Below are positions 1-64,000 of a DNA stretch of 64,000 nt, one piece after another. The stretch comes from Tribonema minus. Taxonomy: Eukaryota > Sar > Xanthophyceae > Tribonematales > Tribonemataceae. A program made the translations under genes and the position numbers. Below the pieces are notes generated by a model that was given only the letters and a program-made list of their open reading frames with translations, had not been told where the DNA came from and did no database searches. The DNA lies in the NCBI GenBank assembly GCA_017506865.1, contig JAFCMP010000533.1:558001-622000 (forward strand). The letters are read 5' to 3'. Position 1 is the stretch's first letter; each line of letters starts with the position of its first letter.

Positions 1-68
1 TGTGTAGTGTATAGGATATACATATATACTGGTGGTTTATGTGTAGTGTATTGCACTGCCCAGTGCGA

Positions 69-568
69 CGCGTACGCAGCAGGGCGTGGCCGCCGCATCG
101 CCGCATACCCTTCTCGTAGTTCTGCGCATGGGCATAGTGACGGTTAGGGTCAGGGTCAGGCTCCACACACGGCGAGAGCCCAAGCTTAATACTGGTTTCA
201 TGTAGTGTATAGCACTGCGAGCGCAATGTGTACGCAGCAGAGGGTGGCCGCAGCATCGCCGCACGCCCTTGTCAAAGCTCTGCGCGCGCGTGGAAAGTGG
301 TGAAGGGTGCGCAGCGGCGCAAGGACTGGTGCATGCGAAGTAAAGCACTGTGATGCGAGCGCGCGCAAGATGTGCGCGTAGCAGGGCGTGGCCACAGTAT
401 CGCCGCACACCCTTCTCGCAGTCCTCTGCGTGCGCGGAAAGTGGGGAAGGTTATGTATGCAGCAGCTCGCAAAGTCCTGTACTGCGCTGTACTGTCGTGT
501 ACTGCAGTGTCGATAGTGGCGCAAGGGCAACGTGGGAGCAGCGGTGCGTGCCCGCAGTATTGCCGCAT
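69..568 (-). repeat. Acceptor-side echo array of the next purC exon
   Basis: Four imperfect copies, at about 69-120, 230-290, 371-430 and 541-568, read on the minus strand as a 3' splice site followed by a peptide close to YEKGVRRYCGHALL. SAICAR synthases of plant type have exactly this kind of segment straight after the TGSTSTSIW motif, which ends the purC exon at 1214. The copies are therefore echoes of the start of the next purC exon, which should lie left of position 1. Spacing is about 140-170 bp. They agree with each other up to the ALL residues and then diverge, so none is the full exon. Confidence 0.7.
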
Positions 569-1015
569 ATAATCTTCATTGTACTTGTGCTCGCGCAGAA
601 CATGGCTGATTGATATACGAGGCGGTGAGAGTTGAAGTCTTCGCGCCCCTTGAAGTTGATGATTGTGTAACGCGCATATGAGGTCAATGAGAATGGCTTC
701 TTGGCCAGATTAAGTCATGACCATGTGTGCGTTTCACTGCTGAGTCACAGAGCAATTGTGCGCACAAATTTACTTGAAGTGCACTGATTCACTTGCAGCC
801 TACAGTGAGATGAGGATTCTGAGGATACTTCTGAGGGCTAACCGAGCAAAGCCACTGACAGCGATGAAACAAGCAGCTGTCTCACATTGAACATTGTTCA
901 CAAGCAACGACTCACTGCGCTGACAGAACTGCTGGTTGTGGCTACTATGTCGCTGAGAACAAATACGTGTGCTGCTGCGTCGTAAACGATGCACTACGAT
1001 TAGTACATTGCAGGC

Positions 1016-1213
1016 TTTGAACAAGAAAGCGTACGCACCTTCCATGCACTGTTCGAGCGTTGAAAGAACTGCTGAACCGACGCCCCCTACACTGATCAGG
1101 AAGTAGCACACGATACGCTTTCACATGTGGGTCGCAGGCTTTACCCTTTACAAAAGATAGCGTCGTTCACATGTGCATCGAAGGCTTTACAAAGGAAGAA
1201 AAAAAGTACGCAC
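1016..1213 (-). repeat. Donor-side echoes of purC exon 2
   Basis: The minus-strand block containing GGAAGGTGCGTAC at the true donor (1206-1218) recurs near 1028-1045. A related flank with AAAGCCT and CACATGTGAA recurs at about 1118-1165. The copies carry the last few exon bases plus the donor and early intron, with spacing of roughly 60-180 bp. They complement the acceptor-side copies nearer the left edge. Confidence 0.5.
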
Positions 1214-2011
1214 CTTCCAGATAGAGGTGCTGGTGCTGCCCGTCATGTACCCCCGCATCACAAACTCAATGGGGAACACCGCGCACTTCTTGCCGATCGT
1301 GACATTCGGGTCGGGAACCGCGAGAACGTGGTTGTCCGCTACGCCCTCCTTTTTACTGAGCTCAAACCACCACGCTGAGGTCTGGTTCAGGACTGCGCCT
1401 TTGAACGGAACCTGTGCCAGGGCCCTGTCGAATGCGCTCTGCCTGTCGGTGGAGACGAGGACTATGAAGTCGTCGCTGACGTATGTGTCGCGGACCTGCG
1501 GTGCAGGACGCAGCGCGAGGCTCAAGGTGAGGACTGCGGCTGTTGCAACTGTGCGTACTGCTGATGTGCTGGTTGGTTGGCAAGGGAAGGCGGTCTTAAC
1601 TCTCGAGAATTGCTAAGGGTGTGAAACACAAGGCAGACCGGGCTGCAACGACGAGTCCTGACAAGGCTGTATGGTCAGCAAAAGGAAGACGGCAGTACAG
1701 CACGAGTATCATGATCATTGTTGCAAAGCGTATTCTCAGAAGACCAGCGTCTGCCAACTGCCCAAAACTTCAACCTTCAGATTGCTGGGCCTTTCACTCA
1801 CGTGAGCAACACCTTCCAAGCTCAATGTTTGATCGCTTGCTCACTATTCACTCGCCTTGCCGACATAGCGTCCCTCGTGCGCCACAATCGAGGTGGGGAT
1901 GTTGGTCTCACCAACACACAAGCTGGCCCTTGCGGCATCGATGCGTGGAATATACTCCTGAGTGCGCGCCTGTGCCTCCGCCACCGCCGCGCTCACTGCT
2001 GCTTCGCCCAT
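1214..2011 (-). CDS. purC: SAICAR synthase (PurC), 5' part, two exons
   Basis: Phosphoribosylaminoimidazole-succinocarboxamide synthase ligates aspartate to CAIR in de novo purine synthesis. Exon 1 is 2011-1856 (52 codons, ATG at 2011) and exon 2 is 1495-1214 (94 codons). The junction joins GRYVGK to VRDTYVSDDF, the family's GKVRD signature. Visible family motifs follow: STDRQSAFDR, FKGAVLNQTS, NHVLAVPDPN, FPIEFVMRGYMTGSTSTSIW. The sequence resembles the plant/eukaryotic single-domain form. The intron 1855-1496 uses a GC donor (AAG|GCGAGT) and a CAG acceptor; the exon 2 donor is AAG|GTGCGT. The ATP-binding C-terminal two thirds is missing and should lie beyond the left edge, where the intron contains echoes of the next exon. 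The start is the first ATG in a plausible N-terminus; an upstream targeting exon cannot be excluded. The gene is divergent from the rraA-like gene, with 216 bp between the two ATGs. Confidence 0.88.
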
Positions 2012-2227
2012 TGCGCCCAGGTTTTGTAAGGTATCACTGTGCGTCTGGCTATGTAATCTGCAAACAGGATCTCACAGGCTTTTCAGCCCGAGATCATTTT
2101 GGCTTGTCACTTCAACTTGGACGTGAAGTACAGCGAGAGCAGACGCAGGCAGACAGACTTTGCGGTGTTTGGATCAATCCATCAGATCAGCGGTGCTGTG
2201 TACAGCACACCAGGCAGCGTCGGTGCC
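2012..2227. promoter_or_regulatory. Divergent promoter region, purC / rraA-like
   Basis: This is a 216-bp stretch between two head-to-head start codons and must hold 5' UTRs and promoters for both genes if the starts are right. I see no TATA box or obvious shared motif. The assignment rests on position only. Confidence 0.35.
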
Positions 2228-5200
2228 ATGTCATTTGTAGCTACCACCTGCAGACGTGTGCTGCCCCGACACTGCTGCACCAGTTTGGCAGCAGCGGCAC
2301 GGCGACATGCTTCGACAGCAGAAGCTTGGGGCGGGAGCTCAGATGTGCATCTGGACGTCAGGTGGCCCAGTCTGAGGGAGAAGCTGAGGAAATGTGACAC
2401 ACCCTCTCTGTGCGACGCGGATAAGTCTCTCACGCCGCTGACGGAATTGCGGCCGCGGTATCAGTTTGGCAGGGGCATCAAGCTGGTTGGCAGGGCAAGA
2501 ACAGTTCAGACGGTGAGTGATCATCCTTGACATGACTTGCATACGCCTGAGAGATGGCATAGTACTTTGCAGTGGTGCCAGACCGTACCAGCCATTGGCA
2601 ACCCGCGGCCGGCAACCTGCGGTGTTGCTTGCCACCGCAGTGCAGGGCTGCTTGCTCACCTGAGGCTGGCAAGTTCCTGTTGCTGCAAGGGGTAGGCACT
2701 ACCATAGTGCACTACCATAACATAAAGGCGGCCCTCACTCTGCCTGTCGTTAGTAAATTCTGCTGTTCAGGTTCAACAATCGCCGTTGTTGCAGTTGTGG
2801 AACGGGCGAGAGCAAGCCGTTCTGCTGGTGCCATCAATGGCCTCGCCAACCGTTGCACGCATACTTGGCTGTCAGCTTTGATGCTACCTTTCACATGTGC
2901 GCTATCATCACTGACATCCAGTTGGGTGTTTTTCATTGCGTTGTATACATGTATGAATCAGTTGCTGCATGCAACCCCATTTGACCCTGCGTCCTCAAGA
3001 TACCTCAAATTACAGCTCATAGCCGAGCCGCTGTTTAAAATAAACTGCTGACTGCATGTTTTGAGTCATTCGTTGCGACCCGCCGATGATGACGATCCAC
3101 ACACACCGAGACAGATCAAGTTGAAGTTCTAGCTGAAGGTGCGGCAGACATATTCAGTGCAAATGCCGCGCGCTCACAGCTAGCCCCCTGCTGATGCCCC
3201 ATCAGGCCATTGCGTGTCATAACCATCGCAGAACACGCCATACAGCGCTGACGTGCCGGCGACACAATTGCTGCTCACTGCCGCTGCTGTCACTGACGCT
3301 CCATAGCGGGTATGTATGTATGCACACGCGCATCTGGAAAAATATTGACGAATCGCCCTCGCCACGCGCTACGGCGCAGGCGCCAGCAGATGTCCGCAGC
3401 TGCTCTTGCGCCTTCAACACTTGGCTCGTACCACAAGCACACACGCCATGCACGCCATGCACATGTGCAGTTACACAAGTGTAACTGGCAAGCAGCTCTT
3501 GCGACCGAGCCGCGGCCGTCCCACATGGCCGCCTGCGCACCCTCTCACACACGCACACCACACAAACACACACACACACGGGTCACGTACACACACACAC
3601 ACACTCTATCTCTGTCTCTCCCTCACACGTACACTAACACGGGGGTACGCACGTATTTATGTGACGCGGTGCGCGCGCGCAGGTTGTCGGGCGCAACGGC
3701 CTGCCGGACTTCCGCAACGTCGTGGAGGCTCTCATGAGCAGCAGCCCGGGGGAGGTGCTGGTGATAGACGCGCGCGGAAGCCGCGTGGCAGTGGCGGGAG
3801 AGCTGTTTACAGCGGAGGCGCGGCGGCGGCAGCTGGCAGGCATCATCATAGACGGCGCGTGCAGAGACACGCCCACCGTGTGCAGGGTGAGTTTACAATT
3901 TGATACTGTTGCCGCACGCTGCGCCACGTGAACTCATGTTGGAGTAGCGCTAACATTAACGCACCCGCAACGATAGCAAGAAATTACTGCGGCGGCACCT
4001 GGCGGGCATCATCATAGACGGCGCGTGCAGAGACACGCCCACTGTCTGCAGGGTGACTTTTGCCTTTTGATACTGTTGCCGCGCGCTGCGCCACGTGAAC
4101 TCATGCTGGAGCAGCGTCGACTTCAACGTACAGAGGCAACTTCAGCATGCGCTTTACTGCGGCGGCAGCTCGCGGGGATCGTCATAGACGGCGCCTGCAG
4201 AGACATGACCACCTTGTGCAGGGTGAGTTTTCATGTCGCGCTGTTGCCACGCGCTGCGACGGTGGCGGCTGCCGCCGTGCATTGGCTGGGTGTACCCCGG
4301 CAGCAGCGGTAACTTCAATTACAGTCACCAGTGGAGCCAAAACTCCAATACTCCAAAAATTACTTCTACATCCGAATGGTGGGTAGTGGCAGCCGGCTGA
4401 CACGGTTGCCGGCGGCTCACGTGAAGGCGTGCAAGCCGGTGTACAGCGTGAGTTGCACGCCTATGGCGGCATTGGCACGGCGCGCGCTGCTGTCGACGAG
4501 CGCAGATAGAGGCGCGCATGAGCGCCTGACGGCGTGTGTACAGAGTTGCTCGCCAAATTGCAGGGCGACATGCCTGTGGTGACAAGCAGCACCTGCGTGT
4601 GTTGACAAGCGCGGTCGCCGGCAGAGACCCGCCCACCGCTGCGCAATGCGGGCTTCATATCGAGAGATGCGCTGCTGTGTTAGGGTAAGCTTGGTTACGG
4701 TCAGGGTTAGGGTTAGGGTTACCCCTAACCCTAACCTTAAGCAGGCGTGGAGAGGCGCGCATGAAGAAGACGCGCTGGCAGATATGGGCATGACATGCCT
4801 GCTGTGACAAGCGCCCGCGTGTGTCATCGGGCCGCGCTTCTGTGGCCCGCACCCCGCCCATAACCCTCCCTAAGCTCGCTACTCGCCACGAGCCGCACGG
4901 CGTGCAGGCCACACTGCCAGCGCGCAGCGCACTTCTCTGTTACTGTGCGCCGCGACGGCACGGCGGCAGTGGCTGCTGCGGACAGCACCAGACCGGCCGT
5001 GCAAAGACGCATGTCACTCGTACGCGTCGAAATCGCCTTTGCGAAAGGCAGCCAGCGTGTGGAGCGACGGCGGCGCTACCAGAGGCGCGCACACCGTATG
5101 CGGGGTGTGTCATGTAAGGCTTGAAGTACGTGAATGCGCTACTTGCGCAGCAGCGGACGGCAGGGCAGCGACGGGCGACAGCGGCTGACGGCGCGCGTTG

Positions 5201-5420
5201 GAGACACGTGGCAAAGCGCGTCATCTTCGTTCGCCAATTTGCAGTGACATGACAACTTCAATAGGCATCCATCCGCAACGCTTGCTGAGCACTGCGTCAC
5301 CACCTGTGGCGCCGATGCTCTTGAGACCGCCCCCGCTTGCAGCTGGCCTGCCCCACCTAGTCAACAATTGACAATCGGTGTTTCATGATCATGGCATTGA
5401 GGGGACGAGGGCAGAAGGGC

Positions 5421-5451
<31 letters not shown>

Positions 5452-7746
5452 GGAGCAGCCTGCTTGCCGCGCATGTGCCGCTCATCGGTTCTGCAGAAAG
5501 CGGGGGTTGTTGCTACTTCACATGGCAGCAGGGCGTCTCACCGCAGTGCTGATCGCCGCCGCCATCAGCCCACTACCGCCTGGTGCGCCTGCGCTCCACT
5601 CTACTCTTACTCTACTCGCAGTCAGCGAGTCCCTGTGACGGGGCGGCGCGCGCGCGGCGCAGGGTCCAAGTCCGAGCTCGGCCGATCAACTTGATATCGT
5701 GACAAGAGATGAAAACGAATCAAAAGATCGTAGAGCTCTAGGTGACAAGGGATGGTTAGCCGCAAGCGCCTTCCACCAATAACCGTGGTCGCCGCTGCTG
5801 CAGCAATTGGCCACAAGAGATGTTTGTTCAGGAAGCAACTGTCTTTGTTAGCAGCGGAGCGCTCTGCGGCTAGCCCTAATCCTAACCCTAACTAACGCTG
5901 CTGCACCTCGGAAGCGTGCATACCCTTTAGAAGTATACACAGAATCAATGAGCCTCGCGACCGCTGTGCGCATCACAGCAACGGTTGCAGTGCTCGCCGC
6001 GCCGCAGACCGTGGGCGGGGCTGCAATGGCGACTCAACCTGTAGAGCCAACCTCGACTCGGATTCGATTGCGACTTGCGATTACGGTAACAACATAGCCT
6101 TGGCCAAGTCTGGATGGCAAGATTCAGGTTGTTGAACTGGAAGCCCCTTAAAGTTGACGATTTGCACCTGACCCTAACCCTGTAATGGAAATGGGATACA
6201 TGCTCCGCTGCACTGCAATGCCGCACTTCAACACATGCTCCACCTCCTCTCTGCAGCCTCCCGCCACCAACCCTCCCTGCGCCCCTTCCCCATCTGTACA
6301 TACCCCATCCACAGTCTCTCTGCAGCTTCCAACCCCCCCCCCCCTCTCCCCCCCCCTGTTAACCCCTGCCCCCCCCACCCCCCCCTCCTCCTGCGCAGCT
6401 CGACTTCCCCTTCTACTCGCGCTCAGTGAGCCCCATGGCGGGGGTCTGCGTGACGCTCGACCAGAGCCTGCTGGGGGTGCCCGTAACTGTCAGCGGCGTG
6501 ACTGTCGCAAACGGCGACGTGCTGTTCGGCGACCAGGATGGCGTGGTCAATCTCGGCCAGGACATGGACAAGTGAGTCACTGAGCGAGTGAGTAAATAGT
6601 GAGTAAAAGGCCATGTGCTGTTCGGCGACCAAATGGCGGGGTCAACCTCGGCCAGGACACGGACAAGTGAGTCACTGAGTTAGTCCGCGATGAATGAGTA
6701 GTGAGTCAAAGGCGATGTGCTGTTCGGCGACCAATCAACCTCGGCCAGGACGTGGACAAGTGAGTCACTGAGCGAGTCCGCGAGTGAGTGAGTGAGTCAA
6801 GGGCGGCGTGTGGCGCGTGCCCGGCCGTGATTGGTGGCTGTCAATGAGTGAGTCAACGAGTAAGTGAGTGAGGCGAGGGTGCGTGACTGATTGGCTGTCA
6901 ACCGTACGCGCCCCCTCGGGCGTGCATTGCGTGCCACGTAGTGGCGTGCACACACAGGGGGGCATTCTGCAGCCACGCAGGCGTAAATGGCGCTCCGCGC
7001 ACGCGCTTTGTGTAGTGTCGGAGTGTATCTTGAAGTTCTTTGGAAGTATATACCTGCATACCCGCTTACCCTAACCCTAATCGCTTCAGGCAGCGTGGAG
7101 CGGCTGGCGCGGCACGCCGCAGAGATCCGGCAGCACACATACGTGCCCGTTTTCGTGCTACATACACCTTGCTTTTGTGCGACAGAATCTGGCCTGGCCG
7201 CTTTCTCACTCTCGCCTTGGCGATGCGATTGCGGCGGCGGCGGCGGCGCGCAGCGTGGAGCGGCTGGCGCTGCGCGCCGCGGAGATCCGGCAGCACAAAT
7301 GCGTGCCCGCTTGCGTGCTTTACACCCTCCACGCATGTGCTACACCAGCATACCCACCAGCATCTGCCTGCTTTCTCACTCTTGCCATTGGCGGCGGCGC
7401 GCAGCGTGGAGCGTGGAGCGGCTGGCGCGGCGCGCCACGGTGTTGAGGTATCTTGAAGTGCTTTGGAAGTACATGCCTGCTTACCTAATAACTTAGAGTT
7501 TCAACCTATAACCTTGTCCACACTGGTATATTTGTACCTGCATATATACCTGCATACCCACTTACCCTAACCCTACTCCCTTTGCGCAGCGTGGAGCTGC
7601 TGGCGCGGCGCGCCGCGGAGATCCGGCAGCACGAGCGCCTCGTTCTCAAGGAGGTGCTGGAGCACGACAGGTGCCTCGCAGAGTTCATGACGATACTCGA
7701 CAGCCACAATGCCGCCAAGAAGGGCGGCAAGGAGGGCGCAAAATAG
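2228..7746 (+). CDS. RraA / HMG aldolase-like protein, 4 exons
   Basis: Model: 2228-2512, 3683-3886, 6399-6571, 7590-7746 (TAG 7744-7746), giving 272 aa with all phases agreeing. The family covers 4-hydroxy-4-methyl-2-oxoglutarate aldolase/oxaloacetate decarboxylase and the RNase E regulator RraA. Residues 1-32 are Arg/Ala/Ser-rich, like an organelle targeting peptide. LREKLRKCDTPSLCDA and LVGRARTVQT match the family N-terminus. Exon 2 has GEVLVID, GELFTAEARR and GIIIDGACRD, with E135-X20-R156-D157 in place of the usual D or G-X20-R-D metal/substrate motif. Exon 3 has LDFPFYSRSVSPMAG and VTVANGDVLFGDQDGVV. Exon 4 is a charged helical tail. Donors are GTGAGT; exon 4's acceptor follows a CCCTAACCCTA tract. 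Every internal exon edge has partial duplicates in the neighbouring intron. Whether it is an aldolase or a regulator cannot be told from sequence. Confidence 0.9.
3981..5215 (+). repeat. Donor-side echo array of rraA exon 2
   Basis: The 3' end of exon 2, encoding LAGIIIDGACRDTPTVCR plus its GTGAGT donor, recurs at 3981-4052 and 4158-4219 with 166- and 170-bp spacing. It includes the following intron block around TGATACTGTTGCCGC and ACGTGAACTCATG. More decayed pieces are visible near 4615-4650, 4990-5015, 5081-5110 and 5187-5215. The first two copies keep the reading frame of the exon. This explains most of the otherwise odd short ORFs between 4.0 and 5.2 kb. Confidence 0.75.
4686..4738. repeat. 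Head-to-head telomere-like tract
   Basis: A TTAGGG run turns directly into a CCCTAA run (GGGTTAGGGTTA then CCCCTAACCCTAACC) inside rraA intron 2. The two orientations meet without a spacer, as in a fused-telomere junction, but each arm is only a few units long. Confidence 0.75.
5419..5449 (+). repeat. Long G homopolymer
   Basis: About 31 consecutive G residues, preceded by AGGGC, inside rraA intron 2. Length is likely polymorphic and also prone to sequencing error. Shorter C runs occur at about 13616, 18715, 20438, 26851 and 43109. Confidence 0.85.
5584..5645 (+). repeat. Acceptor-side echo of rraA exon 3
   Basis: This stretch aligns with the true exon 3 start at 6391-6445: CCTGCGC, then TTCTACTCGC against TACTCTACTCGC, then TCAGTGAGCCCCATGGCGGGG against TCAGCGAGTCCCTGTGACGGGG. 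It is a diverged copy of the acceptor plus about 45 bp of exon, roughly 800 bp upstream of the real one. Confidence 0.55.
5700..5817 (-). mobile_element. Helitron 3'-flank fragment in rraA intron
   Basis: The reverse complement of this stretch matches about 62155-62270, just downstream of the Helitron RING ORF. Shared blocks include GCAGCAGCGGCGACCACGG, TTATTGGTG, TTGCGGCTAACCATCCCTTG and TCACCTAGAGCTC. It is most likely the end of a related Helitron copy or a short non-autonomous derivative inserted in antisense orientation. Terminal boundaries were not resolved. Confidence 0.7.
5873..5897 (+). repeat. Telomere-like CCCTAA tract in rraA intron 2
   Basis: GCCCTAATCCTAACCCTAAC, a degenerate sense-strand CCCTAA run about 500 bp upstream of exon 3. 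Confidence 0.8.
6609..6763 (+). repeat. Donor-side echoes of rraA exon 3
   Basis: The exon 3 end (GTGCTGTTCGGCGACCA ... CTCGGCCAGGACATGGACAA, then GTGAGTCACTGAG) is repeated at 6609-6667 and 6712-6763. Both copies keep the GTGAGT donor but have lost bases inside the exon part, so they no longer keep the frame. Spacing is about 100 bp. Confidence 0.85.
7069..7440 (+). repeat. Acceptor-side echo array of rraA exon 4
   Basis: The start of exon 4 (CAG then CGTGGAGCTGCTGGCGCGG) recurs with echo starts at 7094, 7254 and 7405 before the real one at 7590, spacing 160, 151 and 185 bp. The first two encode VERLARHAAEIRQH-like and VERLALRAAEIRQH-like peptides against the true VELLARRAAEIRQH. The first copy also repeats the TACCCTAACCCTAA tract that precedes the true acceptor, so the telomere-like motif belongs to the duplicated unit. 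Confidence 0.85.
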
Positions 7747-7814
7747 CGCTCACAAGGTAGTACTATATAGTGCTGCAGAGGCGGGGGGGCGACAGGGGGG
7801 GTGGGAAAGTTGAA

Positions 7815-7985
7815 GTTGAAGTGCACCCCTCACGAGTAAGCGTGGTGCCCCCTTGGATTCTGGCGGCGGCTGCTGCGGCGTTAGGCCTAGTTGCGGAGAG
7901 GGGGGTTCATGTTGAAGTGCACCCTCGTGCGCGCATGCTGCTGGATTTTGGCAGCGGCCGCTGCGGCATCAAGCCCTCATTGCGT
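7815..7985 (+). repeat. Tandem duplication downstream of rraA
   Basis: Two copies about 93 bp apart share TTGAAGTGCACCC, a CTGGATTTTGGCAGCGG / TTGGATTCTGGCGGCGG block and a GCTGCGGC block. They lie about 70 bp beyond the rraA stop, so they are probably 3' UTR or intergenic. The rest of 7986-8326 shows no gene. Confidence 0.6.
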
Positions 7986-8326
7986 CGCGCGCCACAATGA
8001 GGCAGCCCGTCACATAGTTGGCGCGCTCTGCGTTGTGCATGGTGTGTGGCGCATGCGAAGGGCGCACAAATGCGTGGTTCCCGCGCCCCTCCATGTGCTG
8101 AGCACTGGTGAAGTGTCAGCGCGACGCGCCCGTGCCCTCTGCACGGCACACAAAATGGAAAGTGAACGTTTGCGTGTTGTGCGTACTGCCGCGTGAAAGG
8201 TCTGCGTATCGTCATGTTTGCTGATTCCATGCGCATCACGAATCCCAAATAGTTTATGTGCCACAAACATGATATTTTTTTGCCGCCCTGGCAAGATTTG
8301 CACCATGCCGTGTAGTGAGGCTTGTA

Positions 8327-11070
8327 CTTTTTATTAATTCTCGCTCAGGGCGCGAAAAAGCCCAGATGATTGGCATCTAGCTGTAAGGAATCTACATGTT
8401 GTATGACAGTCTGAAAGTGTCGCAACGACAACCACTCAAACGCCGCCGCCGCCAAATGGCATCTCGGGGTCCTCCCCTACGTCCTCCTCCATGTGCCCCC
8501 CCCCCCTGGATTCTGCCATGTGTGTCATGACACGGCCAGAGTACGCCATGTGGAGCGCTGCCGACAGTGCCGAGCGTAAGCGCGCCAGGGCGATGCCCTT
8601 GAGAGCTTTAGGGCGCGCTCCTCCGGGCACTGACATCCTGCTGGCATACTCCGTCGCCACAGCCTCCAGCAGCTTCCGCCCCTGCTCCCTGATGCTGCCA
8701 AATGACCCTATTGCCAAAGTGGCAAGTTTGTAGCAATTCTGATCATAATGACCAGAATAGTGGGTAGTCTTGGCGGCCTCTTGGTCGCGGCAGCATCGCT
8801 CGGGGTCTGCTGCAGTCTTCGCCGCCCGCGACGCCACCTGTGCCTCGAAGCAGGTAACGTCCACCATGAGCGGTAGGTGGCGTGTCGGGTCGTCAAAGCC
8901 GGTCACCGGGAAGGCGTCGGCAGGCAGCACGATGTCCATCCTGCGACTCCCCAGCGGCCCGGCGGACCCCAGAAACGGCGTGTAGTCCTCGTCCACCAGT
9001 CCCGTTTTGAGGTATTGCCGCAGGATGCGCTGCGTGGCCCTCTTGACGCTATTGTGGACGATGGTGTCGTGCGCCTTGACGCGTGGCGTTTGACACAGCC
9101 GTGCATGCAGGGTGCCGCCCGGCGACTTCCCGCACAGCTTGCAGCCTGCCGTCTGCTCCTCTACTCCGATGGCGCGTTTGACGGCCAGCTGCCAGGATAG
9201 GCCATCGAACGAAGCCGTTGTGGAGTACATGGGCTCGTTGAGGAATGCCATGCCGATCGAGTGCATGTGGCGCTGCGACCGGAATCGAGCAAGTGCTTGC
9301 GTGCGTTGCGTGCCCTGCGGCAGCTGTTGCAGGTCCGCCTCCACCTTATCTGCAAGCTCGGTAGCGACGGCATCTGCAAGCGCACTCTGATTGGGGCGCT
9401 TCAGGCTACACTGCAACTGCAGAGCACTGGCGTCAAGTACGCAAGCAGCATCCGCACCAGTGCCACCGCCTGCTGTCGGCCGCAGCGGCGGCTGCTGCGT
9501 AGGTGGTTGCTGCTGCAGTGGCGTTAGCGCTGGTGGCAGTATATGTTCCAGCTTGTCACCTGTTGCTGCACGTAGAGATGTGGCAGCTGTGGCGATCGTC
9601 CGCATGAGGGGCAGGCGCGCCACCTCTGCTGCTGCTGCGCCTTGTAGCATTGCTGGTGTGGAACGCGCAGCGCCTGCATTGACGGCTGCCGCTGCTGCGT
9701 GCGCTGGTGCTGCAGCTGCGCCGCCTGCCGTTGCTGCTGCTGCCAGTGGTGTTGCTGCTGCCGCGGGTGTTGGTGCAGCACCTGCCGCATTGGCCGCTGC
9801 CACCGCCATTGCCGCTGTCGCAGCCGGCACGGTTGCGGCGCCGCCTGCCGACGCTGCTCCTGTTGCAGGTGCTGCAGCAGCCCTTAGGCTAGTGGGGCTT
9901 GTAGCAGCTGTGTTGCCTATGCCCGCAGCCGCTGCTGTTGATGCTGCAGTTAGTGATGCCGCCGAGGCCACTTGAGGTGCAACATGTGCTGCCGCTGCTG
10001 CAGCAGCCTCTGATGCTGGAGCAGCTGCTGCTGCCGCCGCTGCTGCTGCCGCCGGAGTAGTTGCGCCGTGCGCCGCCGCTGCTGCTGCTGCCGCTGGTGC
10101 CGCCTGTGCTGCCGCCGCGGCCCCTGATCCAGCGGCAGCTGCGTCGTGTGTTGCCGGAATGGCTGCGCCATAAGCGCGGCCAGCCGCTGATGCAGTTGCC
10201 GCTGCCGGAGCGGTCGCGCCTCCACTGGCAACCGCCGCTGCCGCTGTAAGAGTTGCCGCTGCTGATGCTGCTGGTGCTGGTGCTGCTGCCGCTGCTGCCG
10301 GTGCCGCTTGTGTTGCCGCATCCTCAGCAGCGTTGTCTGCAGCCGCTTGAGGAGCCGCCTGCTGCAGCACCCCCGCCCATCCAGAGAGTGCTGGTTGCAG
10401 CGCTTGCAACGTGCCCGCCACATACGCAGCATCAGCGATGTCGCAGGCGCTGGTAATGCCAAGGCCGCCATGCCGTGTTGGGAGTCGCGCTTGCTGTAAG
10501 GCTGGGCCGTGCGCTGCCAGATGGAAGTGGGCCCCGCTTTGCTCAAACTGGCGCCAGGTCTGGCCTGGTGGCTACAGGCCCATTGAGTGCTCAAGCACCC
10601 ACTGCGTGACCCGATCCCACTCCTTGGCGGCTGGCGCTGTCTGCGTAGTGGGAATGGTGCGCAGGCAGTACGTCATGCGAGGCACCACGCAGTAGCGCAG
10701 TAACCTGAACATAGCCCTCGGAGATGTCAGGCGCGCGCATCGCTCTGCAAATCGAGCCCCTGCCCCGCCTGCACCCGCTTCCCTGCGCAGCCATGCGTCC
10801 ACAAAGCTGCTGTGGCCCACCGGCACCCCCAGCAACACAGCTCCACGGTTCTGATTTTCATCCGTATCCCCCACTAGCTGAACGCCCAGCTGCTGCAGCA
10901 ATTGCCGCTCGTGGTCTGTCACCACATGCCCCCTGCCAGGCAGCGCGCGTGACTTGGTGAGGTTTAGCTCCAGCCCCACCTCTGCCAAGTGTTGTTTGAG
11001 CTGCGCCACCGCCTGTATGTCATCCTGAGTCAGCGTGTACAACTTGCAACCAAGGCGTTCATACACTTGC
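8327..11070 (-). mobile_element. 5'-truncated non-LTR retrotransposon (LINE)
   Basis: A minus-strand element whose ORF begins inside the reverse transcriptase, after the catalytic region, and ends at 8436. It is followed by a 110-bp 3' tail (8435-8327). The tail contains a GGGC...GCCC hairpin and ends in AATTAATAAAA. The same tail occurs at 63538-63645 with a target-site duplication, which fixes the 3' end. The 5' boundary near 11070 is where RT coding homology stops. I could not find a target-site duplication for this copy. Confidence 0.75.
8436..11066 (-). pseudogene. LINE ORF: RT C-part, CCHC knuckle, nuclease-like domain
   Basis: One reading frame runs from 11066 to 8436 with a single in-frame TAG at 10574-10572. 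The first part (GLELNLTKSRALPG, GVPVGHSSFVDAWL, then LPTRHGGLGITSACDIADAA after the stop) is the distal RT and thumb region of a non-LTR polymerase; the catalytic YxDD segment is missing through 5' truncation. A very Ala-rich stretch follows (about 10400-9550). Next come a zinc knuckle, CKLCGKSPGGTLHARLC, and a restriction-like endonuclease candidate with RRMDIVLP, LPLMVDVTCFEA and downstream Lys/Tyr residues. The domain order RT, CCHC, nuclease is typical of endonuclease-bearing LINEs of the RLE type. Truncation and the stop make it inactive. Confidence 0.8.
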
Positions 11071-11445
11071 CATGGCGATGCTCACGAGTTGCAACTGTTG
11101 GTGCAAGCGCTGACCGCATATATCTGATGGCAGATGCTGGCGTGCGCTTCGCACTGCGAAGTTCGAATTAGCCTGTGCTGGTGCATTCTGGCAGGCCACC
11201 AGTGTGTGGCACGGCTCAATCAGGCACAAATGCATGGTGAGCATCGCAGCAACAGTGGCCAACTCCGACACCTGATGACTAGCTGCTTTGACGCGGAATG
11301 TCTGCATTGGAGTGTTGGATTTGAGCTGCTGCTGCATCGGGCGCTTTTTCGGGTGCCTGTGTTGAACTACTGTGCACAAGGGAGCAAATGACCTTGTTGG
11401 CGCGCGGGTGGCCTGATTCTTCCCGACGTCGCGTAGCTGGTTTGA

Positions 11446-14400
11446 GTGGCTGCCGCTTGGCAGGATCATCGGTTGAAGGCCGTGGCCAGTCATACTACAC
11501 TTCCGGGACCCTTTCAAACACGACGAAAGCCCCAGGGAGGGACGATGCCTCAAACGATGCCTCAATGGCACTTGCTGCCGAGGCGTCTGCTGCGGCAGGC
11601 GGCTCGGCGCAGGCTGCTATTGCCTGCTCTTGGCTGGGGTCGTCCGAAAGATCCTCCAATCAGTCTGGGCGCAGCGAGCATCGTGGCTGCGTTGACACAT
11701 CCCGACCCTTCAACGGGGCCCGCCGTCGAGGTACAGCACAGAACCTGGGTCGTCAACAGCACCAGCTTCGACGCAGATGAAGTAGTCGCTTGGGCCATGG
11801 AGGCTGACTGTGCAGCACTGACGAGCCAGCAGCAGGGCATAAGTAGCAGTTGGGATTTCGCCATCGGAGCCTTTGTGTGGAACGAGTGCCATGTGCAGCA
11901 CATACTCACGGAGCTGCAGCGGCGGGGGTTCAGCGGCCGCCTGATTGTAGGGGGCCCCCAGGTGTCCTACGTGACCCATGGTGTGTCTCAATACTACCCT
12001 CAGGCGGATGTGCTGATCCGTGGCTATGCGGAGCAGGCACTGCACCAGTTACTGGTGGCAGAGCAAGCGTGCCCTGACATTCCTGGGGTGCACTATCGCG
12101 GACAGCCGGATCGGGGTCTCTCATGCCGCACCGTACTGGACGAACTGCCTTCTCCACTGCTCACCGGTGAGTCTTCGGTATACAACTTCAAGTTGCGAAC
12201 TGGGGTGTGTCCGCTTGAAGCTCTGCAGCGGCGCAGTCACGAAACCTTCGACGCCTGCATCCGCAAGGGCAGCTGCAGCGGCTGCATGCGCGCATCACCA
12301 CTCGCAAGAGCCGCTAGCGCGTTCGCAACAGCTGAGTGCGCTGCTCATGCCGTACTGACCCCCCTGCGCGTCTGTGCTGCGTGCGCGACAGGCGTGGTCA
12401 AGCCGCAGCGCTTCGTGCGCTGGGAGACGCAGCGCGGCTGCCCGTTCAGCTGCAGCTTCTGCCAGCACCGCGCGCGCGGCAACGAGGCGTTGCGGCGCCG
12501 CCAGTTTGCCGCATTGCGTGTGGAGGCGGAAATTGACTGGATCTGCGCTAATGATGTCATACAAGATGTTGCCGTCTTGGATGCAACATTCAATTCAGGT
12601 GATGATATGAAGTAGGCGACTGGTTTCAGCGCAGAGCATGTACAGTACCACTGCAATGAGCGGCTTAGGCCACGGAGCGTCCGCACCAGCCAGAAGACTA
12701 GCAGTAGTTGCACTCTGAGGCATGTTCTTGGTTCTGGTGTGCACAAGGCAGTAGGTAGCACTCCATGTTCAAATGTGAAGTGTGTATACTACTGGCAATA
12801 TTGATGAAATTGAAGCAAGTAGTCGGCCCGTAGCAGGCACAGCAGCATTGTAGCAGTTTTCACTTGTCCCTGCTCCAAAGCGCATCAGACTCACAATGTA
12901 CATTTCAGAACTGCTCTGCTCGTTAGCACCGAGAGGTGCGGCAGCGCTCGCGGTGGCGCTGATGGTGGCGAGGGTGCATCAGGCAGCAAGGAGATGGGAG
13001 ATGCTGGCTGTGAGCAGGAGCTGCGGAGTCGCGTGTGGTGAGGATACGGCTTTGGGCAGCAGCAGGGGATATTGGAACATGGGGATACGGATAGCATCAG
13101 GGCACACTGTAGATCGTTTGCTTGAACACGCAAGAAAGAGAACCTCGGCCAGGCACGTCAGCGGCGTGCTTAGGCAAGGAATCGAGGACCGGGCGCCTCT
13201 GGCCCAAATGTATACTAGAGGCATAACCGCGGTCCTCCGGCGTTTTCGCTCAAGAGATGGAGACATCGGCTACGATAGGTGTGGCTCAGACTGGGTGCCG
13301 CTGTGTCTGCCCCCCATGAGTCTAGTACAAGCCTGCAACGCAGGGCTCTAAGGGCCCGTCCGATTTTAGTTTTTTGCAATCTTATCCAACGCATCAAGCC
13401 CACCTTGGGGCTGCTATAAATACAAGATCATACAAGTACATTTCAGAACTACTCGATAAGCTAGCCGTGCAGACTTTGCCAGTCGTCGGCTCTAGCAGGC
13501 CATCAACATGGGCCCATCCCCACCGCTGTTGCCCATTAATTCTGCCTCAACGGTTTACAACAGCCCCACTGTTATAGGCTGCAGCATGACGTGCATGTGG
13601 CACGCCTCCTCCTCCCCCCCCCCCCCCCCCCCCCGCGCCTCCCTCCCCCGTCGACACACCCTCGAGTCGCAGTTGTACCAGCTACACCGTGATGTCAGGG
13701 GGGTGTTGTAGAAATGAGAACGCAGTAGGCGGGGGCGCACTTACATGCACACATTGCGAGACTTCCAGCTCCCCATTTCCTAGCACCGCCCCCTAAAGCA
13801 GCATGCCATGATGTGCCACTGCACACGCTGCTGCCGCGCATTGCCACATATGCTGGGCGCCATCACACATCCAAAGGCATCGTCAACCAACGCCCCGCCC
13901 CCCCCCTCCTTCTGCGCACAGGCCCCCAATCTCTGACGACGCTACGTCGCCTCGCAGAGCGCGGCTTCGCGGGCCACATCTCATTGCAGTGCCGCCTCGA
14001 GCTCATCACGAGCGAGTTCCTGGACGCAGTGACAGCGCTCGACGCGGGCGGCGCGCGCTGCATGCTCGAGTTCGGCCTGCTAACTATCCACGCCGCAGAG
14101 CAGGAGGTCATCAAGCGCCGCAATAATCCCGCTAAGGCGGACGCGGCGCTCGCGCAGTGCCGCGCGCGCGGCATACACTTTGAGCTCTCGCTGATGTATG
14201 GACTGCCGCGCCAGACGGTGGACTCGTTCGCACAGAGCCTTGAGTGGCGCCGCGAGCGTGTGCAAGGCGCGCACACGAATGGCGGCAGCGGCGGCGGCAA
14301 CAAAGGCAGCAGCGGCGGCGGCAGCGGCGGCGGCGGCGGCAGCGGCGGCGGCGGCAGCGGCGGCGGCGGCAGCAACAGCATCAGCGTCAGCGGCGGCAAC

Positions 14401-14751
14401 AATGGCGGCGGCGGCAGCGCCAACAGCGGCGGCAGCAACAGCGCGACAGGCGGCGGCAACGACAGCGGCAACGGCGGCGTTGCCCCTGGCAGCCGCGGCA
14501 ATGACACTGACGGTGGTGCCATTGGCGTGGTGAAGGCCTTCCCGTTGATGTTGCTGCGAGGTACGGAACTGTACGATCACAGGCGTGAGCTCGGTCTCGT
14601 GGAGTCCACAAACTTCAACACCGCGCTTGGGCCGGAGTTCGGAGAGCAGGGGCGCGTGGCAGGCGCCATTCCGCATGTGGTCGCCAGCCCCTCCTTCTCT
14701 ACGGATGATTGGCTGGCCATGGTGAGGATGGCGGAGGGGAAGGATGCTTGA
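11446..14751 (+). CDS. B12-binding-type radical SAM protein
   Basis: Model: 11446-12166, 12392-12598, 13922-14751 (TGA). An N-terminal Rossmann-type cobalamin-binding region shows WDFAIGAFVWNE, GRLIVGGPQVSYV and ADVLIRGYAEQALHQLL. The radical SAM core has WETQRGCPFSCSFC (C-x3-C-x2-C), which should bind the 4Fe-4S cluster and SAM, then VAVLDATFNSG joined to PQSLTTLRRLAERGF and SLQCRLELI, FELSLMYGLPRQT. About 80 Gly/Ser/Asn codons (14280-14515) form a disordered insertion in the barrel before VVKAFPLMLLRGTELYDHR. The junction at 12598/13922 splits a Gly codon cleanly. Intron 12167-12391 is 225 nt, in phase and stop-free, so it may be retained; splicing it joins SPLLTG to VVKPQRF as in relatives. 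Substrate unknown; methylation or ring chemistry are both possible. The first coding bases are uncertain and an upstream exon may exist. Confidence 0.8.
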
Positions 14752-16508
14752 TGAGACACGTGAACTGGGGATGTTATGCGCCTTTTTTGAAGCTGTACAG
14801 CCTCTCCAGTTCAACATCTACTTGGCTTGCCAAGTGGATGGCGTTGTCCAAGTGCGCTGCATGGTACTTGAACGGCCTTGCTTACCTGGCCAGACTGTGA
14901 AAAATGACAACACTCGCTGTAGGCTGAGAGAGAGAGAGAGATAGAGTCGCCTACACAAAGCGAGCGGCACGCATGTCAGGATCTGCGAGATCTGACGTGT
15001 TTGTGCATCGCTCACATCTGCAAATTTGCCCGAACAGCAGTGTTCCCGCTTGTGAAGTATTTCTGGAGCAAGCGACAGCCAACACAAGCAAAGGATTGGG
15101 GCTGCAATCTGTGGGGCATGATGTTTCACAGCGTCAATTGTGCCTTTCAAGAAAGCACTCATGCATTTTCACCACCATCCTACCCGGATGTGTGGCATGT
15201 ACGCTTACAAGTGGCCAGGTCTGCAGCCCATCAAAACATGTACAGCTACTGAAGCCCCAAGCCAGTACTGCAAGTACAAAAGTTTTTGGTCGCATGCATG
15301 ATAAAACATGCACACAATGGGGCTTGGAGCGTTCAACTACACATCAGGGCGTTGGCTGTAAGATGCAGCTTGAGCGTAAGTGATGGCTGAGCTTTACCCC
15401 AACACAGCTGGCCTCCTTGTAAATACAGGATTGTCATTGTCTGCACCACCACACCAGTCTCTGCGTGTATGGTCTGCCCACCGGAGTGTCGCGTCACTGC
15501 ACCATGCAATGCTTGCACCACGCAAATTTGCCTACGTGCTCCACGGCAAATACCTCAAATGCGTTACACAGATGTAACCAACTGTCTGTATAGGGTTCAT
15601 GCGCTGTAGAATGCAATCATATCAATCAGCGAAGGCAATCAGCTCATGCATGCGGGCTCATGACAGCGAGCTCAGCGGCTCTCGTCCCGCCATCTCCAAG
15701 TTGACCGCAGTGCGTACGAGATGCCCCATGAATCGAAACTGAGCGCGCAACGACCACTTGCCTTGAGCATGAAGCGCAGAAAACTCGAAGGCGATCCAAC
15801 TGAACTGAAGACGACGCGCAGGAGCGCAGGAGCGCGCTGTATCCACGCATCCACTGCAAGATCCACGTCTCACCCAGCATCCTTCAACCTTGACTTACGA
15901 CATGTTGGTCACGTCTACAGCGCGTGTGACTCAGTCAAGTCTTCGCAGGAACACTGTCTCCCCGATTGTCGACCTGAGGTGGCCATCACATCTGCAAGTG
16001 CAACCTAGCGCAAAGCGTGGCGTGAGTTTCATGGTGACATTCATGGTGACGGCATTGGCAGCTCTTGAGCGATCGCTTGGACGCCATATATATGCTATGC
16101 TCCAGCCCGCATTCGATACTCAGAGTACTCTTTCTCTCTCTTCATGTATGCACTGTGAAAGCTGGCGGAGTTCAAGCGTTCACTTTTAAATGCCGCGCTC
16201 CTTTCGAGCCGTTTTCGAGAAGGTTTGGGGTGTGACTATTTGGCTGACATACGCGATTCCAAGTTTTGTCCTGAGTGCATTTGCATTAGGCGAGTGCGTG
16301 TCTGAGGACGGCGGGGTGCCTCTCTGCTACAGCGCACTCACTTTCTCTCCCCAGCCAACGCTTAGGCAGACGCTAAGGCAAGCGCACTCGGCAGATCACA
16401 TCGTCAGAAGTGGTTTGCTGCGATACAGCGCGCTCGCTGCACAGCAGGCACCTACACGCGCACGAAGGCACCACAGAGTAGGCCACAGCCGGCAGGCCCC
16501 GCGGGATC
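14752..16508. other. Intergenic region before the aureochrome-like gene
   Basis: Short ORFs on both strands, a GA dinucleotide run at 14927-14942 and no recognisable protein. The minus-strand stretch 15873-15658 encodes a peptide that looks mildly protein-like (GKWSLRAQFRFMGHLVRTAV) but has no family match I recognise. The upstream regulatory region of the bZIP gene should lie in the last few hundred bases. Confidence 0.4.
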
Positions 16509-18269
16509 ATGGTGCACACCGCCATGGCCATGCTCGACGCGCTGCAGCTCGACGCAGTGCAGTTCGACATACAGGAGGACCCGGTGCTTCTGGACGACCT
16601 GAACCTGGAGCACATCTTTCAGGACCTCGCCAAGCACTTGGAGGGAGACGACCCGCTGGAGGCGCAGCCTTTCCACTTTGACGAGGAGTCCTCTGGCGGC
16701 AAGCACGCCGCGGCTGCGGTGGCGGCAGCGGGTCCCTTCCACTACTTTTATGAGCACCAGCGGCAGCATGCGCACAAGGGCAAGGCTCTCCCTCTGGGGG
16801 GCAAGTCCCTGTCGCTGTCCGACATGCAGCCCTGCAGCGCGTCGCTGGGCCAGCCTCTGCCTCTGCTCAAGCCCGCACCCGTACCAGCACCAGCGCCGGC
16901 ATCTGCCAGTCCCGCAGCTGTGGCCCGTGCTGCCTCCTCCCCTCTCCCTGTCGCGCCTCGGCCCGCCGTTCATGTTGCGGCAGAGGCGCCGGAGGTGCCC
17001 GTCTCTCGCCGCTCTCTCAACATCGCCAAGCGCCCGCGGTCCCGGTCGGTGCCTCGAGGCCGCAAGATGATCGAGGAGGCCAAGGCAGTGATCCAGGAGC
17101 ATGCGGCGATGGACAGCAGCAGCGAGGACGAGTTCTACGAGGAGGAGGACGGCGGCAAGGAGCTGCAGCACAAGCGCGCCCGCAACCGGCTGCACGCCAA
17201 GCGCTCCCGCACCCGCAAAAAGCAGTGCATGGAGGTCCTGGAGGAGCAGCTGCTGGCGCTGCGGTCCGAGAACCTGGGCCTGCGGCAGCTCGTCCTCAAC
17301 AAGATCCCCGAGGGCGCGGACAAGGTGCTGCAGGACTGCTGTCGCGGCGAGGACGAGGGCGCCCTGGCGGCGGCCTCCGTCATCTGCGGGCCCACCAGCA
17401 GGTCCGTGCTCAAGGGCACAGACTTCGTCAGCAAGTTCTCTTCCGCGGCGGACGCGACGCCTCCCACCTCGGAGGGCTCCAGCGCCGATGAGGGGGACCG
17501 CCGCCGCGGCGCGCCGTCCGCGGCGGCGGTCCACGGCGCCGTCCCCAACGCGCTCTCCCTCATGCGCGAGGACTTCAAGCTCATCGGGTCGCTGCGCGCG
17601 TCTCAGCAGAACTTCGCGCTGACGGACGCCGCGCGGCCCGGCGCGCCGCTCGCGTACGTCTCCGCCGGCTTCCTCGCGCTCACCGGTCACCCCGCGGACA
17701 AGCTGCTCGGCAGCGGCCTGCGCGCGCTCGCGGGGCCGAGCACCGACGCGCTCGCGCTGAGCATCCTCGACAACAACCTCGCCGCGGGGCGAGAGACGTC
17801 CCTGTGCCTGCTGTGCTACCGCGCCGACGGGACCCCCTTCTGGGGGCAGCTGTACGTGAGCGCGCTGCGCGACCGCGCCGGCGCCGTCACGGCGCACGTC
17901 GCGTGCCTCTCGGAGGTCGACGCGCTGCCCATCGAGGAGTTCCGCCGCCGCCTGCGCCGCGTGCCGCTGCCGCGCGACCTCATCGCCGCGGACGACGCGC
18001 GCGCCGCCGCCGCCGCCGCGCACCGCTCCGCCGGCGGCCAGTACGGCAGCGGCGGCTTCGCGGCGTCGGCGGCGCCGCGCGCGCGCTCGAGCACCACCTC
18101 CGCTGCCGACAGCGCCGAAGGCGGCGGCAGCGACGGCGGCAGCGGCGCCGGCGCCGGCGCCGAGGAGGACGGCGAGTGGGTCGACAAGGAGGGCGTGCCC
18201 ACGCCGCAGTGGGTGACGGACCCGCTGCGCCGCACGCGCCTCGCGCGCCGCTCGTCGAGCATCTGCTGA
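16509..18269 (+). CDS. Aureochrome-like bZIP-LOV protein with degenerate LOV
   Basis: An intronless ORF of 586 aa. Residues 1-215 are acidic, then Ala/Pro-rich. Residues 222-238 (KRARNRLHAKRSRTRKK) form a bZIP basic region with N226-x7-R234, followed by a leucine-zipper coiled coil to about 270. A PAS/LOV domain spans about 355-470: QQNFALTDAARPGAPLAYVS, SAGFLALTGH, TSLCLLCYRADGTPFWGQ. This order (bZIP then C-terminal LOV) defines aureochromes, blue-light transcription factors of photosynthetic stramenopiles. The photoactive GxNCRFLQ motif is replaced by GSGLRALAG (401-409; Cys position is L404), and both flavin-contacting Asn positions of NYRxDGxxFxN are changed (C436, G446). It probably binds DNA but does not sense light through a cysteinyl adduct, and may not hold flavin. 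The tail is Gly/Ser-rich and disordered. Start: first ATG of the long ORF. Confidence 0.88.
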   Translation: MVHTAMAMLDALQLDAVQFDIQEDPVLLDDLNLEHIFQDLAKHLEGDDPLEAQPFHFDEESSGGKHAAAAVAAAGPFHYFYEHQRQHAHKGKALPLGGKSLSLSDMQPCSASLGQPLPLLKPAPVPAPAPASASPAAVARAASSPLPVAPRPAVHVAAEAPEVPVSRRSLNIAKRPRSRSVPRGRKMIEEAKAVIQEHAAMDSSSEDEFYEEEDGGKELQHKRARNRLHAKRSRTRKKQCMEVLEEQLLALRSENLGLRQLVLNKIPEGADKVLQDCCRGEDEGALAAASVICGPTSRSVLKGTDFVSKFSSAADATPPTSEGSSADEGDRRRGAPSAAAVHGAVPNALSLMREDFKLIGSLRASQQNFALTDAARPGAPLAYVSAGFLALTGHPADKLLGSGLRALAGPSTDALALSILDNNLAAGRETSLCLLCYRADGTPFWGQLYVSALRDRAGAVTAHVACLSEVDALPIEEFRRRLRRVPLPRDLIAADDARAAAAAAHRSAGGQYGSGGFAASAAPRARSSTTSAADSAEGGGSDGGSGAGAGAEEDGEWVDKEGVPTPQWVTDPLRRTRLARRSSSIC

Positions 18270-21180
18270 GCTGCCGCGGCAGCGATCAGCGGCGGCGCCA
18301 CCGCGATCATCATTGCCGCAGCCTTGGTGCGTTGAGCATCTGCTGAGCGGCTGCGGCAGCCATCTGCGGCGGTGGCGCCGCCACCATTATGGCCGGACAT
18401 CACTCGTGAGAGAGAGGAGATGACGACGAGAGAGGCAGAGCGCTGCGTATCGGCAGGCGGGTGCGGATGTTGCCCCCGCCGCCCGCACCATTTGTGTCCA
18501 GTAACATGGTTCGGGCCGCGCAACGTGGCTGGGGGCTCATGCGCCGCCGCTGCTGCTGCCGCCACCGCTGCTCACTGCGGCGGCGCGCGGCAGCAGCAGC
18601 GCCGCGCCATGCAGCCTCCGCCACATGTGCCTACCAGCGCCGCTGCTTGGTTATATTTTTTGACCCTGTTGACATTCTGTTTTCGTGGGGGCCGTCATCC
18701 CTGGCCGCCCTCCCCCCCCCCCCCCCCCCCCCCCGCAGCTCCACTCTTCGTGCCCCCGCCCTCTCGTGAGGGCAGGCCATTTGTGCATAGGCCCGGCAGT
18801 AGCCCCGCACGTGCGCGGGCTTTGACGGGCGTCGCCCTAGATAGGCACGACACAGCCCTAAGGCGTTGCCACGAGTGCCTAGCCACGCTCCGCTACCCCC
18901 TCTACCCCCCGCCCCGCCGCCATCGCCAACCAGCTGTACCATGAGAGTTTTAGTGCTGGAAGGGGGTGGGTGTTCTGGGGGGGTCGCGGAGCCTCCAGCT
19001 TACCCCATTTGTTGCCATCAGTAGCCACGCTCTCGGTGCAGCGCGCCGATTAGATAGACGTGAGGCATGCTCAGTACCCCACCCCCACCTATTACTTCTC
19101 AATACTAGACATCTGCTTTTTCGGTCGACTCTTGTGTACGTGCCGCGGCACGATTCTCTGCTCTCATGTTTGCTGCCTGTTGCCCTGCTTGTTTGCTGGC
19201 TGACTGCACGAATGCATCTTTGTTCACGTGACGTTTCGATGCTGTCTTGATACTTGTGATCTTGTACTGAGCAGCCCTGATATGGGCTTGAGCAGTGCCG
19301 CTGCAGAGTGCGCGTCCTCCAAGTCCTGTTTGCAATGACATGGTGATTGTTGTGACCAGGCATTCAGGGTGGGGTTGTCTGCATACTGTGCAATGTTGTG
19401 CGGACTTTCAACGTGCAGTTGATGTTGCACTGCATCTTGCTGTGACTCTCCTTGCAGTGTAGCTCCGTGAAGAAGTCAGAGACGTGCTTCGCGAAGCGTT
19501 GCAGCAGAGTGCAGGTGGTATCATGACGATTCCGTGCACATTGCCATCAACAGCAGCGTGTTTCATTATCCCGTGCTACCCAGCAGTGCTCAGCTTAACA
19601 TGGTGTGCATGATATGTATCAGATAGCTAGCATCATGCAAATGTGCTCAACACGAAAGCAGCAAGAAAGCAGCATGCCGATGATTGCAATGGACTTTGTG
19701 AAGTAGGGCTTTCTGCTCTTTAAAGCATAGACACCGATCACAAGCACCATGGCTGCAGCAGCAGCAGCGGAGCTTCAAGAAGACGACAAATGAAACAGAA
19801 ACAATCTACTTCATGCAAGAGGGTACATTGGGCCTTTTCATGCCTGCGAGAAATCATAATGAGGACCATAAGCACGCAGGTTGTGTTTTCAAACACTCAA
19901 TTCAATGGTACTCTCCACACAAGCGCACTGACCGCTGATGCGCCATATTTCAGATTTCACATTTGATGCACTGTTGCTGGACAGTAGCATGTGTTTGCAG
20001 CTCTGAACAACCATGTGGCTGTGCAACGGGTAGAAGCAACCACACCAGCAGGCAAGACAAGTAGGAGACGAGATAATGAAGTGGGCAGCACGAATCATCA
20101 GCATGAGACAGCGTTGGCAGGTCCAGGCTCAAACTGTAATCATATTTACGGCACAGCAAGGATCACCGGCGGCTGCAATGCAAAAACAAACACCGTGCCA
20201 GCGCAGGTCTGGGCAGGTACATCTATGTATGTATGTAGTCGTTGCCACAACGCTCACCAAGCCCTACTGCTGATGGAAAAGGACCTCCAGTACAGGGTCA
20301 GTACAGGCACAGTACAGCTGCGCATGCATGCCCGCCACGTGGCGCGTGTCAGCAGCGGCTTCGTCGTCCTGGAGATGACAACAGTCTTGATCAGGATGGG
20401 TGTACTGTTACCCCTGAAAATATCGCAGACACATGAATGCCCCCCCCCCCCCCCCACGTAGGTATGGGATGAGGTCCAGGAGAAACTCCAGGGGGGGTGA
20501 CTCAAAAGCGCTCGGTCATCCGCAGAGTACATGCGCGGCGAGAAGACAAGTGCAGCAGTAGACAGCGCAGAAAGCGGGTTAGGTTTGAACGACGGGCGAG
20601 CTTTGACAAGTTGAGCACCAATGGCAAAAGTGTTGCATTGGCACCTGTGAAACGCTGCTACAGTATGTTCAGGATGCCAATGCACTGCGCAGCAAGTCGT
20701 TTTCAAGCACCAAGGACCAGCATCAATGCGGGTTCAAGCGCCTTATCGCCCCAAATGTCTTGCACAATGTAGCGATTGTGCCTTACATGTACTGCACAAG
20801 GTAACGCTTGTGGTCGACGGGCTCAGTACATGCAGCGATGCGCAGCAATGCAGGGTCTGAACGCCTCACCTGCCCCCCGGTGGGCAGAAGCAGCCCCCGT
20901 GGCGCGGGGACAGCGCCAGCGCACAGGACGGTTGGCAACACACCTGTGGACAGCAAGCAGGGCAAATGCATGCTGAGGTGAGCACATGCGTGCAGCGGTA
21001 GGCGGGTGGTTGCAGCGGGTTCAAAGATCACTGCTGGCCGAAAGCCACGCAGGGGCGCAAGCAGCAAGGAACTGCCACGCTGCAATACACCAGAGCAATG
21101 CGAACTGACAGCGACTGGCGCGAACTCTAGGTTTTTCAAGGCAGAGCCAGCAAAACACAAGGGTTCTCAAAACCATTCTC
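18270..21180. other. Non-coding region downstream of bZIP gene
   Basis: This includes the likely 3' UTR with a repeated GTTGAGCATCTGCTGAG / GAGCATCTGCTGAG block at 18259 and 18331, CAG/CGG-type low complexity, a C run at 18715-18734 and another at 20438-20456. From about 19.4 to 20.4 kb the sequence is less GC-rich. No ORF here shows family motifs on either strand. Confidence 0.5.
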
Positions 21181-21510
21181 ACCTTCCCTTCCTCAGTGCT
21201 GCTGCGGCTGCATCGTCGTCCCCTCGCATGTCGCGGTCAGGTCTCCTCCCACTCTCGTGCCCGCTCCACATCGCCCATTCCAAACATCCCACCTCAATCC
21301 CATAGCCAAGCTCAGCTGCAGTGATGCCCAACTCCACTCGCTGCGCCGCTCCTTCAGGTGCTGCGTCCGACCACGTCTGCAACTCTTCTTTCCGCTCCGT
21401 GTCGCCCAATTTGATCCTCAAATCTTGGTCCCACGCCCGAGCCCAGCTCCAACGACGCCCAATTCCACTCGCTGCACGGCTCCTTCAAGTCTTCATACCC
21501 AAGTTGCCCA
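21180..21510 (+). repeat. Local short duplication
   Basis: TGATGCCCAACTCCACTCGCTGC with CGCTCCTTCAGG (about 21320-21360) recurs as CGACGCCCAATTCCACTCGCTGC with GGCTCCTTCAAG (about 21456-21492). It precedes the larger tandem duplication. Confidence 0.6.
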
Positions 21511-21524
21511 TTGGAAGCGGAAGT

Positions 21525-22291
21525 GGGCTGGGGCTGCAAAACCCTCTCTAGGGAAGTGCAGAGCATGATGCTTTACATACATGAAGCTGTGCATACAGGC
21601 CGGTCAGCCGGTGGGGCAAAGCGCTCTTGCAGTATCCAAGGGCTGCCAGAGCGCTTTGCTCAAGTGGCGCAACAAGGCACCTCCCTGAGCAAAGCGGTCT
21701 CACAGTCCCTGAACACCAGGTTCGTTCAGAAGGCCACCGAAGCGAGTCTGCGCCTGTCCGACACACGCTGCCGCTTCAGTGTAGCCAGCGTTATCCCTTC
21801 CTTTGTCCACCAGTCGCTGCCGCTGTACTACGACCCTAGAGCCTTCAGAAAATGGCCACCACTTCCGCGCTACTACAGTAAGGGTGGCGGGCTCGCGCAC
21901 CACCCGTCTCCGCTCCTTCTCCTCTCCCGCCGCCGCTGGGCCCATCAGCAAGCAGAAGTGGGCTGGGGCTGCGAAAGCCTCTCTAGGGAAGTGCAGAGCG
22001 TGAAGCTCTACATCCAGGCTGGTCAGCCGGTGGGGCAAAGCGCTCTCGCAGTCTTCCGGGAAGTGCCAGAGCTCTTTGCTCGAGAGGCACAATAGCGCTC
22101 CTCAGCAAAGGCTCTGGCAATCCCGAAAGCCCAGGTTCTTTCAGAAGGCCACCGAAGCGGGTCTGCGCCTGTGAGACACACGCTGCCGCTCCAATGTAGC
22201 CAGCGTTATGCCTTACTTTGTCCACCAGTCGCTGTACCGCCATCACTACGACCCTAGAGCCTTCAGGGAAAGGCCACCACTTCCGCGCTAG
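21525..22291. repeat. Two-copy tandem duplication, unit about 430 bp
   Basis: Copy 1 (about 21525-21875) and copy 2 (about 21955-22291) share long blocks: GTGGGCTGGGGCTGC, CTCTCTAGGGAAGTGCAGAGC, GGTCAGCCGGTGGGGCAAAG, CAGAAGGCCACCGAAGCG, GTAGCCAGCGTTATGCC-type and GACCCTAGAGCCTTCAG. Copy 1 is open on the plus strand and both copies are largely open on the minus strand, where AGYTEAAACVGQAQTRFGGL resembles a real peptide. This could be an echo pair of an exon of an unrecognised gene, but no family is identifiable. Confidence 0.8.
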
Positions 22292-22479
22292 TTCAGGCGT
22301 GGCGCACCACACCACCACACACGCAGAGACTGAGCCATCGCCAACACGACACAAAACGGTAACCTTTCAACAGCCGTTACACTTTTGGGGGAAAAACGGT
22401 TTGGTGACTCCATCACCATCAGCAGAGTGTGGCGGACACAAAGCGCAAGCAGTTTTGGTCAAACTTTGGTGGTCAGGCA

Positions 22480-22760
22480 CTGTTTAAAAAAAAAAACTGT
22501 GATTACGGGGTCATCGGCCGCAGCAGCTCACTTCAACGTGCAACAAGGGCGCTGAGAAGGGGGTTAGGGTTAGAGGGGGCAGGGTAGAATTGAGAGTGTA
22601 CGCGGCCTGCACCGGTGTCCTCCAAAGCACGAAACACTTCTGGACGTGCAGTGAGGCTAGCCACGCCGCCATGATGCTCCATCAACGCAAAGCATCAACT
22701 GGGGATTTTCACTGAGAGCAGACGGCAAAAACGGCGACGCCCGCGCAGCTTACATATTAC
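22480..22760. other. Short A run, telomere-like tract, no gene
   Basis: An A10 run at 22484 and GGGGGTTAGGGTTAGAGGGG at about 22559. No coding signal. Confidence 0.5.
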
Positions 22761-23079
22761 GTATAGTCATTGTGCTGGTAACGATATTTGCATGTTACAG
22801 ACGGCAATACACAAAACAATTTGTGAGCGATGTAAACGCGCCTGTCGCGCGCGTGTTGCACAGCCCGCCGCCAAGCGCATGCGCTGCGAACACAAGCTCG
22901 CACGACGCGTCAACGAAGAGCGCCAATCCCGCGCCGCGGCGCCCCGCGGCTCTCTTAAATGCGTCGCCAGCGGGAAGATGGTCATAATATGTGCGTCTGT
23001 ACACACACACACACACCCTCCCGCCTGCTTTCTCTGACAAGTGCCCATGGAGCAGCCCTCCAAAGAGAGCGCACTGATT

Positions 23080-23560
23080 CCGTGGGCCGCCCGGCAGCGG
23101 AGGCAGCGCCGCGCACACGCGACGCGCATCTGAGCTCAGAACCGCAAGCATGCTGCGTGCCGCACTCACACGCCATAGGGCACTCGCAAACGCCACCCGC
23201 TGACGCGGCGCCGCCGCGCCGCGCCACCGCCGCCGGCGCTCGCAACACCACCCACTGCCGCTGCCGCTGACGCCGCCGCCGCAGACGCTGCCGCCTATCG
23301 ACCGCGCGCACAGCGCCGTCCGCCGCCGCCGCTGCCGAACCAAAAGCGGCAACTACGCCGCCGCACCGGCCGTTGCCGCTGCTGCCGCTGCTGCCGCCGC
23401 TGCTGCCGCCGAGAGCGCTGGATTCTGTGGCATCGGGCGCCCGGCGGCAGAGGCTGCGCCGCGCGCACGTAACATGTGTGCGACTTCACAGATGCAAGCA
23501 TGCCACCCGCCGCGCCCACGCATGACAGGGCGTTAGCAAGCGCCACCTGCCGCCGCTGCC
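23080..23560 (-). repeat. Duplicated 3' end of coiled-coil gene
   Basis: The segment 23080-23430 repeats 23435-23800 imperfectly. It includes copies of the terminal exon and 3' flank: CACCGGCCGTTGCCGC, GCGCACAGCGC..CCGCC and a GGCAACTACGC block against GGCGACTACGC at the stop codon. The two CGCAAGCATGC...GCCATAGGGC-type blocks at about 23145 and 23498 are also paired. It looks like a downstream echo of the gene's last exon. Confidence 0.6.
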
Positions 23561-23683
23561 GCTGCTGCTGCCGCTACCACTGCTGCTGCCGCTGCGGCTG
23601 CCACTGCCGCTGCTGCCCATTGACGTGCGCACAGCGCGGACCGCCGCCGCCGCCGCCGCCGCCGGACCCAAGAAAAGTGGCGA

Positions 23684-26600
23684 CTACGCTGCCGTGGCAC
23701 CGGCCGTTGCCGCAGCCGCTGCTGCCGCCGCTGCTGCCGGCGCTGCCGCGTCCGGCCTCTTGTACAGCGGCACGTTGGTGCGCATGGACAGCCGCGCCAT
23801 GGCCGTCGCGAACGCCTGCTGGTTCTGCGCGTACAGCATGGCGCCGGTGACGAGCGGCGCGGTGGACGCCGGCGCTGCAGGCGCTGCAGCGGCGGCGGCG
23901 GCGCGTGCAGAGCAAGCGTGGCAGAGGGGCGGTTTAGCGCTCCGTGATGGTTCGTGCAATGAAACTGTCATACTTCAATAAGTTTGAAGTGTGGCTGCAG
24001 CAGTGGCGACTGCACAGCAGCAGCGGCGCAAACAGGGTAAGCGTGGCGGAGGGCGTTTTAGCGCTCCGTGGGGGGTTTCGTGCAATGAAACTGTCATATG
24101 GTATGGAGCACGGCGCGGCGGCGGCGCAGCAGCGGTGGCGCAAGCAGGGTCAGCGTGGCAGAGGGTCGCTTCAGCGCTCTTTCACGGTTCGTGCAATGAA
24201 ACTGTCATATGGATCATGTTATGGTGCTTCTATAGCCGGTGACCAGCGGCGCAATGGGCGCCGGCGCCCGCGCTGTTGCAGCAGCGGCGCGCAGCAGCGG
24301 CGGCAGCGCAGCGGCGGCGGCGGCGCGTGCAGGGCGAGTGTGGCAGAGGGGCGGTTTAGTGCTCCTTGACGGTTCGTGCAATGCAAGTGTCATATGGACC
24401 ATGATATGGTACTTCTATAGCCGGTCACCAGCAGCGCGGCCGGCGCAGGCGCTGCAGCAGCGGCGGCGGCGCAGCGCGGCGGCGCGCGCAGGGCAGGCGT
24501 GGCAGAGAGTCGCTTCCGCGCTCTGTGGGGGTTTCGTGCAATGAAACTGTCTTGTGGGGGTAGAGCACGCACAGCGGGAGTGCGCAAGTGGTGCAAACCT
24601 AACCCTAACCCTAACCCTAACCCTAACCCTAACTCAGAGCTGCGTGTAGAAGCTGTGGTGTGTTGGCTCAGAAGGTGCAGTAGAAATGATGCACTCGCAC
24701 GGCGGCAGCGTGCGCGTGACGGCAGCAGTGTTGCTGTGCACGCACTGCTCTAGAAAGGGTATTTTTGATAGCACAACCCTACTATTGAACCTCTCAACTG
24801 GTGTGCCTGACGGCACTCCTCAAGTGTGCACTCGTGGATGTATGTATGAACAAAGGCCGCGAGGGAGGCCAGGAGTGTCCTCTTGGGTCAATCACGGTAC
24901 CGTGCACACGTACATATTGCTGAGTGTCACCTGCGCAGGGGCACCGCAGCAGGTTTCGCAGCAGTTTCTCTGCAACTTGTCGACCATGAATTCTGCTTTC
25001 ACAGATGCACATGCCTGTGCTGAGCGCTGCTGGTTTGCACGTGAATGGAGACTGCCACACAGCGCTGCTGCAATGTGCAGCGCGGCAACATCACGTGCAC
25101 CCCTATGTGAGTGATCTACTTCAAGTGCAAAAAAATTCAATATGCTGTCCAGAGGCCACTGGTGTCATGTATGGCACGATGATCATGCATGTGCAGCGAT
25201 GACGTGCGGGGCGCGCCGTCAACGACAGGCCGTCGAGCGCTGCTTTCATAGGGTATGTATACTTGGCGAGCTTGAGAGGTCACCCATTCCATGTGATATC
25301 GTTGGCGCTGGCACCGCGCTACAGCATCCACGTGCGCGCCCACACTTCATGTTGAAGTTCACTTGAACTTCGCTCAAGGGCATGAAGCAGCCCGGATGAT
25401 CAACACCACGCTTGCCGCCAGAATCTACAAAAGCTTGTCGCAAAGGGTCGCAGTCGTGTGTGTGCATACCTCTATCAAGCGGCCCTGCCGTCAAAGGACG
25501 GCCGTGGAGCGCTGCTGCCACTACAAACTTGACGCTAAACGTCTCACTCGTGTGTGTATGTACCTGTATGAAGCGGCCCTGCCGTTGATGGACGGCCGTT
25601 GAGCGCTGCTGCCACCGCCGTTGCGGTCGACGGGCGGCCTGAGGCGGGGGGCTGCTGCTGAAAGAGGGGGCGCGCGGACGCAATGTAGTTGTTTGGCGGC
25701 GGTCCCGTCTGCAAGAGGCAACACCATATACGTGTGCGCAACAGGGTCAATGTACGCCTTGCTTCATTCATTGATAGTTGTTCGGCGGCGGGCCCGTCTG
25801 CAAAAGTACAAGAAGTGATTGTCAATGCGCATTGAGACAATTTCAAGGTGTTTTCAAGATGCATGTACATGCGCGCCCTGCGCAGCGCCAAGTACAAGAG
25901 GTGATCGTTTGTCAGTGCGCATTGAGAGTCAATTTAAAACACTTTCAAGGTGTTTGCAGAATGCATGTAGACGCTGAAAGCGGGGGCGCGCGGACGCAAT
26001 GTGGTTGTTGGGCGGCGGGCCCGTCTGCGCAAGTAGCAAGAAGTGGTTGTCAATGCGCATTGACACACTTTCGAGGTGTTTACAGGATAGATGTAAATGC
26101 TGAAAGAGCGGGCGCGCGGACGCAACGTAGTTGTTGACGCAGTGTAGTTGCTTGGACGCGGCCCCGTCTGCAAAAGGCAGCGCCATATACGAGTGCGCAA
26201 CAGGGTCAGCTACAGCCGCGAACGCCATAGGGTTATTTATGATTAGAGATAGGAGTAGGTCAGCATTAGAATTAGCGTGCGCGCACGCGATGTAGTTGTT
26301 CGGAGGCGGGCCCGTGCAAAAGGCAACGCCATGTACAAGAAGTGATTGTCAGTGCGCATTGAGACACTTACAGATAGCACACTTGCATAATTATGCTCAG
26401 CAATTGCCGCCCTCCGTCGCTCCAACATGGAGTGGGCAGTGGAAGCATGAACAGGGTGCATGTAGATGCTGGTAGCATTCACCATCTGGGCTTTCTCGCG
26501 CCCAAAGCAAGAATTAACGAAGAAGTACAAGTGCGCAACAGGGGCAGCATGCGCGAGTTGAGAAGAGCGGGTGCGGGGATGCGGCGGGCCCGCCTGCGAA

Positions 26601-29600
26601 AGGCAACGCTTACAGGCGAGCGCGCAACAGGGTCAATTTACGCCTTGCACTCTTCATTGATTTTCTAGCTTGGGGCGCGGAGACGCGAAGACAATTGACG
26701 GCAAAGCTCGCTTACCACTGCACCGTCAGTGCGAAGCGCGCGTTGTAGTTGGTACGCTGCGCATATATGCATACCTATTGCGCGTCGTTCTCGATGCATC
26801 ATGCGCACTGTCCTACGCGGCGACGGCTGGCAGGTGCTGAGCAACAAAGAACCCCCCCCCCCCCCCCCCCCCCCGTCCCCCTCCCCCACACACACACACA
26901 CACGGTGTGGATTCTGGTGTGCATACATACATACCTCCTGCGCGTCGTCCTCCGCGATGCTGTCCGGCAGGTGCTGAGCAATGATGCATGCATAAAAAAC
27001 ACGTACAGTATAGTGTATTGTGTGTATACATACATACCTCCTGCGCGCCGCCCTCCGCGACGCTGTCCGGCAGGTGCTGAGCCATGATGCATGCATAAAA
27101 AAACACGTACAGTATTGTGTATCGTGTGTATACATACATACCTCCTGCGCGTCGCCCTCCGCGACGCTGTCCGGCTGGTGCTGAGCAATGATGCATGCAT
27201 AAGAAACACACATACAGTATGGTGTCTCGTGTGTACAGGTACATACATACCTCCTGCACGTCGTCCTCCGCGACGCTGTCCGGCAGGATGAGCGAGTGCG
27301 TGCTGGCGCGGCTGTGCGAGCGCAGCCGCATGAAGGCCTGCACGGCGGCGGCGACAACGGCAGCGGCAGCAACAGCAGCAGCGGCAGCGCGCGTCAGCGG
27401 CCACAAGCGCCTTGTTCCTTCCTGTACATGGGGTAGTACAACATATAGGCTCTCTCTATCTCAAGGTTGCCGCATGAAGGCCTGCGCGGCGGCGGCAGCG
27501 ACAGCGGCAACGGCAGCGCCCATCAGATTTTCATACGATCATCACGCGCCTCGTCTTTTGTCTGTGGTGAGTCGCATCCAAATATGCTTTCTCTTTCTCT
27601 CTCAGGCTTTCTCTCTTGGTCAGAAGAAGGCAGGCTGGCGCAGCAGGTGAGAGTGGACCGCGCCTAATCTAACCCAACCCTAACCCTAACCCATCCTCTT
27701 CACAGGCTCATGTCGGTGCCGCCCTGTGTGCACGTGCACGAGGGTTAGGGTTAGGGTTAGGGTCAGGGTTCCAGTTCAGGGTCGGGGCGAGAGGGGCCCC
27801 GTGGCCACTTCTATGGCAGAGCATCGTGGCAGGCCTAGAAATCATACACAGTGGGGCCTCACGATGGTTAAACAGGAATAGAGCCACGACACAATGCACA
27901 GCAACGCGACTGGGGCTCGAGACTTGCCTCCGCGGATGGCGAGTCCCTGCGCTTCTGAATCAGGCTGGGCCGGTGCGGCTCCATGGCGGCAGCGCCACTC
28001 AGCGCGCTGTTACCCGTCGCGGCCGCGCTGCGCACAACGCATCGTGGAAGCGCGCAGCAGTGCTCAGGTCACGCGCTGTGTTCGCCAGAATGATATGTAG
28101 CAAGTACGCTGCCATTGACTGCTGTACCACTTTAGTTTCAAGCAGGGTCAGGGTCAGAATTATGGTTTTGCTGGCAGCGCCGCTCGGAGCGCTGCTGCCC
28201 GTTGCGACGGCCCTGCGCACAAAGCGTCGTGGAAGCGTGCAGCAGTGGTCAGTTCATACGCCACGTTTGCCAGAATGACAACGGAATGCTTCCCCTGCTG
28301 TACCACTTTGCCTTTGAGTAGGGTTAGGGTGAGGGTCAGGGTTAGGGTTATGATCTTGCTGGCAGCGCCGCTTGGCGCGCTGTTGCCCGTCGCGATCGCA
28401 CTGCGCAGCGCGCATCGCAGCAGTGCGCAGCGATGCGCGGGACGCGCGCTGCATGCGGTGGTGCAAATAGGAGTACGCTTCCCCTACTGCGCCACTCTAG
28501 ATCCAGAGCTAGGGTTAGCTTTAGGGTTGTGTCTTGGCAGCAGCGCTGCTCAGCCCGGTGCTGCCGCCCTGCGCAGCGCGCATCACGCAAGCGTGCAGCG
28601 ATGCCCAGAGCACGCACAGCGCCCGCCACAAGCGATTGAAGTGCGCCTTCTGCTCCAGCACATGCCTCAGCGTTGGGGCTGCGGTCATCGTTACGGTCAC
28701 GCGCAGCTTGTCTGCAAGCGACAGGAGCAGCGCCGCCACTAAACGCCAAATGCGCAGCTCCCGTGGCGCGCGGGTGCCGCGCATGCAATGATGCGCAGCG
28801 CTCAGCAAAGTACGCTGCGCAGCGTTCGCTGTCAGCCTTCTGCCAACGCAGGGTCTTCGCGTGCCTCCGCATGGCAAATACATGTGGTCTGAACGCCGCG
28901 GCGCGCGCGATGTGACAGCCTGAAACAGGCGGGTGTGGCAGCGGTCGGCGGCGCACTGCACTGGATGCAGCGGCGACGTCGTGGCCCCTTGTAGTACCTT
29001 GGTGTTATTTATCCTCCCTTCAGTTTTGTTTTTTAGAGCCACTGCCAGAAATACGCACTCGTGCCGAAATAGTGTGAAGATATATACAGCTACTAATTCA
29101 AATGCCGGTTGGCAGCAGTGCTCAGCCCCTACTCCCGCTTCTGGGGGGGGTGGCAATCGGCAAGAAGCCGACGCGGAGCGTGTGCAGGCCCCGAGCACTG
29201 CTCAAGTCTTTACTTCAACGTTGAGGTTGTGTGCGTCACTCACGTTTGCGCAGACACATTACGTAAGCCCGTCTGCAGCAAAGATACGCCGGGCCACGCA
29301 CATGCCCTCAGCGCTGCTGTCCATCTCATACTTCACTATTGAGGTTGCGTGTGTCCCTCACGTTCGTGCCGGCGCATTACGCGCGTCCTTCTGCCGGCAC
29401 CGCCGCCGCCAGGAGTTGCATATGCCCTTAGCGCTGCTGTCAATTCTATTTTCCGACATTGATGTTGCGTGCATCACCCACGTTCGCGCAGGCACGTTTC
29501 GTGCGCCCGTCTGAGCGACGACGAAGGCGCTGCCACACCCAGGACTCGCACATGCCCTGAGCGCTGCTGTCAAACTTCAATATCATACTTGAACATTGAG

Positions 29601-32600
29601 GTTGTGTGCGTCACTCACGTTCGCACAGGCGCATTACGCGCGCCCGTCTGCAGCGCTGTCGACGGCGCCGCACATGCTCGGAGCGCTGCTGTCATACTTC
29701 AAAAATAATACTTCAACATTGAGGTTGCGTGCGTCACTCACGTTCGCGCCGGCGCGCTGCGCGCGCCCGTTTGCAGCGAGGATGTAGGCGCCGCCACGCC
29801 GGGGGCGAGCCGTATCTGCAGCGACGGCGCGGCGGGGGGGTCTTGCAGGGGATCCAGCATGAGGCGCGCCTCCCCCTTGGCGAGCCGCTGGATTTGTTGC
29901 CGCAGCTGCTTGACCTGCAGAGGCAATGAGCGCAGTTGTTTGGACGGTGGTTTGGTGTGGAGGTGCCCCAACTGCCGCGTGCAGCAGCATTCTCACCGGC
30001 TACTGGCAACAACCCAACCCTGACCCGAACCCCAAGCAGCTGTAGCAACAAATACCCCGAGCGCTGTATTGGTTGCCGCAGCTGCTTGACCTGTAGGAGC
30101 AGCAAGCACAGCAAACGGTGAATTGGCGGCCTAAAGATGGCGTCGGCGTATGGCGTGTCGTGCCCTCACCCTAATCTTAGTCACTGTATTTGTTGCTGCA
30201 GCTGCTTTACCTGCAGGGGCAGCGAGCGCAGTTGTGCGGACGGTGAAAAGGTGGCGATTTGCAGCAGCAATGCACTGGCGGTAAAATTGACTGGAAGACT
30301 GTACAATTGCGCAACTGCCACAAGCAGCAGCGTCCTCATCAGCTGGTGGCAACAACCCGACCCTAACACTAACACTAACCCTAGGCGCTGTATTTTTTGA
30401 CGCACCTGCTTGACCTGCAGGGGCAACGAGCGCAGTTGTGCGGATGGTGGTTAGGTTGTTGCCAGAAGGGTTAGAGTTAGGGTTGTGATGCTTGCGGCCA
30501 GTTAGCTGGTCTGGAGGTCGCGCCGACACAGTGACGCGCTACGCGATGGCGGTTACAGGCAGCAATGTACTGGCAGCGACTGATGTGATATACCCCGAGT
30601 ACGTGATTGCGCGATCGCTACGTGGTTGGCGCCTGGGACAGCCGCGTGCAGTCGCGCGATTGGTCGGTTAATCTCATTTTGGAGGTGGCGTGGATGCGCC
30701 GTGGGTGGCGCTAACCCTAATCCTAACTCTTAACCTAACACTCACCGTAAGTGGGAGGGTTCAAGGCCGTGGTACATTGGCACTGCAAGAGATCTGACAG
30801 AACTCATCGCGCAGTTGCCGCATGGTTGACCTGTGGGACAGTCGGGTAGGTGATTGACGGAAACAGGTAGGTTCCTGACACCGCTGCAGGTGAAAGCCGA
30901 TACTTCAAACTACTTTAGTCTTGGCTTCTTTGTTGATACGGGCTGAGCGCTGCAACAACGGCGCATAGGTGGGTAGGTAGGTACCTGCAACAGCTGCAGG
31001 CAAGAGGTCCTTATCTGTGGTGACACGAGGTCAGCGCTGCAACAGCGGTGCCGCATTTCGTTTGGTGACAAAGGTTGAGCGCTGCGACAGCGCTGCCGTA
31101 CGTATGCAGGTATATACCTGAAACAGCTGCAGGCAGAGGTCCTGCTCTTGCTGACACGAGGTGATCGTTGCAACAGTGGTGTCACTTTCGTTTTGGCGGC
31201 GAAGGTTGAGCGCTGCAACGGCGCTGCCGTAGGTAGGTAGGTACTTCACTCACTGCTTGTAGGTATCATACCTGAAAGAGCTGCAGGCGGAAGTCCTTCT
31301 CCTTGGTGGCGAAGGACGTCTGCAGCACCGCGTTGGCCGCACGCAGGCTCTTCACCTCCGCTGCGTGCCGCTTGGTCTCAGCCTGCGCACGCCGCATAGA
31401 GTAGGAGTGCGGCATTGAGCAGGATTCACGGATTGCGCTGAGGCATGCGGCCGCTTGGACTTCTGCGCGCTCCGCACTGAGGAGGGTTGTGGGTTTGAGG
31501 TCCGCTAGTGTAGTGGGCAGTGCATACGTGGTTAATACGAGCACCTGTATAAAAAAAACTAATCAGAAGTTGTATATATAGGTAGGCTCTTCACCTCCGC
31601 CGCGTGTCGCTTGGTCTCTGCCTGCCGCATATAGTACGAGTGTTAGGGCAGGCTTGCTTCACTTCGAGCGCCCGCTGCAGTACCATTGCGAATACGCGTG
31701 TTACGAAACTGCAACTATTTCAGAAGTAGTTTATAAAGTACATGGGAGGCTCTTGACCTCCGCCGCGTGCCGCTTGGTCTCCGCCTGTGCACACCACATA
31801 GACAAGTGTTCAATTGAGTTGACCTCCGCCGCGTGCCGCTTGGTCTCCGCCTGTGCACACCACATAGACAAGTGTTCCATTGAGTTGGCTTCATTTTGAG
31901 CTGTGGTAGTGGGCGGTGCGTAGCATCCACCGCGTGTGCACTGCACGCGCTGTGGGTACAAGCTTCTGTGATGGTGCAAATCTAATTCTGAAGTAGTGTA
32001 CTATGGTAGGCTCTTCACCTCCGCTGCATGCCGCTTGGTCTCCGCCTGCCGCATATGTACGAGTGTTAGACCAGGCTTGCTTGACTTTGAGCAACCGCTG
32101 CAGTAGTGGGCGCTGCGTACGCTGCGGATACCACCACCTGTAATGGTATACTTCTAAACGCATGTGAAGTAGTCTAATCACATTATAGGTCTTCACCTCC
32201 ATCGTATGCCGCTTGGTCTCCGCCTGCGCACGCCGTATTGAGTCAAAGCATTCCATTGAGCAGACTTCACTTTGAGCGCCCGTTGCAGTAGTGGGCAGTG
32301 CATGCGCTGTGCATACAAGCACTTGTCATGGTATCAAACTAATTCTGGACAAGTATGTTTCATGATAGGTGTTTTCACCTGCGCCATGTGCTAATTGGTC
32401 TCAGCCTGCGTACACCGCATAGAGTAGGAGTGTAGTCGTGTTCCTGCATGCATATGCTGAGGTATGCACAAAGGTGGCCGCTTGGAGTCTGCCTGGGTTA
32501 GGGTTAGGGTTAGGGTTAGGGTTAGCGCCGCATCAGAGACAGGCGTGGCTTCAAGGACCAGGGTTGACATATACAGCCTACGCCGTATGACCGTATATAC

Positions 32601-34816
32601 CGTTTGACCGTACGTACGAGTCCCGCCAGAACGAATATACGGACCGGTGCAGGCAAGCAGCACCGCGCAAGGGGCAGCGCAGCTGGGATACTGAGCACAG
32701 ATGGTGGTACACTGCCTGCATTGAGCAATCATATACGACATGAAGCGCGCAGCTCGTGCTTGACAAACGAGACCATGCTCGGCAACCTTACACAGCCCTC
32801 TCGCACGGCGGCAAACTAAGGAGGAAGCTCATCATGAAGTCAAATGTGAAGTTAAAGTTAAAGTTAGCGGCGACCATATATTGCGAACGTATTGGCTGCT
32901 CAGGGCGGTATACGTATATAACAAATGTGTGACAAAGAACCGACCGTATATGTAAACCATGTCAAGGACCCGCTAGTGCAGTGACTAGTGCATACGCCAA
33001 GGGGTACAAGAACCTGTATAAGTATTGCACTAGCTCGACAGTTTATGGTAGGTCCTGCAGATCTGTGGCGAGCCTCCTTGGACTTAGGGTTAGAAATAGG
33101 GTCAGGGTTAGGGTTCGACCTAACCCTAATACCTGCGCGCGCCTCGTGGAGTAAGGCCGAGCAGCCGCAGGTGGGCAGTGCATACGCTTAGAGATACAAG
33201 CAGCCGTATAATATTATTGTGGTAGTACGGATTCAGAAGTATATAGCAGGTACTTAGGGTCAGGGGGTTTAGCGTGAGGGCTAGGGCTAGGTTTGCGGAT
33301 CCTAACCCTAACCCCCGTGGCGAGCCTCTTGTACTCCGCCTGCGCGCGCTGCGCGGACAATTCAGCAGGCTTTACAGAGTTGTGCATATGCCGATGCACC
33401 AGAGTATGTGCAGAATACACTTCATGTCATGTGCATGTCTGTGTGTGTTTGCGCATACTTCATGACACATGTCAAAGTAGCCATGTTCTGTGCAAACTGG
33501 AAGTGTTATTTGTAGTAGCATCATCAGTGCGTGATGCGAGTTCTAGGCTGCGGGAGGGGGGGCAGATCCACGGGCAGCGGTGATGCGCTTCAGCGTCAGC
33601 GTCAGCTGAGGGCAAAGTTGGAGTCGCATGCTCAAGTTGAAGTTGCGCATTCACTTCCGCACGCGCACGCGCCATTGGCGATCGCATCAGCAAGCGTGCG
33701 ATAGCGAGCATCTCTTGCAGCTTATGGTGAGGATGAGCATTACCTTAGAGAGCCAAGGTGCAGTCGCTTGCTCGCAGCATCGCTTGCAGGGTAGGGTCAG
33801 GATAAGGGTTAGGGTTAGTATTACAGACCCGAACCCTACCTTCAATCCTCATGTAACTTAGGTTTAGAGTTAGGGTTAGGGTTAGGGTTAGGGTTAGGGG
33901 TAGGTATGCTGATACCGCTTGCTCACCTCCGCGCGCGCGCGCGCCAAGGCCAGCATCGCCTGCAGCTGCCGTATCTGCGCGGGCGCCGTGCGCTCCTGCA
34001 CCGCGTCGCGCGCAGCGCCGCCGCCGCCTGCTGCTGCCGCTGCTGCTGTTCTAGGCGTCTGCCGCCCGCCGCCGCTGGTGGCGGGCCGCTTGGGCGTTGG
34101 ACTGCGCGTTGCGCCCGCCGCTGCGGGGTGTTTGTCCTGTGCGCGGCGGCGATAGACACCGTTGTGGTAGAGCGAGATGAACGGCGCTGACTGCTGCGCC
34201 ATCGCTGATTTGTGAGGTGTAGTTGTAGTTAGCTTGGGGCTTTTGTCAGTGACAGACAGCACTGCGATGAAGCAAGATCAAAGTTGCTTAGTGTCGCGCC
34301 ACTCATGTGTGAGGTGTGCTTTTGGGGCTTGTTCAGCCTGCTGCGGGGCGTTTGTCCTGCGCACGGCGAGGTTAGGGTTAGGGTTGGGATTGGGGTTAGC
34401 GTGGCGGTGGTGAACCAAACTGAACATGAATAGGAACATTCATGACTCAAGAGTTGGGGATTCACCAGCTGTCGTGATCCACCAGTGGACCACCACTGAT
34501 CTGAGACAAATTTAGACGCAAGCCCCGGGGTGTGTTTTGTGCTGTATGCGGCGAGGAGAGTTGCCTAACCCTAAACCCGACCCTGGGGGTGATGGACAGC
34601 GAGCACTCTCACCAGCAGATCAGGTCATGTCGCCCCTGGGCCGATGGCCATTGCCCCCCCCCCCCCTCCCCCCCCCTCCCCTCGAACGTGGCTTAAATAA
34701 TGTGGCTAAAACAGCGGTGCACCGCTCGGTTCGCGCCGCGACAGCGCGCGCGTGCAGGCAGTGTCTTCTTGGCTGCGCGCTGTGCGCTGTGCCTTTGCTG
34801 ATCGCTGCTCCCGCTG

Positions 34817-34850
<34 letters not shown>

Positions 34851-34926
34851 CACTGCTACTGGTGCCACTGCCACTGCCACTGCCGCTGCTGCTGCTGCTG
34901 CTGCTGCCGCCGCTGCTACTGGTGCC

Positions 34927-34960
<34 letters not shown>

Positions 34961-37152
34961 TTGCAGCTACTGCTGCTGCTGCTGCTGCTCCCGCAGCTGC
35001 TGCTGCCGCTGCTACTGCCGCCACCGCCACGCGCAGCGCTCACCTGCTCGCCGCGCCCCTCCGCCGAGCGCCGCTGCCGCTGCTCGTCCCCCTCAAACAT
35101 GTCCCCCTCCTCCTCCTCTTCATCCGCCTCCGACGGCGTCCCCACCGCCACCAGCTGCCCGCCGCCGCTGTCGCCGCTGCCGCCGCCGCCGCGCCGCCGC
35201 CGCGCGCTGCTGCGCTGGTGCCGCGCGAGGGTGCGCCGCAGCTGCGCCTCGCGCGCGGAGGCGTCGCGCAGCTGCTCTGCGGCGCGGCGCGCGAGCGCGC
35301 GCGCGACGCGCGCGTCCTCCAGTGCTGTCGCCAGGCGCTGCGGCGTGGGGGATATTGGGGGGGGTTAGGGTTTGAAGTTAGGGTGTCAAGTTAGGCCGAG
35401 GGGGTGAGATTAGGGTTAGGGTTGGGACTAGGGTAAGCGCCACGCGCGCGTCCTCCAGCGCCGTCGCCAGGCGCTGCACGAACGAAATGCGACGCAAGCA
35501 ACACATCTTCATCAACTTGGACTGTTTGCAGCATTGTGAATATTTTGTGGGTGGGGTTGGGGTGAGGGTCGGGATTAGGGGGTTGGCGCGACGCGAGCCC
35601 TCCAGCGCCGTCGCCAGGCGCTGCGGCGGGGGGTTATGGGGGCAGGGGGTTATGGGGGGTCAGGGTTTGAGATCAGGGCAAGGGGTGACCGTATTCACTC
35701 TGTACTCCTTTGTACCGCGTCTGCCAGCTACGCAATGCCCCCCGTACTTGCCTCGTACTCTACCGCATACCTTCATGCCTCTGCCACGGCGCTGCCTCCG
35801 CGTCCGTCAGCTACGCGCTCACTGTACTCACCCTGTACTCTCGCGTATCCTCGTGTACTCACTCTGTACCCTCCCTACCCCATACCTACGTACCTGTGCC
35901 ACGGCGCTGCCCTCCGCGTCCGCCAGCTGGGGCTCCTGCTCTGCACGCTTGTGTACTCACTCTGTACCCTACCGCATACCTACGTACCTGCGCCACAGCG
36001 CTGCCCTCCGCGCCCGCCAGCTGGCGCCCCTGCTCTGTACTCTTGTGTACTCACTCTATACCGTACCGCATACCTACGTACGGTGCTGCCCTCCGCGTCC
36101 GCCAGCTGGCGCTCCTGCTCACCCTGTACACTATTGCGTACCCATGTGTACTCACTCTGTACCCACGCGTACCTGTACCTGCGCTACGGCGCTGCCCTCT
36201 GCGTCCGCCAGCTGGCGCTCCTGCTCGCGCTGCGCGCGCCGCAGCGCGCGGTTGTCCTCCTGCAGCTCCGCCACGATTGCCTCTAGCGCGCACGCGCGTG
36301 ACTCCATGTCGTCCGCCCGCCCGCCGCACGTCGCCAGCTTGTCGAGCTGCGGAGACAGTCGTTACGCTTAGGGTTAGGGCTAGAGTTACCATTAGGGTCA
36401 GGGTTAGGGCTGGGGTTGGGGTTAGGGTTAGGTTAGGGTTAGGTTCACGCGCACGACTCTACGTCGTCTGCACGTACGCCGCACGTCGCCAGCTTGTCGA
36501 GTTTTGGAGACGGGCAGCCGTTGCGCTTAGGGTTAATTCAAAGTGAGGGTTGGGGTAAGGGTTCGGCCTTGTGAGAGTGGAGGGTGCGGTGCCGCTTGTT
36601 TGCTGTGACTGCAGAGGTGAGAGTGCAGTCGTTCGTGTCCTATGCACTATGCACTATGTACTCTCTCTATCGTACCTGCTGTCTACAGAAGCGTTGACGC
36701 ATGACATGCGGGCAACTGACGAGGGTCAGCGGCCTCCGGCGTTGCCCGCCATAGCGATGTGCGGTGCGTGCATCACTATCCTGCGTGCGGGGCAACGCCA
36801 TCACGCAACTCATCCGCTGCGTATGTGTCCTGTCTGCGTCGGATAATGACTGCGCTACAAGGCCGCTCACATCCACAAGCAAAGGTATCACTCTGCGCAT
36901 GACGCGCCTACGCGCTTCAGGCCGTGGTGCGCCGCCGCCGCCGCCGCCGCCACCGCAACGCTGCAGCCGGGCCGCTGCTGCACTACATTACAGAGCGTAC
37001 AGGCAGTACCGCGTGCACACAATACTGTCCATCATAGCCGTGCCCGTACCTGTAAGCACAGATTCGCGTTCGTCCGCGACAGGCTCGCCAGCTGCAGATT
37101 CGCCATCCTCAGCTTCTTGACCAGGATCGCGTGGTGCACCGGCGAGCTCGCT

Positions 37153-37192
<40 letters not shown>

Positions 37193-37622
37193 TGCCGCCG
37201 CGGCGCGGCGCGTATGCCTCCGACGCCTTTGCGTGCCGCCGCGACAGCGCCGGAGGCACCGGCACCGTCGTTATGCGGCGCAGGTTGCTGCTCTCCCAGC
37301 CATAGGAGAATGGATCCTCCTGCCGCTGCTGCTGCTGCTGCTGCTGCTGAGGCGACGGCGGCGGCTGCGGCCGCTGCGGGGGCGCGCTCATGCACTTGGC
37401 GCGCGGCGCCGCCGCCGCCGCGCGGCTGTTCGCGTGCGCGCGCCGCTGCTGCAGCACCGCGTCGTAGCGCAGGAAGTCCCGCATTTCCTCGGCGGGGGTG
37501 GCGCGGTGCCACATGTCGCTGTCTTCGCCTGCGTCCGTGTAGTCGTCGCAGGTGCTGTCACACTCCGGCAGCCTGGAAATGGCCAGGTTGTCGCAGAGCG
37601 TGTCTGAGATGTCCGCTGTCAT
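23684..37622 (-). CDS. Long coiled-coil protein, about 10 exons
   Basis: Model on the minus strand: 37622-37050, 36346-36179, 35337-35044, 34190-33927, 31382-31272, 29914-29742, 28888-28618, 27337-27251, 25657-25564, 23883-23684 (TAG). Phases agree throughout, giving about 744 aa. Residues 1-165 are disordered with poly-Gln and poly-Gly. A coiled coil follows (VKKLRMANLQLASLSRTNAN, LEAIVAELQEDNRALRRAQR, ARRAAEQLRDASAREAQLRR), then an acidic segment (EADEEEEEGDMFEGDEQ), further helices (RQLQAMLALARARAE, KSLRAANAVLQTSFATKEKD, VKQLRQQIQRLAKGEARLML) and a C-terminus with TGAMLYAQNQQAFATAMARL. No family recognised; a cytoskeletal, centrosomal or trafficking scaffold is possible but unproven. Exon 1-6 edges are firm. 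The 28.6 and 25.6 kb exon edges are less certain, and exons may be missing. Nearly every exon edge is echoed in the adjacent introns. Confidence 0.65.
23985..24560 (-). repeat. Acceptor-side echo array of terminal exon
   Basis: Four copies, at about 23985-24090, 24110-24210, 24238-24410 and 24420-24560, of the block upstream of and into the last exon. Each has GTTCGTGCAATGAAACTGTCAT or its CAATGCAAGTGTCAT variant and a GCG-rich tract; two include GGTGACCAGCGGCGCAATGG or GGTCACCAGCAGCGC, echoing the LVTGAM codons. Spacing is 110-180 bp. Confidence 0.75.
24599..24631 (+). repeat. Telomere-like CCCTAA array
   Basis: Five to six near-perfect CCTAAC-type units. Here CCCTAA is on the plus strand, antisense to the coiled-coil gene, unlike most tracts in this gene. 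Confidence 0.9.
24640..25360. other. Intron stretch, one doubtful exon candidate
   Basis: On the minus strand 24992-24931 lies between a CAG acceptor and a GTGACA donor and encodes EFMVDKLQRNCCETCC-like residues. Including its 62 nt would break the phase between the exons at 25.6 kb and 23.9 kb, so I left it out. The rest shows no coding signal. Confidence 0.3.
25365..25460 (-). mobile_element. Diverged LINE 3' tail
   Basis: This shows the same order of blocks as the LINE tail at 8327-8435: CTCAAGGGCATGAAGCAGCCCGGATGAT, then GAATCTACA, then GTCGCA. It is substantially diverged. Confidence 0.45.
25460..26135 (-). repeat. Echo arrays around the 25.6-kb exon
   Basis: A downstream (donor-side) copy at about 25480-25535 repeats GCGGCCCTGCCGT..ACGGCCGT.GAGCGCTGCTGCCAC. 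Upstream (acceptor-side) copies of the block GCTGAAAG.G.GGGCGCGCGGACGCAA with GTTGTT.GGCGG.CCCGTCTGC lie at 25655, 25972 and 26098, with partial copies at 25755 and 26280. TTGTCAATGCGCATTGA is shared by several units. Confidence 0.7.
26440..26525 (+). mobile_element. LINE 3' tail fragment in intron
   Basis: CATGTAGATGCTGGTAGCAT followed by CATCTGGGCTTTCTCGCGCC and AAGAATTAACGAAGAAGTAC matches the LINE tail at 63575-63650. It is a short, 5'-truncated copy in plus orientation. Confidence 0.75.
26835..27180 (-). repeat. Tandem 39-nt echo micro-exons
   Basis: Downstream of the exon ending at 27251, three copies lie at 27180-27142, 27076-27038 and 26973-26935 on the minus strand. Each starts after GCTCAG, runs 39 nt in phase, and ends at GAG|GTATGTATG. 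They encode HQPDSVAEGDAQE, HLPDSVAEGGAQE and HLPDSIAEDDAQE against the true exon end LPDSVAEDDVQE. A fourth, decayed copy near 26840 has a stop. Units repeat every 103-109 bp and share an ATGCATGCAT-containing intron block. Confidence 0.85.
26851..26905 (+). repeat. C homopolymer and CA microsatellite
   Basis: A run of about 24 C residues, then CCCTCCCCC and a CACACA run, inside the echo-array intron. Confidence 0.85.
27467..27530 (-). repeat. Acceptor-side echo of the 27.3-kb exon
   Basis: GCCGCATGAAGGCCTGCGCGG followed by a GGCAGCGACAGCGGCAACGG tract copies the acceptor region at 27326-27390: the AFMRLR codons plus the pyrimidine-rich tract on the minus strand. Spacing is about 140 bp. Confidence 0.75.
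27660..27775. repeat. Unique segment between inverted telomere-like tracts
   Basis: A CCCTAA tract (about 27668-27692) and a TTAGGG tract (about 27744-27770) face each other across about 50 bp. On the minus strand a 20-nt block, 27723-27704, is framed by CACACAG and GTGAAG. On the plus strand the CCCTAACCC tract leads into CTCTTCACAG, an excellent 3' splice site at 27705. I cannot tell which strand, if either, uses it. Confidence 0.5.
27985..28540 (-). repeat. Echo array of the 28.6-kb exon end
   Basis: Copies begin at about 27989, 28170 and 28363, with the source-like unit at 28537 (spacing 181, 193, 174 bp). Shared blocks include GGCAGCGCCGCT, GCGCGCTGTTGCCCGTCGCG and GTGGAAGCGTGCAGCAGTG, followed by GTACCACTTT and an AGGGTTAGGG-type tract. 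The telomere-like tract is part of each unit. Confidence 0.75.
29230..29665 (-). repeat. Donor-side echo array of the 29.9-kb exon
   Basis: The exon end encoding TGARSAPAR plus GTGAGTGACGC recurs four times. Minus-strand donors are at 29618, 29481, 29361 and 29243; the true one is at 29741 (spacing 123, 137, 120, 118 bp). Each copy keeps a GTGAG/GTGGG donor, and most also have an AG right before ACGGGC, making 29-nt pseudo-exons. The intron side shares CAACCTCAATGTT with TGAAGTA. Confidence 0.88.
30055..30460 (-). repeat. Acceptor-side echo array of the 29.9-kb exon
   Basis: Copies at about 30060-30125, 30187-30250 and 30389-30450 repeat the acceptor and first codons, VKQLRQQIQ: GCCGCAGCTGCTTGACCTGC with AGGGGCAACGAGCGCAGTTG and CGGATGGTGG. 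Telomere-like tracts at 30010, 30365 and 30465 sit between copies. Confidence 0.82.
30540..30860. other. Intron sequence with a degenerate telomere-like tract
   Basis: CTAACCCTAATCCTAACTC at about 30711, plus one weak acceptor-echo piece near 30810 (GCGCAGTTGCCGCATGGTTG). Otherwise nothing recognisable. Confidence 0.4.
30865..31260 (-). repeat. Donor-side echo array of the 31.3-kb exon
   Basis: The exon end encoding LQLFQ plus its GTA donor (plus strand: ACCTGAAAGAGCTGCAGGCGG) recurs at 31108, 30985 and, more decayed, 30869. Each is followed by AGAGGTCCT..TTG.TGACACGAGGT and a GAGCGCTGCAACAGCG block. Spacing is about 120-160 bp. Confidence 0.82.
32490..32525 (+). repeat. Telomere-like TTAGGG array
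   Basis: GGGTTAGGGTTAGGGTTAGG, about five units; CCCTAA on the sense strand of the coiled-coil gene. Confidence 0.9.
33085..33125. repeat. Telomere-like tract with orientation switch
   Basis: TTAGGGTTAGAAATAGGG then GGGTTAGGGTTCGACCTAACCC: a second place where TTAGGG meets CCCTAA. A similar switch occurs at 33255-33317. Confidence 0.7.
33640..33790 (-). repeat. Donor-side echoes of the 34-kb exon
   Basis: Three decayed copies of the exon end encoding MLALARARAE plus its donor, at about 33645-33690, 33692-33723 and 33745-33785. Examples are CACTTCCGCACGCGCACGCG and GCGATAGCGAGCATCTCTTG against CACCTCCGCGCGCGCGCGCG and GCCAGCATCGCCTGCAGCTG. Confidence 0.6.
33861..33903 (+). repeat. Telomere-like TTAGGG array beside a donor
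   Basis: Six TTAGGG units end about 25 bp downstream (minus strand) of the donor at 33926. On the sense strand this is CCCTAA. Another short tract lies at 33790-33820. Confidence 0.9.
34310..34560 (-). repeat. Acceptor-side echoes of the 34-kb exon
   Basis: CTGCTGCGGGGCGTTTGTCC with TGCGCACGGCG (34343-34371) copies the RRRAQDKHPAAAG codons at 34117-34150. A weaker copy lies at about 34525-34555. The upstream flank TGTGAGGTGT..CTTTTGGGGCTTGT is also copied. Confidence 0.65.
34800..35030 (-). repeat. GCT/CTG trinucleotide tract
   Basis: A long imperfect GCTGCTGCT/CACTGCCACTGC tract directly downstream of the exon ending at 35044. It is open in several frames (poly-Ser, poly-Ala). I treat it as intronic because a GTGAGC donor follows GGCGAGCAG, but read-through into it cannot be excluded. 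Confidence 0.6.
35440..35630 (-). repeat. Acceptor-side echoes of the 35.3-kb exon
   Basis: The exon start encoding RLATALEDARVA (plus strand: GCGCGTCCTCCAGCGCCGTC then GCCAGGCGCTG) recurs at 35445-35478 and 35588-35627, spacing about 135-150 bp. TTAGGG-type tracts lie at 35365, 35411 and 35565. Confidence 0.85.
35780..36130 (-). repeat. In-phase echo micro-exons of the 36.2-kb exon end
   Basis: Minus-strand copies at 36114-36082 (33 nt, ERQLADAEGST), 36029-35988 (42 nt, GRQLAGAEGSAVAQ) and 35935-35894 (42 nt, EPQLADAEGSAVAQ) follow the true end ERQLADAEGSAVAQ. Each lies between an AGCAG acceptor and a GTACGTAGG donor, in phase and stop-free. A decayed fourth copy lies near 35780-35830. Spacing is 94-97 bp for the first pairs. 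The introns share a TACTCACTCTGTACCCTACC block. Confidence 0.87.
36360..36565 (-). repeat. Acceptor-side echo plus telomere-like tracts
   Basis: A copy of the exon-2 start (CACGTCGCCAGCTTGTCGAG with a GGAGAC flank) lies at 36447-36530, about 155 bp upstream of the true one in transcription. TTAGGG tracts at 36368-36450 and 36529-36562 flank it, and each unit carries GTTGCGCTTAGGGTTA or GTTACGCTTAGGGTTAG. Confidence 0.82.
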
Positions 37623-39130
37623 GATGCGTCGGGGAGGCTCTGTTCACCTTTAATTGGGGTTTTTACGGGGCCGCTCTCCAGAGCAGTGTGCCAGCGCTGC
37701 TGCCTTTCGGTGCGCCAAAGCCGCAGCAGCTCGCTCTTTGTGCAGGAAGGTTCAGCTTGACGTATTCCGAGCAAAGCACAACATCTCGAGCAAGTGTGCC
37801 ATCAAGGCTGTGTTCACAGCTATTTCTGTTGTTGACGATCAAGATCGCACGTCCCCTGTACGTGTCCACGCCTGTGCCTTCAGATCAGAAAAAGGTGAGA
37901 AGGTGTTATTTGTTACTTGCGACAGGGACGATCGTACTGCGGCCAAATGTCAAGTCCCCACTCCTGACTCGCAGCACTATCGCTCTCTTCTCACTTCCGT
38001 GCTGCAGTATCTACTGCAGTTTGTGTCTCCTGCTGCTGCTTTTACATGCTACGACTCGTGCGCCGAGCACCACCAGCAGCAGCGGTGGCGTTACAGCTGC
38101 TGAGTACATGAGCAGTAACGTGTATGGCACAGGGCCTACATCCCAGTCAGCACCACACATGTCTGTTGCACACCACCGAGGGGCATCAATGCATTAAGCC
38201 GAACGAACGTTTCACGATGTAAAACGGGTGTTGGTTTTCAAAAGGAAGCTAATCTTGCAGCATAGCATGACGGCTTGACGGCTGTGTTGCATGTCGAGTG
38301 CCTTTGCACGTGTTGCATTATGCGGTAGTCCTGCAGGGTTTCAGACAGTAACCAGTGCACATTTGGAACTACCTGTGCAGTGCCTACAGTGCCGCAAAAT
38401 CGCATCACATCGCAATCGCATTGGTAGAGCGACCTGCCACTACATAGAGTGCGTTGCTGCAGATATGCTTCCATTCATCAGCTTGCTGTGCCATTCGTGC
38501 CATTGACATGTAGTGTTTGAGATTCTATTTCAAGAGCGCGAAAAGGCCCAGGTTGTCATACATGTCGCTCAATGGAATCGCCATGCAGGGTTTCTCCTTC
38601 GCATCAGCATGGACCCACATCACAAATTTCAAGGCAACATCAACAGCAGCTGCTAGGTCTTTCTTGGCCTTCACTATCACAACTTTCAGTGCCATGACTT
38701 GACAGTTGTTGAAATGATGATGATATCGACAAGCCAGTCGAGCCAGCCATCATGATATGCGAGAGCCTGATTTATGCAAGTACAGCATGTGTCTTGCATC
38801 AGCAGCGTCATTCCCCACAATGCATGTGGTAATCAATGCTTTGTCGGTGGTGATTGTCAGCTCCGTCATGTTGCATGATCACGCACATACTTCAAGTACA
38901 CGTATGCATATGCACCAACAGCCAAAATGACCGATGCGCAAACAAATGACCAATGCGCGAACATGGCAGATGAGCCAGATGAGTGTGGCACATCAACTCG
39001 CAGCATTAGCCTGAGGCATGCCACCACAGAACAATTTGCTAAGCACAGGCAAAGTGCAAGCGTAGCACTGCCCAGGTGAATTCAAGTGGTATTCAAATTA
39101 TTCTGTGCCCCAGCAAGCATAAGTCTGTTC
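37623..39130. other. Intergenic region
   Basis: This holds the presumed promoter of the coiled-coil gene at its left end. The plus-strand ORF 37654-38103 (149 codons) has no recognisable motif; it ends in a Gln-rich stretch and may be chance. 38520-38565 (TTCAAGAGCGCGAAAAGGCC region) weakly resembles the LINE 3' tail. Nothing else is visible. Confidence 0.4.
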
Positions 39131-39236
39131 TGCTGGTCATGGCGAGGGAGACATTGAAGCTATATAGGTCATAGGTACCTGCACGCAAGTCGCACCAACA
39201 GGCGCGGCGGCCGTTTTGATGCAAAAACGCGGCGGT

Positions 39237-39375
39237 GATGTGCGCCCAGGTGTTGTCGATACAACGCATCTCGGTACCTGTACGGTGGGTGTGTTGTCAA
39301 TACAACGCATCTCGGTACCTGTACGATATTGTGCAGGTACCGAGATGCTTTGCATCGACAACACCTGGGCGCACA
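39237..39375. repeat. Hairpin made of a dispersed 43-bp unit
   Basis: The unit TGTGCGCCCAGGTGTTGTCG ... GCATCTCGGTACCTGTACG occurs at 39238-39284, again in part at 39292-39325, and in inverted orientation at 39334-39374. The outer copies could form a hairpin of about 42 bp. The same unit stands alone at 46616-46660. Confidence 0.85.
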
Positions 39376-39394
39376 GTCAACGCCCGCCGCCACG

Positions 39395-40711
39395 TCAAGC
39401 GCCCCCTCCGCCGTGCGCAGCGGCAGCGCTGTCGTCGCCGCCGCCGCCGCCGCCGTTGGGCGGCGCGCACACGCACGGGCAGCCCAGCGCGTGCAGCCGC
39501 CGCATCTGCTCCGTCCGCTCGCTCGGCGATGCGATCAGCCGCTCGGCGCCATTGCGCATGATCTCGCACTCCGCTGACGTCCACGGGCTCCACGGGCAGC
39601 CCAACTGTGACACCAGGGTCACCACGCTGCGCACATCCGGGGGCTTGCTCTTAAGAAGCGCGGAGCGCACGATGCGCGCTGCGCCGCCGCCGGGCCACGC
39701 GGCGCCCATCTCGCGCAGCAGCCACCGCAGCTTGACCAGGTAAAGCTTGCGCGGCCAGCCTGTGTGGAACGCTGCGGTATCTACGAGCACGTTTGTCAGA
39801 TCCGCCTGCGTCGCTGCTTCGAACGCGCCGATATCGCGCAGCCACTTCAGCGTGTCGAGGGTGTTTTGCCGCGTGGCCACAGCCCCCGACAATCGCCGTG
39901 GAGCAGTGTGCGTGGTCAGAAATTGGACGGTGACCTGGGGTTTGTTGAACGCGCAGCCCGGGTGCGCATGGAGCCACTGCAGCAGGCTGAGGCTATTGCT
40001 GTGAGCAGCACATTGTGCGCTGAGGTGCGTGAAGGCCGACAGTGGAGCGCTGACATCAGAGCGGCTGAGCAGAGTGACAAACTCCTGCTGCCCGCAGCTG
40101 ATGGCGATATCCATGAGGGTGTGCGTGACGGCGACGTCATACCTCTTCAGCATAAACTTCAACAGGTCTGTGTGCACAGTGCCAAACGGGCCCATCGCGC
40201 GTGCGAAGGCCCTGAGGTCTGCTGCAGGGACGTGCGCGTGTATGTCCTGCTTTGTCAGCTGCTGACCGTCTGCGTACAGCCAGTGAAACGTATCGAAGTC
40301 ACCGAATGCCGCGCACTTGAAGGCCAGCACCGTGAGCAGCAACGGTGGCAGCTGTACCTCACTGGAAAACCCGACCTGCGATGTCGCAGTCCTGAACACC
40401 CACCGCAGTACTGGCAGCACCGAAGGGCGCTCCCTGGCGTCTAACGCGCGCAGCGCCATCACCGGCAGCACCCACGCCTCCTGCGCGTGCCACTGAGGGC
40501 TGTCTGACAGCAACACGTGCCACTGATTGAGCGCTGCCTCGCAGCCGCGCTCCGCAGCGCCAACCAGCGTGTGGCCATCCAGCGGCAGTCCTGCTGCCAC
40601 TGCATCTCGAATCAAGCTGTACGGCAGCTGCGCTTTGCCCACCGCGCGCCTTGCAGTTGAGCTCTCTTGAAGCAGCCGCAGCAGACCGGCGTCCTGATAG
40701 GGGATGGGCAA
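39395..40711 (-). CDS. Ankyrin-type repeat protein
   Basis: An open frame of 438 codons ending at a TGA at 39395. Repeats with a helix-loop-helix spacing of about 30-35 residues include LLQWLHAHPGCAFN, TLDTLKWLRDIGAF, KLRWLLREMGAAWP and MRRLHALGCPCVC. These WLxxxGCPW-like motifs mark a large expanded ankyrin-like family of protists, algae and giant viruses. Such proteins act in protein binding; the partner is unknown. The tail is Gly-rich (GGGGGGDDSAAAA). The first codons MPIPYQ run into CCTATCAG|GACGCC, which is also a good acceptor, so the true 5' end may be an upstream exon at 40.75-41.05 kb. Confidence 0.7.
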   Translation of the reverse strand: MPIPYQDAGLLRLLQESSTARRAVGKAQLPYSLIRDAVAAGLPLDGHTLVGAAERGCEAALNQWHVLLSDSPQWHAQEAWVLPVMALRALDARERPSVLPVLRWVFRTATSQVGFSSEVQLPPLLLTVLAFKCAAFGDFDTFHWLYADGQQLTKQDIHAHVPAADLRAFARAMGPFGTVHTDLLKFMLKRYDVAVTHTLMDIAISCGQQEFVTLLSRSDVSAPLSAFTHLSAQCAAHSNSLSLLQWLHAHPGCAFNKPQVTVQFLTTHTAPRRLSGAVATRQNTLDTLKWLRDIGAFEAATQADLTNVLVDTAAFHTGWPRKLYLVKLRWLLREMGAAWPGGGAARIVRSALLKSKPPDVRSVVTLVSQLGCPWSPWTSAECEIMRNGAERLIASPSERTEQMRRLHALGCPCVCAPPNGGGGGGDDSAAAAHGGGGA

Positions 40712-41161
40712 GTGGCACTGGAGTGGGTGAATGTCGGGGCTGGCATATCAGCCTGACAAAAGGCGAGCGACAACCAAGCTTGTGGTGCATGTGCAAGCCG
40801 AGTGTCCACGAGCAATGTGAACACGTATGCGGGCAAGTAACGCATTGCAGCATTGGCAGGAATGCTGAGGAAAGTTGCACCGCGTTGTGTGACAGCACGT
40901 AGTTTGAAAAGACTTCCAGTGCATGAAAATACCGTCCGTGACTCTTCGTCGTAGCCGCAACATCTGCGCTGGTGAGATTTGTAGGAAGTTGGGCGGCAAG
41001 TTGCCTGTATGGCTAGCCCTCAAGGTGAATCTCCCCAGCATGCGCACATGGAAGAGTTATGTTGCTGATTTGCCACAGCCCGCGTTGGATGCCTGACTAG
41101 AAAGTCTCGATAGCATCCGGCAATCGCGACTCATAGCGGATGAACGTGCACTGGTCCACAA

Positions 41162-41803
41162 TTACAGTTGAGCACTGCTGGAGCTTACGTTGATTTTCGC
41201 AGCGGCATCCATCCCAGCGGGCAGCACCGCCAGGTCCAGGGCCATGCGGAACACGGCATCTGACTGCAACACAGTGCTCAGAGATGTGCGGCACAGCCAC
41301 GCACACCCGCCGCCTTTGCCGCTGTCGCCGCCTCCTTTGAGCAGCTCTCTCGTGTACGCCGCACGCACGCCGCGGCTCACGCCTGCCACGGGCAGCCAGT
41401 ACCCCCGCCCCAGCATCTGCCACACGGCGCGCCCAGGCTCAGATAGCAGCACAGCGCTGGCGGTGGCGGGTAGGGCAGGGGCATTCCGGCAATGGTGCTG
41501 TGCAGGGGGTTCCGTGCGAGCCAGACCACTAGGCGCCTGCACCGCAGAGCTTCCGTGCAGCTGCAGCGGCAGCACTGCCTGCTGGCTGCCCGGGCACTTG
41601 TAGCAGGCGCGCATGCTGACCACGGCCGCATGCACAAGACTCAGCATTGGCTGCGGCCTCTCGATCAAAGGCCTGGCAGGCTGTGAGGGTGAGGAGGCGC
41701 ACACGCCCTTGAGGATCGCCAGTATCTTGTCTGCATTCTCAAGCTGCAATTCCACCTGCGGCTGCAGTAGCTGGTGCACGCTGCTGTCGACATCTGCGCA
41801 CAT
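41162..41803 (-). CDS. Unknown gene fragment
   Basis: An open frame of 213 codons. The N-terminal part (VDSSVHQLLQPQVELQLENADKI up to LAILKG in two pieces) follows a CAG acceptor at about 41800. It may continue from a minus-strand exon near 42159-42058 (HARHLIAVVATDVNRLQEQH) that ends at a GTGAGC donor. No family recognised. The region 42160-42860 is open on both strands, and I could not choose between them. Confidence 0.35.
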   Translation of the reverse strand: MCADVDSSVHQLLQPQVELQLENADKILAILKGVCASSPSQPARPLIERPQPMLSLVHAAVVSMRACYKCPGSQQAVLPLQLHGSSAVQAPSGLARTEPPAQHHCRNAPALPATASAVLLSEPGRAVWQMLGRGYWLPVAGVSRGVRAAYTRELLKGGGDSGKGGGCAWLCRTSLSTVLQSDAVFRMALDLAVLPAGMDAAAKINVSSSSAQL

Positions 41804-43279
41804 GCAGCAGAAGTTGAAAGATCAGAAGCAATCATGTGCCATTTGCAATCATCTGCAAGTCCCTGGTTAGAGGTTCAAATCCTCAGGAGTGTGCCGGCAG
41901 CAAGCACATCAACTTAGTCTAAGGTAGCGCCCGCACTCACTGCATCGCATGGTGCTGACATGCATGTCCCTCGCCGAGCATTGAAATTTTCCGACAGGTT
42001 ACTCATCAGCATGTAGCGCGCGCGCTTCAGTTTATGTATATATGCTGGCTCACCTTGAGGATTGATCAGGCAAGGATGCTGCTCCTGCAGCCTGTTGACG
42101 TCGGTGGCCACGACTGCGATAAGGTGGCGAGCATGGACTTCATCGCAAGCCACAGTCATCGCTCGCTGGTGTTCGTATTTCTTCTCTCTTCTTGAAGTTG
42201 TGCGAACTGAAGTTGCCGTGAAAACCGGGACGACCGCTGTGCTATTGACAGCAGCGACACTCCCGCAGAGGCGACCAGTTCACGTGCGCGCTGGTGTTTA
42301 GGCGGGAGCGGGGGGTCACCCCCGTTGACCGGCTTGAGAGGCACCTCATCGTCCACAGGATTCAAGCTGCGGAAGCCTTGTGCTACTGCCTCGGCCTGCT
42401 GCGCGGGGAGGCCACAGGAGGAACCTGCGCCTACCTTTCCCGCGTAACGGCTTCCATCTGCGTGGAGAATGGCTTGGCGATGATGTGCGGGGGATACGTG
42501 GAGCTGAGGGGGGGGCGGTTTGCGTCCTTCGAGGCTTTTCAAGCTGACGGGCGGTGGAGCGTGGCTACCGCTGCAACCGCCGCGGTACCGCAGCACCCCC
42601 GCGATCAAGTTCGCGCCGACCTGCCCCTTGTGCAGCTGCAGTTACTTGTGCTGCTGACATGTAGAACAGCCGGCAACCATGAGTATGCTGCTACTACACA
42701 AGTGTCTCGCAGTAGGATACTTGCTCGAGTTGCTGCTATTGTTGGGGGCATCATCAAACTGCATGCACACCATCAGTCGTCGTTTCAGCAACATGCCAGT
42801 CTGCTGTTTTGTTTTGGTCGACCTGACCTTGTGTACAGCGACGCTGCTGGATGACTCATTGTGCTGATGCACACTTGCTTGAAGTGCAACAGCGCAGCCA
42901 TGTGAGTATGCAGCACGGCCGGTCGGGCTAGAAGTTTGGAATTGTGCGTTATGTGTTATGTGCATGTCCCATGTACACGTGCGGGCAGGCCAACCAAATC
43001 AAGTTCACAACAGCGAGGGCTCAGCGATATGGCATTTACACCCGTATTTGACTGCATAAAGTTGGGTTGGAACGGCACCTTTGCCAAACTTCAACAATTG
43101 TGTAGAGCGCCCCCCCCCCCCCCCCCCCCCCCTCTCCCTCCTTCCCCACCCCTCGTCCACTACACGCGATGAGGCGCAAAGAGCACGGCCGAGGTGGCAA
43201 TGCTCAGGGCAAACAAGTGGGCTGATCACCGTGTGTGACTCACGAAAGAGAATAATAGCCCTGCTGGCTGGGGGAGAGT

Positions 43280-45430
43280 CCTAGGGACGCAAGTAGATAG
43301 AGTGCACCATGGTGCTACAGAAAGCGAGAAGAGTATTGTGTTTGCTCACAAGCTGTGGAAATTTGATGTCAGGGTTGTTGTATTGCAAACATGTTGGAAA
43401 GCTGGTCATGCAGACAGGCACACCGTTGTCAGTGCACAGCAGCAGAGGAAGCAGGGAGCACAGGAGGCGGCACATGTGACAACGTGTGCAATGAAATAAG
43501 TAATATCTTTCAAAGGCCCAAAAGCTGTTGCAAAACAACACGGGAGCATAACTTTTCTCTAAACTTGAGAGACTGCAAGCAAATTTCAGCCACACTGAGC
43601 AGGTAAGCAGCCATTTTGTGCGTATGAAGGGCTGCGCGACTCCACTGAGTTCTGTGATGACTGCTCCACCGCCTGGGGTTATCAAAGGCATAATCACACC
43701 CGACGCTGCATCATTGCACACTGCAGATGTGTATGTTGGCAAGCAGGGCAAAGCAGGAGATCAGCACACAATGTAACATTGTATGTCATGGTTGTTGACA
43801 CCACATTATGTAGCTTCAACCGCATACACTGTCCAGAGGAATGCACTTACTCCACGCAGGTTTTATGGCAGTATCAGAATTGTGCTATCACGTCCTGCTG
43901 TGCCAGCTTGGTCTGCGCCTCAGCTGCTCTCATACCACATGATGCTGTTGACACCAGTGCGTTGTTGGTATCACCTGGCCTCTTGAAGAATGCATTACCA
44001 TGGCACCTGCTGCCAGATGGCAGTCCAATGCTCACGACGCGCCAAGTCAACCGAGCACAACTTGCTGCGTGCTCACTGCATGCATGGCCCAATGTGACAG
44101 CATGCACAGGCAGCTCCGCAACCCTCGCATGTTGCATATGTCTTCAGCTGCAGTCAGCCCAAGGCAGTCACCATCGGAACAGGTGGCAAGGACCGGCCAT
44201 GGCAGTTCGATGCTCATGAGTCGCCAATTCAACCGACCGCAACCTGATGCGTGCTCACTGCATACACGGCCCAGTGTGACAGCATGCACTGGCAGCTCTG
44301 CAAGCCTCGCATGTTGCACATGTTCTTCAGCTGCAGCCAGCCCAGGCCAGTCGCCGTTGAAAACAGTTGGCAAGTACCAGCCATGAAAATTCATGACTGA
44401 TGGGTCGCCAAGTCTATCGATCGCAGTCTTCTGCGTGCTCACTGCCCTGTTTGACAGCATGCAGCTCTGCAAGCCTCAGGCTTCTATGTTGAATCGAGGC
44501 TCCAGCTTCAGTCAGCCAGGCCAGTTGCCTTTGCGAACAGTTAGCAAGCACCACCTATGGAGGTTCATTGCTAACGGGTCGCCAAATCAACCGACCACAA
44601 TTTGCTGCATACCTGCATGTCACCTTAATCATCAGTGCCGTGCTCCTCCTGCTCGTCGAGCAGCTTAACTTGGACTTGCCTGCGGCAGTCCATCGTCGGA
44701 ACACAACACGACACGCTCCGTCTGTGAAGGCAGCCCACGCCATGGGTAGAGCTTGCTCAACAGCTGCACTGGGCTTATGCTGGCAGACGTGTAGCTGAGC
44801 CTTACCATGCTCAGCTCACAAGCCACACCAAGTTGCTGCTTCCCCGCCATACATGCGTTTGATTCGCCATGATGCTAGTCAGCGCCAGCACTTGGTGCCA
44901 CACGTGGCTCAGCACTGCTTACCGTGAAGCAAGGACTGTTGCTGCACCTCACTCGGCAACAGTTCTCGCGTGCTGCGTTAGCCTCGAGGCAGCTCCACTG
45001 TGTTGCCACAGACTGTCCTCCGCGAGCTGTGCCGCACGGCTGCTCCTTCGTGCTGTGCGCGCCTACGCTTTGACCAAGTCTCACCACTTGTTACAGGCCC
45101 ACTGGCCTCCGCTGCACTGCTCTCTCGTTGGGCTGTAGCGCAGCTGTTCATGATGTGACATGAATACCGGCGATTTATCGGGTTTTCGGTGCACAGACAC
45201 ACAGACCAACTCTTTCAATCCGAATAAACCCTGTTTTTGAGGCTTTGTAATTACCCACAGCATCACACATATGGTCTGCTGCAGATCTGTTGCATCATCA
45301 TTATACCTAACAGTATGGTCTGTACCATGCACCAAACAGGATGAGAAACAGGCTTCTAGTTCAGAAGTTATTGCGATTTTGGGTCTTTTGCACGATGTGC
45401 AAACGGAGACCTAGTCACTTCGTCCCTAGG
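43280..45430 (+). mobile_element. 2.15-kb TIR element, copy 1
   Basis: Bounded by perfect 10-bp inverted repeats CCTAGGGACG (43280-43289) and CGTCCCTAGG (45421-45430). The whole segment recurs in inverted orientation at 51362-53528. No transposase ORF is visible, so it is non-autonomous. It contains about four tandem units of roughly 190 bp (44030-44620) around GCGTGCTCACTGCA and TGACAGCATGCAC. Left flank GCCCTGCTGGCTGGGGGAGAGT and right flank AACAA are shared with the other copy. Confidence 0.75.
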
Positions 45431-45902
45431 AACAATACAGATCGTAACGTGCCACAGTCGGACCCTGTACCAGACACCGCCACTGCAGTGGACGGGGGGG
45501 GTTCCCACGGCGGCGAATGGCCGACATTTCAGCCGGGAGGGATATGCAGCATAGCACTTCAGACGGCAGCACGTTAGCCAACAAAGACGCCGATGTCGAC
45601 GAACCTCGCGCTACAACCGCCTCCAGCGCCGTATTCGTTGGTGACGGAGCAGAGCTCAGCATATGTTGAGGTTGGATCCTCGGCGAGCGCTTACGTGCCA
45701 CCTCAGACAGGGTTCGCATCGTGTTCCTAATTCACTTCTTCTGTAGCAATACATGCTCTCGTGAGTTGTGTCTGCCTGGGTGCTTGGTCGTCCACCTTTG
45801 GCACGGTGGTGGCGCTATGCGCTGTCAGTTGGCGTGCTGCTTGTCCTCGCCGCGGGTTTGGCGGTGCATGCATACCGTAACAAAAAGAAGACTCGGCATT
45901 AA
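45431..45902 (+). CDS. Possible small tail-anchored membrane protein
   Basis: The last part encodes ARWWRYALSVGVLLVLAAGL then AVHAYRNKKKTRH and TAA at 45900-45902: one hydrophobic helix followed by a short basic tail, as in tail-anchored proteins. Upstream, an open frame from ATG 45593 (MSTNLALQPPPAPYSLVTEQ) ends near 45717 and would have to be joined by a short intron. The splice sites are not convincing, so it may be a pseudogene. Confidence 0.3.
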
Positions 45903-45920
45903 ATTTGCACAAAATTGGCA

Positions 45921-46531
45921 TCATTCAAAGGCGTGGAGATAGAGGCTGTACTCATTTTTCAGGGCCAGTATGCGCTGGTCGACGTTGATGGCACGGCACT
46001 GGCCGGGTTTAAGACTTGATTCAGCATGCAGAGCCGGCCGACAAGGCAAAGGTCCGACCGAACGAAGCGGTACGGACGCGCGCACGTGTTGACAAGGCAC
46101 TTGAGGCTTGGCACGTAATGCTGCACTGGCGACATCTGACGCGTTCTGCTGTGATGCTGCGGAACGCCCGTCGCCGCTGACATGGCGTCGCCCCCATAAT
46201 GCTGCCGCAGCTGCTGCGGGGGGTGGTGGTGCTGCCGGTGCTAGTATACTGCTGCTGCTGCTGCTGCTCAGGCTGCAGGCCGAGCAGTTCGACTGCCTTG
46301 TGTAGGCCAATGCGAACTTGACCTCGCTGACGTCAATGTAAGCGAAGTCGCCCTTGCTGGCCACATCGAGGCGTCCCTCAGATCAAACTTCAAGTTGAAC
46401 TCCATCTTCACCGGCGTATGACGTAGGCACGGTTCGGGGTCAAGATTGAGGTGCGGGTGCGCCGCAGCCAGCAGGCACATGACTCCGGCGCTCTCACAGC
46501 GCAGCAGCTCTGAGCACACACCACGAGACAT
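45921..46531 (-). CDS. Unknown gene fragment, minus strand
   Basis: Two overlapping open frames give peptides that look protein-like: LLRCESAGVMCLLAAAHPHL then VKMEFNLKFDLRD (46500-46380), and ASKGDFAYIDVSEVKFALAY (46364-46300). The second continues into a Ser/Pro/Ala tract. Changing frame between them needs a splice or an indel that I cannot see. An acceptor (CTCAGAG) precedes LLRCES at about 46505. No family recognised. Confidence 0.3.
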
Positions 46532-46615
46532 GTGTCAGTCGTGCGAAGGGCGCATTTGGATGCCCGCTTGTGGGGATCACGCGCACGCACTTGAGCTCGC
46601 GAGCGCTCTCCCAGT

Positions 46616-46660
46616 GTGCGCCCAGGTGTTGTCGATGCAAGCATCTCGGTACCTGTACGA
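46616..46660 (+). repeat. Single copy of the dispersed 43-bp unit
   Basis: TGTGCGCCCAGGTGTTGTCG then ATGCAAGCATCTCGGTACCT matches the hairpin arms at 39237-39375. Confidence 0.85.
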
Positions 46661-46689
46661 CACTTCATGCCATATTCTGCCACAGCAGA

Positions 46690-47330
46690 TATGATACAGC
46701 AAAGCAGCCTGGAACCTATGCCTTGAGCAGTAGAGCTGCTGAACTGCTGGTGACATCAAAGAGCAGCCAAACTTGCAGAGCAACATCAGTGAAGCAAGCA
46801 AAGACACACCTCTGTGGACATGGCTGGAGAAGGGGAATGAGCCCAGAGTATGATATGGCTCAGCTCCAGAAGGCTTGCTGTCCCCCAGCTAGGATGGTCT
46901 CTTGTAGCTTGCTCACGTGTCTAGGACACTGTGTGGGACACACTTGTGAGCAAAAAAAGCCTCTCTTGTGCTGGCACAGATTCTTGAAGTTGAAGTACCG
47001 GTCCAGGGAACGGTCTTCTTCTTCCAGAGCTCCTGGCATTTCATGCTGCTTGTAGCATAAAACGGAGAACTTGTATCATCCCTCTTCTTTGAAAGGGCCG
47101 CCGTCCGCGGCGCCCACTAGACTGGTGCGCGGAAGTCGACGTTTTATGACACTTGATATTCAGCAAGGCGTCTGCTCTGTCGCATCACAGCCAGGTTCTC
47201 GTCTTGTCTAGGTCTAGGGTGCGTTACCGTTCACCGTTCCTTCACGCCAGGCGCGTGAGCTCGACACGGCTTCAGGGGCAACACCAATGCTTCACCGCTC
47301 CTTCGCATCACGTGTGCGAGTTCAACGCGA
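46690..47330. other. Region downstream of the gypsy element
   Basis: No gene. If the gypsy element still has a 3' LTR it should start near 47335 on the minus strand (TGTTAATCGCG...), and CGTTCCTTCACGCCAGGCGC / CGCTCCTTCGCATCACGTG at 47231-47312 are a short imperfect repeat. I found no matching 5' LTR beyond 54 kb. Confidence 0.3.
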
Positions 47331-48073
47331 TTAACATTTGAGCAGGCGTTTTTGAAGTCTAGTATCCCCGGTCTCGTGACTTGCAGGTTGCAAATCAATC
47401 TGTATGTCGGCCTTGAGCGGCTCCTCGGCGAGCTCGCGTGCCAGCATGAGATTCCAGGATGAAGGTTCAGCTCGAGCGTCATCACGGTAATATTCGGCTC
47501 TGAGCTCTAAACGCTTCTCTAGAGGCTTTCGTCCTCGCGTGTTGGGGAACTCCACATCAAAAGTGAATTCTCCACGATCGCGCTTGGCGGATACAAGCCT
47601 AAGCAAGACGCCGCCGCTCCATCCAGAAGGGAACCGGTAGCGGAGAACTTGGCCAACGTAGAGTGGTCCAAAGTCGGTTGGCAGGCATGGACTCACAGTT
47701 ACTCTTACGTTAGCAAGCAGGTCAGCTCAAAAACAGGTTCTGGCTCGTTACGCTGACGCGCTACCCTACGCAGTCTGTCGCGCACGCCTTCGGCCATGAG
47801 CTTAGCAGCTCGTACTTGAGAAGACGTTAAGTCCTCCCATGTGCCATCAGAGTAGCGTACACGCCAGCGGGACTGCGCGAAGTCACGTACCTGCCCAGTG
47901 GGCCCACAAGTAGTCAGTCGAGTTCGGCACATCATTGACTTGCCGGACCACTTGTGTGCCGCAAGGATATCGCAGCAGTGCAGCATCTTTGGACAGCGTG
48001 CGATCTTCGCGAGGAAGGTGACGCTCAGCATATGCGGGAACGTTGCCTTGGTGCTTGAGCTCATACAAAGCAT
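47331..48073 (-). pseudogene. Gypsy C-terminal extension
   Basis: After integrase, the frame shifts to VRDFAQSRWRVRYSDGTWED then LTSSQVRAAKLMAEG (about 47890-47790), and again to FGPLYVGQVLRYRFPSGWSG with VEFPNTRGRKPLEKRLELRA (47696-47480). Both look like small beta-barrel, chromo/Tudor-like modules, and the second stops at 47331. They probably formed the end of the polyprotein. Confidence 0.55.
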
Positions 48074-49562
48074 GAAAAGTATCCAGCACCCATGGTGGTA
48101 CGAACAACAGTTCTACAAGCTCTTTCTCGCGCACCCACTCTGAAGTAGTGCCATCACGCGCCAGCCACTTGTATGACCAGCCGCCGTCCTCATCAGCTCT
48201 GCGGTCTAGTATCTGGCACAATCGCTGGTCAGGGTCCAGCTGTTGCAGTTGCGCGGAGTCCAGGAGGGCATGTACTCCCTCAATGTCAAGTCGCGCAGGT
48301 CTGTGGTGATATGGCTTCATGTTTTCAACATGCGCGGTGGTCTCGCGTATGCGCGTGCCCATGAGTTGGCATTGAAAAGAAAGCCCTGAGTCACCGTACG
48401 GAGCTACTAGCGTCCAGGGGCCAGTGAAATGCTCCTCAATGGCACTTGCGCGGCCGCGTGACGGTGGTTTCTTGATCCACACATGGTCACCGACCTCCAA
48501 GTGCACAGTGCGTTGGATTTGGTCATTGCGAGCTTGGATGCGCTCAGCACATTGCTGCAGCGCCTCGCCGACCGCCTCCTCAGCAAGCTTGAGATTTTCT
48601 TGCAGACGCTTCACCTCAGCATGTAGGTCTTGTGGGCTTGCAACCTCAGAGGTCAAATCGTCAAGAGGGAAGCGTGCTTCGCGACCATAAACACAGAAGA
48701 ATGGGGTCAGACCCGTCTCCTCTCTAGGCGTGTTCCTGAGCGCAAATTGAACGGCATCAAGGTATACATGCCAGCGTGCCTGGTAGTGAGAACAGAGTCT
48801 AGCAAGCGCTCTCTTGACGCGCCCATTCATGTTCTCAACGACGCCGTTGGCCTGGGGGTGATATGCGCTGGTTTTAATCTTGTGCACTTTAAAGAAGGTG
48901 CAGAGCGTGGTGATCAGCGCACTCATGAATTCTGCGGCTCTGTCAGACATCAGCTCGTCCACAAGCGCGCCACACTCAACGAGCACTCTTGCCAGTAGGG
49001 GTGCGGCCTCAGCTGCTGATCGTGTCTTTACGGGGAAAAGCCAACAATAGCCTGACCTAGCTTCGGTGATGATGAGCAAGTATCGATGTCCTTCTGAGGA
49101 AAGGATGCCGACTTCGGTGTAGTCCACATGCGAGCGTTGCCACATGTGTGTAGATGGCATTAGTGCTTGCTGGTACCTGGCAGTGGACTGCGGTTTGGTT
49201 TGTTGACAAGGGACGCATGAGCGTACGTAGTCTCGGACGTCAGCGCCTAACCCTCTCCAATACATGCGTTCCAACACCTTGGCGTGCGTGGCAGCAGTCG
49301 AGGGGTGCTGAGCACTGCCATCATCATGGCAAAGACGGAGCACAAGTGGCTTCAAAGCGTCGGGGACTACCCACTGAGTAATTAGGGTGCCCTTCTTGGA
49401 CCGACTTGCCATGAACTGCACGAGTAAACCGTCAGGTTCAACTGTGAAAAACTCTTGGTTCTGGCTGACAAACTTGGCAAGGCTAGGGTCAGGGGTCTGG
49501 TCTTGTGTTTCCAGATAGCGCTTCACAGATGAACAGAAATGGTCACTTTCCTGCCAACGCAC
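47883..49562 (-). pseudogene. Gypsy integrase with chromodomain-like tail
   Basis: An intact 559-codon frame. A zinc-binding HHCC domain (RLCHDDGSAQHPSTAATH, then CVPCQQTKP) is followed by the DDE core: SHVDYTEVG, LMSDRAAEF and ANGVVENMNGR, with 35 residues between the second D and the E. A GPY/F-like part (VGDHVWIKKPP, HFTGPWTLV) and a chromodomain-like segment (CQILDRRADEDG then YKWLARDGTTSEWV) follow. This suggests a chromovirus-type element. The ORF itself looks functional, but the surrounding polyprotein is not. Confidence 0.85.
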
Positions 49563-50802
49563 AAAAAGTTTTTGCGTTCCAGCATAGCAGGTGAAGACTC
49601 TAGGCGTGAGTCAGACTCCCCAGTCCGGGTTGACGTATTGTCATCTGACGTGTCTGCTTCAGCGTCTTCAGCTTCAAGGGCAAGGTCAGTGGTTTCGCTA
49701 GTCTCGGTTGGAGCAGTTGCATCTCTATGCGACGAGAGCATCGCAGCGCAGCTGGCCCAAATGTGCTCAGAATACGAGCCCAGTTTCATGTTGCAAAGCA
49801 TGGAAACGAGGGGAGTGGTTTCTGGTTCTGGTTCACCTCCCTCTTCTTTGAAAAGCGCGGTGTCTACGCACGCGCTCTCATGCATGGTATCACTGAGGTC
49901 ATGTACCTCCTGAGGTGTCAATGTACCCATGCAGCTGCTCAGTTTTATAGACATTTGTGCAAGTTTGTTAAGTTTTAAAGCCGTGCCTCCCGGGCATGCC
50001 GTATAAGCACCTATGCGGCCTAGAAATGCTGGTGAGTCTTGCAGTTGTTCAAACCGTACCCCAGACGGGGGTGCAGGTCCAGCATCGGTGCAGTCGGGCC
50101 ACTGCTCGTCAGCGTGCTCGTACTGCCTAGGTCCGATGATCTCCGTCATCTGAGGCATGCGTGAAGGGCAGTCTGCATTGCCATTGTCTTTGCCAGGCCT
50201 GTGTACGACCATGATGTCGTATTCCTGGAGACGCATGGCCCAATAGCAGCTTGCTATTGTGGTTGTTCAACGTCAAGAGCCAGCGAAGCGCAGACGCGTC
50301 GGTTACGACGGTTACGTCTGCCCCAAATGTAACCGCGGAAGTTGTTCAAAGCTAGCACCACAGCCAGACACTCTAGCGCAGTAGCACCTAGTTTTACGTC
50401 CTGCACTGAGTTAATCTTGCTGAAAAATGCCACAACTACCTCTCTGGCAGGTTTGCCGTCAACTGTGTTGACACGGCGCGTGCTGGCCCAGGGGAAGTCC
50501 TTGTGCCATTCACGTAGTTTGTCTAGTGGCACGAATTGAGATAGACCGCCAGCAACGGCTAGCTTGCTTGCGTCTGTATGTACTATAAAAGGTAGGTCAA
50601 AGCCTGGGTACATGATCACAGGAGCGTTTGACATGGCGTGCTTGAGTTTGGCCAGCGCCTCTTGGCGGCGTTTGGTCCACGACATGTCAGCGCCATCACG
50701 CGTACGCTCGACTAGGGGAGCTGCAATATGCGCGAAGCGGTAAATGTAGCGCCTATAGTATTTGAAGCATCCCATGAGGACTTGCATTAGCCGTTTGTCC
50801 AC
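49523..50802 (-). pseudogene. Gypsy RT connection, RNase H and spacer
   Basis: 50802-50254 encodes GCFKYYRRYIYRFAHIAAPL, then PFIVHTDASKLAVAGGLSQF and LGATALECLAVVLALNNFRG: the RT connection and the RNase H D and E residues. A frameshift precedes YDIMVVHRPGKDNGNADCPS (50236 on), the last RNase H motif. A low-complexity acidic spacer then leads to a second frameshift in an A/T run near 49570. Confidence 0.8.
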
Positions 50803-50829
50803 CTTGATTCTCTGGTCATAGGTATTTGC

Positions 50830-51360
50830 CTATAACCAGAAGCAAAGTCTAGTGCCGAGAATATGTGCGAGCCCGAGCATTTTTGAACCAAGTCGTCCAT
50901 ATTGCCAAGCTCATACTCATCACGGCGTGTAATTCTGTTGAGCGGCCTATAGTCAACGCAGAAACGGACCTTGTCCTTCTAAGTCACCAGCACTGGATTG
51001 CTAGCCCAAGGACCATTGGCAGGTCTGATCTGTCCGCGTTTGCGCTCATTTTCAATGGCTTCAAATATGATTTTAGCTTCGTGTTCAGCCCACCTGCGTG
51101 CCCTGTCAGCGATGGGCGCCGCGTCGCCTGTGTCAATGTCCACGTCGAAACGGTCCGTCACCTTGGGGTTCTGGGGTCCTTGGCAAAGGCGCCTCGTCGT
51201 CGGCGAAGCACCTCCATAGCGCGGTCATAGTAGGTGACGCCGTGTCGGTCGTGTTGCTTGAGGATGTTGAAGATCTCGCCGTTCTTGTCACACAGCACTT
51301 CACGTAGCTCCTCGTCCGTGCAAGTTCCTAGCGAGGCATTGTGTTCCTCTGCCACCTTGT
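50830..51360 (-). pseudogene. Gypsy RT N-terminal part, catalytic core deleted
   Basis: Readable motifs: TDRFDVDIDTGDAAPI, RGQIRPANGPWASNPVLV, an in-frame TAG, then KVRFCVDYRPLNRIT and SALDFASGYRQIPM. The sequence then jumps to VDKRLMQVLMGCFKYYRRY. About 100 residues that should hold the YxDD/FxDD catalytic motif are missing. A one-base frameshift precedes VTDRF. Confidence 0.82.
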
Positions 51361-51361
51361 T

Positions 51362-53528
51362 CCTAGGGACGAAGTCACTAGGTCTCCGTTTGCACATCGT
51401 GCAAAAGACCCAAAACCGCAATAACTTCTGAAGTAGAAGCCTGTTTCTCATTCTGTTTGGTGCATGGTACAGACAATACTGTTAGGTATAATGATGATGC
51501 AACAGATCTGCAGCAGACCATTTGTGTGATGCTGTGGGTAATTACAAAGCCTCAAAAAACAGGGTTTATTCGTGATTAAAAGAGTTTCTGTGTCTGTGTG
51601 TGCACCGAAAACCCGATATAATCGCCGGTATTTCATGTCGCATCAACGAATCATCACGCTGCTCACTACGCGAAGAGGGAGAGCAGAGACTGTGCAGAGG
51701 AGAGGATGATCATGAGCCTGTAACAAGTGGTGAGACTTGTTCAAAGCGTAGGCGCACACAGCACGAAGGAGCAGCCGTGCGGCACAGCTCGCGGAGAACA
51801 GTCTCTGTGGCAACACAGTGGGAGCTGCCGAGCGAGGCAAGGCACCCTAACGCAGCACGCGAGAACTGTTGCCGAGTGAGGTGCAGCAACAGTCCTTGCT
51901 TCACGGTAAGCAGTGCTGAGCCACGTGTGGCACCAAGTCCTGGCGCTGACTAGTATTACGGCGAATAAAACGCATGGTATGGCGGGGAAGCAGCAACTTG
52001 GTGTGGCTTGGTAAGGCTCAGCTACACGTGCCTGCCAGCATAAACCCAGTGCAGCTGTTGAGCAAGCTGTACCCATGGCGTGGGAAGCCTTGACAGACGG
52101 AGCGTTTCGTGTTGTGTTCCGACGATGGGCTGCTACAGAAAAAAGACCAGTTAAGCTACTCGAGAGCAGGAGGAGCACGACACTGGTGGTCAAGGTGACA
52201 TGCAGATATGCAGCAAATGGTGGTCGGTTGTTTTGGCGACTCGTCAGGAATGAACCTCCATGTGTGGTGCTTGCCAAACTGTTCGCAATGGCGACTGGCC
52301 TGGCTGGCTGAAGCTGGAGCCATGATTCAACATACAAGCCTGAGGCTTGCAGAGCCGCATGCTGTCAAATAAGGCAGTAAGCAGGCAGAAGACTGCGATC
52401 GATTGACTTGGCGACCCATCAGTCGTGAATTTTCATGGCTGGTAGTTGCCAACTGTTTACAACGGCGACTGGCCTGGGCTGGCTGCATCCGAAGACATGT
52501 GCAACATGCGAGGCTTGCAGAGCTGTCAGTGCCTGCTGTCACACTGGGCCGTGCTTGCAGTGAGCACGTATCAGGTTGCGGTCGGGTGAATTGGCGACTC
52601 ATGAGCATTCAACTGCCATTGCCGGTCCTTGCCACCTGTTTGCGATGGTGACTGCCTTGGGCTGACTGCAGCTGAAGACATATGCGACATGCGAGGCTTG
52701 CGGAGCTGCCTGTGCATGCTGTCAAACTGGGCCATGTATGCAGTGAGCACGCAGCAAGTTGTGCTCGGTTGACTTGGCGACTCGTGAGCATTGGACTGCC
52801 ATCTGGCAGCAGGTGCCTGGTAATGCATTCTTCATGAGGCCAGGTGATACCAACGACGCACGGTGTCAACAGCATCTTGTGGTATGAGAGCAGCTGAGGC
52901 GCAGACTAAGCTGGCACAGCAGGACGTGTTAGCACGCTTCTGCCACTACCAAGAAACCTGCATGGAGTAAGTGCATTCCTCTGGACAGTGTATGCGCTTG
53001 AAGCTACATAATGTGGTATCATTGACCATGACATACAATGTTTACATTGTTTATGTGAACTCCTGCTTTGCCATGCTTGCCAACAAACACAACTGCAGTG
53101 TGCAATGAAGCAGCGTCGTGTGTGGTTATGCCTTCGATAACCAAGCGGTGGAGCAGTCATTACAGAACTCAGTGGAGTCGCGCAGCCCTTCATACACACA
53201 AAATGGCTGCTTACCTGCAGCTCAGCGTGGCTGACATTTGCGCTTTCAATAAATCTCTCAAGTTTAGGGGGAAGGTTATGCTCCCGTGTTGTTTTGCAAC
53301 CAGCTTTTGGGCATTTGTACACATTGTCACATGTGCCGCCTCCTGTGTCCCCTGCTTCCTCTGCTGCTGTGCATGCATTGACAACGGTGTGCCTGTCTGC
53401 ATGGCTAGCTTTCCACCGTTTGCAATACAACAACCCTGACATCAAACTTCCACAGCTTGTGAGCAAACATAATACTCTTGTCGCTTTCTGTAGCACCGTG
53501 GTGCACTCTATCTGCTTGCGTCCCTAGG
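51362..53528 (-). mobile_element. 2.17-kb TIR element, copy 2
   Basis: An inverted copy of 43280-45430, bounded by CCTAGGGACG (51362-51371) and CGTCCCTAGG (53519-53528). It sits inside the gypsy element between the RT and the upstream ORFs. Like copy 1 it carries the roughly 190-bp internal tandem units (about 52300-52860) and no transposase. Confidence 0.8.
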
Positions 53529-53617
53529 ACTCTCCCCCAGCCCGCAGGGCTAGTATGTCTGAATGCGGCTCGTTCCGCCTCAGCGTGCGTGACAGGGTCT
53601 GGTCTAGGCGAGTCGTG

Positions 53618-54080
53618 TTATGGCATACACGAGGGGTCTGGCTGCTGCACAGGTCTTGATCTGTTTACAGCAGGTGTGTCTGGTGCGTTTTGCCCAAGGT
53701 GCCTCAACGCAATTCTTATCAGGTTAGTCACAAGCTTGACTTTGCCAATGTCTAGGTTGCAGACCATGTCAGGGGCCTCAATGACGCCCAGTACTGCACC
53801 TCTAGGCACAAACATTGGCGCAGTAGAAGTATCCTCGGCATGGCTCTCAAAGTCAGACAACCGATTTTCGGCTGTAACGGATGAATTCCGTTACAAACAC
53901 CGAACCAGTTGCCTTGTTCACAACCTCAATCACCTCCTGCCCAAGGAAAGCGCGGTACTTGCCATCATCACGCTGGACGACCGGCGAGTTCTGCAGGTTG
54001 AGCGTGGTCGTGCGGATGACGTCACCGTAAAAATCATCGGGCTTGATGTATGCGCGGGAGCCTGTGGGTACATATGCCAT
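53618..54080 (-). pseudogene. Upstream gypsy ORFs (gag region?), frameshifted
   Basis: 54080-53853 starts MAYVPTGSRAYIKPDDFYGD and continues VVQRDDGKYRAFLGQEVIEV. A one-base shift leads to LSDFESHAEDTSTAPMFVPR and VCNLDIGKVKLVTNLIRIAL (53860-53618). I recognise no protease or zinc-knuckle motif. Placement upstream of RT on the same strand suggests gag, but it could be an unrelated ORF. Confidence 0.4.
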
Positions 54081-54149
54081 GCTAAGTCTGTGTATACATT
54101 TACAAACATATTTCTTTTGTGTTCACCATATGTATCGCACACTTGTCAT

Positions 54150-54302
54150 ATGACCCTACGACATGATGCCAAAAATGCTCTTGCGTGCTTGCAAAGTTGT
54201 CTAGACATGCTTGAGGAGAATGGCGGTAGTGATGCGTCTCTGCTTCAGCTAATGCAGGAAGCTTGCAATGAGCTGGTGGCACTTGTACAGATGATACCTT
54301 GA
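54150..54302 (+). CDS. Small helical ORF upstream of the Helitron Rep
   Basis: 50 codons, MTLRHDAKNALACLQSCLDM, then LEENGGSDASLLQLMQEA, TGA at 54300-54302. The composition suits an amphipathic helix. It could be a remnant of the Helitron's 5' coding region or chance. Confidence 0.25.
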   Translation: MTLRHDAKNALACLQSCLDMLEENGGSDASLLQLMQEACNELVALVQMIP

Positions 54303-54336
54303 TAATTTTTATATTGGTGAGTAGTGTAACAGCCCC

Positions 54337-57249
54337 ATGTATTACTCAAGTGGTAAGCAGGATGCGTCCGGCAAGCTCAGGCCGTCATTGAACATACGAT
54401 CCGATATAACCCTACAGCAGGAACGCGCCTACGAGACCACTGATGCACGCGAGGCAACTACGTGGGCGCAGTGGCTCAATATGCGCGATTATGTTTGGGG
54501 CAAAGCTAGCGCTGCTGCCCAGAACGTTGACCGCAATACGATGGTATATGACCTGGATGACGTTATGAGGACGGTGTTTGAGTCCTGCATCTTTGCAGGC
54601 GAACAGCAGTCCACTATACAGCACATGACTGACAGGTGCATAGATGTGCTCACGCAAAAGTGGAACTACTCATTCACACCTCCTCATATTGGCGGTATAA
54701 ACGTGATGAGCTCACTGCGTGCAACACAAACTTGGGTGTGGCCTCAGCATTCCATACACACACATCTGCAGATCATCACTGGCTTGACATGCAACGACTT
54801 CTTCCTGGGTTCAATAATGACAATGAGTTTGCACAGGTCGCCTTCAGACGGCGGCAAAGCTGAGAAAATCCTGCTTTGGTCACATGGTATTTTGAAGAAC
54901 GTATGCGCACATGGGAACAAAGGTTCATGTCTGAAACTGGGTTGCTTCAAGGCATATGGAGCTGGCGCAGATGCGAGTTTCAAGGACGAGCAGCAGACCA
55001 TTCTCATGGGATGTTGAATGAAGGCACAGGACCAGTTGAGGGTCTAACAGCAGCTACACGCACTGCAATGGAAGGTGCGTTTGCCAGCAATGAGTTAGAA
55101 GCCCGTGCCATGGCCTCTGCAACATCAGCTGCACGTCGTCAGCAACGAGAACAAAGACGTGCGTCTGGGTCTAGGCATAATGATGCCAGGCATAGGGGCG
55201 TTCGATCAAACGCAGGTGACAGCTCATCAGCAGAAGCATCATCACACTCCTCGCACAGCGAGCATGAAACACCTGGATCTGGAAATGATACTGGTAATGA
55301 TAGTGACATTGGCGATGTTCAGGCAAATGCTGCCGCTGCTGAGGCCTCAGCTGCGTCACCACCACGACTGCGTTTACGCTGAATACGCCGGCTGCGGAAT
55401 ATTGATGAAGAGGAGTTGCAGAGACGTGTAGCAGCTGGCACAGCTGCAGAGCATCGCGCCTTATACTACCTAGACCACCTTGGAGTGTCCATGTACAATG
55501 AAGCGCCACCAGCACCTGGAACACGAAGCAATGAGAACAATCACCCTTGTGCACGTGATATGCGACATTTCCCATGGCATGATCACGAAGCTGTTGCACT
55601 ACCATAACCTCGTCAATTCCTGTCAAAGGCATGCTCACGCAGGATACTGTTTGCGAACGCTTGATGCACGGCACCGGCGCATGGGTACTGTGGCAGTTCC
55701 TGGTCACCTTGGGCAGTATTGCAGGTTTCAACACCCGCATGCCCCATGTGAGCAGTCACACATGGAATACAAAATAGACGCTCATGGTCGACCGTGTGCA
55801 TACTTCAAGCCCCGTGTCAATGCTGCCGATCCCATGGTCAACAAACACTTCCCTGTACAGCTAATGACTTGGATGGGCAATTGTGATTGGTCTCCTGTGG
55901 TGCTGGTACGCTTTGCATTGGACTATGTGGTGAAGTACTGTGCCAAGGGCGAACGACCGACAACAGCGACGTTGCAACTGCTTGACAGCATACTGAACAC
56001 CAACACGGCCGCAAGTGCTACACACAGGACCAACACGACCGACGGCGGTACTGCAACAGGACCTGGTCCCGCCAGTGAGCAAGAACCTGATGCTGCTCAT
56101 GCTTCAGTCAGCCATGACACCAACACAGAAAGTTCACGTGAGAATGCAGCAGATGGGAGCAATGAGTCTGAGTCAGTTTCACCTGCTGTGGGCGTGTTGC
56201 ATCGAATTATGGTGAGTCAGTCACGCAGGCGAGACATGGGGGCGCAGGAGGTGTGTCATTTGCTGATGTCAGTGCCAATGTCAAACTCAATCGTCTCGTA
56301 TACCAAAATATGCCTTCTTGATGAAGTTGACCGAACAGTGAATATCAATGCTGAAGGATCACAACGGGCAACACGCCCTGACATGCTTGAAGCTTACGCG
56401 AACAGACTTGATGCAGGCACATGGTTAAATGTCAGTGAAATGCCGTCACCAGATGTGTTGCAGAACATGGCCCTGCTCGAGTTTGCTCGCGAATTCTATG
56501 TTGGGAAAACCAGAAATGATTTTCCAAATGGCCGCCATGGTCTGCGACGCCACCGGCAGCAACCAGTCGGTCGACGCAGAGCTGTCATTACGCGGCCAAG
56601 TTCGCCATCTAATCCATCAGGGCCGCGCTATGCGCAATACTGCAAAGAAAACCTACTGAAGTTTGCAAAATGGATTGGCCACCGCAGTGCTGCATGGAAC
56701 GGTCAAGAAGGTACTCCCCCAACAGATCAACACCTCATTCCACAATGGCAAGAGTTATTGGAGCATTACAGAAACCACCCAGACGAAGCTCCAAGGGGGT
56801 TTGAAAGTGACCAACTAGTGCATGATTACAATGATGTCAGCGGACAATATGACCAGTCACAAAGCATTGACAGCGACAACAACACCGACTGTGAGTTGGA
56901 CACATTAGAGGAAGATCCAGCTAGTGCATTGCTGTGTCACATTACCGGTCATAGTAGACAGCGCCAGCCGCAGACCCGCCAAGCTGATGAAGCCGCGCAG
57001 TTCATGGAACAGCAGTGGAGCCATGACCACGACTTCTCAGTGCCGCACCTGCAGTACACAGAGCAGCAGCTGATTAGCTTGGCGCCAATGTTGTTAATGG
57101 TGGTTGGGTCTGCGAACAACGAGCTAGTCGCCGTAATGAAGTCGCTGAGAGAGATCGGCCTCCATTACCAAACAGAGAAGCATACCCAGAACAACGCCTC
57201 ATTCTCGATGTTGTTGAAGCTCATTATCGGCGCACACATGCATGCATAA
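54337..57249 (+). pseudogene. Helitron Rep (Helitron_like_N) region
   Basis: From about 54720 the frame reads SADHHWLDMQRLLPGF, NPALVTWYFEERMRTWEQR and WRRCEFQGRAADHSHGMLN; HSH is the HUH nuclease motif. After 55.6 kb come NSCQRHAHAGYCLRTLDAR, GQYCRFQHPHAPC, RVNAADPMVNKHFPVQLM and RFALDYVVKYCAKGE, the tyrosine region of Rep. In-frame TGA codons at 54861-54863 and 55380-55382, a frame change near 55600 and another near 57170 disable it. The first 380 bp (54337-54720) are open in another frame and probably belong to it. Confidence 0.82.
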
Positions 57250-58652
57250 GAGACAATGTTGCATTGCCACCAGCTTTGAACATGACCATCACGGGTGGGC
57301 CTGGCACCGGAAAAACGCATGTTTTGAACACGATGGTTGGGATGCTGCCAGAAGGTGCTGTGCGCGTATGTGCAACTACTGGTTGTGCAGCAAACAATAT
57401 AGATGGAGATACAGCGCACAGCATGTTTCATATAGGTGTCAGAGGGCGAAACAATGACGGGCGTTTGACAGGGCGACACTTGGCAGCAATGCAAGCTGAA
57501 AGCACAAACACATACCTAATTGCAATGGACGAGGCAGGTATGGCATCCCTGGACTTCACTGGCCGTGCCTCCATTCATACTGAGCAAGCAAGGCAAGGTG
57601 ATGAGTTGAGGGTGCGTGGGCCCATCAGCATATCAAGACACATGGATCAGCAACAGCTACCAGCCGTCGGCGGCAACTCATTGTGGTCGGTGTTGACACC
57701 TGGCAGCACCATGCCGGCTAGGGTGGGGCAGTACTTTCATCAACGTCCCAATGCTTCATTTACTCTGTGTAGATCTGAGAGGTCAAGATGATCCTCTACT
57801 TGGAGCAGCTGTTATGCGCTTGCAACGCTGTGAGCAGACAAGAGACGACTATTTCCTGTTTGCACGCCGATTCACAACCACAGTGCCAGCTGATGATGCT
57901 AGCCGATTTCATGATGCAGAACATTTTTTTGCAGAGAGAGCCCCTGCACTTAGGCATAATCTGCAACGTTTGAGTGCTTGCAACCAGCCTATTGCACGTA
58001 TCAAGGCACACCATTCACACCCACGCCGCGACAGCGGCCGTGCTGCTGACGATTTCATGGGCATACCTCCAATTATACATTTGTGTCGAGGGGCCAAGGT
58101 GCGCTTGACCAGAAACATATGGGTGGGCGCACATTTGTCAAACGGAACAGTCGGTGAGGTCGTAGATATGTTATGGGCGCCGGGGACACAACCACCTGGC
58201 ATGCCTTCAGCTATTCTGGTCCATATACCATCATATACTGGGCCGTCATTCTTTTCAGAGGAGCAAGTGGCTGGCAATCCCCTTTTACGTCGTGTTGTTC
58301 CCATTACACCAATGGAAGCAAAGCTGGAAAACAGTCCAACACGCACACAGGATTTCCCTTACGGTTGGCGTGGGCAAACACTATTCATGGGTCACAGGGC
58401 TCTACACAGGACATGTGTGTTGTGGACCTCGGTAACCGTGAATTTGCAGCAGGCCTCACACTTGTTGGGTTGAGCCGCGCCAGGCGATTGCAAGACATGC
58501 TGCTGAAACCAACCACATATGAACGTTTCATGGCAACACGTACCATGATGAACAACAACAGGGCAGGACGTGGCGGTACCAGTGGCGCAAACCAGCGACG
58601 CAGGCTCGCTGATGCTGACAGGCTGGCTACCAACAGTGCTTACTTGTCGTGA
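57180..58652 (+). pseudogene. Helitron PIF1-like helicase, frameshifted
   Basis: REAYPEQRLILDVVEAHYRR leads into Walker A GGPGTGKT (about 57295), RVCATTGCAANNIDGDTAHS, Walker B IAMDEAGM and HMDQQQLPAVGG. The frame changes at about 57780 (LGAAVMRLQRCEQTRDD, then CRGAKVRLTRNIW and LSNGTVGEVVDM) and again at about 58350, where ANTIHGSQGSTQDMCVVDLG and LVGLSRARRLQ give the last helicase motifs. Together these are the full PIF1 motif series, but in three frames. Confidence 0.83.
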
Positions 58653-58874
58653 AGAGTTACGCAAAGTGGCACACGGCCAGATATACATCCGGAAGCAGCA
58701 CAAGTCATTGATGACCTGTTACGTGTCATTTGGGATGATCTTGTTGCTGTGCGTGCCAGAGATACACCTGGAGGCAGTGCCACAGACACAATTAGACACG
58801 ACCTCACACAACTACGGGATGCAGCCCGCACTGCAGCTCTGTCACGATAAGCCAGTGCCCAGTCATCAGCTTCT
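58653..58874 (+). other. Spacer between helicase and RING ORF
   Basis: 222 bp, no domain. The plus strand stays mostly open (TDTIRHDLTQLRDAARTAAL-like residues), so it may have been coding before the frame decayed. Confidence 0.3.
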
Positions 58875-61800
58875 GTGACTCAAGCACCACAACGAAGGTC
58901 ACGTACAAACAACACAGCCCGACATATTAACAACCTTCAAGAGGTTCAGAGTCTGGCTCAGAGAGTCCTACAGACACAAGCTCAGGCTCAGAGGGTCATA
59001 CAGGCACAGGCTGGGAGGGTCAGTCTGGCTGAGAGGATCATACACTTTGAAGAAGAGCTCAATGCCAAAACTGGTTTCAGTAACCTAGTAAACACGTTTC
59101 TCAGTGATGGTGAGGACTTACTTGAAACGTTTGAAGCCACGGAGACAGCCACACGCCTTGCACAAATCACTCCATCTTTGCTGCAGGCCTGTGATGCAGA
59201 AGAGATGACAGCATTTCATTGGTGGTTGCGTTGCAGAAACACATGCGTGGACTCTACAGCCACTTCAGACTCTGACGAGATGGATCATGACATGCGCACT
59301 GCATGCACAGCATGTCGCTCTCCGATGAGCAGCAGAGATGTGGTGAACAGCAATACCATACATGCGCAATGCCCACATGTCCTCAACATGCACACAACCT
59401 GTCTATACAACCATGCACAGGAGACAAACTCATTATCATGCCCTGTGTGCAATGCTACATACATGGGACGTTGTCAGACCCCTGGTTGTAGGACGTTGTT
59501 CAGCATTACAGGGCAACTGGAAGAACATATTGACCTGGAATGTCAACCATGTGTACAATGGCGTCAATACTGCAGCCGATGCGTACTGGTAGCAGAATGC
59601 AAACGCCGATGTCCGCGTTGCAACGTGCTGGTGAGAAGACAGGGACCAGTACGATCAAACAATGACCTGTTGACACTGGAAGAAGAGCGACAAAACCAGC
59701 GTGCACAGACAGCTCTGAACACACGACGGTGGAGAGCACAATGCTTGACCTGGCATAGACAACAAATTCTTGTACCCACAGTGACTGCTGGTGCCACGTA
59801 TAACGGAAATGCAGAGTTGCTGACCCAGGCCTGTGCCATATAACAGGAAATCATACATGATTGTGATAGAGCAACAGATCAGCACATGACTTGTAGCCAC
59901 ACCTGCAGCCGCAAATACCTGGGGGCTGCACACAGAGCATGCGCCTTGAGAAGTTGGGCACAGCATGTACCTGTGAATTGCAGAGAGTGCAACAATAGCG
60001 TAACGTTAATATGCCAAGGAGATGGATGCGAAGTGGAATTTGCACGCACACACAGGATACATCACAACGGAGGGCCTGCTTCAAACTGCTCATTATGGAT
60101 CAATTTCTGTTGCAGATGCCTTCGTGTTGCTGATGATGCTCAGCAATGCCCAGCATGTACCAGAGGAATTATTCTCGATGCTGAACATATGTCAGATGCC
60201 CATCTGCAAACGACCATACAAGATGAAGAAAACAGACAAGATGATGCCCGCAGAGCACGTAACATAAATGCAGACCGGTCCATCGCTGTGCAGTCATTAG
60301 TACAGTCAGAAACTCCATGTGGTATCTGCTATGAACGCATCAATGAAACAGCAACAGTTCGTCAGGTCAGGCCGTGCAACCACCAAACACAGTACCGTGC
60401 ATATTGCCTACAGACTTGGTTGCGCCGGCGCAGGAGCTGTCCAGTATGCAGGGCGCGTATGCATTTTGTTGGCAGGGTCATCAATGGCACTGAAGGGCAA
60501 CGTTGTCACAACCAATCACAACATGGTCACAACCAATCACAACTGCAGAGGACGAGGACAAGACAGCGCTCACCACCATCGACCCCATCTCCTCCGCATC
60601 AACGCTCACGCACTGCCGCTCATGGGTACACCTCAGTTGTTGACATGAGTATGGAAGTGAAGCTTGATGATCATGCACTGTCTGCAGACGCCCTGACTGA
60701 TGTTAACCATGAAGGCATAGCTCAAGCTCGTTTAACGGCATTGCCGACATCGAGGTCGGCACCTCGGGAAACCAGTGACGAGAGCAGCGCAATGACACAG
60801 GGCACGTCTGGCCTCTTGCCAGCACACCCCCATCCACCTGGAGAAGCCACACCAATAATCTGCTCCATATGTTTTGATGAGGTTGATGAGGTATTGCAAG
60901 TGCACGCATCATGTGACCACAACAGAGAGGCCCATGCGACATGTTTACGCACCTGGCTCTTGAGCAGTAATACATGCCCAACATGTCGTCAGCCTATGGC
61001 AATAGCTGGAGACCTGACACCTGAAGAGGTTCGTTCCAGGGAGATGCAAGAACTGGAAGCAATACAGCGACGTGGGGCCTGGATATGTCCGCTGTGCATG
61101 TCACCGCTGTTGGATAGCGATGAGCGGTTGCAAGGTCGATCTGCTTGTGGGCACCACGAACATCTTCACGCCAGATGCCTGAAGGCGCGACTGGTTGAGG
61201 GTTACACGAGATGTCCTGTATGCGACGAAGAGATGCGTGTTGTCAGGAGCAGAAATGATGCCAACACAAGCGATGTTGAAACAATGTCAGATTACGAGTA
61301 TAATGACCAAAGTTTCTATGATGACATCATACCATGTCCTGAATGCCACCGCCCTGTCAGCAGTTCTGACCGATGTGATGTGCCCACCCGATGTGGGCAC
61401 AACACAAACTTTCACGCGCAGTGCTTCAACGATAGACTGACGCAAGGACGAACTACCTGCCCACTGTGCGATGAGAACATGCTGCTACAGAGACCATCAC
61501 ACAGGACAAGCAGTACTGCATCCCATGCAGAGGTGAACAACAGCAATGAATATTCCGGTACGACCAACATTGACCACCTTCAACATGTGTCGCCTGCACC
61601 ACCTGAACAACTTGCAGCACACAACGCTGGCCTAACACCACCACAACTCATCAGCCTGCACCAGTGGCTAAGACATGCTAGAGATGACACATTCACGTGG
61701 TTGTTCCAACCCTTGATTGAGGACGCATTCAATCAGCCACATTCATGGCGGTACGCGAGACCAGCAGGATGGGACTATGTAGTGGCCATGTACAGCGCGG

Positions 61801-62000
61801 AGTTTGCACGACGAAATCTGCAGTGGGGTGGGTTGGTTTTTGATCGTGCCAATCACATCGCCCCTGATGAGCAGAACAGACTGATAGACATGTTACCGCA
61901 TGTAAGGATACATCTTGAGATATTCGGGACACTTGCCCAGCAATTTGCTTTTGGAAACAGACCACCACCAGAGCAAATAGAAATTGTGCTTCCCCAGTAA
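58875..62000 (+). pseudogene. Multi-RING-finger Helitron ORF, one nonsense codon
   Basis: One continuous frame from 58875 to 62000 (about 1040 codons) with a single TAA at 59841-59843. RING-type C/H patterns appear in order. CTACRSPM ... CPHVLNMHTTC ... CPVC lies before the stop. CGICYERI ... CNHQTQYRAYC ... CPVC, CSICFDEV ... CDHNREAHATC ... CPTC, CPLCMSPL ... CGHHEHLHARC ... CPVC and CPECHRPV ... CGHNTNFHAQC ... CPLC lie after it. Extra Cys-rich segments (CQPC..CSRC..CPRC; CSHTC..HRAC..CREC) may be further modules. RING fingers usually recruit ubiquitin-conjugating enzymes; an E3 ligase role for the transposon is inference. It lies on the same strand, 222 bp after the helicase. Residues 10-60 are Gln-rich with a repeated LAQRV/TQAQAQRV pattern. 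Confidence 0.8.
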
Positions 62001-62154
62001 CAATGGTGGGTACAAGAGATTGAACCCTGTAATCAGATTCACTGGTTTACTCACAATCCCAGCACATGGTGACCACATGCCACACAGTGTTGACACATGT
62101 AGGGTGGACTGGAATGGGTTTGATTTTGGTCATATGGTGTGGCACTGTTTGACT

Positions 62155-62270
62155 CGTGGCCAATGACTGCAGCAGCGGCGACCACGGTTATTGGTGAAAG
62201 GCACTTGCGGCTAACCATCCCTTGTCACCTAGAGCTCAACGATCTGTTTGATGCGTTTTTCATTACATGT
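62155..62270 (+). repeat. Helitron 3' flank shared with rraA intron
   Basis: The inverted match to 5700-5817 described above. It is the best clue to where the Helitron ends. Confidence 0.7.
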
Positions 62271-63520
62271 TACACCACGTGCCATTTATGTATATTCATT
62301 GTACGCTATCCTACTCAAACAGATCTGCTCACCATTACCAAACAGCTTCAGCCTCAAATTCGTTCAACTTGGCCCCCTGCTTGTCACCATTTGTTGAACT
62401 TGGTCACTGAGTAATGTCACCACTAATAGGGTACTGCAGGCCTTAGGAGCCTATGCAGGCGTCAGAAATCGAGCCAGAGGCGCCAATGCGAGCGTCCGAT
62501 AGCGACGCAGGAGCGCGTGCAGCACGGGCCTGCACCATGACCTACATAGGTGAGTGTTATGTTACACTTTCATCATGTCATGTTGTATCAAACCACGTGG
62601 CAGTATATTGAATAATGATGTGGTGGAATATTGGTACAATATAAATATGCGCTGACCAAATCTGCTCCAACTCTTGCTTGCATTGCATGCTGTCATGCAG
62701 GACAATAATCGGCCAACTAGCGATTATGGTGCCTGCTTCCTGCTTTTCATAGGCTGTGTCTTTGTAAATATACAATGACCAGTACCCTACATTGCCTCAA
62801 CACCAGAATGCTCATGTTGTTTGCTATACATGTGCTGGTTTATTGGTGCATTCCATGTGCTCGTTTCTGGCTGTACGTTTCGGCACCTTCACCAGCATGA
62901 CACTGCAATGTTACATGCTCTTCATGTGAATAGTCATCCTATCAATCACATCCGTTTGTTTAAATCGAACAAACTGAGTGAGTTTGTACTTGTTCACTAC
63001 ATTGCAGTCGGGCTGTGCTGTATTGAGTTGCTGCTGGCTCATACCTGCATGCCTTCATATGTTCAGTTTCTGTTGCTGCAACGAAAGCGCATCTTTCGTA
63101 AAATCCAACTGCCAAATTTGCTTCACGCTGGGAGTTGGAGGTACGAATGGCTATCGCGCTGCACATGCATTCAATCCAATCTGACCTGCACTGCAGTTCT
63201 GATATTTTAAACGTTGGTTTGCATTGCAGAGTCACATCGTTCCGTCACTTAAGCCGCTTCAGCGGCAGTCTCTATATTGCGGTCCTCCTTTCCACCATGA
63301 TCACCGACGTGGTTTCATTGCGGTCCTCGCTACCACCATGATGTACTGTTGCGGTTTGGTCCAGTCATCGTTCTGGTGTCATGACAAGAGCCACCGAACC
63401 GTATGCTCTCCTGCCACAAGTGCGGTCTCTACACACTTCAACTGATGAAACGGTTAAACTTGAAGTACGGAAACAAACTGTTTGGCCTTACAACAGGCTA
63501 TCAACCAGGACGCAGTTCAG
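62271..63520. other. Non-coding region
   Basis: Less GC-rich than the rest. CTGCAGGCCTTAGGAGCCTA with TGCAGG at about 62434 forms an imperfect hairpin and is a possible Helitron terminus. ATTGCGGTCCTC..CCACCATGAT is repeated at about 63276 and 63317. No gene recognised. Confidence 0.4.
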
Positions 63521-63523
63521 GCT

Positions 63524-63659
63524 AGTACATGAATGAGGAGTGGTTGTCGTTGCGACACTTTCAGATTGTCATACGACATGTAGATTCCTTACAGCTAGAT
63601 GCCTATCATCTGGGCTTTTCGCGCCCTGAGCGAGAATTAATAAAAAGTACATGAATGAG
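63524..63659 (+). mobile_element. LINE 3'-tail insertion with 14-bp TSD
   Basis: A 108-bp body (63538-63645) is flanked by the direct repeat AGTACATGAATGAG at 63524-63537 and 63646-63659. The body matches, in inverted orientation, the tail of the LINE at 8327-8435, including the ATCTGGGCTTTTCGCGCCC hairpin and the AATTAATAAAA end. It is therefore an extremely 5'-truncated retrotransposition product or a SINE that uses the same tail. Confidence 0.88.
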
Positions 63660-64000
63660 ATGCATTTACCAATATGGACATATCAAGCATCTTCACCACA
63701 ACCACATTGAATTTTCAATCCAAACTCAACACATTGCAATGAATTGACCATAGTAATACAGACCCCAGCAGCATCCGTAAGATACCGCAAAAACTGTTTC
63801 TGAAGAGAATCACAAAACACATCAAAGACAACATGCAGAAACAAGAATTTATTTACATCTAGATGTAACCCAATGGCATGGTTAAAACCGCTGGCAGCCA
63901 TTGGAAGGACCCGCTCAAACAACCTCCAGACTTACACCTGCCCATTGACAACCTGCATACTCCGTGTCGTACCATACATACACCATGCGTTGTGCTTATA
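63660..64000. other. Right edge, nothing recognised
   Basis: AT-richer sequence with one 79-codon minus ORF of no recognisable family. Confidence 0.4.

Follow-up and report, generated by a model that had tools for sequence, protein, structure and literature searches.

The closest described system is 'exon stuttering' or 'sequence stuttering', named on chicken dot chromosomes by Hron et al. 2026 (PMC12954441). There, imperfect tandem copies of tens to hundreds of bp, each made of a lateral exon part (median 36 nt) together with its donor or acceptor, lie in the adjoining intron; the copies are proximal and not distal, more than 90% of their sources sit at the exon border, and the exons remain intact. 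Applying the bit score also used here, together with hand review of genes and a genome annotation, that study scored stuttering in 190 of 5,572 dot-chromosome introns; the phenomenon is accompanied by extensive within-species variation in intron length and tied to GC-rich genes and dot chromosomes (PMC12954441). Other systems share single features, as far as the relevant passages of each source go. New introns have been shown to arise when exon sequence is duplicated in tandem, at or close to exon-intron borders (PMC4974935, PMC2891723), introners alter intron content at genomic scale by inserting into many genes (PMC9860276), and GC-rich avian genes have introns packed with tandem repeats, exon edges not being described as their source in the passages concerned (PMC6792250). 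Short direct repeats close to splice sites have also been reported (PMC11782384), but these are 4-30 bp long, are compared between the two borders of an intron and, in the passages concerned, are taken as insertion marks, unlike the long copies of one border described below. Our literature search returned no report of exon stuttering outside vertebrates, and the name for birds only.

The window considered here is a 64,000-nucleotide stretch of the genome of the stramenopile alga Tribonema minus, in which a preliminary description had noticed introns carrying copies ('echoes') of the edges of neighbouring exons in three genes. We located 16 exon edges of these genes by sequence, searched the adjoining intron of each and called an echo when a copy scored above all 60 shuffles of the same intron. 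At least one significant copy was found at 11 of the 16 edges (34 copies in total, some of them weak; Table 1), so that the copies are real, and the earlier estimate of 100-190 bp spacing and 2-7 copies per edge proved about right (mostly 66-240 bp and 1-6 copies). The five edges lacking an echo were the purC donor at 1213 (no copy in the adjoining intron against 60 shuffles), the donors of coiled-coil exons E1 and E3, and both edges of E4. A seventeenth edge was traced back from the purC array at 42-567, that is, from its echoes and not by prior choice: the array derives from the 5' edge of the purC exon that follows, outside the window (C530:557789, window position -211), and this edge has five acceptor echoes, four of them inside. 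With this edge included, echoes occur at 12 of 17 junctions. Local repeat clusters from self-BLAST numbered 26 at 1-38000, some of which are codon-repeat open reading frames, and 3 at 38001-64000.

Table 1. Exons and exon-edge echoes in the window (window positions).
Feature	Position	Strand	Remarks
purC acceptor-side array	65..567	-	copies of next purC exon's 5' edge, at 65-127, 221-296, 363-440, 527-567; CAG kept in first three
purC (SAICAR synthetase) exon	1214..1612	-	Pfam PF01259; 5' end is open-frame limit only
rraA-like exon	3707..3886	+	PF03737 match 42-109 (sets start); donor GTGAGT at 3887
Donor-side echoes of rraA-like exon 3707..3886	4008..4222	+	~170-bp unit; 4008-4052 scores 41/45, 4178-4222 scores 35/45
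rraA-like exon	6396..6571	+	PF03737 match 103-151 (sets start); donor GTGAGT at 6572
Donor-side echoes of rraA-like exon 6396..6571	6623-6666, 6735-6759	+	~96-bp unit
Acceptor-side echoes of last rraA-like exon	7094-7136, 7254-7296, 7412-7440	+
Last rraA-like exon	7590..7746	+	source of 7094-7440 echoes; by-eye model from sequence
Three donor-side echoes of exon ending at 27251	26935..27178	-	~104-bp units
Four donor-side echoes of coiled-coil E6	29244..29655	-	spacing ~118-137 bp
Coiled-coil gene exon E6	29742..29914	-
Three acceptor-side echoes of coiled-coil E6	30058..30414	-
Two donor-side echoes of coiled-coil E5	30985..31153	-
Coiled-coil gene exon E5	31272..31382	-
Six acceptor-side echoes of coiled-coil E5	31584..32405	-	include 66-bp pair, 98% alike, at 31753-31887
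Coiled-coil gene exon E4	33927..34136	-	by-eye model; neither side with significant echo
Coiled-coil gene exon E3	35044..35337	-	without donor echo
Two acceptor-side echoes of coiled-coil E3	35437..35620	-
Four donor-side echoes of coiled-coil E2	36079-36117, 35988-36032, 35894-35938, 35783-35820	-
Coiled-coil gene exon E2	36179..36346	-
Acceptor-side echo of coiled-coil E2	36457..36501	-
Coiled-coil gene exon E1	37050..37622	-	by-eye model; without donor echo

Behind the first rraA-like exon there are also weak further donor copies (18/45) at 4616-4645 and 5071-5104, and a relaxed Pfam search returned two weak partial repeats of profile positions 80-110/111 (E 0.46 and 0.046).

For a view beyond the window we used 11 chaperonin/HSP70 genes chosen without regard to echoes. 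Their 58 predicted introns were reduced to 52 (104 junctions) by dropping six doubtful models before any counts: five of 50 (two low-complexity gaps of 57-66 nt, two weak on one side, one whose first exon spans just five residues) and a single BiP intron out of eight, which had a poor donor. Echoes occur in 24 of the 52 introns and at 30 of the 104 junctions, with up to seven at a junction and none at most. The preliminary claim that almost every intron is affected thus holds for the three window genes and not for the sample, where the spread between genes is strong, from 0/8 introns in CCT-alpha to 6/6 in CCT-theta (none of 5000 permutations was as uneven) and the eight echo-bearing genes sit on eight contigs. 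Overlapping Pfam matches in the outputs for proteasome, HSP70 and kinesin were read by eye, with low power, and left uncounted.

The preliminary description knew of no named mechanism that matched, a statement that no longer stands, since chicken exon stuttering (Hron et al. 2026, PMC12954441) has the same architecture. Judged on sequence, the algal pattern resembles it in several respects: a lateral exon part and its splice site are copied into the adjoining intron; 44 of 47 copies begin no more than 1 nt from the exon border (46 no more than 10 nt), in line with the share of border sources in chicken; at the published threshold, where the best shuffled score was 29.2 bits, 24 of 104 proximal exon-intron pairs score and only 1 of 3588 distal pairs does, the exons being intact; and 22 of the 24 echo introns contain imperfect tandem blocks with smallest repeat periods of 85-204 bp. 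The differences are the host, an alga and not a bird; the frequency, 20 of 52 sampled introns at the published threshold against the chicken count, which included hand review and annotation; a longer median exon part (58 nt); and the GC association, which was not detected at the intron level (0.540 in echo introns, 0.529 in the others, p=0.18). A count of G-quadruplex motifs gave 17 across 21.9 kb of echo introns and 6 across the 12.6 kb of the remaining introns. Two candidate causes were rejected. Poly-C tracts preceding the acceptor showed no association with acceptor echoes (p=0.74) and gave p=0.058 for donor echoes; at the level of introns, neither these tracts nor GC accounts for the spread between genes. 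Telomere-like repeats are present in 6 of 52 introns and show no association with echoes (p=0.40).

Introns with echoes are about twice as long as those without (medians 798 and 417.5 nt, p=1.5e-6, 52 introns), and once repeats are taken out of the count the two groups no longer differ (386 and 413 nt, p=0.93). Repeat content therefore accounts for the extra length, which bears out the earlier suggestion of intron expansion by repeated duplication of exon-intron borders. We consider it probable that the arrays reflect exon stuttering, that is, recurrent local tandem duplication which favours exon-intron borders and lengthens introns. Segments of roughly 85-200 bp straddling a border would duplicate in tandem, in place and repeatedly; a duplication over a donor would give exon-donor-(exon end-donor)n, and one over an acceptor (acceptor-exon start)n-acceptor-exon. 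The protein would survive because splicing still uses the donor and acceptor that lie outermost, adjoining the full exon, so that every extra copy turns into intron; the copies would then decay roughly neutrally while selection holds the exon copy, and the intron lengthens. The event itself is likely to be a DNA-level tandem duplication, by replication slippage, microhomology-mediated repair or unequal exchange. A search for microhomology at the unit ends of nine arrays found two without a usable run and a single clean case, the two-copy repeat at 31753-31887 (3 nt).

The preliminary description regarded the pattern as directional and tied to splice junctions. Directionality alone is no evidence, since any junction-crossing duplication that leaves the protein intact necessarily places the added copy within the intron. 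The tie to junctions fares better. In the 45 introns available before BiP was added, on which the simulations and the counts of segment position and array class are based, 50-nt segments over or beside a junction had an echo at an average rate of 0.42 against 0.18 in mid-intron (null, 0.008), a ratio of 2.3 (bootstrap 95% 1.6-3.6). Alternatively, tandem duplication might be generic throughout introns, with the junction tie arising from geometry and selection on exons. Interior arrays do exist (17 of 44 were classed as interior, about seven of these touching a junction), mid-intron segments repeat too, as their average shows, and the exon part varies widely relative to the period (0.14-0.97), all of which generic duplication would accommodate. 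Simulated uniform duplication, by contrast, gave mean ratios of 0.69-0.86 and never exceeded 1.38 over 168 runs of 45 introns, small samples as these are, and stayed at about 0.6-1.0 whether starting introns were short or long and exons frozen or slowly changing. The observed tie thus exceeds what uniform tandem duplication yields in these simple simulations of 45 introns, and we think the generic account rather unlikely. With junctions favoured 3-, 5- and 10-fold, the simulated ratios came out at only 1.15, 1.12 and 1.51, below the observed value, so these models too fit incompletely. With exon stuttering, the borders would be mutational hot spots and not merely sites where duplications survive better.

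Most of the evidence on the fate of the copies is consistent with neutral decay. Copies are mostly 65-97% alike, and the exon part of an echo matches its exon at 0.89 identity while the intron part reaches 0.76, the pattern that a fixed side and a freely changing side would produce. Among copies found by the exon part alone, 25 of 32 retain GT and 21 of 23 retain AG, near the neutral expectation of 0.79 (0.89 squared). A lean away from pure neutrality comes from BLAST alignments spanning the site (GT in 28/30, AG in 24/25, with six more alignments ending short of the site) and from echo-echo pairs, whose exon parts are more alike than their intron parts in 39 of 57, both sets having been found by exon-edge similarity and so being biased toward such results. 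The same retention and pairwise figures are what one would cite for selected copies acting as alternative exons or regulatory decoy splice sites. We judge this very unlikely, given the near-neutral retention in the exon-part-only set and the uneven number of echoes per junction; tandem alternative exons are ruled out by frame, the extension to the echo site being open and in frame for only 2 of 32 donors and 3 of 23 acceptors (5/55). Across the outermost sites, protein continuity agrees with PDB orthologues, and the gene model agrees exactly with the annotated T. minus protein P0004; this conserved continuity and the one annotated protein suggest that the outermost donor and acceptor are those used in splicing. 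Exon-definition splicing presumably tolerates the decoy sites. Taking all 61 edge-echo pairs together, adjacent or otherwise, the median ratio of aligned length to inter-copy distance is 0.35, so that many arrays today are not clean head-to-tail tandems and their copies are separated by unlike filler.

The arrays are also local. Four of them were searched against the 158-Mb genome, with best candidates only and common words skipped. Each matched its own locus, among them the E2 donor array (35783..36117) and the intron part behind the rraA-like 3887 donor, for both of which the best candidates scored gave that locus only; one array had two additional small matches on contig C74. The four arrays are thus essentially confined to their loci and do not look like dispersed satellite DNA or introners, in agreement with the earlier view. 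The region is rich in local repeats (0-54% of 8-10-kb stretches), as satellite DNA, mobile elements or an assembly artefact might make it, but these searches of four arrays speak against introners and transposons, which, as far as the introner passages describe, insert into many genes whereas the arrays here have the local exon as their source, and the divergence of the copies is unlike that of assembly duplication; we regard this group of origins as extremely improbable. Equally improbable is intron gain by tandem duplication of exon sequence (the AGGT model), a documented route in the passages concerned that copy geometry rules out here. The placement it predicts, the end of exon N before the acceptor or the start of exon N+1 after the donor, was seen in 0/32 and 0/23 cases, and similarity between an intron's two exon edges in 0/45 introns; the copy geometry is opposite and, with the sign of a new intron absent, these introns appear to pre-exist and to grow.

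How introns grow is an open question, to which transposons are the usual answer. In the sampled housekeeping genes, much of the extra intron length traces instead to repeated duplication of exon borders, and the T. minus arrays indicate that a pattern which received its name in 2026, from work on bird microchromosomes, is also present in a distant alga. One tentative possibility, which we put somewhat short of an even chance, is that a process linked to transcription, splicing or chromatin makes borders duplication hot spots in some eukaryotes, having arisen, or being at work, independently in birds and in this xanthophyte. If so, border stuttering would be a general route to intron lengthening. 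The echo arrays are a trap for homology-based gene prediction, and they are equally a natural test of how the spliceosome chooses the outermost among near-identical splice sites; in the small genome of T. minus, the rate, trigger and splicing effect of stuttering could be measured.

The preliminary description held that the introns of three genes in the window (purC, an rraA-like gene and a coiled-coil gene) carry echoes, that is, imperfect copies of an adjoining exon edge together with its splice site. This was borne out when we represented each of the 16 exon edges placed in these genes by its terminal 45 nt of exon and searched the adjoining intron, with 60 shuffles of that intron as control: copies scoring over all 60 shuffles were found for 11 of the 16 edges, 34 copies in total. 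The exons of the coiled-coil gene were placed by eye on the sequence, without homology. In a genome Pfam scan at a relaxed cut-off the rraA-like exon was listed, followed by two weak partial repeats that match positions 80-110/111 of its profile. The sole purC edge within the window gave no echoes in its adjoining intron under this search (45-nt query, 60 shuffles). The purC acceptor array comprises four echoes in the window and a fifth outside it, and derives from the following purC exon, whose 5' edge is at position -211, outside the window, and which reads in frame NYEKGVRQYCGHALPEGLRKN; the acceptor CAG stands before three of the four in-window echoes and before the one outside.

Beyond the window, which is C530:558001-622000 in a 158-Mb assembly of 554 contigs, we took the PF00118 chaperonins, the first Pfam family searched and one chosen before its introns were seen, and added one HSP70 (BiP) gene from the HSP70 match table. 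A purpose-written spliced aligner gave 58 introns in 11 genes; with 6 doubtful ones left out, the sample is the DNA sequence alone of 52 introns, spread over 11 gene models that belong to two protein families in one strain. The protein assembled from the CCT-eta exons on contig C235 has 99% identity to an annotated chaperonin of Tribonema minus, and the spliced translation agrees with it throughout the 580 residues that follow the initial methionine, which makes the organism very probably this xanthophyte. At least one echo was present in 24/52 introns, on the donor side in 16/52 and on the acceptor side in 14/52. When the screen of Hron et al. (2026; PMC12954441) was repeated at their 42.1-bit threshold, 20/52 introns passed, with hits in 24/104 proximal pairs (an exon edge against its adjoining intron) versus 1/3588 distal pairs, and 44 of 47 matches started no more than 1 nt from the exon border. 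Shuffled introns scored 29.2 bits at best.

Duplication during assembly is an unlikely source of the copies because they are mostly 65-97% alike. In a genome search in which only the best candidates were scored, four arrays were found at their own locus alone, except that one had two small matches on contig C74. These stretches of 62-63 bp (C74:212464-212585), 82-86% like the CCT-epsilon donor array of contig C51, are perhaps a paralogue or pseudogene. The geometry of AGGT intron gain was seen in 0/32 and 0/23 echoes.

Introns with echoes are longer than those without (medians 798 versus 417.5 nt, p=1.5e-6, 52 introns), and the groups become equal once repeats are subtracted (386 versus 413 nt, p=0.93); local repeats account for 31% of the intron sequence sampled. 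Echo introns are very unevenly spread over the genes, from 0/8 in CCT-alpha to 6/6 in CCT-theta, and 0 of 5000 permutations were as uneven. The contrast is strong between CCT-alpha (L037) and CCT-beta (L041) on one side and CCT-theta (L038) on the other, and differences appear even within contig C279, where L037 has 0/8 and another gene model, L040, 3/5. Intron GC does not account for these differences in the 52-intron sample. In several introns of gene models L032, L033, L034 and L038, runs of at least 10 C lie shortly upstream of the acceptor AG.

The echoes favour junctions. We placed 50-nt windows at set positions in 45 introns (null echo rate 0.008). The share with an echo was 0.47 where the window was centred on a junction, 0.38 immediately inside the intron, 0.29 inside the exon's final 75 nt and, on average, 0.18 at a depth of 150-400 nt in the intron. 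The mean of the centred and just-inside windows thus exceeds mid-intron 2.3-fold (bootstrap 95% 1.6-3.6, 45 introns). Such a peak might be thought to follow from a frozen exon and short ancestral introns under uniform tandem duplication, which we simulated with starting introns fixed at 60-250 nt or drawn from repeat-free ones (median 413), exons changing at 0-0.3 of the neutral rate and ages of at most 2 substitutions per site. Simulated ratios were about 0.6-1.0, with a maximum of 1.38 over 168 runs of 45 introns, and in these models the proposal therefore does not explain the peak. Simulated junction preferences of 3-, 5- and 10-fold gave 1.15, 1.12 and 1.51, all below the observed value; the real preference may be larger than simulated, or the simple models may be incomplete.

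Compared with the real edge, echoes are 0.89 identical in their exon part and 0.76 in their intron part, as expected if one copy alone is constrained. Echoes found by the exon part alone keep GT at 25/32 donors and AG at 21/23 acceptors, near the 0.79 expected under neutrality; in BLAST alignments spanning the splice site the counts are 28/30 and 24/25, and six more alignments end before the site. Extending the exon to the echo site leaves an open, in-frame reading in 5/55 cases. Echoes thus mostly have intact-looking splice sites and could rarely give a working protein. Under exon definition the spliceosome would take the site adjoining the full exon, and protein conservation across the outermost sites implies that these are the ones probably used. 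Between echoes, the exon part is more alike than the intron part in 39/57 pairs, an excess that may stem from ascertainment by the exon part; it may also reflect weak selection, or sequence exchange between echo and exon.

Other features of the window are listed below. Telomere-like CCCTAA/TTAGGG interstitial islands occur often (43 counted over 154 kb around the window versus 1 in one shuffle) and showed no association with echoes in the 52-intron sample. The 595-aa open frame has a domain order that may resemble that of aureochromes; the closest match, a T. minus protein, shares 48% identity over 56% of it. A helicase-like stretch near 57 kb was recognised by eye. Local repeats are few in 40001-56000 and absent from 56001-64000, and the two arrays of similar spacing are perhaps copies of one element.

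Positions of arrays, reading frames and telomere-like islands in the window
Feature	Position	Remarks
purC acceptor array	42-567	
Telomere-like islands	4683-4737, 7069-7080, 24598-24633, 32495-32525, 33858-33904, 36368-36443	others elsewhere
Open frame, 595 aa	16482-18269	bZIP and PAS matches
Regions with integrase ORF and RING-finger ORF	47883-49610 and 54325-62000	integrase with H2C2 and rve matches
RING-finger ORF	59844-62000	
Two arrays	44017-44608 and 52210-52805	spacing 175-183 bp; outside the genes studied

The earlier view that no named mechanism matches these arrays gives way to a comparison with exon stuttering on chicken dot chromosomes, the closest description we found (PMC12954441), whose features match in those respects that we could compare. 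Within-species variation in intron length is one of the three main features of stuttering in that paper; the comparison here covers one strain. Unlike in chicken, as described there, a link with GC was not detected in the T. minus sample. The paper's authors suggest replication stress, repair or meiotic exchange as possible causes of stuttering, which T. minus would present in another lineage and at another density.
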